Part shown: positions 1 through 64,000 of the stretch, one piece after another
How the letters are laid out: each line of letters starts with the position of its first letter
Numbering within the stretch: position 1 is the first letter of the stretch
Source of the DNA: Paraescarpia echinospica
Lineage: Eukaryota > Annelida > Polychaeta > Sabellida > Siboglinidae
Assembly (NCBI GenBank): GCA_020002185.1
Contig: CM034535.1
Span: 69,242,012 to 69,306,011, forward strand
DNA: 64,000 nucleotides
Reading direction: 5' to 3'
Notes under the pieces: generated by a model
The model's database searches: none
The model's input: only the letters and a program-made list of their open reading frames with translations
What the model was told of the DNA's origin: nothing
Position numbers and translations under genes: made by a program

Positions 1-2489
1 CACACAAAGTACACTTACACACTCCACAAACAGCTTCCCCAGTCCCTGCTACAGGATGAATCTGACAGACACACAAAGTACACTTACACACTCCACAAAC
101 AGTTTCCCCAGTCCCTGCTACAGGATGAATCTGACAGACACACAAAGTACACTTACACACTCCACAAACAGCTTCCCCAGTCCCTGCTACAGGATGAATC
201 TGACAGACACACAAAGTACACTTACACACTCCACAAACAGCTTCCCCAGTCCCTGCTACAGGATGAATCTGACAGACACACAGCACACTTACACACTCCA
301 CAAACAGCTTCCCCTCAGTCCCTAAGCAGGATGAATCTGACAGACACACAAAGCAAGTACCTCTACACACTCCACAACAGTTTCCCTAACTCCTGCTACA
401 GGATGAATTGACAGACACACAAAGTACACTTACATTATTCTCCACAAACAGCTCCCCAGTCCCTGCTACAGGATGAATTCATTAGACACACAAGTACACT
501 TACACTTCCACAAACAGCTTCCCAGTCCCTGCTAAGCAGGATGAATCTGGATGGTATACACAAAGTACACTTACACACTCTATTAAACAGCTTCCCCCAG
601 TCCCTGACTACACTACACACTCCACAAACAGGATGAATCTGACAGACACACAAAGCTTCCGGACTGAATCTGACAGACACACAAAGTACACTTACACACT
701 CCACAAACAGCTTCCCCAGTCCTTGCTTCCGGATGAATCTGACAGACACACAAAGTACACTTACATACTCCACAAACAGTTTCCCCAGTCCCTGCTACAG
801 GATGAATCTGACAGACACACAAAGTACACTTACACACTCCACAAACAACTTCTCCAGTCCCTGCTACAGGATGAATCTGACAGACACATAAAGTACACTT
901 ACACACTCCACAAACAGCTTCCCCAGTCCCTGCTTCCGGATGAATCTGACAGACACACAAAGTACACTTACACACTCCACAAACAGCTTCCCCAGTCCCT
1001 GCTACAGGATGAATCTGACAGACACACAAAGTACACTTACACACTCCACAAACAGCTTCCCCAGTCCCTGTTACAGGATGAATCTGACATACACACAAAG
1101 TACACTTACACACTCCACAAACAGTTTCCCCAGTCCCTGCTACAGGATGAATCTGACAGACACACAAAGTACACTTACACACTCCACAAACAGCTTCCCC
1201 AGTCCCTGCTACAGGATGAATCTGACATACACACAAAGTACACTTACACACTCCACAAACAGCTTCCCCAGTCCCTGCTACAGGATGAATCTGACAGACA
1301 CACAAAGTACACTTACACACTCCACAAACAGCTTCCCCAGTCCCTGCTACAGGATGAATCTGACAGACACACAAAGTACACTTACACACTCCACAAACAG
1401 CTTCCCCAGTCCCTGCTACAGGATGAATCTGACAGACACACAAAGTACACTTACACACTCCACAAACAGCTTCCCCAGTCCCTGCTACAGGATGAATCTG
1501 ACAGACACACAAAGTACACTTACACACTCCACAAACAGCTTCCCCAGTCCCTGCTACAGGATGAATCTGACAGACACACAAAGTACACTTACACACTCCA
1601 CAAACAGCTTCCCCAGTCCCTGCTACAGGATGAATCTGACAGACACACAAAGTACACTTACACACTCCACAAACAGCTTCCCCAGTCCCTGCTACAGGAT
1701 GAATCTGACAGACACACAAAGTACACTTACACACTCCACAAACAGCTTCCCCAGTCCCTGCTACAGGATGAATCTGACAGACACACAAAGTACACTTACA
1801 CACTCCACAAACAGCTTCCCCAGTCCTTGCTTCCGGATGAATCTGACAGACACACAAAGTACACTTACACACTCCACAAACAGCTTCCCCAGTCCCTGCT
1901 TCAGGATGAATCTGACAGACACACAAAGTACACTTACACACTCCACAAACAGCTTCCCCAGTCCCTGCTACAGGATGAATCTGACAGACACACAAAGTAC
2001 ACTTACACACTCCACAAACAGCTTCCCCAGTCCCTGCTACAGGATGAATCTGACAGACACACAAAGTACACTTACACACTCCACAAACAGCTTCCCCAGT
2101 CCCTGCTACAGGATGAATCTGACAGACACACAAAGTACACTTACACACTCCACAAACAGCTTCCCCAGTTCCTGCTACAGGATGAATCTGACAGACACAC
2201 AAAGTACACTTACACACTCCACAAACAGCTTCCCCAGTCCCTGCTACAGGATGAATCTGACAGACACACAAAGTACACTTACACACTCCACAAACAGTTT
2301 CCCCAGTCCCTGCTACAGGATGAATCTGACAGACACACAAAGTACACTTACACACTCCACAAACAGCTTCCCCAGTCCCTGCTACAGGATGAATCTGACA
2401 GACACACAAAGTACACTTACACACTCCACAAACAGCTTCCCCAGTCCCTGCTACAGGATGAATCTGAACGACAGATCAAGTATGAGAGA
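1..2489 (-). repeat. 69-bp minisatellite made of tandem copies of XYLT exon 8 with both splice sites
   Basis: About 35 copies of a 69-bp unit, running off the left edge and decayed between about 300 and 660. Read on the minus strand, each unit is a 43-bp exon-like block from ATTCATCC to GTGGAGTGT, preceded by TGTCTGTCAG (acceptor) and followed by GTAAGTGT (perfect donor), with only 26 bp of intron between blocks. The exon block, read in the phase left by exon 7, gives FIRKQGLGKLFVEC, which matches the xylosyltransferase stretch FIKKQGLDRLFHEC. Most copies read CTG TAG CAG here, an in-frame stop; only a few read CGG AAG or CTG AAG. The right boundary (about 2,480) has a longer natural-looking intron end before the first copy. 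The 69-bp period is divisible by three, so long open frames appear on both strands; they are not genes. Confidence 0.9.
1800..1842 (-). CDS. XYLT: XYLT exon 8, candidate functional copy inside the array
   Basis: This is one of the few stop-free exon blocks in the 69-bp array. It starts after TCTGTCAG, and its first base A joins the AG left by exon 7 to make Arg. It then reads FIRKQGLGKLFVEC and ends in phase 0 at GTAAGT. The other stop-free blocks lie at 1,869-1,911 (FILKQG variant), 903-945 and 696-738. The sequence alone cannot say which block is spliced. Because 43 bp is not a multiple of three, only one block can be used per transcript without a frameshift. The continuation of the enzyme (catalytic and C-terminal parts) must lie beyond the left edge. 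Confidence 0.55.
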
Positions 2490-2564
2490 AATCATCACTA
2501 ACATCTGTAAAAGATGTTCATAGATGAAAATGGGCATTGTAAAACATACATGCAATCATAACTA

Positions 2565-2570
2565 TGCAGG

Positions 2571-2604
<34 letters not shown>

Positions 2605-2612
2605 TACATACG
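2565..2612. repeat. TA-rich microsatellite
   Basis: An imperfect run of TATATA/TATGTA followed by TACATACATA, directly after the exon 8 array, inside XYLT intron 7. Confidence 0.85.
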
Positions 2613-4116
2613 ACATATATTCCTAACAGCAACATATGTAGACCACTCCATTACAAAAGATAGGATATGTACAGCCTCTGAAAACAATGTTCTAAAAATA
2701 AAAAATATTTTTTTTTGGTTCAAATAATTATACATAACATTGTATTTCTGGTTATATTACGTATAGGAACAGTTCAAATTTTAAAATAAAACATTATCCA
2801 TGCATCCAGGGGTCAAAACTTTAAAACAGCGGCCTACTTAATGCAGTGCAGCACATATAGTCTACATATGCTGCTGCTAGGAGTATAATATATATATTTA
2901 AATATATAAGTCAAATAAATGTAGCATTAGATTACAATTAAGGAATAAATAAGACACTACAATACATGCTCATAAAAAGTATCATACACAGCTAGTAATA
3001 TATTCGTCACCTTATAGATTGTTAAAGTTGTACTCACTGGATAACGTTTATAACCTTGTGTAAACAATTTATTTATTAATATTTTATTGTATGGCACAAT
3101 TTTTAGTTTAAATGACCGTGTTAGTACTAATATTTTAGTTTAATGATCATGATGCATGATGTATTGTAAAGTGTGGATCTGGCGCTATAACAAATAAAAT
3201 ATATCATTATTATTATAATACACCTTAGCTCCCTGGCATACTGATCCATCTGATGACGACTCTAAACGGCTTCTCGATTCTGAGATTAACTAACCCTTTT
3301 GTACTGATGCGCCTCTGAGCTTTGTTTCGGAAGATTTAGATGCATAAGAAGTTACCTTATTTTATTATTATTATTATAAAGTCTATTCAAAACATGCTAC
3401 ATTAAAAGCCTTTATAAGGATAATTCAAAATTTGTCACAGACAAATCATATTACAGGCCTACACATTAAAGGAAATAAAAACAAGGCATTAGCTAAAATC
3501 CGTTTTCCATGTGTACACAAAGTTTAACATTTTATGTAACATTTGAGAACATTAAAAAAATACAGAAAAATACATTTGTAGCATAAATTCGATTTTAAAC
3601 CCGTCTGTGTAGCGATTCCCGTGGTTGTTATTGTGATGCAAATTTAATGAGCTAGGCGATCACGTGGTATCGTGACATCACTTATGACCCACACTCGCAT
3701 CAGGCCGACCCTTTCCATGCATTCAGAGCATGTTTACAAGGATAGCTTTTGGGTTGAAACGAGCGTCAGAATGAGTTATTGTGCAATATTCTGATGTAAT
3801 ACAAACACTAGTCATCATAGAGGAACAAGCAGTTATCTTACGGTTCCACATGAATCCAATTTTATTCAAAATAATGAATGCGAATTGGCCTACAAGTCGA
3901 CTAGGTTTCACCGAGCTTGGGCTCGTTTTCAGAATAATTATATCGAATGCAACCAACGGGAGATATTCTACACCAATAAATATACATAGCAAACATATAT
4001 TGTATCCAGCTACAGAAAGTAATGTGTATAATCTCATAATATCACTAGAATATCGATATCTGAAAGAGGAGTTGTACAATTTATCATAACTTAAATCAGT
4101 CAGTGAATTTCCGTCA
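2613..4116. other. AT-rich intron 7 sequence
   Basis: No exon or conserved protein is recognisable. The stretch holds a retroelement 3' tail (see the entry at 3,120-3,226) and a second TTATTATTATTATTA run near 3,358-3,376. A 118-codon minus-strand open frame (3,723-4,079) has hydrophobic stretches but no recognisable family. Confidence 0.6.
3120..3226 (+). mobile_element. 3' tail of a LINE or SINE
   Basis: The stretch ends with GGCGCTATAACAAATAAA followed by TATATCATTATTATTAT. A GCGCTATA box followed by a simple-repeat tail is typical of L2-type LINEs and their SINEs; related tails occur here at 14,270 and 17,290. No coding part remains. Confidence 0.5.
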
Positions 4117-4202
4117 GTGCCGCTAGCTCAGTTGGTAGGCGCGTTGGATTCTTGTCATTTATTTTACAATCGGGCGACGCCGGTTCAATCCTGACACCAA
4201 AC
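4117..4202 (+). pseudogene. tRNA-like sequence (tRNA pseudogene or SINE head)
   Basis: A perfect internal A box (TAGCTCAGTTGG, 4,124-4,135) is followed 49 bp later by a B-box-like GGTTCAATCC (4,182-4,191). The acceptor stem does not pair, the T stem has one mismatch and one wobble, and the anticodon arm holds an AT-rich insertion. It is therefore not a working tRNA, but either a decayed tRNA or the head of a tRNA-derived SINE. Confidence 0.45.
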
Positions 4203-4370
4203 CACTGATGTTTTTAACACTTTTTTATGTTTTCACAAAATAATATAAACCAAATCATTTTGTATACTATGATGCACAGTTTGTAAATATTTTTAGATTT
4301 TTGTAAATATTTATTCGCCACAAAAATGAAAATATGGTAATTATATATAACGATGTTTCTAAATTTTGGC

Positions 4371-4875
4371 GACATGTTGCTAATTAAATGTAATTGTCAC
4401 ATCGTTATAACATGCATAAGTGTACATGTTTCTTGTTTCGAAAACAAAACTCGAAGGAATAACAACAGCCTAGGTTACGCTGGCTCAAAGTGATATGCCC
4501 CGCGTTTTGTAGCTCTAACAAATTCCGTTGGATGGCGTCATATATAGCGCTAGCTAAAATGAAACAGCATCAGTGATTTGAACATTCATAATTCTTAATA
4601 TGATTGCTTGTGTAAATTACATTTGTCAATGTATATATTAAGCACTGCTGCATGAGGAACAACCAGACATTTATGTTATTGTGTGACAAGAATTATTGTA
4701 TTATCTAAATGTATTATTTACGGTTGTTATTGTGATGCAAATATTTCACAGATAAATGTTATTAGAAAAGTTAACTACACAGTAAACAGTATTATTTAGA
4801 TGCAGAGATCATAACATTATGATATTTTAAATATCTGACAGAAAGTAGTATTTTTGAAAGTTAACTTTGAAATAA
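4371..4875 (+). repeat. Dispersed repeat, copy 1 (partner at 27,257-27,761)
   Basis: About 505 bp that realigns, in the same orientation, with 27,257-27,761. Shared blocks include GACATGTTGCTAATTAAATG at the left, GGTTACGCTGGCTCAAAGTG in the middle and AAAGTTAACTTTGAAATA at the right. The copies differ by many substitutions and small indels. There is no coding potential and no clear terminal repeats, so the element type is unknown. One copy is in XYLT intron 7 and the other in intron 1. Confidence 0.8.
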
Positions 4876-5242
4876 AATAGTAATGGGTGGCTTCTTTTTT
4901 CATTTTTAAACAGAAAATGCACCAATTGACACGAAAAATGCTACTTACATTTCTGATCACACGTGAGATATTCATTCAGCCATGTTCTCTGCCTTGCCTT
5001 CATAAATGGTAATATGTACACTGTACTTTTCGTTTATTTTTATATTTTATGATTGGACACACTAAGTATGATTACCAAAAATTACCGTGCTGGTGTATAT
5101 ATATATATGTATATATACTCATAGTTGCACGTCCTATCCCGCATCCGATCGCGCGTTCAATCACGTGCCTGACCGCACTTCGTAGCATGTCTGAACAAAT
5201 TTGGACTGGCAAAAATTTGATCCTGGGCGAGGCCCTGCCTAC
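4876..5242. other. Intron 7 sequence with a small TA microsatellite
   Basis: AT-rich intron DNA without recognisable genes. A TATATATATATATGTATATA run sits near 5,096-5,118, about 125 bp downstream of the exon 7 donor. Confidence 0.6.
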
Positions 5243-5323
5243 CTGCTTGTGTCTGTGCCATGTGACTTGACAAAGTTCTTGTCCCTGTGTTGAGTCAAGT
5301 AGGCCACGAGGTCCTCCAGAGGT
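5243..5323 (-). CDS. XYLT: XYLT exon 7 (xylosyltransferase, GT14/Branch domain)
   Basis: An 81-bp exon between acceptor GTTGCAG and donor AG|GTAGGC on the minus strand. In the phase left by exon 6 it reads PLEDLVAYLTQ and then HRDKNFVKSHGTDTS, matching the family segment [21 protein letters not shown] just downstream of the NLS motif. It enters with one base and leaves with two, which fits exons 6 and 8 exactly. These are codons about 374-400 of the assembled protein. Unlike most other exons of this gene, neither edge has been turned into a tandem repeat, although the exon 8 array begins one intron downstream. Confidence 0.9.
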
Positions 5324-6302
5324 CTGCAACACCAACCGATGATCAATGTACACTGTGTAATTATTCATGAATTTCTACACTAAAAAAATATCAAATGAGA
5401 TCCATTTCAAGTGCAATCAGGTGGCCTTGTTATGTATGAATTGTGTCTGGTCTTGATAATCAGACATTAGGTTGCAGCACTGGCACATGTTACTAGGAGC
5501 AAATAGAAAATGTGGAAAGTGTAAAACAAGAGCATGTTAGGATTACTGGACAACTGAGAAACTGTGGCAAGAACAAATCTATGGTTGTTAGAAAGAACTG
5601 AGGCGTCTGTTGTAAATGTCTTGTGAACACTGTAAAACAAACATTACTATCTTTATTACATATGCACACACATTTACAGTACGTGTTATACGCACATGCG
5701 TGCAGGCACATACACCAAACACATACAAACACACACCAAACGCACACACGCACCAAACACACACACACCAAACATACACACACACACACCAAACATACAC
5801 ACAGGGTTTCCGCCAGAAAAAATAATTTGGGTACGGAGTTAGTCAATTGTGAGACCGCGGAACTGGCAGGCTTAGGCGACCTGATGGACGGGGAGGTGTG
5901 GGGGCCCAAAATTGGATTTCTAGATGCTCGGAGAAATTATTTCCCGGCCTTTGAAGTCGGAAATCCCGCCCGGCTCATGGTGATCATTTCCATGTTTCGT
6001 AGGAGAATAAATAATAAATGTAACAGTCAGCAGGAAAATTATAAACTGTAGTATGGTATCTCGTTGGATTATTTTTCATCACCAAGAAACAATGAATACT
6101 CGAAAACATCGCGAAAAATATACAGCCATGACAGCACACCGTATTCTTTTCACTAAGCCTAGCAATATACCGGTATGCCATGTTCTATCCTGAGATGAAG
6201 GCTTCAATCACGCAGTGAATACCACGTTTAGCCAATCACAGAATAGCTAGCATAAACGTGTTGGCACGCGCTCATTCTTCACCTTTAAAAACGGCACCCA
6301 AG
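5324..6302. other. Intron 6 sequence with CA-rich tract
   Basis: No exon is seen. A CA-rich imperfect microsatellite covers about 5,690-5,806. It is followed by a GC-richer block (5,807-5,985, starting CAGGGTTTCCGCCAGAA). That start resembles a transposon terminus, but no matching right end was found. Confidence 0.5.
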
Positions 6303-6317
6303 CACACACACACACAC

Positions 6318-6384
<67 letters not shown>
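6303..6384. repeat. (CA)n microsatellite
   Basis: An almost pure CA run of about 80 bp after a short ACACACCAAACACA lead-in. It directly abuts the distal end of the exon 6 donor array. Confidence 0.95.
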
Positions 6385-6387
<3 letters not shown>

Positions 6388-6577
6388 ATGGGGAAGTAAG
6401 AAAGTTGGACTCATCTGATAGGGAAGTAAGAAATTTGGACTCATTTGACGTGGAAGTAAGAGAGTTGGACTTACTTGACGGGGAAGTAAAAAAGTTGGAC
6501 TCACTTGACGGGGAAGTAAAAAAGTTGGACTCACTTGACGGGGAAGTAAAAAAGTTGGACTCACTTGACGGGAAAGT
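6384..6577 (-). repeat. 30-bp tandem array carrying copies of the XYLT exon 6 donor
   Basis: About six to seven units of 30 bp (plus-strand form TCACTTGACGGGGAAGTAAA plus AAAGTTGGAC). On the minus strand each unit repeats the last bases of exon 6 and its donor, CCCGTCAA|GTGAGTCC. The two units nearest the exon (donors near 6,501 and 6,531) keep the donor intact. One unit has GTAAGTCC (near 6,471), and the most distal units have lost the GT (TCATTTGAC, TCATCTGAT). This gradient suggests that the array grew next to the exon and that its distal copies are older. Confidence 0.85.
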
Positions 6578-6767
6578 CCGACTCACTGAGGTTGAGGAAG
6601 AAATTCCACTTCCAGTGTTTGATGTGGAGCAGATCGCGCATGCACTGCAGGAGCATGCTCAGGAGGCTCGCACCACCCCAGATCGATGCAAACCGGTGCA
6701 CTGCCAGATGTATGTTATCAAACTTCTCGCTGAGTGTCATCAACTCTCTGTACAGGTATTCCTGTCT
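6565..6767 (-). CDS. XYLT: XYLT exon 6 (core GT14 domain)
   Basis: A 203-bp exon, phase 0 in and phase 2 out. It begins after CTTTGTAG with RQEYLYRELMTLSEKFDN and continues through [19 protein letters not shown] to WKWNFFLNLSESDFPVK. This matches the xylosyltransferase core ([32 protein letters not shown]), including the WGGASLL and FFxNLS motifs. The phase-0 joint with exon 5 reproduces the HVDKRSDYL region as HVDARQEYL. Both edges of this exon are repeated: the acceptor in the array at 6,741-7,520 and the donor in the array at 6,384-6,577. The true acceptor is taken as the exon-proximal copy, because only there does the reading frame continue. Confidence 0.92.
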
Positions 6768-7520
6768 CTACAAAGACACAGGTCTCTAAGTGACATCACC
6801 TATCTATATATAGGTATTGCTGTCTCTACAAAGACTCAGGTCTCTAAGTAACATAGACTCTCAGTACATATATTCCTGTCTCTACAAAGACTCAGGTCTC
6901 TAAGTGACGTCAACTCTCAGTACACGTATTCCTGTCTCTACAAAGACACAGGTCTCTAAGTGATGTCAAAGGTATCTGAGTGACGTCAACTCTCTATACA
7001 GGTATTCCTGTCTCTACAAAGACACAGGTCTCTAAGTGACATCACCTATCTATATATAGGTATTGCTGTCTCTACAAAGACTCAGGTCTCTAAGTAACAT
7101 AGACTCTCAGTACATATATTCCTGTCTCTACAAAGACTCAGGTCTCTAAGTGATGTCAACTCTCAGTACACGTATTCCTGTCTCTACAAAGACACAGGTC
7201 TCTAAGAGATGTCAAAGGTATCTGAGTGACGTCAACTCTCTATACAGGTATTCCTGTCTCTACAAAGACACAGGTCTCTAAGTGACATCACCTATCTATA
7301 TATAGGTATTGCTGTCTCTACAAAGACTCAGGTCTCTAAGTAACATAGACTCTCAGTACATATATTCCTGTCTCTACAAAGACTCAGGTCTCTAAGTGAC
7401 GTCAACTCTCAGTACACGTATTCCTGTCTCTACAAAGACACAGGTCTCTAAGTGATGTCAAAGGTATCTGAGTGACGTCAACTCTCTATACAGGTATTCC
7501 TGTCTCTACAAAGATATAGA
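6741..7520 (-). repeat. Acceptor array of XYLT exon 6 (60-bp units, 246-bp higher-order repeat)
   Basis: Thirteen copies of CTTTGTAG|AGACAGG on the minus strand, of which the one at 6,767/6,768 is the real acceptor and twelve lie in the intron. Each unit joins about 30 bp of exon 6 start (AGACAGGAATACCTGTACAGAG and variants) to about 30 bp of intron. Four slightly different units form a 246-bp block repeated three times (blocks starting near 6,755, 7,001 and 7,247), so the array grew first by units and then by blocks. Small open frames across it are not genes. Confidence 0.9.
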
Positions 7521-7784
7521 TTGCTGACTAAGTGACTGATCCCTGACGGAGTTGAACAACAACTTACTGTGTCAACGTGTACTTAATAGTATTGGTCTTA
7601 AGTAACTCATCATTGTAAGAGAACTTACTGCGTCAACGTGTACTTAATAGTATTGGTCTTAAGTAACTCATCATTGTAAGAGAACTTACTGTGTCAACGT
7701 GTACTTAATAGTATTGGTCTTAAGTAACTCATCATTGTAAGAGAACTTACTGTGTCAACGTGTACTTAATAGTATTGGTCTTAA

Positions 7785-9188
7785 CCCTTTAGACCTCAGA
7801 GTGTTTCGGTGTAAAGCCACTGGTTCCTCAGAGAATTAGGTCACATTCTGAAAATGTTTGGGAGTGTCCGTTTTTGTGGCATAGCTCTTTTATTATTGAA
7901 TTTCCATTATTGCAAGTTGTAACTATTTTAAAGGACTTAGAATGCTCTTCACATTGGGAGTAAATATGCTTTTGTATGAATAACAATAGTTGTCCATATC
8001 TCGGTAGGCGTGCCAGTATTTAGGTATTTCACTACAACATGTCATATTATGAGTCATAACTTTTTTATGCTTCATTTCTTACTGCTACAAGTTGTGTTTA
8101 TTTGAAAGATAATTTAATTACTTACATTTTGGTATAAAAATTGTTATTATATCTAAAATATACGTTAAAATTAAATATGGGGTACATCACTGTACGGAGT
8201 CTACCTTAAATGCACACCATGTTGCATGTTGCAGTGCTGTAATTTATATGATACTAAAATGTAATTAAAACAATATTTTGGTACAACATATGTTATTGTA
8301 TCATAAGTATTTTGCCCAAACAATATGTGGTAAAACAAAACCCTGTCGGACAATAATTTCTACACCGAACATAATGATTGACTGCTGTGTAACTTTTTTA
8401 TGATCAATATTGTACTGCTACAACTTTATTTTATTATAAAGAGCAGATAAATGCCTACACAATGATACCTGCATTGTTAAATTCTGATGGCTAGAATGAT
8501 ATATACTTCATTACTGTGGAATGGGAGTGTCTGGTCACAGGCACATGTAGCTGTCAAGTGTCAGCACTACCACCCCGGGCAGCCTCGGTCAAAACAACAA
8601 GTGAACAACAGGACAGTCCCGCAAGTTACAACACTTATCATTCACAAAATAATACAACTATAACATCGTCATACAATGTCCTAATCGAAATATAAATAGC
8701 GTATTGACTTCGTGCAAAAATAAGGAATACAGAATGCGGAACTGGTCTCGTAGCGTGTTTACAAAATGGGCTTGAACGACCAGCTTCCCTGACAACAACA
8801 ACGATCGTCCAGCCGAAGTATCGAATAGTCGCATATAATTACATGAACATCGATGTCTGAATCACTTTCTTTGATATCACTGTCATCACAGACACACGAC
8901 TTATGCAGACAAACGACTAGGACCAACAGACGCCATTTTGTTCTCTCAAAAACTGGAGCAGCTTGGAAAAATGCATAAAACTTTGATAAGTCGAATAGCA
9001 ACATACACCAGAAATACCCACAATTCATTGCCAATATGTTAATGAGACATTTTGAATGTGTTTCAAAAGTATCCTCCAGAGTGCGCCTCTGGAATAGATG
9101 AAACTATGACACTAATCTTTTCGGGCGGGTTTGGCCGACTTGAGGAGTTGGAACTCGGGCGGGTTTGGCAGACTTGAGGTCTAATGGG
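7785..9188. mobile_element. piggyBac-type element 1, 1.4 kb, TTAA target duplication
   Basis: It is flanked by TTAA on both sides (7,781-7,784 and 9,189-9,192). The ends are CCCTTTAGACCTCA and, inverted, CCCATTAGACCTCA. The CCY..GGG ends with TTAA duplication are the piggyBac signature. Removing the element restores the minisatellite sequence GGTCTTAAGTAACTC. A subterminal CGGGCGGGTTTGGC motif occurs twice near the right end. A minus-strand open frame (8,759-9,034) with an acidic DDSDIKESDSDID stretch could be a remnant transposase N-terminus; no transposase core is present, so the copy is non-autonomous. Confidence 0.85.
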
Positions 9189-9317
9189 TTAAGTAACTCA
9201 TCATTGTAAGAGAACTTACTGCGTCAACGTGTATGTAATAGTATTGGTCTTAATAAGTAAGTCATCATTGTAAGAGAACTTACTGCGTCAACATGTACGT
9301 AATAGTATTGGTCTTAA

Positions 9318-9937
9318 CCATTTAAGCTGTGACCACTTAATACTGCATTCCCAGTGAATATGCAACATAATGGACTACCTCACTTCAAGTCAAGATTTGA
9401 GCAACAAAAATGCATTTTATGAATAAGATTGTTATATATTTTCGGAAAGTATAATAATCAGCGAATAAATTGAGCCATATCATTTTACATTCGGTAGTCA
9501 TGGTAACCAACAGTTTTTGCAGTTGCTGAACTCGGTTGTATATTACCTTCGCCGACATCGTTATTATGTCGATCGTCAACATCCGACAAAGATTCTTCGA
9601 TAAAACTATCAAATAATCTGTCCAAAACATACGGTGGTAAATCGCTAGTTGAAGTAATGCGGTCCGCCATTGTGGCCGCTGCGGATTTTGATAATCCATC
9701 ATTAAAAACCGTGAAAATCACCTTAAACAATTATTGAGCGATAATAAACAATGACCACTGCTGAATAGCTAATTCATTCGCCTTGACAACCGTACACAAC
9801 AAGTGGCTCCACGTAGTGGATTATTATGAATAAAAACGAATTAAATAGCAGACATTGTCAATGCCAGAAAACCGGCCTGTCGTACTGAAGCATCACAGGC
9901 AGTGCGGCTGGAAAACAGGCCTGTCGTACTGAAATGG
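9318..9937. mobile_element. piggyBac-type element 2, 620 bp, TTAA target duplication
   Basis: It is flanked by TTAA (9,314-9,317 and 9,938-9,941) with CCATTTA... at the left and ...AAATGG at the right. Removal again restores a minisatellite unit. Near the right end the block GGAAAA(C)CGGCCTGTCGTACTGAA is present twice. A minus-strand frame from about 9,679 to 9,487 starts MADRITSTSDLPPYVLDRLF and becomes acidic, which would fit the N-terminal tail of a piggyBac transposase. The rest is missing. Sequence and TIR differ from element 1, so this is a different family. Confidence 0.78.
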
Positions 9938-11273
9938 TTAAGTACTCATCATTGTAAGAGAACTTACTGCGTCAACGTGTATGTAATAGTATTGGTCTTA
10001 ATAAGTAAGTCATCATTGTAAGATAACTTACTGCATCAACATGTATGTAATAGTATTGGTCTTAATAAGTAAGTCATCATTGTAAGAGAACTTACTGCGT
10101 CAACGTGTAAGTAATAGTATTGGTCTTAATAAGTAAGTCATCATTGTAAGAGAACTTACTGCGTCAACGTGTATGTAATAGTATTGGTCTTAATAAGTAA
10201 GTCATCATTGTAAGAGAACTTACTGCGTCAACATGTATGTAATAGTATTGGTCTTAATAAGTAAGTCATCATTGTAAGAGAACTTACTGCGTCAACGTGT
10301 AAGTAATAGTATTGGTCTTAATAAGTAAGTCATCATTGTAAGAGAACTTACTGCGTCAACGTGTATATAATAGTATTGGTCTTAATAAGTAAGTCATCAT
10401 TGTAAGAGAACTTACTGCGTCAACGTGTATGTAATAGTATTGGTCTTAATAAGTAAGTCATCATTGTAAGAGAACTTACTGCGTCAACATGTATGTAATA
10501 GAATTGGTCTTAATAAGTATGTCATCATTGTAAGAGAACTTACTGCATTAACATCTATGTAATAGTATTGGTCTTAATAAGTAAGTCATCATTGTAAGAG
10601 AACTTACTGCGTCAACGTGTATGTAATAGTATTGGTCTTAATAAGTAAGTCATCATTGTAAGAGAACTTACTGCGTCACCGTGTAAGTAATAGTATTGGT
10701 CTTAATAAGTAAGTCATCATTGTAAGAGAACTTACTGCATCAACGTGTACGTAATAGTATTGGTCTTAATAAGTAAGTCATCATTGTAAGAGAACTTACT
10801 GCATCAACGTGTACGTAATAGTATTGGTCTTAATAAGTAAGTCATCATTGTAAGAGAACTTACTGTGTCAACGTGTACGTAATAGTATTGGTCTTAATAA
10901 GTAAGTCATCATTGTAAGAGAACTTACTGCATCAATGTGTACGTAATAGTATTGGTCTTAATAAGTAAGTCATCATTGTAAGAGAACTTACTGCGTCAAC
11001 ATGTATGTAATAGTATTGGTCTTAATAAGTAAGTCATCATTGTAAGAGAACTTACTGCGTCAACGTGTACGTAATAGTATTGGTCTTAATAAGTAAGTCA
11101 TCATTGTAAGAGAACTTACTGCGTCAACGTGTACGTAATAGTATTGGTCTTAATAAGTAAGTCATCATTGTAAGAGAACTTACTGTGTCAACGTGTACGT
11201 AATAGTATTGGTCTTAAGTAACTCATCATTGTAAGAGAACTTACTGCATCAACACCTTTCAATAGATGCTTGT

Positions 11274-12468
11274 GTGGCACCACTAAGACAACTAGAACGT
11301 GTGAACAATCGGCGGACTCGCAGGGGGTGTAGGGCAGGGAGGTCAAAGCAAAGACCCATTCCTGTACTGATTACTCCTCGCTTCCCATCATCGGTCATCG
11401 TGAGATGTGAAACCTACACATCGAATTTGATTCGACTCGACAGTGTATGTGACATACCATCTGTACGCCAAGTGTGTTTCTGCTTGTTGAATGCCAGATC
11501 AGTGTGTGACACGAAGCAAGCGGGGAAAGCGACCGTGATATGTGACCTCATTGAGGACAATGATCTAGACATACTCGCCATCACAGAGACGTGGTTGAGT
11601 GCTGATGACTCCGTCTCTACTGGTTGCATCACACCTGCTGGTTACCAACTACGACATGTCCCGAGAACGTACAGCACCGGTGGTGGTGTTGCAGTCGTCT
11701 ACAAATCTGGCTTCACGACGCGACATCTCGAGATGCCAAAATCAAATACATTTGAATCGATGTGTCTACAACTCAGCAATGATACTCAATCTGTTCGTCT
11801 TCTTGTCGTCTATCGCCCCCCGCCAAACTCCAAGAATGGCTTTACAACTGCGGAATTTCTCCTAGAATTTGGTGATTTGTTGGACACCATGTCGATGTAT
11901 ACGTCAAACATGCTGATCGCAGGTGATTTTAACTTCCACATGGACAATACATCAGACAATGACACTAAGCGCTTTCAAAACATTCTAAATGCAGCAGATC
12001 TTACTCAGCACGTGGAAGTCCCGACGCATGTTGCCGGACATACCATTGACCTGCTTATAACGCGCTCATCTGATACGTTTCTGAACAATATACGAACAGA
12101 CATCCCACACATGTCAGACCACTCGGCAATTCATTGCACACTACAACTCGTGAAACCACCAAACGTCCGGGTAACGACGATGAGTCGAAACTATCGACAG
12201 ATCAATACCACTGCGATATGTGATGAAATCCGTTCGTTGCTACTGTCAAATCATCTGTCTGATGACATGAACCATGCTGTTGACATGTACAATGAAACCA
12301 TTGCGGCTATCATTGACAAGCAAGCACCGTTAAAGAACCGCACAGTGATTGTACGACCACACACGCCGTGGTATAATGATGGCATACGATCGCAAAAATG
12401 TGTTAGACGACAACTGGAAAGAACATGGAGAAAATCTGGACTGGAGTCTGACAGGCTGGTGACCAGAA
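11274..12468 (+). pseudogene. LINE ORF2, endonuclease part
   Basis: An apurinic-type endonuclease of the exonuclease/endonuclease/phosphatase fold. Visible motifs are FCLLNARSV at the start, LDILAITETWLS (catalytic Glu), LLVVYRPPPNS, MLIAGDFNFHMD (catalytic Asp/Asn) and MSDHSAIHC (terminal SDH). The frame stays open from the first Met at 11,274 to about 12,468. It then leaves the true frame: the protein ending LERTWRKSGLESDRL is followed by out-of-frame sequence. A small deletion at that point separates it from the reverse-transcriptase frame. Confidence 0.9.
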
Positions 12469-14257
12469 GCAGCTGTTCAAGATTGTTGCCAAGCTCCTAC
12501 ACACTGATAATGGCACACCACTACCACCATGTGACTCGTCTGACACACTGGCAATGCGGTTCTCGGATTTCTTCTCAGAAAAGATCTCGAAAATTCGGTC
12601 TGAACTGAATCAGAATGTCATCATTGTAAATGCCTCTGCTGAGGATGCACCGCAGACATGTCTGCTGACTGCATTTGAGCCAGCCACTGAGGCTGAAATT
12701 GGAATGTTGTTGAAGTCATCGCCAGTGAAATCTTGTGAACTTGATCCCATTCCGACATGGCTTCTTAGAGACTGTGCGCACGATGTTGTACCTGTGCTCA
12801 TGACAATTGTTAACCTGTCTCTGAGAACGGGGGTAATGCCTTCACACTTGAAGGAAGCGCACATCAGGCCAGTACTCAAGAAACCGAGTCTAGACAAAAC
12901 TGTCTTGAATAACTACCGACCCGTGTCAAATCTACCCTATCTATCGAAGACAATAGAACGTGTCGTTGCTGCGAGATTGTCAGCTCACATGTCAGAGCAC
13001 AATCTCTGTGAGCCCTATCAGTCAGCGTACAAGCCGAATCACAGCGTTGAGACGGCCCTTGTCTGTGTGCAGAATCACATCCTGCACGCAATGGACAATC
13101 AGAATGTTGTCATCATGGTTCTCCTGGATCTATCGGCTGCGTTTGACACCGTCGACCATGAAGTGATGTTGCATAGACTCTCACATGATATCGGAGTGGT
13201 CCAAGATGCACTGGACTGGTTTAAGTCATACCTGAGAGACAGAGTCCAGTCAGTCCACATTCATGGTGCTACATCGCCTGCTCGTCCTCTGGTATACGGG
13301 GTACCACAAGGCTCCGTGCTGGGTCCTCAGCTGTTCTCCATCTATGTAGCACCAGTTGCTAAGATTATTCGCAAGTACAATTTGATGTGTCATTTCTACG
13401 CGGATGATACTCAAATCTACATTCCAGTGAAACCCCACCAAGAGAACATTGCTGCGGCTGTCGTCCGTATTGAAGAATGTGTAGCGGAGATCAGGACGTG
13501 GATGATGACAAACTTTTTAAAGTTGAATGACTCAAAGACAGAAGTCATCGTGTTCGGCTCTGCGCAACAACTAAGAAAAATTGAGCTGCGCACACTATGC
13601 ATTGGAGACTGTTTGGTCACTGTAACTCAGAATGTACGGAATCTTGGTGTACAGTTCGATGCCGAGATGAAGATGGAGACGCACGTGATTGCGGTCTGTA
13701 AATCTGCAATTTTCCATCTCCGAAATATTGCAAGAATAAGACGTTATCTAACACCTGCAGCGACAGAACAAGTCATACATGCGTTTGTTACCAGCAGACT
13801 TGACGTTGGCAATGCATTACTCCACCGACTGCCTGTGAAACAACTAGAACGGTTGCAGAGAGTACAGAACTGGGCGGCTCGCCTTGTCGACGGCGCCAGG
13901 AAGTTCTGTCATGTCACACCTCTATTGATCAAGCTGCACTGGCTGCCAATAGCAGTTAGAGTAGAGTATAAGATACTTCTACTCACGCACCGAGCACTGA
14001 CTGGCTGTGCACCACAGTATATCACCAAATGTGTGACCCGACGTCAGCCAACTCGATTGTTGCGCTCCAGTGAACACAATCATCTATGTGTACCACGTGC
14101 AACGCGTCGCTGGGGTGATAGATCCTTTTGCGTGGCAGGCCCAACACTATGGAACTTGCTGCCGCAAAAGCTGACTGCAACAACAATGACAAACACTGAT
14201 TTTAAATCAAACCTTAAGACTTACCTGTTTTCCCGAACATTCTGTAAGGCGCCGTGA
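12463..14257 (+). pseudogene. LINE ORF2, reverse-transcriptase part
   Basis: Reverse transcriptase of the L2/CR1 group. The true frame begins near 12,463 (DQKQLFKIVAKLLH), upstream of the first Met at 12,554. Motifs are LNNYRPVSNLPYLSKTIERV, VLLDLSAAFDTVDHEVML, YGVPQGSVLGPQLFSIY and HFYADDTQIYI with the YADD active site intact. The C-terminal domain ends NLKTYLFSRTFCKAP. It is in a different frame from the endonuclease, so the original single ORF2 has been broken by a deletion, and this copy is unlikely to be active. Confidence 0.92.
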
Positions 14258-14429
14258 GCAACGATTGTTGGAACGGCGCAATATAAATGTCACGATTTGA
14301 TTTTGATTTGATTTATGTAATAGTATTGGTCTTAATAAGTAAGTCATCATTGTAAGAGAACTTACTGTGTCAACATGTATGTAATAGTATTGGTCTTAAT
14401 AAGTAAGTCATCATTGTAAGAGAACTTAC

Positions 14430-14590
14430 TGCATCAACGTGTATGTAGTAGTAGTGGTCTTTGTGGTAGATGCCCTTGAGTAGACGTCGGATCTGACGCA
14501 AGGCACGTCCGTTCACTGTCAGTACGAAGACAATGCGCACCTTGTCCACCTTCCCTGGGCTGGGAGATGGAAAGGGAGGCCTCAGTGTCT
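14430..14590 (-). CDS. XYLT: XYLT exon 5 (start of GT14 catalytic domain)
   Basis: A 161-bp exon after a good acceptor (GTTTCTTTTTCAG), with donor GCA|GTAAGT. Two bases complete a Lys with exon 4. It then reads [20 protein letters not shown] and [20 protein letters not shown], ending [10 protein letters not shown]. This matches the family's [21 protein letters not shown] and FFYIHVDKRSDYL, the nucleotide-binding first strands of the GT14 fold. Codons about 253-306. Its donor is the founder of the large 64-bp array downstream in intron 5. Confidence 0.93.
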
Positions 14591-14744
14591 CTGAAAAAGA
14601 AACCAAAGGAGTTACACATCTTGCTATTAATAATGTTTGATTTGATTTCTTGCTCTCCTCTTTGTCCATGAAGCTTGGGTTGAGGCTGGCACTGATACAG
14701 GTCTTTCGTTCTCCTACTGTCATTCATCCCATTTCTCTGCCATA

Positions 14745-14992
14745 TCCACCATACGTCTCCACTCCTCTTCCTCCTCCTCTCTCTCAACCTTTCCTGTGTG
14801 CTCTCTATCTCACTTTTGCTCCCCCCCCTCTCTTACACTCTGCTCTCTCCCCCTTCTCTCTCTCTCCCCTCCTTCCCTCTCTCTCTCTCTGTCCTCCCTC
14901 TCTCCCCCTCTTTCTACCCTCCCTGCCCCTCTGTCTCCCTCATCTCTCTCCCCCTCCCTCCCTCTCCCTCTCACATTCTCCACGCCCCCCAA
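14745..14992. repeat. CT-rich low-complexity tract
   Basis: A pyrimidine-rich run (CTCTCTCC/CCTCCC) on the plus strand, within XYLT intron 4. Several short open frames rich in Ser, Leu and Pro come only from this composition. Confidence 0.85.
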
Positions 14993-17000
14993 ACATAACA
15001 AAATAAAAGCAATATGATAGCATAAGCATGTTTTGGTATTGCAACATCAAACATTTATTTAAACAATGTCTATTACAGTTACCGGTACTGTTTTTATGCT
15101 TGAGTTTATCAAAACTGATTATTCCTGAGGAATGTTTGGATCATTTTATTTTCAACATAACAGTTATCATCAGAATTCTAAAACAGCAACATTTCAATTG
15201 ATTTTTTCAGCTTGAAAATCCAAACTTTTAGTGTCCTGTCCGACTGCACATACTGGTGTATAAGGCAAACTGTATTCACGTTACATATCAATGATTTATT
15301 ATAAAAACTTGTGTTTTAATTTATCACTTGTTTTTTCCATAAGACAATAGGCAACATGATACAATACTTAGTATATTATATGATGTGCATTGTTCTGCAT
15401 CATGATTGATACATTAATTAGTTTAACTGATATTCAATGTGAACAACTGTCATAATTGTTTTGCAGTGTTTACAGAAGAATTGTAGATTACTTTGCACAC
15501 TGGCAGTAATGTTGATATATTTGTGTTAATCTGTGATGTATAAAAATAGTCCTTTGCTTTGTTGAATGATTGTATTTGCATTTGACATTTCTTGTTAATT
15601 TCGTTTTCCAAATCAAACTTTTTAAATGTTACCTAAAATCATTACTGCTTTAGCCAACATGATCATTACCATTTATTTATATTAAAATCGTAAAATGGCT
15701 AATAATCACACTAGGTGAAATGCAATTAACAAATTTGTTACAAACAATTAAATTCAATTGTAATGGCACAATGGAAACAATCTGGAAATGATGAACTTTT
15801 CCCGATATATAGAAGATGTATACAAACAATGGTTTGAGTTTTAACATTCGTACTAATATCTTGACAAATATTTTGTTATAAATAACTACTGAACTTCAAT
15901 TTAATATACTCAATGTGTTGCTTTATGGAGGCTGTTCGCAAACGTGGTAATTATGGTTAGGGGAAGGCGGCAAATTGTTCAGTGATGAATTGTCTGGTAT
16001 ACATTTCATTGGCCAAGCAGCCAGATATCACATCTGAACCACGCAAACCAATTCACACAATAAAACTAACCTCTCAGCACGCTATTAAAATGCTTTTATA
16101 ATTACAAACCTGACAAACATCCCAACATATGTTAATAACAATTTCACATCCGTGGAAAAGAACATACAAATTATGAAAATGTTTGATTTACTGGAATTAA
16201 ATGCATTAGCCAACTTGACCCCTTGCTGTCCTCCTGGATGTCACACCTGTCCATCATAATTTATCCAGAGAACACGGCTCTGCTGTTAATAGTGGGAGTC
16301 CAGTGTCACGTTTGATTGTTTGATGTTTAATTTAGTCACTCCAGCTATTCTGTGGCCTTCCTCTTTTTATTTGACCTTTAAAGTCTTGCTTGAAAGCTAT
16401 GTTAATGATGTTTTTGTTTGGTATACGACAAAACATGTCCAAACAACAGGATCTGGCTATTTTGTAGTCTGTCTGCCCTGGTAACACATCTGATAGCCCG
16501 CAGGAAATGCATCTCAAAAACTTCAAGGGATGTGATATGTGATCGTACTGTCCAGATTTACTGCACCATAAATTGCTATAGGCTGTGTAAGGGCTCCATA
16601 TAGTCTGGCTGTCATTCTTACTGAGATGCCTCTGTTTGCACATATACTATATCTGAGTGTACCAAATGCTGCAGATGCTAAGGCTACTTGTCTATCAACA
16701 TCTCTCTCTGGAGAGGGTACTATACTGCGTAATGTTTAAAATAGCACACACTAAATGAAAGGTCATCTGCAAAATGTGGATGGAAGACAAGGAGAATGTG
16801 GACGGAAGACAATGAGAATGTCTAAGCAATGTAGTAAGAACATTTGGTGACAACTGGAAAGATTGGTGGGGAAGGAAACATATCTGTGATCACATAAAAC
16901 TGAGGGTGATGACCAACTATGTCTACAACAGGACTAGCATCTGATGATGACACCCATCGCAATAACATTATTATTAATAATTAACATAAACCAATTTGTG
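14993..17000. other. AT-rich intron 4 sequence
   Basis: Nothing recognisable as a host exon. A minus-strand frame at 16,332-16,643 ends in FKGQIKRGRPQNSWSD, reminiscent of the C-terminal RGRPxxxW stretch of some LINE proteins. That is too weak to call. Confidence 0.5.
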
Positions 17001-17312
17001 GAGTGCAGTGGTGTAGTGGCTTCGGATTCTCAATCAAGAGATTTCCGGTTTGAACCTTCTTGCTACTGTTTCGAACCTTTGGCAAGTTATTTCACTCCAC
17101 GTTGCTCCAGGTCACTCAGCTGTATAAATGTACACCTGGCTATAGACAGTGGTATATTTGCAGTACACATTAATTGCAATGTGGCCGAGTGCTTCCCAGA
17201 GAAGTCGAGATGGTGTTCCATTGAACAGGTTAGCCAGTGGGTGAAGTGTAAAGCGCTTTGAGCAGTCCTAAGTACTGGGATCCAGTGCTATATAAGAACT
17301 TACCATTACAAA
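17001..17312 (+). mobile_element. tRNA-derived SINE
   Basis: A-box-like GTGGTGTAGTGGC (about 17,008-17,020) and B-box-like GGTTTGAACC (17,047-17,056) are followed by a conserved-looking body (TTATTTCACTCCACGTTGCT, CAGCTGTATAAATGTACACC). The 3' end GTAAAGCGCTTTGAG...GTGCTATATAAGAA resembles the 3' end of L2-type LINEs, consistent with LINE-driven mobilisation. It lies just downstream of XYLT exon 4, antisense to the gene. Confidence 0.8.
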
Positions 17313-17384
17313 AATCCCAAAATGTGTTAGCACCAGCCAGATGAAAGAGGCCTATAAAATGAACTTGCCAGACAGAAGACTTAC

Positions 17385-17552
17385 TCCCAAGTCCAGTGTG
17401 GTAGATCTTCATGGCGTTGAAGCCTCCACATGTTTGACTTGAATCTGCAGGACATGGACTGTCACAGGCTTGTTCTGACAGTCTCAACGCCTCGCCATAG
17501 GAATGACCACACCAACACTCATAACTGTACTCAACACCCGCTAGTTGGAATC
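17385..17552 (-). CDS. XYLT: XYLT exon 4 (second half of WSC domain)
   Basis: A 168-bp exon, phase 1 in and phase 1 out, donor GGGA|GTAAGTC. It reads FQLAGVEYSYECWCGHSYGE, then CDSPCPADSSQTCGG and MKIYHTGLG. This completes the WSC module begun in exon 3, with the expected Cys pattern (ECWCG, CDxPCxxD, CGG). WSC is a putative carbohydrate-binding domain reported between the stem and catalytic domain of invertebrate xylosyltransferases. Codons about 197-252. Its acceptor and first 39 bp are tandemly repeated upstream; the exon-proximal copy at 17,552 is the one that keeps the frame. Confidence 0.93.
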
Positions 17553-17858
17553 CTGCAACAACAACACTCATAACTGTACTCAACATCCGCTAGTTGGAAT
17601 CCTGCAACAACAACTCATAACTGTACTCAACACCCGCTAGTTGGAATCCTGCAACAACAACACTCATAACTGTACTCAACACCCGCCAGTTGGAACCCTG
17701 CAACAACAACACACATAACTGTACTCAACACCCGCTAGTTGGAATCCTGCAACAACAACACACATAACTGTGTTCAACACCCGCCAGTTGGAACCCTGCA
17801 ACAACAACACTCATAACTGTGTTCAACACCTGCCAGCTGGAAAACTGCAACAATATTA
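17516..17858 (-). repeat. 49-bp acceptor array of XYLT exon 4
   Basis: Seven copies (real one plus six) of a 49-bp unit. On the minus strand it is GTTGTTGCAG| followed by 39 bp of exon 4 (GATTCCAACTAGCGGGTGTT, then GAGTACAGTTATGAGTGTT). Copies drift away from the exon: the outer ones encode FQLAGVEHSYEC and the outermost begins TTTTCCAGCTGGCAGG. The outermost copy is preceded by what looks like the original intron end (GAATATTTTAATATTGTTGCAG, read in two pieces). Forty-nine is not a multiple of three, and entry at an outer copy soon meets a stop. Confidence 0.93.
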
Positions 17859-17898
17859 AAATATTCAGTTACATTGATGACGATGAGGAAGACCAATG

Positions 17899-19005
17899 CT
17901 AAAGGCCGGCACACACGAGAGCTATCTGCTGAGCCAACAGCTACGCGTGGCTGTTGGCTCAGCAGATTGCTCTCGTGTGCGCTGCGTTTATTGTGAGGAA
18001 TGCGCCACGCGAGGCGGTGAGCAAAATATCTATCGTGTTTAATATTTTTTGCCTCGCGAGGCCAAAGTCTCACCGTCTGCGATGCGCGTAAGCTACGTGC
18101 TGAGCTGCAAAAATCAACTGGCCAATGAAAATCCGTAGCGTTTACGTCATTTCAGAAATGGCGACTACCAACGAAATCGTGAACGACGTCCTTTTTTGAA
18201 ACTGCCGAAACGTTTTGGGATCCTCAGCGTTTAGTTTTCTAATCAGATTTGAATATAACCTTGTCCCTGACGTCTTTGAATCCAATCTGGCTCACGTCGT
18301 TCGGCATGCCACTCTCCAACGATGATGACGACGTAGCAACAAATGGAACAGACGATGCAAAAATTATGTTAATTAGTATTAATTAAGTAGCAGTCATTAG
18401 TTAATTAGCATTAATTAGTGTTATTTGCTAACTGTTTAGATGTTTTTTAAATAAATAATTTAATAACATTTAACTGTTGAATAAATGTCAGTTTTATTTT
18501 AACATTAGTGTAATTTATACATTATTATTCCAGTGTATTATTTTGTTTGTTTGACGTTTAGTTAGTGTTAGTAGTTAGTTAATGTTAGTGAGTTAGTCAG
18601 TGTTAAATACTGTAAATTAACGTTTATTACTTATAAAAGCATATTTAATACAAACATTATTGTTATATTATAACTTTGTATTAAATTTATACATTTTACA
18701 ACAGGGTTGCTCTTACGTTAGCAGCATGCATAACTATTGCCTTAATGAGAGTATCTCTGACCATACATTTCTTTGCATTTATTTGTTGTATATAATATGT
18801 ATTTTATGGTCGAATAAATTATTCTGAACACACCATTTTTAACTAAACACGTAATTAAAATGTAGTCATGTGACTTGATATATAGTGGTTAGTTCAGCAC
18901 TTTACTCACCGTGTGCGGTGAAACACGGCGAGAGCTATCAGCTGAGCCAACAGCCGCGCGTGGCCGTTTGCTCAGCTGATAGCTCTCGTGTGCGCCGGGC
19001 TTTAG
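17899..19005. mobile_element. TIR DNA element with internal hairpins at both ends, 1.1 kb
   Basis: The left end starts CTAAAGGCCGGCACACACGA and the right end, inverted, CTAAAGCCCGGCGCACACGA, with similarity continuing for roughly 80-100 bp. Each terminal repeat is itself a long hairpin (GAGCTATCTGCTGAGCCAAC pairing across a TACGCGT or GCGCG loop). The interior is AT-rich and non-coding, so the copy is non-autonomous. The GGCCGGC start would fit PIF/Harbinger or hAT-like families; the target duplication is not clear enough to decide. Confidence 0.75.
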
Positions 19006-19559
19006 ATGGAACGACAGCATGAAAAGAAACCTTAGGAGGGCGGGTGTGAACAGCCAAGAATGAAAGGCGATTGCGGACAACAGACAGAGAGGGGAAATAA
19101 CGAGAAAAGCAGAAGAAGCAACTGGGTGACTTGAACCCCGCCCCGCCAGGGGAAGAAGATACATTGCATAGTTTGTCCTAGGCTGAGGGGGTGTAAAACA
19201 GACAAACAGACAGATGGACACACAACCTTTATTTGACCCATGCAAGAGCTGAACAGGAGTCCCCACATTGACGTACTGACCCTCAGGCGCATTGCCGATT
19301 AATATAACTATTACACACATATTGAAACATGCAAATGCACACTGACTTTAATGGTCCACGACTCAACATACTGTTTTTGTTTTTCCTTCCTTTCAATTAA
19401 TATACACAGGCATGTCATATTTATGAAACATCAACAGGGAATAACATCTCGCATCCATGCTTTTAGTGTGATTAAATATTGTGACCAGGACACACATCTA
19501 GAAATGGCACATAAATACATCAAGTTCAGATAATAAATGTACTGGACGCAATACTAAGT
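19006..19559. other. Intron 3 sequence, unassigned
   Basis: A GC-richer block (19,006-19,320), probably an old repeat, then AT-rich intron. No exon or family is recognised. Confidence 0.45.
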
Positions 19560-20262
19560 GGTGCTAGTGGACAGAAGCATCAGCAGACACAGGTTGTCAT
19601 GCGCTTTGAGTGAAACACTAAGCGTTACTTAGTGGACTGACCTATCAAATTGATACTAAGTGTAGTAGCAGTAGATTGACACAAGCTTTGAGTGAAACAA
19701 TAAACATTAGTGGACTGACCCATAAGATTGATACGAGTAATGAGTGCAACATTAACTGTCACTAAGTACAACTGACTTAGGTTGACACAATTATTGAGTG
19801 AAACACTAAGTGTAATAGACATACATTGACACAAGTACTGAGTGAAACACATACACTGATGTGATTATATTGACTGAAACACTAAGTGTAATAGACGTAC
19901 ATTGATACAGCTATTGAGTGAAACACTAAGTGTAACAGGCACAAACTTGGAAAAGTACTAAGTGAAACACTAAGTGTAGTAGACATCGGTTGACATGAGT
20001 ATTGAGTGAAACACTAAGTGTACATAACAGACACATACATTGACACAAGTATTGAGTGAAACACTAAATGTAAAAGACACGTTGAAACAAGTGTTAAGTG
20101 AAATACTAAGTGTAATAACCACAGACTGAAATAAGTATTAAATGAAACACTAAGTGTAATAGACATACACTGACATGAGGATTAAGTGAAACACTAAGTG
20201 TAACAGACACAGACTGACACAAGTAATGAGTGCAACACTAAGTGTACACGGACTGACCTGTC
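19560..20262 (-). repeat. Decayed donor array of XYLT exon 3
   Basis: About 15 diverged units of 45-60 bp sharing, on the minus strand, GTCAGTCTGTGTCTGTTACA then CTTAGTGTTTCACTCAATAC. The unit nearest the exon is the real intron start (CTGACAG|GTCAGTCCGTGTACACTT). The most distal unit (about 19,573-19,640) carries a copy of the exon 3 end, AACCTGTGTCTGCTGA, showing that exon sequence was part of the duplicated unit. It is more degenerate than the other arrays and so probably older. Confidence 0.75.
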
Positions 20263-20386
20263 AGCAGACACAGGTTAACACACTTCATGGGTGTGTTACT
20301 CTGTTGTAGGTTTGTTGTAGTTCCAGGGAAGATCCGTGCCTGTATGTCGTCCTTGAAGCAGCCCACGTACTCCCCAGTATTGTTTC
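20258..20386 (-). CDS. XYLT: XYLT exon 3 (first half of WSC domain)
   Basis: A 129-bp exon between CTGTCTTCTAG and ACAG|GTCAGT, phase 1 in and phase 1 out. It reads NNTGEYVGCFKDDIQARIFP, then MKCVNLCLLTG. This is the YVGCFxD start of a WSC domain and its CVxLC segment, which continues seamlessly into exon 4. Codons about 154-196. Position after the cysteine-rich N-terminal segment and before the GT14 domain is the expected domain order for invertebrate xylosyltransferases. Confidence 0.92.
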
Positions 20387-20553
20387 CTAGAAGACAGTAA
20401 CACAATACAAACTTTTTCACATGACGCAAAATCAGCGAGACATGTTGCACAGTTCATGTTACCGTGGTAACACAATAATGTATTGTTATAACACAACACT
20501 ACTGAGTTGTTATGGGACGGCAAAATGTTGTTACAAAGGAGAACAATGGATAC
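20387..20553 (-). other. Short XYLT intron 2
   Basis: A 167-bp intron, GT(ATCC) to CTTCTAG, the only compact intron of the gene in this window and without a tandem array. Confidence 0.85.
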
Positions 20554-20800
20554 CTTTGAGAGGGCAGTAGCGCGGCAACTTTGTAGGGTAGAGTTTGTGT
20601 GCTTGTTCCAGACAGACAATGTTACTGATCATCTCTTGGCACTTGGGAGTTTTTGCCCTTGCAATCGCCGACAGTGCATCCTTCGATGTGACATTACATT
20701 TAAACATGTCTTGTATAACTGGCTCCTGGTCCACGTGCAAGTCAACAACTAGCTTCTGGTTTAGTCGACTACGCCGGGCCAACCTTCCGAGCTGTGCATC
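20554..20800 (-). CDS. XYLT: XYLT exon 2 (N-terminal cysteine segment)
   Basis: A 247-bp exon after ATTACTTTCAG, phase 0 in and phase 1 out (CTCAAAG|GTATCC). It reads DAQLGRLARRSRLNQ as a basic stem, then CNVTSKDALSAIARAKTPKC and CLEQAHKLYPTKLPRYCPLKG. This matches the xylosyltransferase N-terminal segment CEISGKEALSALSRA...C...VCL...LPRxCPLxG. Codons about 72-153. This segment precedes the WSC domain and supports orthology to XYLT1/XYLT2 rather than to other GT14 enzymes. Confidence 0.93.
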
Positions 20801-20944
20801 CTGAAAGTAATAACAATATGTCAACAGTAACAAATTCACATGCCTCAGGACGAAGTATAACCGAGACTCTGTGGCAGCTGTGGCTGTATTGCAAACCCAT
20901 AGACAGATTTTTTGTTGCCAGACTTGAATTACTCAAAAATGCGC

Positions 20945-23900
20945 CTTTTAGCACTTGAACAGCTTGCGTGGAAGCCGTTTGTGTCAATCACAGCCATTAT
21001 TGGCCAGGTTAGTTTTTGCACTTGAACAGCTTGCGTGGAAGCCGTTTGTGTCAATCACAGCCAGTATTGGCCAGGTTAGTTTTAGCACTTGAACAGCTTG
21101 CGTGGAAGCCGTTCGTGTCAATCGCGGCCATTATTGGCCAGGTTAGTTTTTGCACTTGAACAGCTTGCGTGGAATCCGTTCGTGTCAATCACAGCCATTA
21201 TTGGCCAGGTTAGTTTTTTCACTTGAACAGCTTGCGTGGAAGCCGTTCGTGTCAATCGCAGCCATTATTGGCCAGGTTAGTTTTTGCACTTGAACAGCTT
21301 GCGTGGAAGCCGTTCGTGTCAATCACAGCCAGTATTGGCCAGGTTAGTTTTTGCACTTGAACAGCTTGCGTGGAAGCCGTTCGTGTCAATCACAGCCAGT
21401 ATTGGCCAGGTTAGTTTTTGCACTTGAACAGCTTGCGTGGAAGCCGTTCGTGTCAATCACAGCCAGTATTGGCCAGGTTAGTTTTTGCACTTGAACAGCT
21501 TGCGTGGAAGCCGTTCGTGTCAATCACAGCCATTATTGGCCAGGTTAGTTTTTGCACTTGAACAGCTTGCGTGGAAGCCGTTCGTGTCAATCACAGCCAT
21601 TATTGGCCAGGTTAGTTTTTGCACTTGAACAGCTTGCGTGGAAGCCGTTCGTGTCAATCACAGCCATTATTGGCCAGGTTAGTTTTTGCACTTGAACAGC
21701 TTGCGTGGAAGCCGTTCGTGTCAATCACAGCCATTATTGGCCAGGTTAGTTTTTGCACTTGAACAGCTTGCGTGGAAGCCGTTCGTGTCAATCACAGCCA
21801 TTATTGGCCAGGTTAGTTTTTGCACTTGAACAGCTTGCGTGGAAGCCGTTCGTGTCAATCACAGCCATTATTGGCCAGGTTAGTTTTTGCACTTGAACAG
21901 CTTGCGTGGAAGCCGTTCGTGTCAATCACAGCCATTATTGGCCAGGTTAGTTTTTGCACTTGAACAGCTTGCGTGGAAGCCTTTCGTGTCAATCACAGCC
22001 AGTATTGGCCAGGTTAGTTTTTGCACTTGAACAGCTTGCATGGAAGCCGTTCGTGTCAATCACAGCCAGTATTGGCCAGGTTAGTTTTTGCACTTGAACA
22101 GCTTGCGTGGAAGCCGTTCGTGTCAATCACAGCCAGTATTGGCCAGGTTAGTTTTTGCACTTGAACAGCTTGCGTGGAAGCCTTCGTGTCAATCACAGCC
22201 ATTATTGGCCAGGTTAGTTTTTGCACTTGAACAGCTTGCGTGGAAGCCGTTCGTGTCAATCACAGCCAGTATTGGCCAGGTTAGTTTTTGCACTTGAACA
22301 GCTTGCGTGGAAGCCGTTCGTGTCAATCACAGCCATTATTGGCCAGGTTAGTTTTTGCACTTGAACAGCTTGCGTGGAAGCCGTTCATGTCAATCACAGC
22401 CAGTATTGGCCAGGTTAGTTTTTGCACTTGAACAGCTTGCGTGGAAGCCGTTCGTGTCAATCACAGCCATTATTGGCCAGGTTAGTTTTTGCACTTGAAC
22501 AGCTTGCGTGGAAGCCGTTCGTGTCAATCACAGCCAGTATTGGCCAGGTTAGTTTTTGCACTTGAACAGCTTGCGTGGAAGCCCTTCGTGTCAATCACAG
22601 CCATTATTGGCCAGGTTAGTTTTTGCACTTGAACAGCTTGCGTGGAAGCCGTTCGTGTCAATCACAGCCATTATTGGCCAGGTTAGTTTTTGCACTTGAA
22701 CAGCTTGCGTGGAAGCCGTTCGTGTCAATCACAGCCATTATTGGCCAGGTTAGTTTTTGCACTTGAACAGCTTGCATGGAAGCCGTTCGTGTCAATCACA
22801 GCCAGTATTGGCCAGGTTAGTTTTTGCACTTGAACAGCTTGCGTGGAAGCCGTTCGTGTCAATCACAGCCATTATTGGCCAGGTTAGTTTTTGCACTTGA
22901 ACAGCTTGCGTGGAAGCCGTTCATGTCAATCACAGCCAGTATTGGCCAGGTTAGTTTTTGCACTTGAACAGCTTGCGTGGAAGCCGTTCGTGTCAATCAC
23001 AGCCAGTATTGGCCAGGTTAGTTTTTGCACTTGAACTGCTTGCGTGGAAGCCGTTCGTGTCAATCACAGCCAGTATTGGCCAGGTTAGTTTTTGCACTTG
23101 AACAGCTTGCGTGGAAGCCGTTCGTGTCAATCACAGCCAGTATTGGCCAGGTTAGTTTTTGCACTTGAACAGCTTGCGTGGAAGCCGTTCGTGTCAATCA
23201 CAGCCAGTATTGGCCAGGTTAGTTTTTGCACTTGAACAGCTTGCGTGGAAGCCGTTCGTGTCAATCACAGCCATTATTGGCCAGGTTAGTTTTTGCACTT
23301 GAACAGCTTGCGTGGAAGCCGTTCGTGTCAATCACAGCCATTATTGGCCAGGTTAGTTTTTGCACTTGAACAGCTTGCGTGGAAGCCGTTCGTGTCAATC
23401 ACAGCCAGTATTGGCCAGGTTAGTTTTTGCACTTGAACAGCTTGCGTGGAAGCCCTTCGTGTCAATCACAGCCATTATTGGCCAGGTTAGTTTTTGCACT
23501 TGAACAGCTTGCGTGGAAGCCGTTCGTGTCAATCACAGCCATTATTGGCCAGGTTAGTTTTTGCACTTGAACAGCTTGCGTGGAAGCCTTTCGTGTCAAT
23601 CACAGCCAGTATTGGCCAGGTTAGTTTTTGCACTTGAACAGCTTGCATGGAAGCCGTTCGTGTCAATCACAGCCAGTATTGGCCAGGTTAGTTTTTGCAC
23701 TTGAACAGCTTGCGTGGAAGCCGTTCGTGTCAATCACAGCCAGTATTGGCCAGGTTAGTTTTTGCACTTGAACAGCTTGCGTGGAAGCCGTTCATGTCAA
23801 TCACAGCCAGTATTGGCCAGGTTAGTTTTTGCACTTGAACAGCTTGCGTGGAAGCCGTTCGTGTCAATCACAGCCAGTATTGGCCAGGTTAGTTTTTGCA
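20945..23900. repeat. 67-bp minisatellite in XYLT intron 1
   Basis: About 44 very similar copies of a 67-bp unit (GTTAGTTTTTGCACTTGAAC, AGCTTGCGTGGAAGCCGTTC, GTGTCAATCACAGCCATTAT, TGGCCAG). Two variants, CAGCCATTATTGG and CAGCCAGTATTGG, intermix in blocks, which indicates repeated local conversion or block duplication. It begins about 145 bp upstream of the exon 2 acceptor and does not include exon sequence, unlike the other arrays of this gene. The few short open frames inside it are repeat artefacts. Confidence 0.95.
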
Positions 23901-26189
23901 ATGTCATTTGAGCCAATTAATTTCATCTGTTTCAGTTACCAGTCATAACAATGATAGTCATTAATAGGCCCTCTGTAAATTTCACTTCTTATCAGTTGTA
24001 ATTACCCATCTAGGCCAGTCATCTGCCAGTCTTGAAGACTTGCAGAGTCACTGCAGCCAGGTCTCTGGCTAAGCCCTGCTGGTATTCTCTAGTGACTTGC
24101 ATAGTCATTAGAACACATAAATGTCATAACTCCATTTGTAAATTATAGATATGCCACTCTGGCTCTTTGTTTTAATTACCAATTGCAGAAATAGTATAAC
24201 CATGAAATGTGGATGCACAAAAGAGGAATTCTTTGTTTTTACAATGTCAAGGCAAATTATCGTACTTAATGAAGACTGGTATACCAGACATTAAAAATAC
24301 CCAATCATTTAAATTGTTTTATGAAAAGTAAACGTACCAAGCATTCACCATATGAAATTAAATTTGGTTAAGCCTAACCGAATATTGACATACGCGCATC
24401 AGTTTGGAACACAACATTCACGTGGATTGCGACTGCACTCTTCTCGCGATCACGAATTGTGGGCGACATCGACCTTTGACCCCACCATTTGGCACTGTTG
24501 ATGTTATGGAATACCGATTTTATGCAATGAGGGGACGTCCACGAATATATGCCACCGACACGGCAAAATGGGCTAAGTTAGACAACGACAGTATAAGACT
24601 ATGCAAAGAAACAACGTAAACAGAAAGAGTTGGAGACAGTGCCAGTGGACTCTGGCCGCGGGGTCAGTCACAAAAATTAACAGATGCTGCATTCGCAAAG
24701 CCAAAGATTCTTCTAGACAGGTTAGTCATTTCAAATTATTCTGCTGTAATCACATATATTTAGGCGTATAAGTAGGAGTGTACAAATTAATTAATGTTGC
24801 TTGTAGTAAATAGATTTTTTACGTTTTAGTCATAGCCACTGGTCATATAATGGCGGCATGGCTGGGTCCTGTTTTATTTACTATGGTATCAGCTAGCAGT
24901 GTGTATTATTGGACATTTCAAAGTTTAATTTGAATTGAATTATATGCAGTCTGGTTATTTAATTATTTACACGGAAAAGAGTATTCCTGTAGTTTCACCA
25001 GGTTTTTTTATAGCCCCCCTCAGCGAGTTTTTTTTATGTTCAGAAAACCAGCGCCCCTCAATACCGTGAAAATTATTGCCATTAAAATGCTTAGATAGCA
25101 TGTGACCGATTTATGTAGGCATTGGTTGCATTTGGCAGGTGGACGTTCATTGCAATGCAATTTTTTTGAAAGTACAGTAAAATGATTATTGTTATAAACA
25201 ATCAGTGCTGACTATTAATAGATGTATCATATTTTCAGAACTCGAGGTGTGTCATCACCACATGCAGATGTATGCAACAAAGCCCTTGACTTTCAGGTAA
25301 ACGAGTGTTGTGGTACACATTACTGTCACCAAACCTTTGATCAAAATCATAAATACAAGCAATAGACAAGTATGTGAAGAAGAATTTGTTTTTATTTGAC
25401 CCAGACATTTGATTATACATACAGTACATCCATGTCAAAAATAAAATAATACAAATATATAACCTTATGATAAACATGGTATAATGCATGGTAAATATCA
25501 AAAAAATTGGATCAGGAGACTCCTTTAAGACTATAATAGTCGCTGTCGAGGAGCCACCTTTTATGATAAAAAATGTAACTGGATTAATACATCACATGAA
25601 TCAAATTAATACGTCATGAGTAAAAATAAAAGAAAGAATATGATATGAATATGAGCATGTATGTAATGTGAGCAAGCTTACATGATTATTGTGTTTGTTG
25701 TTTACACACTGTTTTGTACTGTATCAAGTTGACAGGTGGTTGCCGGTTCTGAATTTTGCATACATATATAGCAGTTTTGCCTTGTGCATGTTACCTGATA
25801 ATTAAAAAAAAAATTTTTTTTAACATACTTGGCAAATCCTTGTGAACTATGTGTACTAAGCTTTTCTTAGACTATATCGGGAATGTTATTTAGTATAAGT
25901 AGCAAATTATGCCTAAGACATTTCTTTGCAAATTCATGTTTAATTTAATTAATTTAAGTGTATATTTTATTCTTGACTCTTGTATCGTGATTATGTACCT
26001 CATAGTTAAACATTATTCTTCAGTTTTGTAAATAAACTGGTAAGTCATTGTGTAAATATTTATAGTAAAATGTTAATTGTTGTAATTTAAGGATGTCATC
26101 TACTTTCAACAAGTTGAGTTTTTTGTGAAGTGGTTCGGTGTGGGAAATATAGTTACTTAAGGGAATAATTCTCAGGGCTTTTTTTTAAG
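23901..26189. other. AT-rich intron 1 sequence
   Basis: No host exon seen. An isolated GC-richer island at about 24,390-24,680 carries a plus-strand frame (24,404-24,619) ending MRGRPRIYATDTAKWAKLDN. It looks protein-like and is possibly a decayed transposon gene, but no family is recognised. The rest is AT-rich. Confidence 0.5.
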
Positions 26190-27010
26190 TTTTATTATTC
26201 TATTTGGCTGAAAGCCCCATGTTATGATGCAATAATTTATGTGACACTATTTTTAGATATTTTTTCCAGTTTAGATTTGTAGCTATAATTAAACCTAAAA
26301 AATTAAATTCCTTGACTTGTGCAACATTTACATTGTCTATCTTCAGAGTGAGTGTCTGTATATTTTTCTTTGCCTTTTGAAATGTCATGTATTTAGATTT
26401 TGCTATGTTTAGCAATAATTTATTTATTTTGAGCCATTAATTTATTTTTAAAAGTTCTTCATTTATTAAAGATTCTAAATTTTCGTTATGTATGTTATCG
26501 CTGAAAGTGTACTTGATAGAGTTGTATCATCGGCATAAATTATGAAATTAAACATTTTATTGGCTTGTGCAAAATCATTGATATATATTATGAATAACAG
26601 GGGTCCTAAGATTGAGCCGTGTGGTACACCTGTTGATAACATATTTGATTTTATATTGTTAATTTCCATATGTTGTTTAGGATTTGTTAGGTAACTGCTG
26701 AATAAGTTCAGATTTGTCCCATGTATACCATAATATTTCAATTTGTCAATTAAAATTAAATGGTATCAAAGGTTTTGGAAAGATCTAGGTAAATATTTAT
26801 GGGTATTTCATCCTGATCCAGTTGGGTTATTATTCTATCTATTAATTCTAGATCTGCGTATTCAGTTGAATGTTCAGATCGGAATCCATACTGATGGTAA
26901 AAAAAGCTGTCTTTTAAGTAAGATGATAATTGTTCAAAAATTATTTGTCAAGTACTTTTGAAATAGCTGGTAGAAAAGATATAGGCTTATAATCACCAAC
27001 ACCATATACG
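26190..27010 (-). pseudogene. Non-LTR retrotransposon RT fragment
   Basis: A degraded reverse transcriptase on the minus strand. Frame by frame it shows YKPISFLPAISKVLDK, HQYGFRSEHSTEYADLELID, NIYLDLSKTFDTI, YYGIHGTNLNLFSSYL, GVPHGSILGPLLFIIYINDF, IIYADDTTLSSTL and FNFLGLIIATNLNWKK. The order and motifs (including YADD) are those of CR1/Jockey-group elements. Several frameshifts and stops make it a dead fragment, truncated at both ends. It lies in the sense orientation of XYLT intron 1. Confidence 0.88.
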
Positions 27011-27256
27011 ATGCTGACTTTATTAGCGATATTTTGAAACAAACAGAATTACGCTGCAACGTTATTCGTTTATTTTGGTGGATTAATTAAGCAGGATTAA
27101 TAAATAGCGCAAGGCAAATTGCTACGACGTGTCATGGCGCCCGTGGTACCTCGTGTTAACGACAACAGATGTATCACGTAAACAGGAATGCGGGCGGAAG
27201 GCGCTACCATAAACCGTTTCGCGATCGTTGTCTGGTTGTCCGCTAAGCGCATTGAA

Positions 27257-27761
27257 GACATGTTGCTAATTAAATGTGGTTGTCACATCGTTAGAACACG
27301 CATAAGTGTATACATTCCGGTTTCGAACACAAAGGAATAATAACAGCCTTGGTTACGCTGGCTCAAAGTGATATAGTCCGCGTTTCGTAGTTCTCACAAA
27401 TTCCGTTGGAATCACAATAGTTGAACAAAATTATCAGTGAAACAGCATCAGTGATTTGAACATTCATAAAGTTCTGTTAATATGATTGCTTGTGTAATTT
27501 ACATTTGTTAACTTAAATATTATGCACTGCTGCATTAGAAATAACCAGTCATTTATGTTATTGTGTGAGAGGAATTATTTTATTATCTAAATTGATTATG
27601 TAAGGTTGTTACTGTGTTGCAAATATTGCACAAATAAATGTTGTTAGAAAAGTTAACCACACATTATAACAGTATTATATAGATGCATAGATCATAACAT
27701 TGTGATATTTTAAATATTTGACAGAATGTATTATTTCTCAAAGTTAACTTTGAAATATTTT
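27257..27761 (+). repeat. Dispersed repeat, copy 2 (partner at 4,371-4,875)
   Basis: The second copy of the roughly 505-bp repeat. It lacks a block present in copy 1 (ATGGCGTCATATATAGCGCT region) and has other indels, so the two diverged long ago or come from a family with several subtypes. Confidence 0.8.
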
Positions 27762-30700
27762 GAGGTACGACAATCAAGTCCTAATTGTGCCAGTCAAATT
27801 AATATTATCACAGCAAGATATATCCTGCCTCTAATCTACATGTGTATGGCTGTAATGTTAACACACCATAATGGTATCTACCAAGTCTTGTTATCAGTAC
27901 TTAAACTGTACTTGTTATTTTAAATTGTAATAGTCTTCAACTTTTATTAAACTTTCATAAAAGTACGTGTCTAGTAAATTTGTATACAAGACTAAATAAG
28001 TTTTAACGATGTACTGTATGGCTCATATGACAATTCACGTATTTATGAAAAACACCTTTCTCGTGCAATAACTTTTATTTTTATTCCCCCCTCCTCCCTA
28101 ACAAAAAGGTCTCAAAAATCTGTAATCCTAACAATCAAATTGGTGTGGCCTAATCTGTATATGTCCAGATTCAAACATGAATTTGCTAAAAAATGCATTA
28201 GACACAACATAGTAGAGACAGTTAACAATACACCATGTATTATCATTAATAAAATTTACACCCACAATCTATGGTTTTTTAACATACATTGTTTTTAGTT
28301 TTAGTTTTTATTTTAAATTATGAATCCACTTGTCGTATTCATAATTGCTTTATTTGTAATTCGTAATACATATCAGAATGTATACCTAAGTATCCATATG
28401 TACATCAATGTGTACACGAGTACATATAATCAGTCCTTGTATTATGTATGCATGTTGACACATAGAGTAATTATCAACTATAAAAACAAGTCATATGCTA
28501 TTCTGATTTATCATGTAAATTTTGTTGTTGTTTATATTTATGGGGTGGCTCCTGTGCTAGCGATATTATATATCTTAATGGGAGTCTATTATCTATTACT
28601 TGCGTTATTCGTTGTATATATATCGTATTTATAGGTCAAATAAATTGATTCCGAGTTCTGATACAAAAAATGAAAATATAGGTCAAATTAGGAAATAGAG
28701 AACTTTGAAGACATGTAGCTCTGAAAGTGATTCGTGACTTATGATCCTTTTTGACAGCAGACGACACATGTAGATAGTAATCATAGTAGGCTGACATAGT
28801 GTATTAAAGTCGTGACTCGTGACAAGACTGAATAATGAATGAGGCACATGAATCACATTGTTTATTGGTGGCTGGTAAATACAGTTTCAATCTTCTGTTT
28901 GTGTTGTTGTGCAGGGTAATCCGACTCTCGGTTCCTGTTACGTTGGGAGTTAGAATCACACAGAGCGAATAGTCTCCTGGGACCGGTTTCAAAAAATTGC
29001 GTAATTTACTAAGACAACCATCTTAGCGTTAAGAACGTTCTTAGTCGCTTCATGAAACCGGCTCCTGGTTCCCAGCACATGTCAATTTTCCAGATGATTT
29101 GAAGGAGACAGAGGGACCAGTTGAGATGATGCATGAATATGATGCGACAGACATCATAACCAGTAGATCTATACTCTGGTGTTATGTGTATAAATCACTG
29201 TGATACATATTTTCTATATGCTTTTTCTCCATCGCACCCTCAATTCGTTGTCATAGAATCATATAGTTGCTTTCATATATATAATATAATCATGATATAC
29301 ACACATCATAGTTTATGTTTATGTCACAGGAAGACGGCATCTAACATGCTACGTCCATGTGTCCACCATGCAACACTTCCCATGTTTGGTTGATTGGTGT
29401 ATAGCATTATCATTATGTTGTTGCTGTTGCAAAAAATAAAATTTGATTTGATACAATCGATCCATTTGTCGTTATAAATAGATACAGTGTGTACCTTATT
29501 CCTTTGTGGCTGTGCTGTGTGGCTGGGTGGGTGGAGTTATATGTCTGACACTGACAGTGAAGTGTGCGTCATCCCTTGAAACACGGAGACAGATTTTTCT
29601 TGCTACCCCTCCATGTAGAAATGCCCTTTTATGGTTGGTCTATTGTAAAAAAAGGGTTAGGCTGAAGGTACTTTGACAATATCGACATCAGCTGTTTATA
29701 TGCATTATCTCAAGCTCTTTCCTTGAAACAATGCTCACCCTCACCATGTACTTAAAAACTGGCACAACCGATTGGTTGCCTGCAGTAGCTGGTATTGCTC
29801 TGGTAGTACTGGAGACTCACTACATCTAATTTCACCCTCAAACTAGTTGTTTTCCCGTTTGGGTGTAGTTTAGGGTAAGTGGGCTTTTGAGTAACTACAA
29901 GATTGGTAAAAAAGGGTATTAACAACTGACTGTTAAATATATAAAGAATACTGATGTCATGACTAGTAAAGAACACCCAGGGTTGCTATATTCAACAGGT
30001 TCAATCCCGGGTCGCTAGAAACAAACATTATTCTGAAAGTTCCATTAACCTCGGCTCTATTGGGACAAACTTCCTGGTGTGTGTCTACTGGCAGCACAAT
30101 ACAGCACATTCCTGAAAGAAATTGCAAGTGTATTCTGTGCCACAAACTTCCTAGAAACTACCTATCAAACAAATATATACTGGTGTATATATACTTAATC
30201 ACTGTGGTGACCTATTTCATGATCGATCAAGGCTTGTGTGTTGATTTAAAAGGTGCACTACGATTAATCAGGCATCGCTCTGTAAACTGATTCCTTAATA
30301 GGACTTGACAGGAAAAAACAAGTAGGGTAGTTTTTATTATTTCATTCAGTGCCTCAGCAACTAGACCCAGCTGAATCAACAAGGAAGGCTGTAGTGTCAA
30401 GTACCTCAACATGGCTTTCATTAATTTGGTATCTGCAGAAACACGTTTCATAAATAGATTTTTCTTCTACCAACACTGTGCAAGGGATGTTAGCAAGGTT
30501 GTTGGCCTGGTTATATGTATACCTTAATATTGTCAACACAGTGGATACACATTTTTTTCAACCAGACATTCATAAGAAATTGTAGAAAAATTTGAATTAT
30601 TCATGCATGAATATTTCTTGTTTTAACATCTGGAAATAAATTTGGCGTAGTCCTTATGTTGCTCATTGAGATAATAAGGATAATTAATATAAAAATCTGT

Positions 30701-32746
30701 AATATTCACTGCTACAAGGGATATTAAAAATCACAGTATTCACACCAGCAAAGATGTCCACCCTCAGCCCATGGAAGGTGCTACATAAACACAGATGCAT
30801 GACTTAGAAGCTTTCCCAGAGTATTCATAAATTATGTTTGGTGTTTTGGGTAGACAGAGATATGTCTGCTGCAATCAGATGAGCTCTCATTGGGCCTTTC
30901 TATCCCCTTTCCATCCTGGGCTTTACTCTCAATGGCAGTCTCTGGCAGTCTAAAACTCATTATCCAGATTTTGCATGCAGGCCTCAGATCTCCGAATAGA
31001 TGCATTGATACTGCTGGATTGACCAACACAAGAATAGGTCTTTTCTCTGACTTCCCAGAGCCCAATGACCCCTACTTGTCCAACCATGGCCCAAGTGATG
31101 CAACGTCACAGTCCAGTGCATGGTGAGATCTCACCATCATGATACTGGAGCACATAGTCAGTAGTTCAGTTTAATTATAGGTGGTGAGGAGTATTGTGAA
31201 GTGTTATTTCTAGCAGAAGCACTGAACAAATGAGTGGGTTCATAGACAACTAGACTCCTTTATTCCCCTCTGCAGGGTAGGGAAACTTAGATGTTACCTG
31301 CTATCAATCTACCATTTAGTGATTTACTGATGTAGGAACAACGTCAGTACAACCACTGGCACACATGCTGGTAAAAACACTAAGTACTGCAGTTGATTAT
31401 CATGAGACCCTGTCTGTTCTCTTACCTGCAATCATCCTCTCGACCCAAGGACTTTTTTAAGGCCAGGTGTGGTAATAATCAGCAGTCCCTGACGGGCCCA
31501 GGAAGTTCACTGAATCAGTAGTATGTGGTCTGACTTGCTGTATTGACTGTAGGAACCTGGCATGCATGCCCAATTTCAAGCAGCAATTCTAGCAACTTGC
31601 TGTCAGCTGTGCTTTCCTCCAAGATAGTAAGTGTTAACTATGACATCTGAATGCTTTAAATGTATACAATTTGAACATTTCATGGGTGCTACATTAAAAT
31701 TGTGAACAATGTATCAGGCTTATCTAATACACTATCTGGAAAGTATCATAACTTCACCATATTTACACTGGTCAGCATTAAGAATAATAACTACATTAAT
31801 AAACAAGGAACAGACAAAGTAATTTTAAATCTGGTCTCTCCAATGTTGCAGTATGAAATGTCAACTTGATGATAAAATAAACAACAGAAATCATGAACAA
31901 ACTGTTAACGAGGTATGTTGCCAGACCAGGTAAGCTCAATAGAATATGCCAGGTAATTTACTATGCTTGACTGAAATCGCAGTATTATACTATGGCAGTC
32001 AAGCGAGTTACAGTACTAATTTGAAGGTAATTAAAATCACAAATATCTGCAGCTGTTGCAACATGTCGATAACTCACTAATTAACTGTGCTACAGTACTA
32101 TCAAAATCTATCCCATCGATAAACGGAAAATCCCATAGTAGCACTAAAATGTGTTCAGAGGTTTAATGACAAGCTCACTTATTGATTGTGATACTACACA
32201 GGCATGTTCACTACTTGTCAATGTCAATCGCACATGAGAGAGAACATTGTCATCTATCCGGTAGCTTTAATGCATCAATTGAAACACAAATCACATGTGT
32301 ACACGTACAGTACAGATTTCATAAAAACTTTCCGATAATTGATGATCTCATGATCCCATACATTAAGATGTATTCACTGTTGATAGATGTTATTTTGGGT
32401 GGTATTAAAATTTAAGTGACTGTTTAACCAACAATACTGCATCATGGAAACTAATATGTACTAGAGTTCCCTAAGTTTGTGCACCTAGTTGCTACATGCA
32501 TATATATAAACATTATATAACAATATTAAAATGAACAGTGTACCATCAGAGGCAGAACAGCCCGAAGAATGTAAGCAAAGGTTAACACAAATATTCAATT
32601 ATTATTTTAGTAAATCAAGTCTTAACAATGTAAACCCAATGATCAACCACTAGATCATAGAGGACAGTTACACAGTACTGCATTGCCATGGAATTGCATG
32701 ATGTACTACTGACTTCGGACATGCAACATTTTGATATACAGTGTTG
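27762..32746. other. AT-rich intron 1 sequence
   Basis: No exon found. It holds one MITE (28,975-29,068) and a retroelement-like tail at 29,380-29,455 (AATAAAATTTGATTTGAT). A GC-richer patch at 30,840-31,135 has short frames on both strands and no recognised family. A 104-codon frame at 28,320-28,634 is hydrophobic only because of AT-rich composition. Confidence 0.5.
28975..29068. mobile_element. Short palindromic MITE (GGTTTCATGAA family), copy 1
   Basis: Ends CTGGGACCGGTTTCA and, inverted, CAGGAGCCGGTTTCATGAAG, with an internal TTAAGAACGTTCTTAG palindrome. Related copies are at 63,184-63,332 and 63,665-63,791. Confidence 0.65.
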
Positions 32747-32929
32747 TATATGGTCGATTCCCACGAAATGTTGACAAACAGGTTTCAGGGCTATAACTCA
32801 TTTAATATACCAGTTTGGAAGGCTGGATTGATGCTGTACGCGTGCGTCTTCGTTGGGGCTTTCTGGGGAACCCTACTTTTGTATATGTACCATGGAATCT
32901 CTGAGAACAGACCCCCAAAAAATGGGTAA
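32741..32929 (+). CDS. Short open frame with one membrane segment, exon-like, uncertain
   Basis: Reads FQGYNSFNIPVWKAGLMLYA, then CVFVGAFWGTLLLYMYHG and ISENRPPKNG. It contains a single good hydrophobic segment and no low-complexity bias. A TTTCAG lies at 32,784-32,789 and a GTAATT follows the last codons, so it may be an exon of about 135 bp rather than a whole gene. It overlaps the left terminus of element 1, so it could be part of the transposon or a chance frame. No family recognised. Confidence 0.25.
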   Translation: MLYMVDSHEMLTNRFQGYNSFNIPVWKAGLMLYACVFVGAFWGTLLLYMYHGISENRPPKNG

Positions 32930-33124
32930 TTTCTGCTCTATTTTTGTGAAATATATGCCATCAGTACTTTAAAATGCATTGTATTATTCGAACAACATAT
33001 ATGCAAGGTGTACAGTTAATGTTTGGCTATGAAGGTCGATGTCTCAGGCATCATTGATCAAAAAATAAAAACTTCAGGTCAAAACCCTGATTTCTCCTGA
33101 TTATTTTCATGTTGGGGACATTTT

Positions 33125-33462
33125 CTGAAACCGTCCGTCTGCAGTCATTCATATTGGAAAATGCAGTACAACAGCTGGATACATAGGTCATGTGCTGTTT
33201 TAAACCAAAAGTGTTGGCTAATAAATTGTGTTGAGTGCCGAAACCGATTTGGGGAAGTTTTTCATGAAACCGTACGTCGCAAGTTTGAATACGCATTGTA
33301 AGCAGAGATTTTGTAGATTAGTAAGAAATATTAATAGGTAATAAATAACACATAACAAGGTAACTATATGACAAAATTGTAATTTGTAGATACATTTCCC
33401 TTCGATTTATTTTACTTTTACGGGTCTTTGCAACCACACATCTCCCGAAACCGTATGTCGGC
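33125..33462. promoter_or_regulatory. Subterminal motif cluster of element 1, left side
   Basis: Three copies of TGAAACCGTACGTC-like sequence (33,125-33,142; 33,263-33,280; 33,444-33,462). The middle one is preceded by TTTGGGGAAGTTTTTC. Matching copies lie toward the right end at 38,814-38,828, 43,769-43,787, 43,944-43,964 and 44,127-44,145, with an inverted one at 44,493-44,513. Symmetric subterminal repeats of this type usually act as transposase-binding sites; that role is inferred here. Confidence 0.6.
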
Positions 33463-33559
33463 TCTAACTGCCAGTTGGTTCATCGGCCCATTCACCCTAT
33501 CTATCGTTATTTTTGGAAACCAGATGACGCCAAGCGAAAACATAAGTTGGTACCGAACA

Positions 33560-36330
33560 TGGCAAGCCCAAGATATCAAACAAAAGGGCAGAGTCTTCAA
33601 GAAGGTGAAACTGACCTAAGTTGTACAAAGTACAAGAGACTTCAGACCAATTTATACCGGCATGACCGAGTTCCGTGAGCACTGTCACCGGGTGACCATC
33701 CAATATCACCAGATCCGCATCTTGAAGCTGTCCATGGCGGTGACCATACACCCAATGGTGGTACACTTGAAGCAGGACGGCAAGCTTTGTTCCAAGAGCT
33801 ATGTGGGGATTACAAGTGTCACTGCTCACACTGTGTCGACAACTTATGCTTTCAACAAAGCGCTGATGAAGGATGTCAAGGAAATCCATCCAGAACTGTC
33901 GATGCTGCACTTCATCAGACTCACCAACTTCGCCGTACCGGAACCACACAATATGAGCCCTAGTAGCAAAATTTCCATCACTGTTCGGTCTTAGAGCTTC
34001 GTGGACCTGGCTGGAGGCTGGCCACGGGAAAGGCCCCTGTGATGGAATGGGTGGTGGTATGAAAAGGAAGGCTGACAACCTGGTGAAGGCTGGCCATAGG
34101 AAAGGCCCCTGTGACGGAATGGGTGGTGGCATGAAAAGGAAGGCTGACAACCTGGTGAAGGCTGGCCACAGGAAAAGCCCCTGTGACGGAATGGGTGGTG
34201 GCATGAAAAGGAAGGCTGACAACCTGGTGAAGGCTGGCCACAGGAAAAGCCCCTGTGACGGAATGGGTGGTGGCATGAACAGGAAGGCTGGCCACAGGAA
34301 AAGCCCCTGTGACGGAATGGGTGGTGGCATGAAAAGGAAGGCTGACAACCTGGTGAAGGCTGGCCACAGGAAAGGCCCCTGTGACAGAATGGGTGGTGAC
34401 ATGAAAAGGAAGGCTGACAACCTGGTGAAGGCTGGCCATGGGAAAGGCTCCTGTGACGGAATGGGTGGTGGCATGAAAATGAAGGCTGACAACCTGGTGA
34501 AGGCTGGCCATGGGAAAGGCCCCTGTGATGGAATGGGTGGTGGCATGAAAAGGAAGGCTGACAACCTGGTGAAGGCTGGCCACAGGAAAGGCCCCTGTGA
34601 CGGAATGGGTGGTGGTATGAAAAGGAAGGCTGACAACCTGGTGAAGGCTGGCCATAGGAAAGGCCCCTGTGACGGAATGGGTGGTGGCATGAAAAGGAAG
34701 GCTGACAACCTGGTGAAGGCTGGCCACAGGAAAGGCCCCTGTGACGGAATGGGTGGTGGTATGAAAAGGAAGGCTGACAACCTGGTGAAGGCTGGCCACG
34801 GGAAAGGCCCCTGTGACGGAATGGGTGGTGGTATGAAAAGGACGGCTGGCCACGGGAAAGGCCCCTGTGACGGAATGGGTGGTGGTATGAAAAGGAAGGC
34901 TGACAACCTGGTGAAGGCTGGCCATGGGAAAGGGCCCTGTGACGGAATGGGTGGTGGTATGAAAAGGAAGGCTGACAACCTGGTGAAGGCTGGCCACGGG
35001 AAAGGCCCCTGTGACGGAATGGGTGGTGGTATGAAAAGGAAGGCTGACAACCTGGTGAAGGCTGGCCACGGGAAAGGCCCCTATGACGGAATGGGTGGTG
35101 GTATGAAAAGGAAGGCTGACAACCTGGTGAAGGCTGGCCACGGGAAAGGCCCCTGTGACGGAATGGGTGGTGGCATGAAAAGGAAGGCTGACAACCTGGT
35201 GAAGGCTGGCCACGGGAAAGGCCCCTGTGACGGAATGGGTGGTGGTATGAAAAGGAAGGCTGACAACCTGGTGAAGGCTGGCCACGGGATAGGCCCCTGT
35301 GACGGAATGGGTGGTGGTATGAAAAGGAAGGCTGACAACCTGGTGAAGGCTGGCCACAGGAAAGGCCCCTGTGAAGGAATGGGTGGTGGTATGAAAAGGA
35401 AGGCTGACAACCTGATGAAGGCTGGCCACAGGAAAGGCCCCTGTGACGGAATGGGTGGTGGTATGAAAAGGAAGGCTGACAACCTGGTGAAGGCTGGCCA
35501 CAGGAAAGGCCCCTGTGACGGAATGGGTGGTGGTATGAAAAGGAAGGCTGACAACCTGGTGAAGGCTGGCCACAGGAAAGGCCCCTGTGACGGAATGGGT
35601 GGTGGTATGAAAAGGAAGGCTGACAACCTGGTGAAGGCTGGCAATGAGAAAGGCCCCTGTGACGGAATGGGTGGTGGTATGAAAAGGAAGGCTGACAACC
35701 TGGTGAAGGCTGGCCACAGGAAAGGCCCCTGTGACGGAATGAGTGGTGGCATGAAAAGGAAGGCTGACAACCTGGTGAAGGCTGGCCACGGGAAAGGCCC
35801 CTGTGACGGAATGGGTGGTGGCATGAAAAGGAAGGCTGACAACCTGGTGAAGGCTGGCCACAGGAAAGGCCCCTGTGACGGAATGAGTGGTGGCATGAAA
35901 AGGAAGGCTGACAACCTGGTGAAGGCTGGCCACGGGAAAGGCCCCTGTGACGGAATGGGTGGTGGCATGAAAAGGAAGGCTGACAACCTGGTGAAGGCTG
36001 GAAGAGTAATCACCACGAACTAAGAGTTCTGCCACGCAATTTGTGCTAGTGACACGACCATGACCATCCTGGAGATAACCCTCGAAGTCATCCAGGACTG
36101 CAAGGATGAGATCGAAACATGGAATGTTCCAGTAGTCCGTGGCATAATGTCTGCCCATGCTGTTGTGGTACAGGGCCCAGTCGTGAAAATCTGCAGTACT
36201 TCCTGCTTCAAGGATTGCTGCTACAGGAAGGGCGGAGTGTTCCATCCAACATGTTCTGGTTGGGAGAGCACGCAACTGGCGCTGGAGAGGGGGAGGAGGA
36301 GATGGATGACATATAGGTGGTGGTGGAAAG
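33560..36330 (+). pseudogene. Broken transposase-like gene of element 1
   Basis: Frame-shifting coding remnant. Segments in order: YKRLQTNLYRHDRVP, MTEFREHCHRVTIQYHQIRI, LHPMVVHLK-like sequence (here IHPMVVHLKQDGKLCSKSYV), AHTVSTTYAFNKALMKDVKE, ASWTWLEAGHGKGPCDG, then the 24-residue repeat (34,020-36,003), then ITLEVIQDCKDEIETWNVPV and FKDCCYRKGGVFHPTCSGWE. A stop follows the repeat (TTN*EFC) and others occur upstream. The layout resembles a widespread uncharacterised animal transposon protein with FREH and KGPCDG blocks; that resemblance is from memory. An acidic VE-rich tail follows (36,330-36,470). It would act in the nucleus on the element's own ends. Confidence 0.65.
34020..36003 (+). 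repeat. Coding minisatellite: 72-bp unit, 24 residues, about 28 copies
   Basis: Unit protein AGHGKGPCDGMGGGMKRKAD NLVK, open throughout on the plus strand (34,047-36,023). A few units are shortened (near 34,277 and 34,837) but stay in frame. Common variants are AGHRKG/AGHGKG and GGGM/SGGM. The motif occurs once in the homologous part of element 2 (GAIKKKAD), so this is a local expansion of one motif of the transposase-like protein. The two long minus-strand frames across it are by-products of the period of 72. Confidence 0.93.
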
Positions 36331-37479
36331 GGTAGAGAGGCAGGTGGTGGAGGAGAGGGGTGACAAACATGTGGTGGTGGAAAGGATCAAGAGACAGGTG
36401 GTGGTGGAATGGGTCGAGAGACAGGTGGTGAGGGAGAGGGACGACAGAGGTGGTTCAAGAGAAGGATGAGAGAGCGGTGGTGTTTTTGGAACATTCAGTT
36501 CAAGTTTCATTAAGTGTTCTTAAAATTACCTTTCGACAAATTACAAAAGTGGTCGATTAGACTTTAAATAAATAACATTATGAAAACATTGTATTCATGT
36601 TTCCATTGTTCAGTATATTAAAAATGGGCCAAGTGGCCCTGAAGTCCTTTGGACTAATACGTCTATATGTGACCCCGGCTGACCAAATAAGTGATAAGTC
36701 AGAAAGATTGTAACATTGTTTTCTTACATCCTTGTAAAGGTTTGGTAGGGTGCTTTACACAGTTTCAAAAAATATGACTGCTACAAAAAATTGTAAAGTT
36801 ATGGAGCATTGAACATGGTAGGGATCAAAAAGTGAAAATGAAGAAAACGGCTGTTGAAGTTTTACATTATATATGCAAATGGATTGCATGGAAATATTAC
36901 ATGCACAACATTCAAATGTGACACACAGTATGTAATATGTATGTTATGTTGCAATGATACACTGGAAGTACAAATGTGCTACTTCATGTGTAAAACTAAG
37001 AGGACAGCTTATCTGAGAGCAAAAGGTAGACTCACTGTTTGACACAGTTTAAAACCTACAGGCAACTGTCCAGTTTAACAGGGGTCTAGTGGCTTAATGC
37101 TCTCTGTTGACACAAGCTACTGCCAGTGACCAATTACAGATTAGTCAGTTTCCATCAAACAATAGCAGGCAGAGAATCTTAGCTCCACAGTTGGGTGTAA
37201 TACACAACCAGAGCCACCACTGATTCATGGTCAAGTAGATTAGCTCAATGCACCAACTAAGACAATACACAACACTGTGAGGGACAGTGTCCAGAGTGAG
37301 TGTCCTCATTGCTGAATAGATCAATTAAACCTGCCAAGTGGGTGACATTCTGCACAAGTGTTCATTAATCCTTAGTGATTGTTCAGAACACCAGACTGAC
37401 CACATACCTAAACAAAGCGAATGTAATAGGTGAAGAACACGTGTTCAAATAGAGGTATTGGTTGAATTGTATTTGTCTC

Positions 37480-37810
37480 GAAGCAAAAGGTTTTATTGTG
37501 CCTTCATTGATTATAAGAAAGCATTTGATTTAGTAGACCGGTCCTCCCTGTAATCTAAGATAATTTCATGCGGTATTAATGGTATTGTGTTGAAAGTTAT
37601 ATACAACATGTACAAAAATGCTAAATCATGTATAAATGAGGGCCAGGCTGTGTCAGCCTTCTTCTCATGTGTAGAGGTATGGCAAGGAGAAAACTTGTGT
37701 CCTTTGTTATTTGCTATTTACCTGAATCATTTTGAACACTGTTAGGGATGATGATGTAGAAAATGTATGTTCTACTATATGCTGATGACACTAGAATCAT
37801 TCAATCAAAT
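37480..37810 (+). pseudogene. Non-LTR RT fragment
   Basis: Reads CAFIDYKKAFDLVDRSSL, ISCGINGIVLKVIYNMYKNA, VWQGENLCPLLFAIYLNHFE and VLLYADDTRII across stops and a frameshift. These are RT blocks of the FIDYKKAFD / RQGENLSPLLF type seen in LINEs distinct from the other copies in this window. It is strongly truncated. Confidence 0.75.
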
Positions 37811-38439
37811 ACAGATTTCTTGCTTGTGTATAGCGGAACTATGTCAACTCTTCTAATGGTTGACATTTGGTTGTTTCAGGTGTTAACTATATTGTGAATC
37901 TGTAATTATTAGTTTATATTGATACAACTGATTTACACAGTACCATGTCTACACAAGGCATGGCAAGCGTAAACAGAACAGTAGAATGCATTTGATATCA
38001 ATAAAGTGTAGGATATTTCACTCTATAGTTGTCCAGAATATTAATTTTCTATGTTTGTCACCTACAGGTGACAGAATATTAATTTTCTATGTTTGTCACC
38101 TACAGGTTTCTACAGACAATACATCTTTAACCAATAGACACCACAGTCACACCATTTTATAATAATTAAATGAACATCAAAATAAACACAACTTGCAATT
38201 ATAGAAAATCAATAGTTTTGAAGATACAGTTTAAAAGTGTTAGGCAACTGTTCAGTCTAACAGGGGTCAAGTGTGTCTACTCTGCCTGGGTGCTGTGACC
38301 AATTAAAGATTAGTCAAGGTCTCAATGGACTGGGCTGTAGAGATTAGTCACAGCTGTTGATTTTGTGGAACAATACACAACATCTAATGTTGGGGGTGGT
38401 CTCAAGGGCCCTTCTCAAAACCACATCACTAGATAATGT

Positions 38440-38808
38440 AAACCTTTTGCACTTTGGGGCCCTTAGAATAATTCAATCATATACAGATTTCTTGTATATA
38501 GTGGCAGCACCCTAAGATACATCTATGCAAAATTAGAAAAAAAGTTGCTGAACAGTTTTTGAATAAATAGGCGAAATGTTAAATTTTTACCAGTTTTGGG
38601 GTCCTTGGAGGCCCTAGGGAGCCCTTAAAATGATTCAATCAAATACAGATTTCTCGTGCATAGTGGCAGTGCCCCAAGATATGTCTATGCAAAATTAGAG
38701 AAAAAGTTGCTGAACGGTTTCTGAGATTCGGCAGCTAACGGCGGACGGCGGACGCAGAGTGATGGCAATAGTCCCTTGGACCTTCGGCCAAAGGACTAAA
38801 AATACTCT
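38440..38808 (+). repeat. Tandem pair of about 180 bp ending in a hairpin
   Basis: Two copies of a block containing ATTCAATCA(A/T)ATACAGATTTCT, ATAGTGGCAG and AAAGTTGCTGAAC. The second ends with a CGGACGGCGGACG run, then a hairpin AGTCCCTTGG...CCAAAGGACT and a short A-rich tail. A terminal hairpin followed by A-rich DNA fits a non-autonomous mobile element; the class is not clear. Confidence 0.6.
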
Positions 38809-38890
38809 ATTCTACTGAAACCGTACATATAAACTACTCAACAAAAGAAAGTTATATTTCTCTGAAATGGCATATATTATAAGCGGCAAC

Positions 38891-40218
38891 TCAGACCTGG
38901 GTGGATTTTGCGTTGTCTGGCTGTCCAAAATCATGGGCAGAGACCAAAGATGACGGATTCACCTTTCGGTGTATGGGGTGTTTGAGGGTGGAATGTCTGA
39001 TGAAGGAGGTGTGTAAGTTGACGGATATAGTGAAGGAGATGGAGGTGAGACTCAACATAGAAATAGATGGAGCAGAGAGGGATGACGCGGAGAGAGTTGA
39101 GAATTCTACAACACAGAAGGAGCAGAGTTGTGACATGGTGACTGAAGAAAGGAGACTGAAGAGAGGAGGGAAGGTGACCGGTGTGAAGGAACAAGAAATT
39201 GAGAAGACAGAGGGACGGAGTGTTCGGCAGAGGAAAAGAAAATGGGTCAATGGGGATAGATCCACAGGTAGTCAGACTGTAACGAACGATGAGAGACGCG
39301 ACAGCGATACAGGTGGTGAAGAGGTAGATACCACAGAGGCAGTTGGTAAGACTGTGAGACAGAAGACTGATGGAAGAAGACAGTGTTCAGCAAAAAACAG
39401 AAAACATGACAGGAGAGAAAGTGACCATAGTGAAGGAGGTAGCCGGGGAAAAGGGACGGGAGAGGAGAGAAGAAAATGTGATGGGAGGAAAGATGAAGGG
39501 ACGAAAGGAAGTGAGAGTAAATGTGCTAGAAGAGAAGATGACAGGAGGAAAAGGGACAAGAGAAAACGTGACAGGAAAGAAGGGAATGGAAGAGAATGTG
39601 ACAGGAGAGAAGACGGCAAGAGGAAAAGACAACAACCAGACATATGCAAACTGGAGGAGCTACTCCGAGGCAGTGACTGAGGGGGCAAGGAGAAAAGAGA
39701 GAGTGTTTATGGGCGATTCAATTCTGAGAAAAACAGACAAGACTATATGCGAGGGGAAGGACGTTGTTGTATGTCTACCGGGGGCTAGGATAGAGCATGT
39801 GACCGAAAGGGTAGAGAAGGTATTGGGGCATGGCAAGGGAGGGTCTATACTAGTACACGTAGGGACAAACAATGCAGACAAGGAGGGAACAACTGGGATA
39901 GTTCAGAAGTACAGACATCTAGTGAGGAAGCTAAAGAAGGCAAGAGTGGAACAGGTTGTTCTCTCAGGAATTTTGCCAGTAATGGGAGGAAGGGGGGCAT
40001 GATACAGAAACTGTAAGAGGATGGCGATCAACGCACTAGTTGAGCAGATGTGTGAAGAAGAGGGCGTGGGATTCATAGATTTATGGGGGTACTTTGTTGG
40101 GAGAGAAGATATGTACATGAGAGATGGCCTCCATCTAAGTGGAAAGGGGGCAGCAGTATTCTCAGAGAAACTGCTGCGATCTGTTGACAGTGGGACAGGT
40201 TGCATCTATTTAAACTAA
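38891..40218 (+). pseudogene. CR1 ORF1 with SGNH/GDSL esterase domain
   Basis: The N-terminus has a PHD-like half zinc finger (CPKSW...FRCMGCLRVECL), followed by a long charged region rich in Arg, Glu, Lys and Asp, partly of RxxDRREDxxK type. From about 39,700 a lipase/esterase domain follows: FMGDSILRKTDK (block I GDS), SILVHVGTNNADKEG (block III-like) and FIDLWGYFVGRED...DGLHLSGKG (catalytic DxxH). Such esterase-bearing ORF1 proteins are known in CR1 elements. A stop and frameshift after 39,999 (GGRGA*) split the domain. Confidence 0.85.
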
Positions 40219-40319
40219 ATTCGCAGGGGGGACTTGCAGAGAAGCCTGAAACTGGAGGCATAGATAAAGACAGCAAACAAATTCAGCAAAGAACAGTCTG
40301 GAAAACTGTTCTGAAGATG

Positions 40320-42975
40320 GGTATAAATGTGTTTGTTTAAACGCAAGGAATATAGTAAACAAAAGAAATGAACTAAACATTATGGTAGAAGATATTGACC
40401 CTCACATAATAGGTATAACCTAATCATGGGCAACCACCGATATATCAGATGCCGAATTGGGACTCACAGGATATGTAATGTTTAGGAAAGACAGAATAGG
40501 AAGAAGGGGAGGTGGAGTTATTTTATATATTAAAGAATCTATACAAGCTTATGAAATAAAATTAGACAGAGAAGCAGATTGCGAAGAAGCTGTTTGGTTT
40601 AACATAGTTACAGGAAACTCAAAGTTAACGGTTGGATTAGTTTATCGAAGTCCAAACATAAGCATAGAACAGAATGAAAAAATACAAAACGCTATAAGGG
40701 AAGTGAGCAAACAGAGTATGGGTAGTGAGGACCACAAGTTTTTAGTTTTAGTACAAGATAGTTTCCTTTCTCATGTGCTAGAACCAACCAGGGGAGAGAA
40801 TGTGTTAGACTTAGTTTTGTCCTCACAGAATGAATTAGTTGACAATGTTAAATTATGTGAGCCTCTGGGAAGTAGTGATCACAACCAGATACATTTTACC
40901 ATCAAAGTAAAATCAGAAAGAAATAATAAAAAGCAGTACTGGAGAAATTACCACAAAGGAAAATATAAGGACATAAGGAAATATTTAGCAAAGATAGACT
41001 GGAATAACACACTGAAGAATAAGACCGCAACAGAATGCTGGAATATCTTAAAGAGTGAAATTGAATGCATCATCATCAAATTTGTTCTCTTAAAAAAACA
41101 CGGGAAACGGTCCAAAAACAAATGATGTGGAAGGCGTATAGATGTACTGGAAATGATGAAGGCTACAACATTTATAAAAAAGCACTTAACCAAGCTACAA
41201 CTGAAATTCAAAGAGAAGCTATAAACAAAATTTAGCTTATAATATAAAACATGACAGCAAGAGTTGTTATGCGTATGTTCGAAGCAAACAGAAAGTTCAG
41301 GATAAGGTCGGTCCTCTAGAAGATAGTGCAGGAAATATAATATCAGGATTCTTAATGGCAGAAGACCTGAATGAGTATTTTAGTTCAGTGCTTAAGAGAG
41401 AAGACACTAGTTCACTGCCAATACCAGAGGCTAAGTTCAAGGGGGCAGAATCAGACTATTTAAGACAGTTAATTGTAACCCCAGAAATGGTAGCAAAGAA
41501 AATTAGGGCTATGAAGGATAATAAATCACCTGGAGTGGATGGTATTCCACCCAAACTACTATTGGAAATTGTAGAACAAATTAGCATACCGCTTGCAACA
41601 GTTTTCAACTTGTCATTAGAAGAGGGAGTGGTTCCTTTAGAACGGAAAGAAGCAAACATTATACCGTTATTTAAAAAAGGTTCGAGAAACAAGTCAAATA
41701 ATTATAGACCAGTTAGTTTAACATCGGTGATTTGTAAATTATTAGAAAGATTAATTAAAGATCACATGGTGGATTTTCTTGTTAAACATAACTTGATAAA
41801 CCCATCTCAACATGGGTTTCTAAAAGCGAGGTCATGCTTAAAAAATATGTTATGTTTTTTGGAAGATATCACTAAGTGGGTAGATGATGGATCACCAGTA
41901 GATATCATCTACTTAGATTTTCAAAAAGCTTTCGACAAAGTGCCACATCAAAGATTACTGCTTAAACTAAAGGCCCATGGCATAGGAAATGGTATAATTA
42001 ACTGGATAGAAAAATGGCTGATTGACAGAAGACAACGGGTAGTTGTTGATGGGGAGGCTTCACACTGGAAATCAGTTTTGAGTGGGGGGTTCCACAGGAA
42101 TCAGTACTGGGACCTATATTGTTCTTAATATGTATAAACGATTTGGACGATGATATAGCTAGCAAGGTGTTGAAATTTGCAGATGATACAAGTGTTTAGA
42201 AGGATTAAAAGTGATGGAGAAAGACAGCATTTACAAGATGAGCTTGACAGGTTGATCAAATGGTCTGAAAAGTGGCAAATGTTGTTCAATTTTGGGAAAT
42301 GTAAATGCCTTCACACAGGACATGGGAACGAATATCTAGAATATACAATGGGGGGAACTGTACTAAGTACTACTGTAAAAGAAAAAGACTTAGGGCTGAC
42401 ACTTAGTGCTGACATGAAGGTTTCAGAGCAGTGTGGAATTGCAGCTTCAAAAGAAAATCAAATCCTTGGATTGATTAGGCGAAATATAGCATATAAAGAA
42501 AAAGAACTAATAATACAAAACAATAGTTAGGCCTCATTTAGAATATTGTATACAAGCGTGGAGGCCATACCGCAAGAAGGACATAGATATGCTAGAAAGA
42601 GTACAGAGGAGAGCGACTAAAATGATACCAAAACTGAGGGATCTTAGTTATGAAAAACGCCTAAAAGAATGTGGTTTAACAACACTAGAGACCAGGAGAT
42701 TGAGAGGAGATCAGATAGAAGTGTTTAAAATATTGGATGGTTATGAAAATATTGATAGAAATATGTTTTTTTAGTTAAGAAAGATAGAAAGACTAGAGGA
42801 CATGAAGTTACACTAGTAAAGGAGCAGTGTAGATTAGACGTAAGAAAGTTCTCCTTTTCACAAAGGACTGTGAATGAATGGAACAGATTATCTGATGATT
42901 GTGTGGGTGCAAGTAGTGTGAATATGTTTAAAAATAAAATCGACACATACCTCAGAAGGGCTGAATATATGTAGA
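40320..42975 (+). pseudogene. CR1 ORF2 (endonuclease and reverse transcriptase), broken
   Basis: Endonuclease: CVCLNARNIVNKRNEL, DPHIIGIT*SW, GGGVILYIKESI, VGLVYRSPN, and SSDHNQIHF near the end. Part of the domain between DHKFLVL and VQDSFLSHV is missing. Reverse transcriptase: SPGVDGIPPKLLLEI, NNYRPVSLTSVICKLLERLI, IIYLDFQKAFDKVPHQRLLL and a frameshifted [10 protein letters not shown] region. FADDTSV then appears in a new frame, followed by the C-terminal LERVQRRATKMIPKL and MFKNKIDTYLRRAEYM. At least five frameshifts or stops are present. Clade CR1 by motif order. Confidence 0.88.
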
Positions 42976-43410
42976 TAAAAGGGTTGGACTCTTGATAAGC
43001 CAAAGGGCTTCCTTGTCCACCTGCCATCTAGAGTTAATTCTCTGGATGTCAATCTTGTTAAATCAATATGTGGGGATTGCACCTCAAGATATTTGATATC
43101 AAAGAATGCAGTGATCAAATATGGATTAAATGAATGCAACCAAGCAGCATTGACACCATTATCTGCATGGCCAGAATGGGGTATGTACAGGGGGGTCTGG
43201 TCCCCAAAGTGGCACTTTCACAACTTTTGCAGTCATTTGTTACAAGCTAGTGGTAATGATCCTTTGACCACTGCCACTGGACAATGAAGTTCCCCCACTG
43301 AATGGGATTACTCATGCGAAACATGAACATGTTGTGTGCACAAATTTACACAATGGTTCATAATGTCATTCATCTGTACTGGTCAAGGAGACTTTGCTCT
43401 GGAATAATCT

Positions 43411-43596
43411 GTGATAACAATCATGCCATGTCTGTCCAGTTTAGAGCGTGGTAGGGTAATTGGACAATTGCAGACTGGTGTACGACAAAAAGAGTGGGAC
43501 AGGTTGCCTCAAAACAGTGTACAGCGCTTGGTAAACAGTATGCGCTGTAGATGTGAGTCGTGTATTGCTACAGCTGGTGGACCCACTCGTTATTGA
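43411..43596 (+). pseudogene. Tc1-like transposase remnant
   Basis: MPCLSSLERGRVIGQLQTGV matches the start of the Tc1 DNA-binding helix-turn-helix. It is joined directly to EWDRLPQNSVQRLVNSMRCR CESCIATAGGPTRY, which matches the C-terminal end of Tc1 transposases (WxxLPQxxxxRLxxSMxxRC...GGxTRY). The DDE core between them has been deleted. Confidence 0.85.
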
Positions 43597-46267
43597 TGTA
43601 ATGTGCACAATAAAATTATTTCAAAGTCCATTCTGAGTGTTTTATCCATAGTTTACAAAAAGTGCCACATCACTGCATCCTTTGATCCCAAATATCTTGG
43701 GGTGCAATCCCCACATATTATAATATATGCCATTTAAGAGAAATATAACTTTTTTGTTGAGTAGTTTACATGAAACCGTACGTCTCTGACAGTTTCTTAG
43801 TGCAAACTTCAATATTTTTGCAAAGTACGAGTATATGAAGTAACATCAACATTTGGTATTTGTAACCTTTGTTCAACCAATTTAAATACATACATCATGA
43901 CCTTTTGACAGTTAATACGCAATACACATTATAAGAGGACGTACATGAAACTGTACATCTCCGGCGTTTTCTTAATTAGAATAATAAGAATAGGACAGAA
44001 TCACCTACATATCACTAACATAATCAGTTTAGACTGTCAGATATATACCAACACATTCTTAAAACAAGTTAGAGTTGTCCAGTGGTTTCGCCAGTAATTT
44101 ACTCCATTGTCCTGAAAAGTATATTATATGAAACCACACATCTGCAAATTCTAAACTGTCTACACATTTATAGTTATAAATCAGTGTCAATAAGGTATAC
44201 CCTGTTGAAAAGCTCAATGTGTATACCTTGCCATGAATGTATTTTAAAGATAAAACATGCGTTCCCCTTGTAGTGGTAATGTGTAACAGAAAGTCACTTT
44301 TATAAAACATCAAGTCTGAGAGAGCACAAAATACTTCAAAGCTCCCCCTTAAAATGAAAAAAAAGTCTGAAACATATTTCTTAATAAATTTCAACCACAA
44401 ATATGTTTTACATACATAAAAAATGAAATTTCACAGGTAAAAAAAATGTCAGATGAAATAGTTGTAGCAGTTTCCAAGTAGAGGGACTTGTGTGCAGATG
44501 TATGGTTTCAGAACTTAAACACTTGCTATTTCTATTAGCTGTCAAATGCTCAATTTGAGGATTTAACTTGCCCAATCTTATTCTCCGATTACCTCAATAT
44601 GTTCTTTTCGTATGACAGAAAACACAATTTTATACGTGTTGTTAATTTTTACCCCCTCTTGGAACACCATTTGTCAACGTTTCGTGGGAATCGACCATAT
44701 ATATATATATATGGTAAAATCCAACGAACGGGGTACAGGGCATGTATCTTGGGTAATTATGTAACTAAAACTGTGGAAATATGATGTGTTTATCTGGCTC
44801 GATGATACCTTTCGGGGGATATATAGTGTTTTTCTATTTTGAAAACTTTTGGAACTAAAGCTAATAAACTGGTAGTTTTTGTCCATTTTTTCCATTTATA
44901 AAAAAAAAAAATTAGTTAGTAATCATTGTAAAACATGGATATGCGCCGTGTTTATTACTTTATTAGACCACCACATGTGCCTATGTTGTTACTGCCTTGT
45001 GATTAATGCAATTTACAAATAACCTGATTTTTCCACAATGTATTGGTCATGGGGAATATTGGTGTTATCATCCGAGGACCATTTTTCCTAATGGCATATT
45101 CATGTAAAATTATTAATCGATAACATGCATATTTAGCTGTACATATATACTAACATGTGTAGTACCAAAATGCACTGCTATTTTTCATATGTGCCTTTTG
45201 GTATTTTTCTTTTTTTCTTTTTTCTCCACCAACTCAGGTTTGGGGAAGTTTTTCGCGTTATCATCCGGGGCCCTTTTTTCTTTCATTTTAACACAAACTT
45301 GTGAAGAGTAGGAGATTTTTATTCCTACTAAAGAACATCTCTCTGGCTATCAGAGCAGTCACTGGGACTCACCCAAAATATTTTCTCTGTATTATATGGC
45401 CCGGGAAAACCATCAAGTTACCGTCCGATTATAGTTATCGTCCGATCTGCGAGACAGCAGTAGTGTTTTGAGTGCTTTTGAGTAGCCTCTATCGGCTTCC
45501 AGCAAAACTACACGACCGTTCACCATCTTGTTAATGTGCGCTACAATACATGCAGCAAAACAGTCATAAATCAGGAAATATACTTACTTAGTGCGATCTT
45601 GATTGTTTTGCTAGACCATTCTGATCTACGGTAAGTCATACATATGTTATTTATGCTGTTATGTGATAGTGCTTCGAACTTGATGTTATATGTGCCTCTC
45701 GATAACGACCACGTCATAATGCATGAGCTATAATACTGCGGGATACATTGTTTCATGAGTGTTTTTTAAAAGGAGGCCACTGTCAATAACGATGATCCAC
45801 GGATGATAACGATGATCCACGGATGATAACGCAATACGTTGTTAATAGTAATACTGCAATAAGAAAGGCATTGTGTGAAATACAGTCTTAATATGCCATA
45901 GTGTGTGTATTATATGATAGACAATATATCTCCGTGTCCAATTTGACTCATTAAGTGCATTAATTAACATTATGCTTGGCATTAGATCGGTTTCGGTAGA
46001 ATTTGTGCATTATTTCCTGATTTATTAGGATTTGGAAAAAGCTGTCATACCAAATTGTCTGCATAATAGTCAAAGTTAAGCATTCTATCGCAAGCTTTTG
46101 TATGTTACGCACAGTGTGGAGAGGTTATTTTGGCCAAATTAAAATAAAATAGTGCTTTCTAGGGTGAGCCACGGTCGATAACTGTGATCCGTGGATGATA
46201 ATGCAATATGCTGGTAATAGTAATACTGCATTGTGCCGACTTGTTTTGTCTTGTCTTTTTAACAGGC

Positions 46268-46980
46268 CAACATGGGGCTATAAAGAAAAAGGCTGACATC
46301 TCATCAAGAGTGGAAAGATCATCACCAACAGAGAGACATCATGCTTCCAAGATTGCTGCTATGAACAAGGGGGTGTTTTCCACCCTACTAGGGGGGACGG
46401 AAACACTTCTGCAGACCGAGAGAAAGAAGACAGCAGTGACAGACAAGGAAACAAAGGTGCATGAGAAAGAGGTGAATGTGAGGGAGATAGAGGTGCAGGA
46501 GACAGAGGTCACGGAGAATGCAGCAAAGGAAAAGGAGGTGCAGGAGAAAGAGGTGGATGTGAGGAGGATTGAGGTGCAGGAGACAGAAGTCAGGGAGAAT
46601 GCAGCAAAGGAAAAGGAGGTGCAGGAGAAATAGGTTGATGTGAAGGGATTAGAAGTGAATGAAAATGAAGAGAATCACGGTGCAGTTAAAGAAAGGGAGT
46701 CAGAAATGGGAGTAGACAGTCGGTTAGCAGTTCGATTTAACAGGAAATGGTACATGGCCCAGGTGCTGCGTATCATGACCGATGGCATGTTTGAAGTAGC
46801 ATACATGACCGCACTCGAGGAAACTGGAAATGAGGGGGGCTTGAGGTTGGGATTGTGGAAGCCTCAGACATCATCAAGGTAGTATCACTTCCTATGGCAG
46901 TAGGCAAGGTTCACCTTCAAGACTCATGAAATAGAAGTTATAAAGAAATGTCATGCTATGGAGGAAAAGGATGATGATGA
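46268..46980 (+). pseudogene. Broken transposase-like gene of element 2 (C-terminal half)
   Basis: Begins after TTTTTAACAG with GQHGAIKKKADISSRVERSS, then in a shifted frame CFQDCCYEQGGVFHP. Both blocks align with element 1 (GGMKRKADNLVKAGRV; CFKDCCYRKGGVFHP). An acidic linker made of EKEVxVREIEVQETEV-like repeats follows, a stop at 46,631-46,633, then a small domain SRLAVRFNRKWYMAQVLRIM, FEVAYMTALEETG and, after a frameshift, EASDIIKVVSLPMAVGK. The KWYxAQV domain is not visible in element 1. Function is unknown; it is dead because of several frameshifts. Confidence 0.7.
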
Positions 46981-47251
46981 TGAGTAGACGATGTGGTGGA
47001 CATTGGACACTGAGTAGACAATGTGGTGGACACTGAGTAGACAATATGATGGACAGTTAAAAACGTTATCATACCAATGTGTTGCCAATTTGTAATTTTT
47101 ATTTGTATGTAAGTGCATCTATTATATTTGTTAACCTTTTTAAATAAAATTGGTTTAATGTTCGAGTAATGCTGAGTTATAGCCCAAACAATGAAACTAT
47201 TTAGTTGCAGACATTGCCTGGTGTAGTAAATAATGTAAAGACAGTTTACTC

Positions 47252-47930
47252 TAGCACTCGGAATACAACGAAGAGGACAGAAGAGAACAAGGTATACGTG
47301 CATAAGGGATACACATGAGGCTAACAGTGCAATATAAACAACATACATTAAAGCACTTTCTCAATTTACTGTTAATCATGATTTTCAAAATTGTGTTATC
47401 ATCCGAGTACAATTTTGTCTGCGTGTCGTGTGCTAAAAACGTCCAGGTTATGATCATAACATAAATACCAATGGATAACATACATTCTCCCCATAAACAT
47501 GAACAGTGTGCCCATAACTACTACGTGTTTGTCTTGTTGTACAAGTAATGACAACAATGCAGAAGTAGAAAATATACGATTATTCAACAACTTTAGCACT
47601 CGGAATACAAAGAAGAGGACAGCAGAGAACAAGGTATACATACGTAAGGGATACAGTTGTGGCTAATATTGCAACATAAACAACATGTACTAAGGTACTT
47701 TAATAATTTACTGCTAATCATTAATATTCCAGATTCTGTACTGATTTAAAAAATTGTGTTATCGTCCGGGTACCATTTTGTCTGAGTGTCTTGTGCAGTT
47801 GTGCTACAAATTTGCAGGTTACGTCCATAACATAAATACCAATGGATAAAACACATCGTCCGCTTAAATATAAAAAGTATGCACATATCTACAACATGTT
47901 TGTCTTGTTGTACAAGTAATGACAACACAT
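47252..47930. repeat. Tandem duplication of about 340 bp
   Basis: Copy A 47,252-47,560 and copy B 47,594-47,930 share TAGCACTCGGAATACAA, GAGAACAAGGTATAC, CATAACATAAATACCAATGG and TGTTTGTCTTGTTGTACAAG. Each carries one TTATC(A/G)TCCG motif. It lies inside element 2. Confidence 0.85.
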
Positions 47931-48333
47931 TCGGAAAATAGAGTGGGGCAATATTGAAGTGCGAACAAAACTTCACCGCTCACTGACAACTCTAAATAAG
48001 TACCTCCCGCCAAAGTCACGTCGTTATAACATATGTCCACATGTTATCAATTGACAAAAAGTTAAATATCCAACACAACACCATTGTACTGTGGGTTATG
48101 TCCTGCCAATGGACGATCACTTGTGATGCTCGGATGACAACATATAGAACACACCTTTGAACTTCAAGCAACTATAAAATCGTCAATGTTGTGAATTAGT
48201 GTGCCCAATTTTTTGTGAAGTCGCCTCGATATTAAGCACATTTAATTCCACAACTGAACAAAAGATCCAGGCAATTCAATTTTCGACCTTGTGTGGAGCC
48301 CCAAGACCCCTTTTCGTTGGATTTGACCATATA

Positions 48334-49787
48334 TATAATTATAAAATAAATTAAAATTGCATATTTTAAACACATATCTGCGTATCCCTGTTCTTGTTAA
48401 ATTTTGTTTAATTTCATTGTGGATCCTTTCATAGAGACATCACCTGGTTAATATAACTTAATTAAGCACAAGATCAACTTATAACTGAGACAAGAAAAAC
48501 TTAAATGTTTATCAGAGACAAGAAAAACTTAAATGTTTATCAAAGTATTTTTTATCAATTTATGTATATCACATATTGGGCTTGTCGACGAACGTTATAC
48601 TAATATAAACATGCAGTTTTCATAAAAATCTTAAGGAATATTTGTGAAAGATATCCATAATGTAACTCTCTACCACTTATTTGCGACACATTATGCAAAT
48701 AAATTGTCAGAAGTTTTTTTGTATAAAAATACAGTCTGTATATGAAAACACACCATCCCGCAAAAAACATTGCTAACAGCATTAAAGCATTTGGACGGTT
48801 ATACTTATAATCAATGAAAAACAGATGTTGGGGATGTTGACATAACTGATTTGTCATGTCACACTAAATTCTCGTAAGTCGATCATACACAGAGTATAGC
48901 GGCAAGATCTCGCAAGATTTGAGAGCACACATTTTTGAATGTGGCAGATGACTCACTGATGATCCGTTTCAGTGCCACAAAGCTGAATCCGCTGATTACC
49001 GGTTTTTACCAAGAAATACTACGCAGCTGATTGTGTCGGTTTAGTTTTGCAACGTGTACTGGCATTGGCTGGTGTCTAGGACACTATTTTAAACTGACCA
49101 ATAAGATTAATCGTTACAAAAGGGAGGTATTCGACTGCTGGGTTTTACAGTTACACTTAGATTTGTGCTAGTTTATCGGAGAAAATAAACCGGATGTCAT
49201 AACAAAACATTTAATTTCATATGTTTACCATGCAAAACGATGCGTCGGATGACAGCCTACCAGTAAGCACATACATTAATGAAAGTAAGTTATGTTACGT
49301 AACGATTAAACCTGACTATTACATTTTTCGAACTAAATATAAAATTATCTGTCTTTTCAGGAATTGGGTTTATTTGGTGATATTTGAACATTAAGCACAC
49401 AAAAATACAAGTTTAGTATGGTGTGCAAATCTCAAAAATGGCTTGGCAGTTCTTGTATGTCAGCACAATTTTGGCTGGCACTGAAATGGTTATATATGTA
49501 AAACACGAACACTTTTGCCTTTGTTTTGAACGAACTTGTTAAAGCCTAATAAAGGCAAAAACAAAACTCCAATGACAATGTTACACTTTGAAGTTGTTGT
49601 GGCTTATCATGGTATAGGCTTATGCCATACACAGGCATAGTGTCAGCATTTCTGTTATAACTCGACGTGGCATCCCTTTGTTACGAAACAAACGAACAGT
49701 GACTATGACGTAACCCCACAATAACGTACACAAATAGGCTTATTGTTACGTTGCGTGCTACGTCTACGAGAAGGTAAAACGACAAAC
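48334..49787. other. First part of XYLT intron 1
   Basis: AT-rich intron DNA between exon 1 and element 2. No exon or recognised repeat, apart from a short tandem duplication near 48,484-48,540 (GAGACAAGAAAAACTTAAAT). Confidence 0.6.
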
Positions 49788-50000
49788 CTCAGGCTCAGCC
49801 GGCTGCTGACCGTCGAGTTTCACTAACGCGTTCCGGGAAAAGTCCCATCGGGCCAACTGGTTCTTCAAAGCAGGAATCTGACTAGAACTGTAAAAACTGA
49901 CCATCAGAATAATTTGGAGCAAGACGAGAACGAACGCAATATAGAAAAATAGCTGATAACGTAGACAGAGTCTACGAGCCAACACAGCCCTTACTGCCAT
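49788..50000 (-). CDS. XYLT: XYLT exon 1 (start codon, type II membrane anchor)
   Basis: 71 codons from ATG at 50,000-49,998 to GAG|GTTTGT. A short basic tail (MAVRAVLARRLCLRYQ) is followed by one transmembrane segment, LFFYIAFVLVLLQIILMVSF (about residues 17-37), then a luminal stem rich in Gln, Pro and Glu. This is a Golgi type II signal anchor, and it resembles the N-terminus of vertebrate XYLT2 (short basic tail, then ALAILLLQGLVVWSFS). It ends in phase 0, matching exon 2. The donor is weak (T at +3). About 29 kb separates it from exon 2. Confidence 0.75.
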
Positions 50001-50180
50001 CTTTCGGAACTTCGCAACTGCCGCTACTCCGCCTCCGCCTCGTAAGAGTCCTCAACTTTTGAGCAGTAAGCGCTACCGTAAACTGTCGAATATTGCCACA
50101 CCTGACGCACTGCACACGCTCATCGTTGAAGATCACTGATTAAATGTCCCTACGTTAGAAGGCCGGAAATAGGAAATCTA
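50001..50180 (-). promoter_or_regulatory. XYLT 5' UTR and promoter-proximal region
   Basis: A locally GC- and CpG-richer stretch (about 49,790-50,150) in AT-rich surroundings, directly upstream of the start codon on the minus strand. No clear TATA box was identified; the transcription start is not resolvable from sequence. Confidence 0.4.
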
Positions 50181-50394
50181 ACTGAACTGAACTATTGCAA
50201 CAAGGAAGTAATTATGTTTGTTTCATATGTTCTGATTTAACATAATTTTTATATTAAAGCAATGTTGCCATAATTATACTAATTTAATATAGATATACAT
50301 TATTAGTATTATTAGGATACACTTGTAAAGCACCATATATCCAGGTTAAAAACCTGCTCAAAGGTGCTAACAACATAAAATAAGTGACTTACTT

Positions 50395-51365
50395 ACTTAT
50401 GCCCCTCACTCCAAGAGGACCATAGGCCATCGACGACTCTCCAGTGCACATAACTTTGGACAATCCGCTCTATTTCTTTCCAGGTGTAGCCACAACTCTA
50501 TACTTCTGCAGCTAAGTCCCTTTGCCAGGTGTTTTTTGGCCTTCCTCACCTTCTTTTGCTTTGAGGATTCCATGTCAGAGACTGTCTTGTGATGTTTATT
50601 GTTGGCTTTCTCAGTGTGTGTCAAATCCTTTCTCAGTGTGTGTCCAACTCCACTTTCTCCTCAGGATCTGCTTGGCGACAGGTTCTTAGCTCCTCGTTTC
50701 TGATTTTGTTTTGCCATTTTATGCGTAGAATTCTTCGCAGACATTGATTAAGGAAAGTCTGGATTTTGCGTAATGTTGTTTTTGTCATTCTCCATATTTC
50801 AGAGCCACACACCAATACTGATTTTACGTTGGAGTTAAAAATATGATTTTTATTTTGTGGAATTCCAGATATTTTTTAGTATCAGGAATGCTGTCCATGC
50901 CTAGCCCTCTCTTGCTGCAACATCTGCCTCTGTACCACCTTGTTTGTCTATCATGCTGTCTAAGTAGGTAAAGGAATCCATTTCCTCCAGGGGCTCTCCG
51001 CCTGCTAAGGTTGCATAGTCGTTCCTACAGTGTATTGTCATGATCTGGTTTTGCCTCTGTTGATCTTCAGACCTGTAAATGCTGACGTTGATTCCAAAAA
51101 TGTCATTTTGTTCTGCATCTGTTTGTGGGTGTGTGGTAGTAGTGCCAGGTGATCAGTAAAGTCCAAGTCATCCAGCTGAGTCCATGGTGTCCACTGTATG
51201 TCATTTTGTCTCCCGTCCATGGTGGTCCTCATAATCCAGTCGACCATGAGGATGAACAGGAAAGGTGACAGCAGGCATACCTGCCGAACCCTAGTCATAA
51301 CCTCCGGGATAAAAAAACAACTAAAGCATGGTGTATATTTATAGGCACTGCTGCTACCCATTTAA
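50395..51365 (-). pseudogene. RTE-like LINE fragment, C-terminal half of RT protein
   Basis: On the minus strand: VRQVCLLSPFLFILMVDWIM, TQLDDLDFTDHLALLPHTHK and SAFTGLKINRGKTRS, then YGSEIWRMTKTTLRKIQTFL, NQCLRRILRIKWQNKI and the end CALESRRWPMVLLE. These are GVRQGCLLSPFLF-type RT blocks plus the conserved C-terminal domain. The YADD-type site reads FTDH. Frameshifts and a missing middle make it dead, and it is 5'-truncated. It lies about 0.4 kb upstream of XYLT exon 1, on the same strand. Confidence 0.85.
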
Positions 51366-52294
51366 AAGCAGTTCAACTAGTTATATACTTATATTATTAT
51401 ACTTTGTAAAAGGTATCAGCAAAAATCTGGTACTTCATAGCCAGAAAATTGAGGTAGGTTATGAAAAAAATTAATATCACACCATCAAAAAATATGTTAA
51501 TAATTCTCCGATCTTATTGAATGTTAAGCATGTTCATGATGCAAAAACATCAAATACTATATTATATATGTCAGTTTCACTCAATCAAATGTCACTCATA
51601 AATTTCAAGTTGTTGTAAGGTTTAATCAGCTGGTCACCCAAAGATGTATACACTCTCCAGGTGGTATGTGGACAAAGGCTCAGTTGGCTTATCAAGACAA
51701 TTGATAAATATAATGCCAATAAAAATAGTACATAAATTATAAAATATGTAGATTAATAACAATAATATATGTTAATATGCCTACAATCTACATACCATGG
51801 CAATGTGTACATTTTACACGTCAATAAATGAATGAATGAACGTTTATTAGAACATTGGCAACAATATATATACAAGACAACCAAACAAGTTTAACTACAA
51901 TACAAGTGAGAATATACAATGTTTGAAGGGGGTAAATATGAAGTCATTGACTATTGTGTAAATTTACCCCTGACATACAGTATATTTATAGGAAGGAAGG
52001 AACATGTTTATTCGACAGATATAATACAAATAAGTTCAAAACATGTAAGAACATTTTCATAAAAAACTGTCTGGAGACTCTCACGAAGGCTATCAAATGT
52101 GCCGCTGAACAAGACGGCCACCCACTGGTAATTTTAACTAAAACATTTCTCCTACTCCCATTGTGGTGTACAACCATATATTATGTTAAAGCTACAAGCT
52201 GCTTTAATAGATTAAAAAGAGTATATGATGTCTGTTGGTAGGCTAACTGTATATGTAGCAGTTTTGTTCGTGCAAGTGCCTTTGTGAAATGTCA
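51366..52294. other. AT-rich intergenic sequence
   Basis: No recognised gene. A 95-codon plus-strand frame (51,954-52,241) has no family resemblance. A short TGAATGAATGAA tract lies near 51,828. Confidence 0.5.
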
Positions 52295-52730
52295 GTAAGT
52301 ACTTTCTAGTGTATTTAGAGAAGCTGCAGAAACTGAGTACATTTTTTCTAAAATGCTGGGTGGCATTTTTCTAAGTAAAACTGGTAGGTGGTATCTACCG
52401 GGTAATACATTTTCTGGCTCTTGAAGTATGACTGAATGGGATAATAATTTGATGATTTTGTCTTGTAGGATAATCATAATAAGTAGCATTTTGTAAAAAT
52501 AGATATTGGAAAAATATAGAAATGCGTTTATGTACAAATTTATGAAAGAAAGGTAAACATTGACAAGTAAAGATGTCTTCCAGTTTTAGTAAATTTAGGG
52601 ATTTCATAATAGGTTCGGTGTGTGAGTTATATTTACTGCGGAAAATTATTTGGATTGCCCTTTTCTGCAATTTATAAAGTCTATGTATTAAAACCTCACA
52701 ATAAAATGCTGTAGTTGAGATGTGGTAAAA
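52295..52730 (-). pseudogene. LINE C-terminal fragment
   Basis: Reads LQKRAIQIIFRSKYNSHTEP and SLNLLKLEDIFTCQCLPFFH, then YHLPVLLRKMPPSILEKM after a frameshift. This is the C-terminal domain (QKRAIRII...YNAHTEP...LNLLKLEDIF) that follows the RT in the same kind of element as the fragment at 26,190-27,010. It is truncated and dead. Confidence 0.8.
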
Positions 52731-52735
52731 TTAAT

Positions 52736-52832
52736 GAATTATACATATACGTATATGTATATACATACATACGTACGTACATATACATACATATACACAC
52801 ATATACATACATACGTACATGCATATTAAGAC
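52736..52832. repeat. TA/CATA microsatellite
   Basis: TATACGTATATGTATATACA-type tract with CGTACGTACA in the middle, between two LINE fragments on the minus strand. Confidence 0.9.
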
Positions 52833-52929
52833 ATCGATATTATATTAATTGAACTTGCTATTCATCTAACCATCTAGCTACAATAATTGAAAACATGTAA
52901 TGGAAGATGGGCATATTCAAAATTTAAAG

Positions 52930-53185
52930 TATGTGATAAGTACACATCTTTACACATATTGTAGTTTCCTCAGTGGCATGATTATATTTGTGTATGATTT
53001 TGTTTAGATTTCCACAACCAGATATTTCTTAAACAGTTCTTGCATTTACGCTTAAATTCAGTAATAGTATTAGTAGTTTTTAAATGATCACATAAAGAAT
53101 TCCATAATTGCACTCTCTTTACACAAAGAGACATTGATCGCACGGTAGAACACTCTCTGTCGTTCTAAGTCATTATTAGCTCACA
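52930..53185 (-). pseudogene. Second LINE 3' fragment
   Basis: Minus-strand reading gives RSMSLCVKRVQLWNSLCDHL and KTTNTITEFKRKCKNCLRNI, resembling the last residues of many LINE proteins (SVKGxxLWNxL...TxxxFKxKxK). The microsatellite at 52,736-52,832 lies on its 3' side and may be its tail. Confidence 0.6.
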
Positions 53186-55379
53186 TTGAGTATGCAACAT
53201 AATCATTTGGTTTTAAGTTGTCAAACTTGTAGAATGTGAGTTTGACAAAGTGTAAAACTTGCTTAGGGTCAGTTAGATAAATCCTTATATTCTGACAGAA
53301 TATTTAGTGAGAACCCTTCCACCACCACCCCTCTTCCCATCCCCCAGAAAAATATAAATCTGCCATAAACCACAACAGAAATCTACCCTGGTTGAATTAA
53401 CACTGGAATCATTGCCACCTACCACTGCCAGCAAGATCATTCCAAACATAATTACCAACCATCCCACAACTGCTAGTTTACACGTGTTAGTTTATGTTAC
53501 TGAATCAACCTACAGTCAATGATAAGGCATGAAACCTTTGGACCACTTGTTCCTATGTGCATCCTGAGCCGGCCTACCTAGTGGGATGTCAACTACTATC
53601 TTGTTGACAACTTTCGGCAGCGGCATACTGGATTAGAAGATCACACGTTATCTGTCTGTAACATCAGCCATTATATATCGAAGAAATTCAATGTTGTTTT
53701 CAACCTTATTTAAACCAATCTTGTATGTTCCTCATCTTTAATATAACTGTTCTTAATACACTAGAATAATTATTATGTTGAAGTATACTGCCTGCCAAGT
53801 TATGCTTAATATGCTTAAAACAGTGTTCACAATTTGAATATTGTGCAGGTTAAATATATTAAAGTTGTAAACAAAACGTTTTGTTTCTAAATATAAATTA
53901 TGCTCTAATGGCAATATTACAGAGGTGAACTGCAAGGACTTGGATGTTTGATACATTAGCATGGATTCCACATTAGCATGGATTTCACGTTCAAGACAAT
54001 ACAGTGAATTTTCTGCTAATTACCATATCTAACCGATTCCAGGTAATGGAATGGACATCCACGATTTAAAATACTAGTTTGTGTCTCACTTTCAACATCT
54101 GCAATAGACGCAGCCTGAATGTGAGAACATTGCCCATTACTAAAAATCAATGGTGAAAAAAACAAGTATGTGTAAAATGTGGGAAAGAGTAAAAGTTTTA
54201 AATGTTAAACAAAACACACAGCAACGGTAGTAATGTGGTCCTTTAATTTAAAATATTACAAATACAAATAAAGTAAATTACAAATGATGCCACTGAGTAG
54301 GCCTAAGATAACTTGTTGCACCAAACAGTAGGTTATCTGAACATTATAGCACATTAAAGCTTCCTCTACAATATATTTTACTCATCTGGTAACCAAATAC
54401 AATCAAGTTAGCGTGTGTTTGTGTGTCTGTGTGTGAGCATGAATGTGTGTGTTACCATTTTACTCCAAGATGGAATGCATCTCAGTTGTCAAACTTTCCC
54501 TGATCAACAGGGATGTTTTACAACACTTAATTGTGTTAATGCAAAAACTGTTTTCAATTTATGTCATGGCAAGTATAATTTGTGAATATCCTGAGAAATC
54601 ATCTTTTGAATCTGTGTGTATGTATTTGGAGAGGATGGGCATTTTTTGATCTAATGATGAAGTACCTATTTTTGCTGATTACACAAATATTGGTTATCCA
54701 CCCATACCGATTTGAACATCAAAGAACATGATCAACAATTGGCAACAAAATTAACTGCAGTGGCAGCTTTACGGGACTACGAGAACAATTCTAAATATAT
54801 TCACATGTGGGGCTTATAGTGGTCTGTAGTTATCAGCAATATTAATTCCTCAAATATGTTCTCCCAACACTCTTTATGTAATTGTAAGCAAATAAATGTA
54901 GCATCATATGTTCAATAGAACAACAGAATGTCTTTATTTGTAGTAAAAACAATACAACTGCACAAGCTGTTCAATAAACCACACACACATCATATAGGTT
55001 AACTGCATTTTGGCACATGACTATTTATCTATACATGTTTTATCAGTACATCTATTCACTGATCACGGTGATAAAATAAAAAGGTAAGTTCTTTTAAATA
55101 ACAGCCAAAACGTTCACATTTCTAAAAAATTAACACATCTGCAAAAGCACACCAGCACATACACAATGACAATTATGTTACATAAATATAATAACAATAT
55201 TAATATCTAGTAACTGGACTGGAGAAATCGCCAGGAAATGATGTAGTGGTTCTATCTTGTGTGGCTATCAACTGCAGCGAGCCTCTACTTGGTGCTTGTT
55301 GGATTCAGAGGAAGACCCAATATTTCTAGGGTCTTCTTTGCCTCCCTGGTGAATAAAAATAGTGAAAAGATATCAACCA
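53186..55379. other. Intergenic sequence between the two genes
   Basis: AT-rich, no recognised gene. A stretch at 53,745-53,880 shares words with 57,405-57,540 (TGTTCTTAAT, AGTGTTCACAATTTGAA, ACAAAAC), suggesting an old dispersed repeat. AATAAA-type signals for the minus-strand HEAT gene (TTTATT on the plus strand, for example near 54,933) are possible but not decisive. Confidence 0.5.
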
Positions 55380-55720
55380 TGGCAATGAATGAAAACATAA
55401 AGAGAGAAAGACAGAAACCACAGGTCTGCAAAACAATTGGGTCAGAAGAATTGCAGCAGCGAAGAGAATTGAGAAGTGAAGAATGGAAGAATTGAGGGAG
55501 GAGGTTGGAGCAAAAGAAAGTTTCAAGAAGAAGCTGGTGATCAGTCAACTAAAATGGGCTGGACACATGGAGTGAATGGGAGAAGAATAATTGACAAAGA
55601 AAGCAAGTGCCTGGTGAGGGGAAGGTAAAAGGAGACAGGGTCGACCTAGACTGCGATGGGAAAACTGTGTAAAGAGAGATTTCGACAGGCCAGAGTCTCA
55701 TCCCAAACATTCAATGATAC
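55380..55720 (+). pseudogene. LINE C-terminal fragment
   Basis: Across frameshifts the plus strand reads LVISQLKWAGHMERMGE, then GKGDRVDLDCDGK in one frame and RQGRPRLRWENCVKRDFDR in another. The block KWAGHxERM...GRPxxRWxDxVxRD is a conserved LINE C-terminus. It lies in the 3' flank or 3' UTR of the HEAT-repeat gene, in antisense orientation. Confidence 0.75.
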
Positions 55721-55873
55721 AGAGAGGAAAACAACAATAGTCATACTATTTTAAATGTCCACTTAAATGTCTCTAATCTTCACACAGGTAAATATCAGAG
55801 ATACATCGTAGATGTAACTAATGGGACACGTGCATCCATTCACCGTCACTTTAAAAATCATCTCAAATTATAG

Positions 55874-55949
55874 CTACCTTCCTACTAAACAAACATTTTT
55901 GTTGAAAACTGCAGTTACACCCTCAGCATTTTCACGCTGCTGGCGAGTC
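55874..55949 (-). CDS. HEAT-repeat gene, exon G (terminal)
   Basis: After CTCTACAG one base (G) completes the Lys begun in exon F. It then reads TRQQRENAEGVTAVFNKNVC LVGR and ends at TAG (55,874-55,876). Frame and length fit exactly, but the peptide is not recognisably conserved, so it could be one of several alternative ends. Its acceptor is repeated about nine times just upstream (55,949-56,160). Confidence 0.6.
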
Positions 55950-56160
55950 CTGTAGAGATTCTAGGTTGTTATGCCTGTAGAGGTTCTAGGTTGTTATGCC
56001 TGTAGAGATTCTAGGTTGTTATGCCTGTAGAGGTTCTAGGTTGTTATGCCTGTAGAGATTCTAGGTTGTTATGCCTGTAGAGGTCCTAGGTTGTTATGCC
56101 TGTAGAGATTCTAGGTTGTTATGCCTGTAGAGATTCTAGGTTGTTATGCCTGTAGAGGTG
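55949..56160 (-). repeat. 25-bp acceptor-like array before HEAT-gene exon G
   Basis: About nine copies of a 25-bp unit (plus strand TGTAGAGATTCTAGGTTGTT ATGCC; variants AGGTTC and AGGTCC). On the minus strand every unit ends CTCTACAG|G, the same string that forms the exon G acceptor. The array stops exactly at the exon boundary. Confidence 0.9.
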
Positions 56161-56408
56161 GCTACCTGAGTAGTTAGGTGGTTACTTTTCTTATTATTAC
56201 TGAGTTACCCCGGTATTGGACGGCGAGGAAAGACACCCAGTACTAGTTTCTGGTTAAAGCCTCCTGTAGATCATGCAGAGATTATATGATGTCCATGGAT
56301 AGCTATAATGTTAGTATATAAATCATAATATTATAGATTACTGTGGAATTTGTACTGTTTATTGGAAAATATATTGATTGATTGCTGTGGCCTGGTGGAG
56401 GTACATAC

Positions 56409-56500
56409 TTGGCAAGGGATCCATCCCCTTTCTCTCGCTCCCTCAGGGATCGTATGACCTTCCTCTCCGTACTTCTCAGGGTCGCCAAGGTGCGAAGAAT
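56409..56500 (-). CDS. HEAT-repeat gene, exon F
   Basis: 92 bp, acceptor TGTTCTGGTCAG, donor GCCAA|GTATGT, phase 0 in and phase 2 out. It reads ILRTLATLRSTERKVIRSLR, then EREKGDGSLAK. With the VRLM end of exon E it forms a HEAT helix pair (VRLMILRTLATLRSTERKVI). Confidence 0.85.
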
Positions 56501-57076
56501 CTGACCAGAACACATGGACATGTGTTACACAGTTCATGTACAACCTATTGATCAATACTGGTAATTTCACTTCATCTGTGGACTGGTGCATATTTGTTTG
56601 GAGCAGGTCAGTTACTCGATTTTGTGGACAGCTATGAAAACATTCCTGAATAGGATGTCAGCATTCAGATATTTTAAATTGTTGTTAAACATACTGTCAT
56701 AATAATTCATAAAATATAGTTTATATTTGCTTTTATTGTATTGATACATAATCAAGTTTTAAACTCAAGTGATTATACCTGTATAATTATCATTTATAAC
56801 ACATTTCTGTTTTTGTTTATACTGCAACTTTAAATGAGAAAATTTGATTCCATAAGAACTGCATTACTTACAATACTGCATAAACAGGTAATGATTTAAC
56901 AACATAACAGATTTTAAAATACATAGTACAAAACAATCATAAGAACAGCCCTACAAGAAAATTATTCAATCATGTCAGTCATTTTATATAGGCAACAATT
57001 AATAGAACATAACTAAACTGCTAGGCAAACCAATCTTCAAATTCAACTAAATATATTAAGCAATTATTACACGTAC

Positions 57077-57163
57077 CATAAGGCGGACATATTCACTCGA
57101 GTCCAAGTCCAACATCTCCAATAACTGTTTGATCACTCTGTCATTTTTCATTCTCAGAGTTCC
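57077..57163 (-). CDS. HEAT-repeat gene, exon E
   Basis: 87 bp, 29 codons, phase 0 at both ends. Acceptor ATATTTTTACAG, donor ATG|GTACGT. It reads GTLRMKNDRVIKQLLEMLDL, then DSSEYVRLM. Together with exon D (VRAQAVISL) it gives a classic HEAT unit: VRxxAVxSLGxLRxKNDxVIxxLLEML. Confidence 0.9.
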
Positions 57164-57965
57164 CTGTAAAAATATAACATGTCCTGATAATTGTTTCAGA
57201 CTGGATTTATACTGAATTGCGTATTTTTGTTTAAATATCAACAAAATGGTAAGTGAGTATAATCCAAATATTAACGTCATATATTTTAAGCACTTTGTAA
57301 ATATTTGCAATTGTTGTTAAACATCTTATCTCTACGGTAGTCTTGCATAAAGAGCTTAGTTTATTATAAGGTTCAAAGTCTGTACCTCATTTAGAACATT
57401 TATATACTGTTCTTAATTCTAGAATAAATATGGTGAAGGTGTCCACCAGCCAAATTGGGTTTAATAAGCCACAAATAGTGTTCACAATTTGAAAGCTGTG
57501 CCAGCGAAACGTTCAAATTGTACACAAAACATTTACTTTGTAAACTGTCGCAATTACTCTCAAAGAACATGATACCTCATTCATATTTTAAAAATAACTA
57601 AACAATTCCAGTTCCATTAAGTTAAGATGCACCCGGTGTTTGGTGTTACGGTGCTCGTATAATGCACTATTAAATAATAAGTTAGTTTATCATGAAGATG
57701 TTTATGTAATATGTTATTTCTTGACACGAACTGTAGTTTATTTTTCAATTATGACATGAATAAGGAACACAAGCAATGTATTGCTTTGTTCCAATTGTTA
57801 TGTAATGTATTTACATGTTTCATATTACTGCTACATCTGTGCTATACTGGATATTATGTATCAATAAAGATTATTATCATTATTATTCTAGACTCCAGTA
57901 ACCATATTCATAGACCTCCGAGGTTCTCATGCCTCAAGAAGGTCAAAGGTGAAAGATATTCGTAC
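57164..57965. other. HEAT-gene intron
   Basis: AT-rich with an ATTATTATCATTATTATT-like tract near 57,865-57,890. No other feature. Confidence 0.6.
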
Positions 57966-58017
57966 CAATGAGATGACAGCCTGGGCTCGTACATCTTCCC
58001 TTGGGGCCTCCAGTTTC
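57966..58017 (-). CDS. HEAT-repeat gene, exon D
   Basis: A 52-bp exon after CTGTTTTAG, donor TTG|GTACGA. One base completes a Lys with exon C. It then reads KLEAPREDVRAQAVISL and ends in phase 0. It contains the conserved VRxxAVxSL core of a HEAT helix. Confidence 0.9.
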
Positions 58018-58415
58018 CTAAAACAGACAAAGTCAGTGGTCTTCAAAACTTGGTAAATTTAATACAAATACCTTTCACTTACTTTAACTCAGGAGTGATA
58101 CAACATTTTTATAATATTATGTTGCACGTGACCAGTCATAACGGTAGAACAAAGCTCTGATATATTTTTTCTACTAATAATCCTGGCAAGTTGACTTATA
58201 TCCCTCGCAAGCTAATCAGAATAATTGAAGGTAATTTTGTTAATTGTAGACAACATAAAAATTAATGTATGCAAAAATCATGTTATTTAATGAGCAGAAT
58301 ATAAAACAATCAATTATAAAAGAATTCAGGGTACGATAATTCTACAAGTAAACAAACTGTGTCAGTTGATAGAAAATTAAACACGTACCGAATTAAAACC
58401 ACTAGAATGCGCTAC

Positions 58416-58645
58416 TTCAAAGTAGCTACCGTTCTCATTATTGAGCCACACACATATCTAAAACTTGTTTGTGTTAACTCAGAATGATGACGGACGTAAT
58501 AAAATGACAGGCACAGAAGTAGTGCCTGGTACAAACATTGCCCGTTTGAAAACAACTGGTATAGGACTAACTTCTCTATCGTCTCGCAGGCACGTGGGTA
58601 CAACTGTAGAGCCGCCAACACCATGGCTACTTCATTCCGTACTTC
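58416..58645 (-). CDS. HEAT-repeat gene, exon C
   Basis: A 230-bp exon after TGTTACATTGTAG, phase 0 in and phase 2 out (TTGAA|GTAGCG). It reads EVRNEVAMVLAALQLYPRAC, then ETIEKLVLYQLFSNGQCLYQ, LLLCLSFYYVRHHSELTQ and ends CGSIMRTVATLK. EVRNEVAMVLAAL is a HEAT helix following DDPNK of exon B. The middle is more hydrophobic than usual for HEAT. The donor is only moderate, but the phase and the resulting VATLKKLEAPREDV joint support it. Confidence 0.75.
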
Positions 58646-59912
58646 CTACAATGTAACAGGTAAACCACTAAGACACTATACACATATGTGACTGTTATGA
58701 TCAAACTGTAGCTTTATTGCCTTGAACAAAAATTATATTACTATAAAATCACAGAAATTAAAATGCTGCGTGCTACTGTTTTATTCTTTTTTTTGTTACA
58801 ATATGTTTAGTAACATGATGTGTAATTTCATACAAGCCCTGTTCCTGGTGCAGCCATGGTTCATATTATCAACAGAAATGTACTTCTTTTTATTTCCTGC
58901 AACATTAACTTCTGAAGGTAAACAAGCTGGATGCTGCTCTATGCCACACAGTTTTAGCTGCAGGAATTTGATGTATATTATGGAAGTGGAGGTCTTATAA
59001 TACCACTGTACAGTGCAAGCCTAACTTTCTACCTCCACTGAATAATGGACTATAGTGTGCTCCAGGTAAAACACATTTTTTTGTATTCAGTTCCCAATGT
59101 GTAGCCGAATTACATTATACATAGTCCTGGCCTCATTGGCTCCACCACTCGGTCAGGCAGGTGTAACAAAACTAACAACATGCTAGTCTCGTTTAACCGA
59201 TTCTTGCCTGGCTGCGTGACTTTGCCAGGGAGATAGTCTGGCTCAGAATCGCGTTTTCACTGCCCACTTGTTGACAGCCATGAGAGCTGCCACCTAGTGA
59301 ATATGCATGTGATTAAAAGGCACTAAACTACGAAAAAAGATATTTATTTAATGTCGGTTTATTTTGTGTGTGACATGTTTCAATATAAGTTTAATGTTGA
59401 ATTGTTGTTAAAGTAGAATATTATCTGATAAAAGTGTATCCTTATTTATTTTGTTATTTCATAGTTGGCCTGAGAGCCAATCATCGTCTCTACCCGAATC
59501 TGGGGTACAGGTAACACTGACAGGAGCTTAATAATCCAGGCCATATGAGGGGCCAATGCTGCCACCTCACATGGCCTGGATATTTGAGGCTAACAACACG
59601 TTACCAGGGTCCTGGTAAATGACAGTACACGTGCTGCCACCTAGTGACCAAGTACTCAGTCAGTTGTATACTTGTACTCGCATTAAACACAGCAACACCA
59701 ATCACAATAACTAGTTAGCTGTACACTCTTCAATTAACCATTTACACTAAAAAACATGTTAATGAAATGCACATTATTCTCCATTGCGCTCAAACACATT
59801 CAGCAAGATGTGTTTTCAAACGGTGCAACCTCAAAGACTACCAATACAACAAAATACCCCTAACAGTACTGCAAATAGATCAAGCTTTAAATTCACACAC
59901 AGCATGCAATTA
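58646..59912. other. HEAT-gene intron, left part
   Basis: AT-rich at the left. The string GCTGCCACCTAGTG occurs at about 59,287 and again at about 59,632, flanking a region with a hairpin (59,534-59,581). This may be a degenerate non-autonomous element; the ends are not defined. Confidence 0.5.
59534..59581. repeat. Hairpin, 17-bp arms
   Basis: ATCCAGGCCATATGAGG pairs with CCTCACATGGCCTGGAT (one mismatch) around a 14-bp loop. Confidence 0.75.
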
Positions 59913-61285
59913 CAGTAGTCCCTCTCTTCAGCAGACCCCCTGACGAGGGGACACCCGCTATGTCGGGACAGTTTGTCAATGTACGGACCGTTTTGCCATG
60001 TTAATGTCCCTCTGATGAGGGGACACCTCGTGTACGTCGACAGCGGACAGGATATTTTGGTTATATGTCCCTCCTAAGATGGACAGTATTAATTAATTAG
60101 AAGATTTTTTGCCGAATTTGTTTAGAAAATGGCGGACATACAGCTTGGTGTGTGTCAATGGTAACACCAAGTACATGTGTACCCGTAACAACGAGCTTGT
60201 CTTCTTTGCTGTAATCGTTGTGTTTGTCCAAACTACTTAGAGTTCCTTTGATTACGATCTGTAAACTTTAGACAGAGTGAATGTGGAGGAAAGGATTGTT
60301 AATTTTGTGCTGTTATAAATCACTTTTGCTGCGGATGATGCCATGAAAGGCATGAATGATGGCTTCCCCGTTCGCGCCTCCAGCCCCAGTCAGGGCTTCG
60401 GCTTGGTGTCGCCTTTTCATCTTGTAAATTGCAATTAAGATTCACAAATAGGATGTATAAAAGGTTCACCTCAATTGTTTTCAATATAGCCCAACATTAA
60501 GCCTAAACTGAGGTGAAATAATAAACAAGCATCATCAAATTATGCTGCGCTACACCAAACGGCAAATATTACCTGTACCTGGAAAAGATGAACTGGTCGC
60601 CAGCATAAGAAACAGCGGAACGCATTATCAAGTGACGCACAATTTGTGCATTAATGAATCTTTTGAAATTGGACGAAAAATGAAGTGAGACAATTAACGA
60701 TTGTACCCGTTACTGTTTTAATATTTAATTAACGTTCACGCTGCATATAGCAACTGATTTAAATATTCGCTTGATCATTTCCAGATTATTATTTTAGCCG
60801 GTAGGGGGCAGCCAAAATCGTCAACTTGCGAATTACTTATGAAGTATTTTAGCTAAAGAATATCTAAATCGTTCGAGAATACCAATTTATAAAATGTTGT
60901 AAAGGAGATGTTTTGTTCGACATTTTTGGTTGAATGCTGCCATACGTGCAGCAAATTCTACTGCAACGCCGGGCTGATACCGTTGTGTAGGCTAGTGGCA
61001 GTGAGTGAGTGACCAGTGCGCGGTTTAAGGAAAATCTCAGATCGACAGAGGGAGTCGGGCAGACGGTGCCAGGCGGGCGATTTAACTTCATGACCAACTG
61101 TTTATTTTTTAATACATCACAGTAATAATAAACATATATATATATATATATATATATAGTGCTTAATTCCTATCAGTCAATACGTTGACATATTGCCACA
61201 CCTTTATCATGTGTCGGTTGTACTGGTCAGATGCCTGTCCCTCCGATGAGCGGACACCTGTGTCCACTGAAGAGAGGGACTACTG
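59913..61285. mobile_element. pogo/Tigger-like non-autonomous element, 1.37 kb
   Basis: Perfect 19-bp inverted ends CAGTAGTCCCTCTCTTCAG (59,913-59,931 and inverted 61,267-61,285) with TA on both sides. Subterminal repeats of GATGAGGGGACACC and TGTCCCTC lie near both ends. CAGTAGTCCCTC ends with TA duplication fit the pogo/Tigger branch of the Tc1/mariner group. There is no transposase; the 77-codon minus-strand frame at 60,864-61,097 is not recognisable. A TATA microsatellite lies at 61,134-61,159. Confidence 0.85.
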
Positions 61286-61379
61286 TACATATACGAGGCA
61301 TTAAAGTACAGCTTATCTTTGGGCGGTGTTGGGTGGTTGGAGACCACGATAGATCAACCAGTTGCAAGCGGTTGGGGTG

Positions 61380-61748
61380 TAAAAGGTGAGGGGGTAAAAT
61401 GTTGGGGTGTAAAAGGTTGGAGGTGTAAAAGGTTGGGGTGTAAAGGTTGGAGGTGTAAAAGGTTGGGGTGTAAAGGTTGGAGGTGTAAAAGGTTGGGGGT
61501 GTAAAATGTTTGGGGTGTAAAATGTTGGGGTGTAAAAGGTGGGAGGTGTAAAAGGTTGGGGTGTAAAGGTTGGAGGTGTAAAAGGTTGGGGGTGTAAAAG
61601 GTTTGGGGTGTAAAATGTTGGGGTGTAAAGGTTAGAGGTGTAAAAGGTTGGAGGTGTAAAAGGTTGGGGGTGTAAAAGGTTTGGGGTGTAAAAGGTTGGG
61701 GTGTAAAAGGTTGGGGGTGTAAAAGGTTGGGGTGTAAAAGGTTAAGGT
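61380..61748. repeat. GT-rich minisatellite, 15-17 bp unit
   Basis: More than 20 copies of AGGTTGGGGTGTAAA with variable numbers of G and A. It starts about 30 bp inside the intron downstream of exon B and does not include the donor itself. Confidence 0.92.
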
Positions 61749-61777
61749 AGCCAAGTCGTTGCAGAGTATCAGTCTAC

Positions 61778-61860
61778 CTTGTTAGGGTCATCCCACAGTC
61801 TCTTCTCCAGGAGTTGGTAGACAAAGTCCGTCTGGTGGTCCGCACATACATACTTCTCCC
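61778..61860 (-). CDS. HEAT-repeat gene, exon B
   Basis: 83 bp, acceptor GACTATTTCAG, donor AACAAG|GTAGAC, phase 1 in and phase 0 out. It reads EKYVCADHQTDFVYQLLEKR, then LWDDPNK, joining LLIHLG of exon A with EVRNEVAM of exon C. The LG...xxLLEKLWDDPNxEVR layout is the normal spacing between successive HEAT helices. Confidence 0.9.
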
Positions 61861-62234
61861 CTGAAATAGTCATCTACTATACACAGAACTTAGAATCATA
61901 GAAACACATGTTTAATGTTCTGAACAATTGTGCATAAAACTATACAAAGCAAGTCAATAGTGTTCTGATGAAAACTTGCGACTTTATGAGCAAATTTACT
62001 TTTTGACATAAAATTGTAGAGGGCAACATTGCATTTGTTCTTATTTAATAATGTAAGTGACATTCCAAGTACAAGTTACACAAAATGCCCTGCAACAATA
62101 CTAACAATACATACAAAGATACAAGAATGAACTTGTTTTGATCTCTTGCAAAACGCATCAATATTATTATAAATAGAACCCTCCTAATTGTAATCTTTGC
62201 ACAGTGAATTATGCAACTAAGGAACACATCTCAC
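61861..62234. other. HEAT-gene intron
   Basis: AT-rich, nothing recognised. Confidence 0.6.
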
Positions 62235-62364
62235 CAAGATGGATGAGTAGATTGGCCGCCTCCTTTCTCAACCTCCACGCTGGAGAACGCTGTAGCTGGA
62301 CCAGGGCAGCCACAACAACGTCTTGTTCGTGGTAACACATCTGTTTGATGAGCATCTTGAGAGC
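62235..62364 (-). CDS. HEAT-repeat gene, exon A (first exon seen here)
   Basis: 130 bp, acceptor GTTGACAG, donor CTTG|GTGAGA, phase 0 in and phase 1 out. It reads ALKMLIKQMCYHEQDVVVAA, then LVQLQRSPAWRLRKEAANLL IHLG. WRxRKEAAxLLxxLG is a HEAT helix. The assembled C-terminal part of the protein (about 250 codons) is a run of HEAT units; its closest resemblance from memory is HEATR4, but I cannot confirm the name. Upstream exons lie beyond the right edge. Acceptor and first nine bases are repeated upstream (next entry). Confidence 0.9.
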
Positions 62365-63130
62365 CTGTCAACATCACAAGGTGGTTACTTGAGGGCCTGT
62401 CAACATCACAAGGTGGTTACTTGAGGGCCTGCCAGCACCAAAAGGTGGTTACTTGAGGGCCTGTCAACATCACAAGGTGGTAACTTGACGGCCTGACAGC
62501 ATCATAAGGTGGTTATCTGAGGGCCTGTCAACATCACAAGGTGGTTATCTGAGGGCCTGTCAACATTACAAGGTGGTTATCTGAGGGCCTTTCAGCATCA
62601 CAAGGTGGTTATCTGAGGGCCTGTCAGCATCACAAGGTGGTTATCTGAGGGCCTGTCAACATCACAAGGTGGTTACATAACTCTCAGACACAGACGGTTG
62701 ATTAATTGAATATGTGAATAATTTCATACACAAGGTGGTTACTTGAGGGCCTGTCAACATCACATGGTGGTAACTTGAGGGCCTGTCAGCATCACAAGGT
62801 GGTTATCTGAGGGCCTGTCAACATCACAAGGTGATTACATGACTCTCAGACACAGACGGTTGATTAATTGAATATGTGAATAATTTCATACACAAGGTGG
62901 TTACTTGAGGGCCTGTCAACATCACAAGGTGGTAACTTGAGGGCCTGTCAGCATCACAAGGTGGTTATCTGAGGGCCTGTCAACATCACAAGGTGGTTAT
63001 CTGAGGGCCTGTCAACATCACAAGTGGTTACTCAAGGGCCTGTCAACACCACAAAGTGGTTATCTGAGCACCTGTCAACATCACAAGGTGGTTATCCGAG
63101 GGCCTGTCAACATCACAAGGTGGCTACAAG
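62356..63130 (-). repeat. 31-bp acceptor array of HEAT-gene exon A with higher-order structure
   Basis: About 20 copies of GATGTTGACAG|GCCCTCAAG (minus strand) with AACCACCTTGT between. The real acceptor is GATGTTGACAG|GCTCTCAAGATG at 62,364. Each unit therefore repeats the acceptor plus the first nine exon bases. A second sequence, CTCTCAGACACAGACGGTTG plus ATTAATTGAATATGTGAATA, interrupts the array twice (about 62,680 and 62,845). It occurs once more at the distal boundary (about 63,133), so large blocks including the unique flank were duplicated. Confidence 0.9.
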
Positions 63131-63183
63131 GCTCTTAGACACAGACGGTTGATTAATTGAATATGTAAGTAATTTCATACACT

Positions 63184-63332
63184 ACTGGGGCTAGTTTCAT
63201 GAATGGCTAACAACGTTTACCTAATGCTAAGGTGACTCTCTTAGTAGATTACACATTGAAATATGCAAACACAGGAGTTTATACAGATGTAATTTGGTAA
63301 CTTCACGTAGGCTTCATGAAACCGACCCCTAG
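63184..63332. mobile_element. MITE (GGTTTCATGAA family), copy 2
   Basis: Ends ACTGGGGCTAGTTTCATGAA and, inverted, ACTAGGGGTCGGTTTCATGA. Non-coding interior. Confidence 0.65.
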
Positions 63333-63664
63333 TATTTAGTCAAGTTTGTTTGTTCTTGACATAATTCTAAAATCTCTCATAATACAACATGATAGTCTTC
63401 CAAATGCAAGTGAAACCACATCTATTCCCACATGAGAATCTTTAGTGCCTTACTCTATGTACTCACAACAATGTGTCTGTATGTGTGTGCGTCTGCGTGT
63501 GCTTGTGAATGTGTACATGTATGTATGTCCTATAAAACTAAGGAATCAGTGGAAACAATTCTGTCTTGTCACACCAGCATCCAAGAAAATGGAGGTGTGG
63601 CTAAATTTCCCATCTCCCACGATCTAATAAGGCCAACCTCCCACTTATGAAATTATGTGGTTCA

Positions 63665-63791
63665 TGGGCTGGTTTCATCACATGTCTTACATAAGCTCCT
63701 ATATTTTCTTATATAAAAAATCGTGTCATTTACTAAGACAATCATTTTAGCATTAAGAATGTTCTTAGCCACTTCGTGAAAACAGCCCCAG
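63665..63791. mobile_element. MITE (GGTTTCATGAA family), copy 3
   Basis: Starts TGGGCTGGTTTCAT and ends, inverted, CTGGGGCTGTTTTCACGAAG. It shares ATTTACTAAGACAA and the TTAAGAATGTTCTTAG palindrome with copy 1 at 28,975-29,068. Confidence 0.65.
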
Positions 63792-63824
63792 GTCTCAAAC
63801 CCCTATCTCCCATGTGTAGCTCAG

Positions 63825-64000
63825 CCCTGATGTGAGTGACAGTCCTGCATCGGCTCCTATGTGTGTGGCAGTCCTGCATCAGCTCTGATGTGTGTGACAG
63901 TTCTACCTCAGCCCTGATGTGTGTGACAGTCCTACCTTGGCCTTGATGTGTGTAACAGTCCTACCTCGGCCCTAATGTGTGTAACAGTCCTACCTCAGCC
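63825..64000 (-). repeat. 29-bp donor-like array at the right edge
   Basis: Six or more copies of a 29-bp unit, running off the edge. Minus strand: GGGCTGAG|GTAGGACTGT then CACACACATCA. The CTGAG|GTAGGA string is a good donor in the four copies nearest the edge and is degraded to ATGCAGGA in the distal ones. By analogy with the other arrays, an exon of the HEAT-repeat gene ending ..GCTGAG or ..GCCGAG is expected just beyond the window. Confidence 0.7.

Follow-up and report, generated by a model that had tools for sequence, protein, structure and literature searches.

Tandem arrays at the exon edges of a xylosyltransferase gene

The minus-strand xylosyltransferase (XYLT) gene in the window (i.e., the whole stretch of 64,000 nucleotides analyzed here) holds six tandem arrays whose repeat units span exon edges, which raises the question of whether such arrays are preferentially born at exon ends, land there by chance or are tolerated there. 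XYLT exons 2 to 7 show GT/AG splice sites and consistent phases, and together read 329 amino acids without a stop; a query of 344 amino acids, comprising these exons and 15 residues of exon 8, matched "Xylosyltransferase 1" structures (E = 9.5e-65). The assembly comprises 1.08 Gb, with 14 large chromosomes of 56-97 Mb; a search of it for COX1 returned no match. The exons are located as follows:

20554-20800, minus strand: XYLT exon 2, with repeat copies at neither edge
20258-20386, minus strand: XYLT exon 3
17385-17552, minus strand: XYLT exon 4, within the part matching KREMEN1, a region that we take to be WSC-like
14430-14590, minus strand: XYLT exon 5
6565-6767, minus strand: XYLT exon 6
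5243-5323, minus strand: XYLT exon 7, likewise with repeat copies at neither edge

All six arrays proposed in the initial annotation were recovered by TRF near the positions given there, with units of 44, 49, 61-64, 56, 30 and 69 bp (in the order exon 3 to exon 8). These arrays, and a retrotransposon inserted among them, are:

19560-20262, minus strand: degenerate array of 44-50 bp units at the exon 3 donor (TRF 19782-20246; outer limits from the initial annotation)
17509-17853, minus strand: 49-bp array at the exon 4 acceptor, with seven acceptors, the authentic one being the last (17552)
7561-14461, minus strand: 61-64 bp array at the exon 5 donor, with 28 decoy donors
11235-14257, plus strand: LINE-type retrotransposon open reading frames (endonuclease, reverse transcriptase), interrupting the exon 5 donor array between two of its pieces
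6733-7514, minus strand: 56-58 bp array at the exon 6 acceptor, with 12 decoy acceptors
6382-6586, minus strand: 30-bp array at the exon 6 donor (TRF 6382-6577)
1-2467, minus strand: 69-bp array of the whole of exon 8, with 35 copies, reaching the window edge

Seven of the 20 XYLT edges tested sit in tandem arrays with exon sequence in their units, i.e., the donors of exons 3, 5 and 6, the acceptors of exons 4 and 6, and both ends of exon 8. The adjoining introns hold 6 copies of the head of exon 4, 28 of the tail of exon 5 (in an array of four pieces, at 7561-7784, 9190-9317, 9939-11253 and 14314-14461) and 12 of the head of exon 6. The exon 3 donor is the weakest case, with one exact 16-nt copy of the exon tail (19580-19595) and an array that, by raw TRF limits, ends 12 nt before the exon. 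At the remaining 13 edges tested no long copy of the exon end was found; one of them, the exon 3 acceptor, showed an 8-nt match, which 3 of 200 shuffles equaled.

At the exon 6 donor, the exon tail with 8 intron bases gave a repeat score of 37, a value reached by none of 200 simple shuffles, while the 30 exonic bases by themselves scored just 21, matched by 1 of 200 shuffles. The 7-nt motif GTGAGTC occurs twice here, 22 nt apart; one occurrence is exonic and the other is the donor. The seed is flanked by a short direct repeat that takes in the donor.

The claim that the common property of these arrays is position and not sequence was borne out, as the units span exon edges and are mutually unrelated; among the 15 pairs formed by the six XYLT units, similarity was never above that of shuffles.

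The exon 8 array

In the exon 8 array a 43-nt exon is repeated together with its acceptor and donor, and 26 nt separate successive copies. The exon encodes RFIRKQGLGKLFVEC, including a split first codon, and this sequence aligns with RFIRKQGLDRLFLEC of solved XYLT1. An interpretation of 1-2467 as purely intronic was also considered, since its longest frame is unlike XYLT; it was rejected, as another frame reads RFIRKQGLGKLFVEC. Open frames are found in the following copies:

1800-1911, minus strand: two adjacent exon 8 copies with open frame, whose exons start at 1911 and 1842
903-945, minus strand: exon 8 copy with open frame
696-738, minus strand: exon 8 copy with open frame

The copies are irregular between about 270 and 660, and the array extends to window position 1, where a run of 5,000 N starts; the authentic exon 8 copy may lie inside this 5-kb gap. 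Exon 8 departs from a simple choice of the exon-proximal splice site, as discussed below for the other arrays, because all its copies are whole exons and the fifth codon is a stop in 28 of the 35.

Relation to described systems

The initial annotation knew of no described system of this kind. That statement was wrong, as both the "mirages" of lancelet genes and tandem repeats at exon boundaries of human paralogs had already been described. According to PMC3087553 and PMC3902484, mirages occur in the amphioxus Adh3, BflGb6, BflGb9, PGBD5 and troponin C genes as minisatellite-like copies of an intron-exon boundary (donor or acceptor) with units of 10-160 bp, and many but not all copies contain splice signals; RT-PCR indicated that splicing is left undisturbed (PMC3087553). 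Like mirages, the XYLT units contain the exon-intron boundary with exon-derived sequence (weakly so at the exon 3 donor), vary from array to array and in many cases keep AG or GT. Unlike mirages, the XYLT arrays number six in one gene, and one of them repeats a whole 43-nt exon; the genome, too, is unlike Branchiostoma in size and chromosome number. The XYLT arrays are, overall, an extreme and unusually dense case of an already known array type.

Human genes in segmental duplications likewise carry internal tandem repeats at exon-intron boundaries; according to PMC2812944, these repeats alter which part is intron, their number differs among recent paralogs and novel introns can form. The XYLT arrays, on the other hand, appear to lengthen existing introns. 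The idea of intron gain by tandem duplication (the Rogers model, as cited in PMC3087553; for a potato RdRp case, PMC4974935) resembles the XYLT arrays in the step by which duplicated AGGT-like sequence supplies the splice sites. The earthworm metallothionein gene shares intronic arrays of minisatellite unit length; in the passages of PMC12783039 consulted, a duplicated fourth exon is missing from the transcript, and an exon-edge array is not among the features described. Introner-like elements are characterized by the same sequence serving as intron at many loci, and the six XYLT arrays, compared among themselves, share no such sequence.

Decoy splice sites and the preferred explanation

AG or GT splice signals are preserved in many copies across the arrays. 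Reading of the frame in four arrays revealed that all 49 decoys tested (6 and 12 at the acceptors of exons 4 and 6, 28 and 3 at the donors of exons 5 and 6) would lead to a premature stop in the mRNA; in each of these arrays the frame stays open only with the exon-proximal site.

We consider it probable (approx. 0.8) that these are exon-edge minisatellites of the mirage kind, in which duplications spanning an exon edge are tolerated because they merely add to the intron and leave the protein as it was. A short stretch over an exon edge, or the whole 43-nt exon, would have been tandemly duplicated, probably through slippage or microhomology, and the array would then have grown through unequal exchange, leaving a working-looking splice site in nearly every unit. 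Under exon definition, the site nearest to the coding exon (the first donor or the last acceptor) would be used, and as a result the array would remain intron and the protein unchanged. Selection would purge duplications within exons, while those crossing an edge could survive as near-neutral changes. The suggestion in the initial annotation that duplications leaving splicing intact are kept agrees with the anatomy of the arrays. Further points that we counted against this explanation, besides exon 8, are the degenerate exon 3 array and the exon 6 tail, which scores within the shuffles when the intron bases are removed.

Placement of arrays relative to chance

Whether arrays hit exon edges more often than random placement would predict depended on the null model used. 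The test originally proposed, which compares edges with random intronic positions, was run on XYLT and on the myosin genes of the same genome, and neither showed an excess: arrays cover 7 of 20 XYLT edges (35%, or 6 of 20 if raw TRF limits are taken) as compared to 35.7% of non-coding bases, and 4 of 108 edges of 54 myosin exons (3.7%) as compared to 7.0% of non-coding bases. Conversely, both gene sets showed an excess under a birth-site null, in which arrays arise anywhere and those inside exons are removed. Six of 10 XYLT arrays span an edge (expected 0.26), as do 4 of 10 myosin arrays (expected 0.78-1.49; P = 0.004-0.04), i.e., the excess in this independent sample is modest. In XYLT, moreover, 5 of 9 arrays end no more than 45 nt inside an exon when the limits of two arrays are set by hand (random mean 0.51; equaled in none of 20,000 trials), and 4 of 9 do so with raw TRF limits (P = 0.001). 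The XYLT statistics are biased upward because XYLT was the discovery case.

The myosin sample comprised 54 of 76 matching places and left out 22, of which 18 belong to the C11 and C14 clusters and 4 lie on small contigs. The positive edges are the L040 donor, L052 acceptor, L060 donor and L062 donor; not counted, because their scores were under the cut-off, are L030 (a 4-nt overlap with an AT-rich array) and the short arrays of L049 and L056. Among the first 20 myosin exons, two exon-end scores exceeded every shuffle, i.e., L040, a true case, and L025, at which TRF reports no array.

One explanation for the birth-site and array-end results is a mutational process that favors exon ends (e.g., through transcription or splicing complexes, or microhomology of splice motifs), which would seed arrays there more than elsewhere. 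We offer this tentatively, as plain coverage is without excess, the myosin sample is small with two of its four arrays within a single gene, and XYLT was chosen for its extreme look; exon ends may receive some additional seeding, but this is not proved. Alternatively, minisatellites may simply be so numerous here that some land on exon edges, as the near-identical coverage of XYLT edges and non-coding bases would suggest, together with the array content of 10-kb regions sampled elsewhere, which ranges from 0 to 62%. This appears rather improbable, since the array ends are made of exon sequence and lie tens of bases inside exons, a placement that the array-end trials found to be rare under uniform placement. 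The broader proposition that duplication focused on exon edges acts genome-wide, several-fold above intron interiors, turning exon ends or whole exons into arrays of decoy sites outside lancelets too, is unlikely on present data.

If exon ends were indeed preferred birthplaces of arrays, they would represent a common and testable mutational source for the growth and gain of introns as well as the turnover of splice sites. Genes with up to 28 decoys next to the authentic site also represent natural experiments on splice-site choice among near-identical candidates, and exon-edge arrays are a trap for gene prediction and assembly.

The arrays could also be regulatory, with decoys reducing XYLT output via nonsense-mediated decay or exon 8 copies serving as alternative exons, and the stops produced by every decoy tested, as well as the intact splice motifs in most copies, would fit such a role. 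We regard it as very unlikely, as most random intron sequence would also be expected to yield stops, and as intact donors are no sign of special constraint in an exon 5 array where 45 of 64 columns are invariant. Collapse or inflation of repeats during assembly, to which the N run adjoining the exon 8 array and its irregular copies might point, is extremely unlikely to account for the mirage-like arrays, given that the five others are internal, with distinct units and a retrotransposon inside one, and that the same kind of array occurs in myosin genes; the exon 8 array and its copy number are the least certain.

Minisatellites in sampled regions

Across the window flanks and 13 scattered 10-kb regions, which together hold 184 kb of non-N sequence, minisatellites represent approx. 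10% of the bases. A 51-bp array to the left of the window showed a likeness to XYLT exon 11 or 12 that was not above shuffles. Ten exon-like open reading frames from the sampled regions were tested against Pfam, and five matched at E ≤ 0.01; a near miss among these frames was a TIG-domain gene with a 43-bp duplication that begins 18 nt into a probable intron.

Results

Xylosyltransferase gene structure

Tandem-repeat arrays at exon edges are real as anatomy in the Paraescarpia echinospica assembly (1,083,790,144 bases in 3,111 contigs, including 14 contigs of 56 to 97 Mb) and extend beyond the xylosyltransferase gene (XYLT); whether exon edges carry an excess of arrays depends on the null chosen, and the sample is small. 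XYLT exons 2 to 8 occupy window positions 1-20800 on the minus strand. The splice sites of exons 2-7 are GT/AG and their phases agree, and the joined exons encode 329 amino acids without a stop; this protein plus 15 exon 8 residues matched 'Xylosyltransferase 1' structures (6ej7, which we take to be human xylosyltransferase 1) over two stretches (E 9.5e-65). Residues 77-181, which are presumably WSC-like, resembled KREMEN1, a weaker match than that to Xylosyltransferase 1. Four more exons, placed by eye and numbered 10-13, are located 5.9 to 11.7 kb past the left window edge, beyond a stretch of exactly 5,000 N (positions 5001-10000 of fetched region L005, directly followed by window position 1); exon 9 is assumed to be inside this gap.

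Arrays at XYLT exon edges

The initial annotation had described arrays with unrelated units at XYLT exon edges. TRF reported an array at or near every one of these places, and comparison of six units (15 pairs) found nothing shared. Eighteen edges (exons 2-7 and 10-12) were tested by looking for the exon end in the intron next to it; for exon 8, both edges were assessed by reading its array, giving 20 edges in total with exon 13 left out.

Copies of XYLT exon ends in the adjoining intron
Exon 4 head (acceptor): 6 copies
Exon 5 tail (donor): 28 copies; exon identity of full-length copies, 27 to 29 of 32 nt
Exon 6 head (acceptor): 12 copies
Edges without a long copy (13): both edges of exons 2, 7, 10, 11 and 12; acceptors of exons 3 and 5; donor of exon 4

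The exon 6 tail together with the first 8 intron bases reached a top score of 37, as compared to 21 or less in simple shuffles (n = 200); its 30 exonic bases alone scored 21, equalled by 1 of 200 shuffles, as the array units carry an 8-nt insertion. The exon 3 donor represents the weakest case, since apart from a single exact 16-nt copy of the exon tail at 19580-19595 (score 32 vs. 26 or less in shuffles) its array is degenerate. For the 13 edges without a long copy, the search of the adjoining intron gave top scores of 11 to 18; 12 of these scores were reached by at least 20 of 200 shuffles, the exception being the exon 3 acceptor, whose 8-nt match was equalled in 3 of 200. The exon 5 donor array contains a retrotransposon with endonuclease and reverse transcriptase ORFs and thus probably predates this insertion.

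Two further arrays were observed in the window. A 67-bp array (20946-23900; 44 copies, 98% match) is located upstream of exon 2, and no exon edge was found inside it. A 72-bp array (34005-36001) consists of open-frame sequence (AGHGKGPCDGMGGGMKRKADNLVK), open in several frames, and is listed by TRF as three adjoining entries with approx. 4, 8 and 16 copies; it adjoins an apparent decayed transposon-like gene at 33.6-34.0 kb.

The exon 8 array

The 69-bp exon 8 unit represents a whole small exon, i.e., an acceptor, 43 coding nt and a donor, followed by 26 nt to the next copy, a spacer too short for an intron. Among the 35 copies counted to the window edge, where the N run adjoins, the XYLT frame is open over the 43 nt in four (starts 1911, 1842, 945 and 738). 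Three of these encode RFIRKQGLGKLFVEC and one RFILKQGLGKLFVEC, as compared to RFIRKQGLDRLFLEC at the same place in the solved XYLT1, and in 28 of the remaining copies the fifth codon is a stop. The authentic exon 8 may be one of the four open copies or may be located within the N gap. A fifth copy scored as open, at 546, was discarded as frame-damaged. Copies are irregular at approx. 270-660 and regular again in the last four before the gap.

Decoy splice sites

Each motif-matching site of four arrays, other than the exon-proximal one, was put into the spliced frame (49 decoys: 18 acceptors, 6 of them at exon 4 and 12 at exon 6, and 31 donors, 28 of them at exon 5 and 3 at exon 6). All 49 produced a premature stop, and the frame stays open with the exon-proximal sites; as most intron sequence also gives stops, these data show what splicing must do rather than selection on decoys. 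Across 26 units of the exon 5 array, variation in the donor columns is confined to position -3, which allows no argument for donor constraint because 45 of the 64 columns of the whole unit are invariant.

Position of arrays relative to exon edges

Of 9 XYLT arrays, 5 ended at most 45 nt into an exon (exon 8 array omitted, exon 5 array treated as a single block, limits of the exon 3 and exon 6 donor arrays set by hand), as compared to a mean of 0.51 and a maximum of 4 in 20,000 random placements and a maximum of 3 in 4,386 circular shifts; raw TRF limits gave 4 of 9 (P = 0.001). The claim that random minisatellite birth would not hit exon edges this often found no support in plain coverage, with 35% of edges in arrays (7 of 20, or 6 of 20 with raw TRF limits) as compared to 35.7% of 28,418 non-coding bases. 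Under a birth-site model, in which arrays are born anywhere and those inside exons are removed, 0.26 edge-spanning arrays are expected vs. 6 observed among 10. As XYLT was selected for its arrays, this result and the array-end result are overstated.

A profile search of the assembly yielded 76 myosin-head matches; 54 places, whose repeat content was not known beforehand, were fetched with flanks of mostly 200-250 bases. Arrays including exon sequence and a splice site were found at 4 of 108 edges, a nominal total since exon limits come from profile matches and not from RNA, some matches overrun an edge, and a few flanks are cut.

Edge-spanning arrays in the myosin sample
L040, C1:62.73 Mb: donor, 25 bp unit
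L052, C12:15.10 Mb: acceptor, 20 bp unit
L060, C2:77.78 Mb: donor, 58 bp unit, same myosin gene as L062
L062, C2:77.78 Mb: donor, 20 bp unit, same myosin gene as L060

Plain coverage again showed no excess (3.7% of edges vs. 7.0% of 25,024 flanking bases). Edge-spanning arrays numbered 4 among 10, for which the birth-site model gave an expectation of 0.78 using the smallest unit per array (P = 0.004) and 1.49 using the largest (P = 0.04); the count is slightly conservative, as the ten probably include the L062 array a second time, through its far end in L060. We prefer the birth-site null because exon-filling arrays cannot survive.

The L060 and L062 arrays sit at neighbouring exons, and the 58-bp unit includes telomere-like CCCTAACCCTAAC. 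At C2:77.76 Mb (L035), a 23-25 bp array stops approx. 30 nt short of a myosin exon acceptor. At C3:27.60 Mb (L025), the start of the myosin exon match resembles sequence immediately upstream, with a score of 22 that exceeded 100 shuffles; TRF reported no array there.

Probable origin and related systems

In the most probable scenario, tandem duplication across an exon edge places a splice site in every copy; with the exon-nearest site in use, all the rest would become intron and the duplication would be tolerated. At the exon 6 donor, the short direct repeat GTGAGTC occurs twice at a distance of 22 nt, and one of the two is the donor; this sequence arrangement suggests slippage between splice-like motifs as the seed of that array.

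Lancelet mirages are minisatellite-like tandem copies of intron-exon boundaries; PGBD5 and troponin C are among the mirage genes (PMC3902484). Tandem repeats at exon-intron boundaries are also described for human paralogs (PMC2812944). No closer case in other animals was recognised in the literature searched, a scope that excluded most subscription journals. With a host outside the lancelets, the window would carry mirages into a further group of animals.

Elsewhere in the assembly, a perfect 43-bp duplication (region L012, 4832-4919) starts 18 nt past the probable donor of a TIG-domain gene, near the edge and not across it. At C3:30.00 Mb (L010), one ORF occurs ten times, 918 bp apart, over most of a 10-kb region, representing a long-unit tandem repeat.
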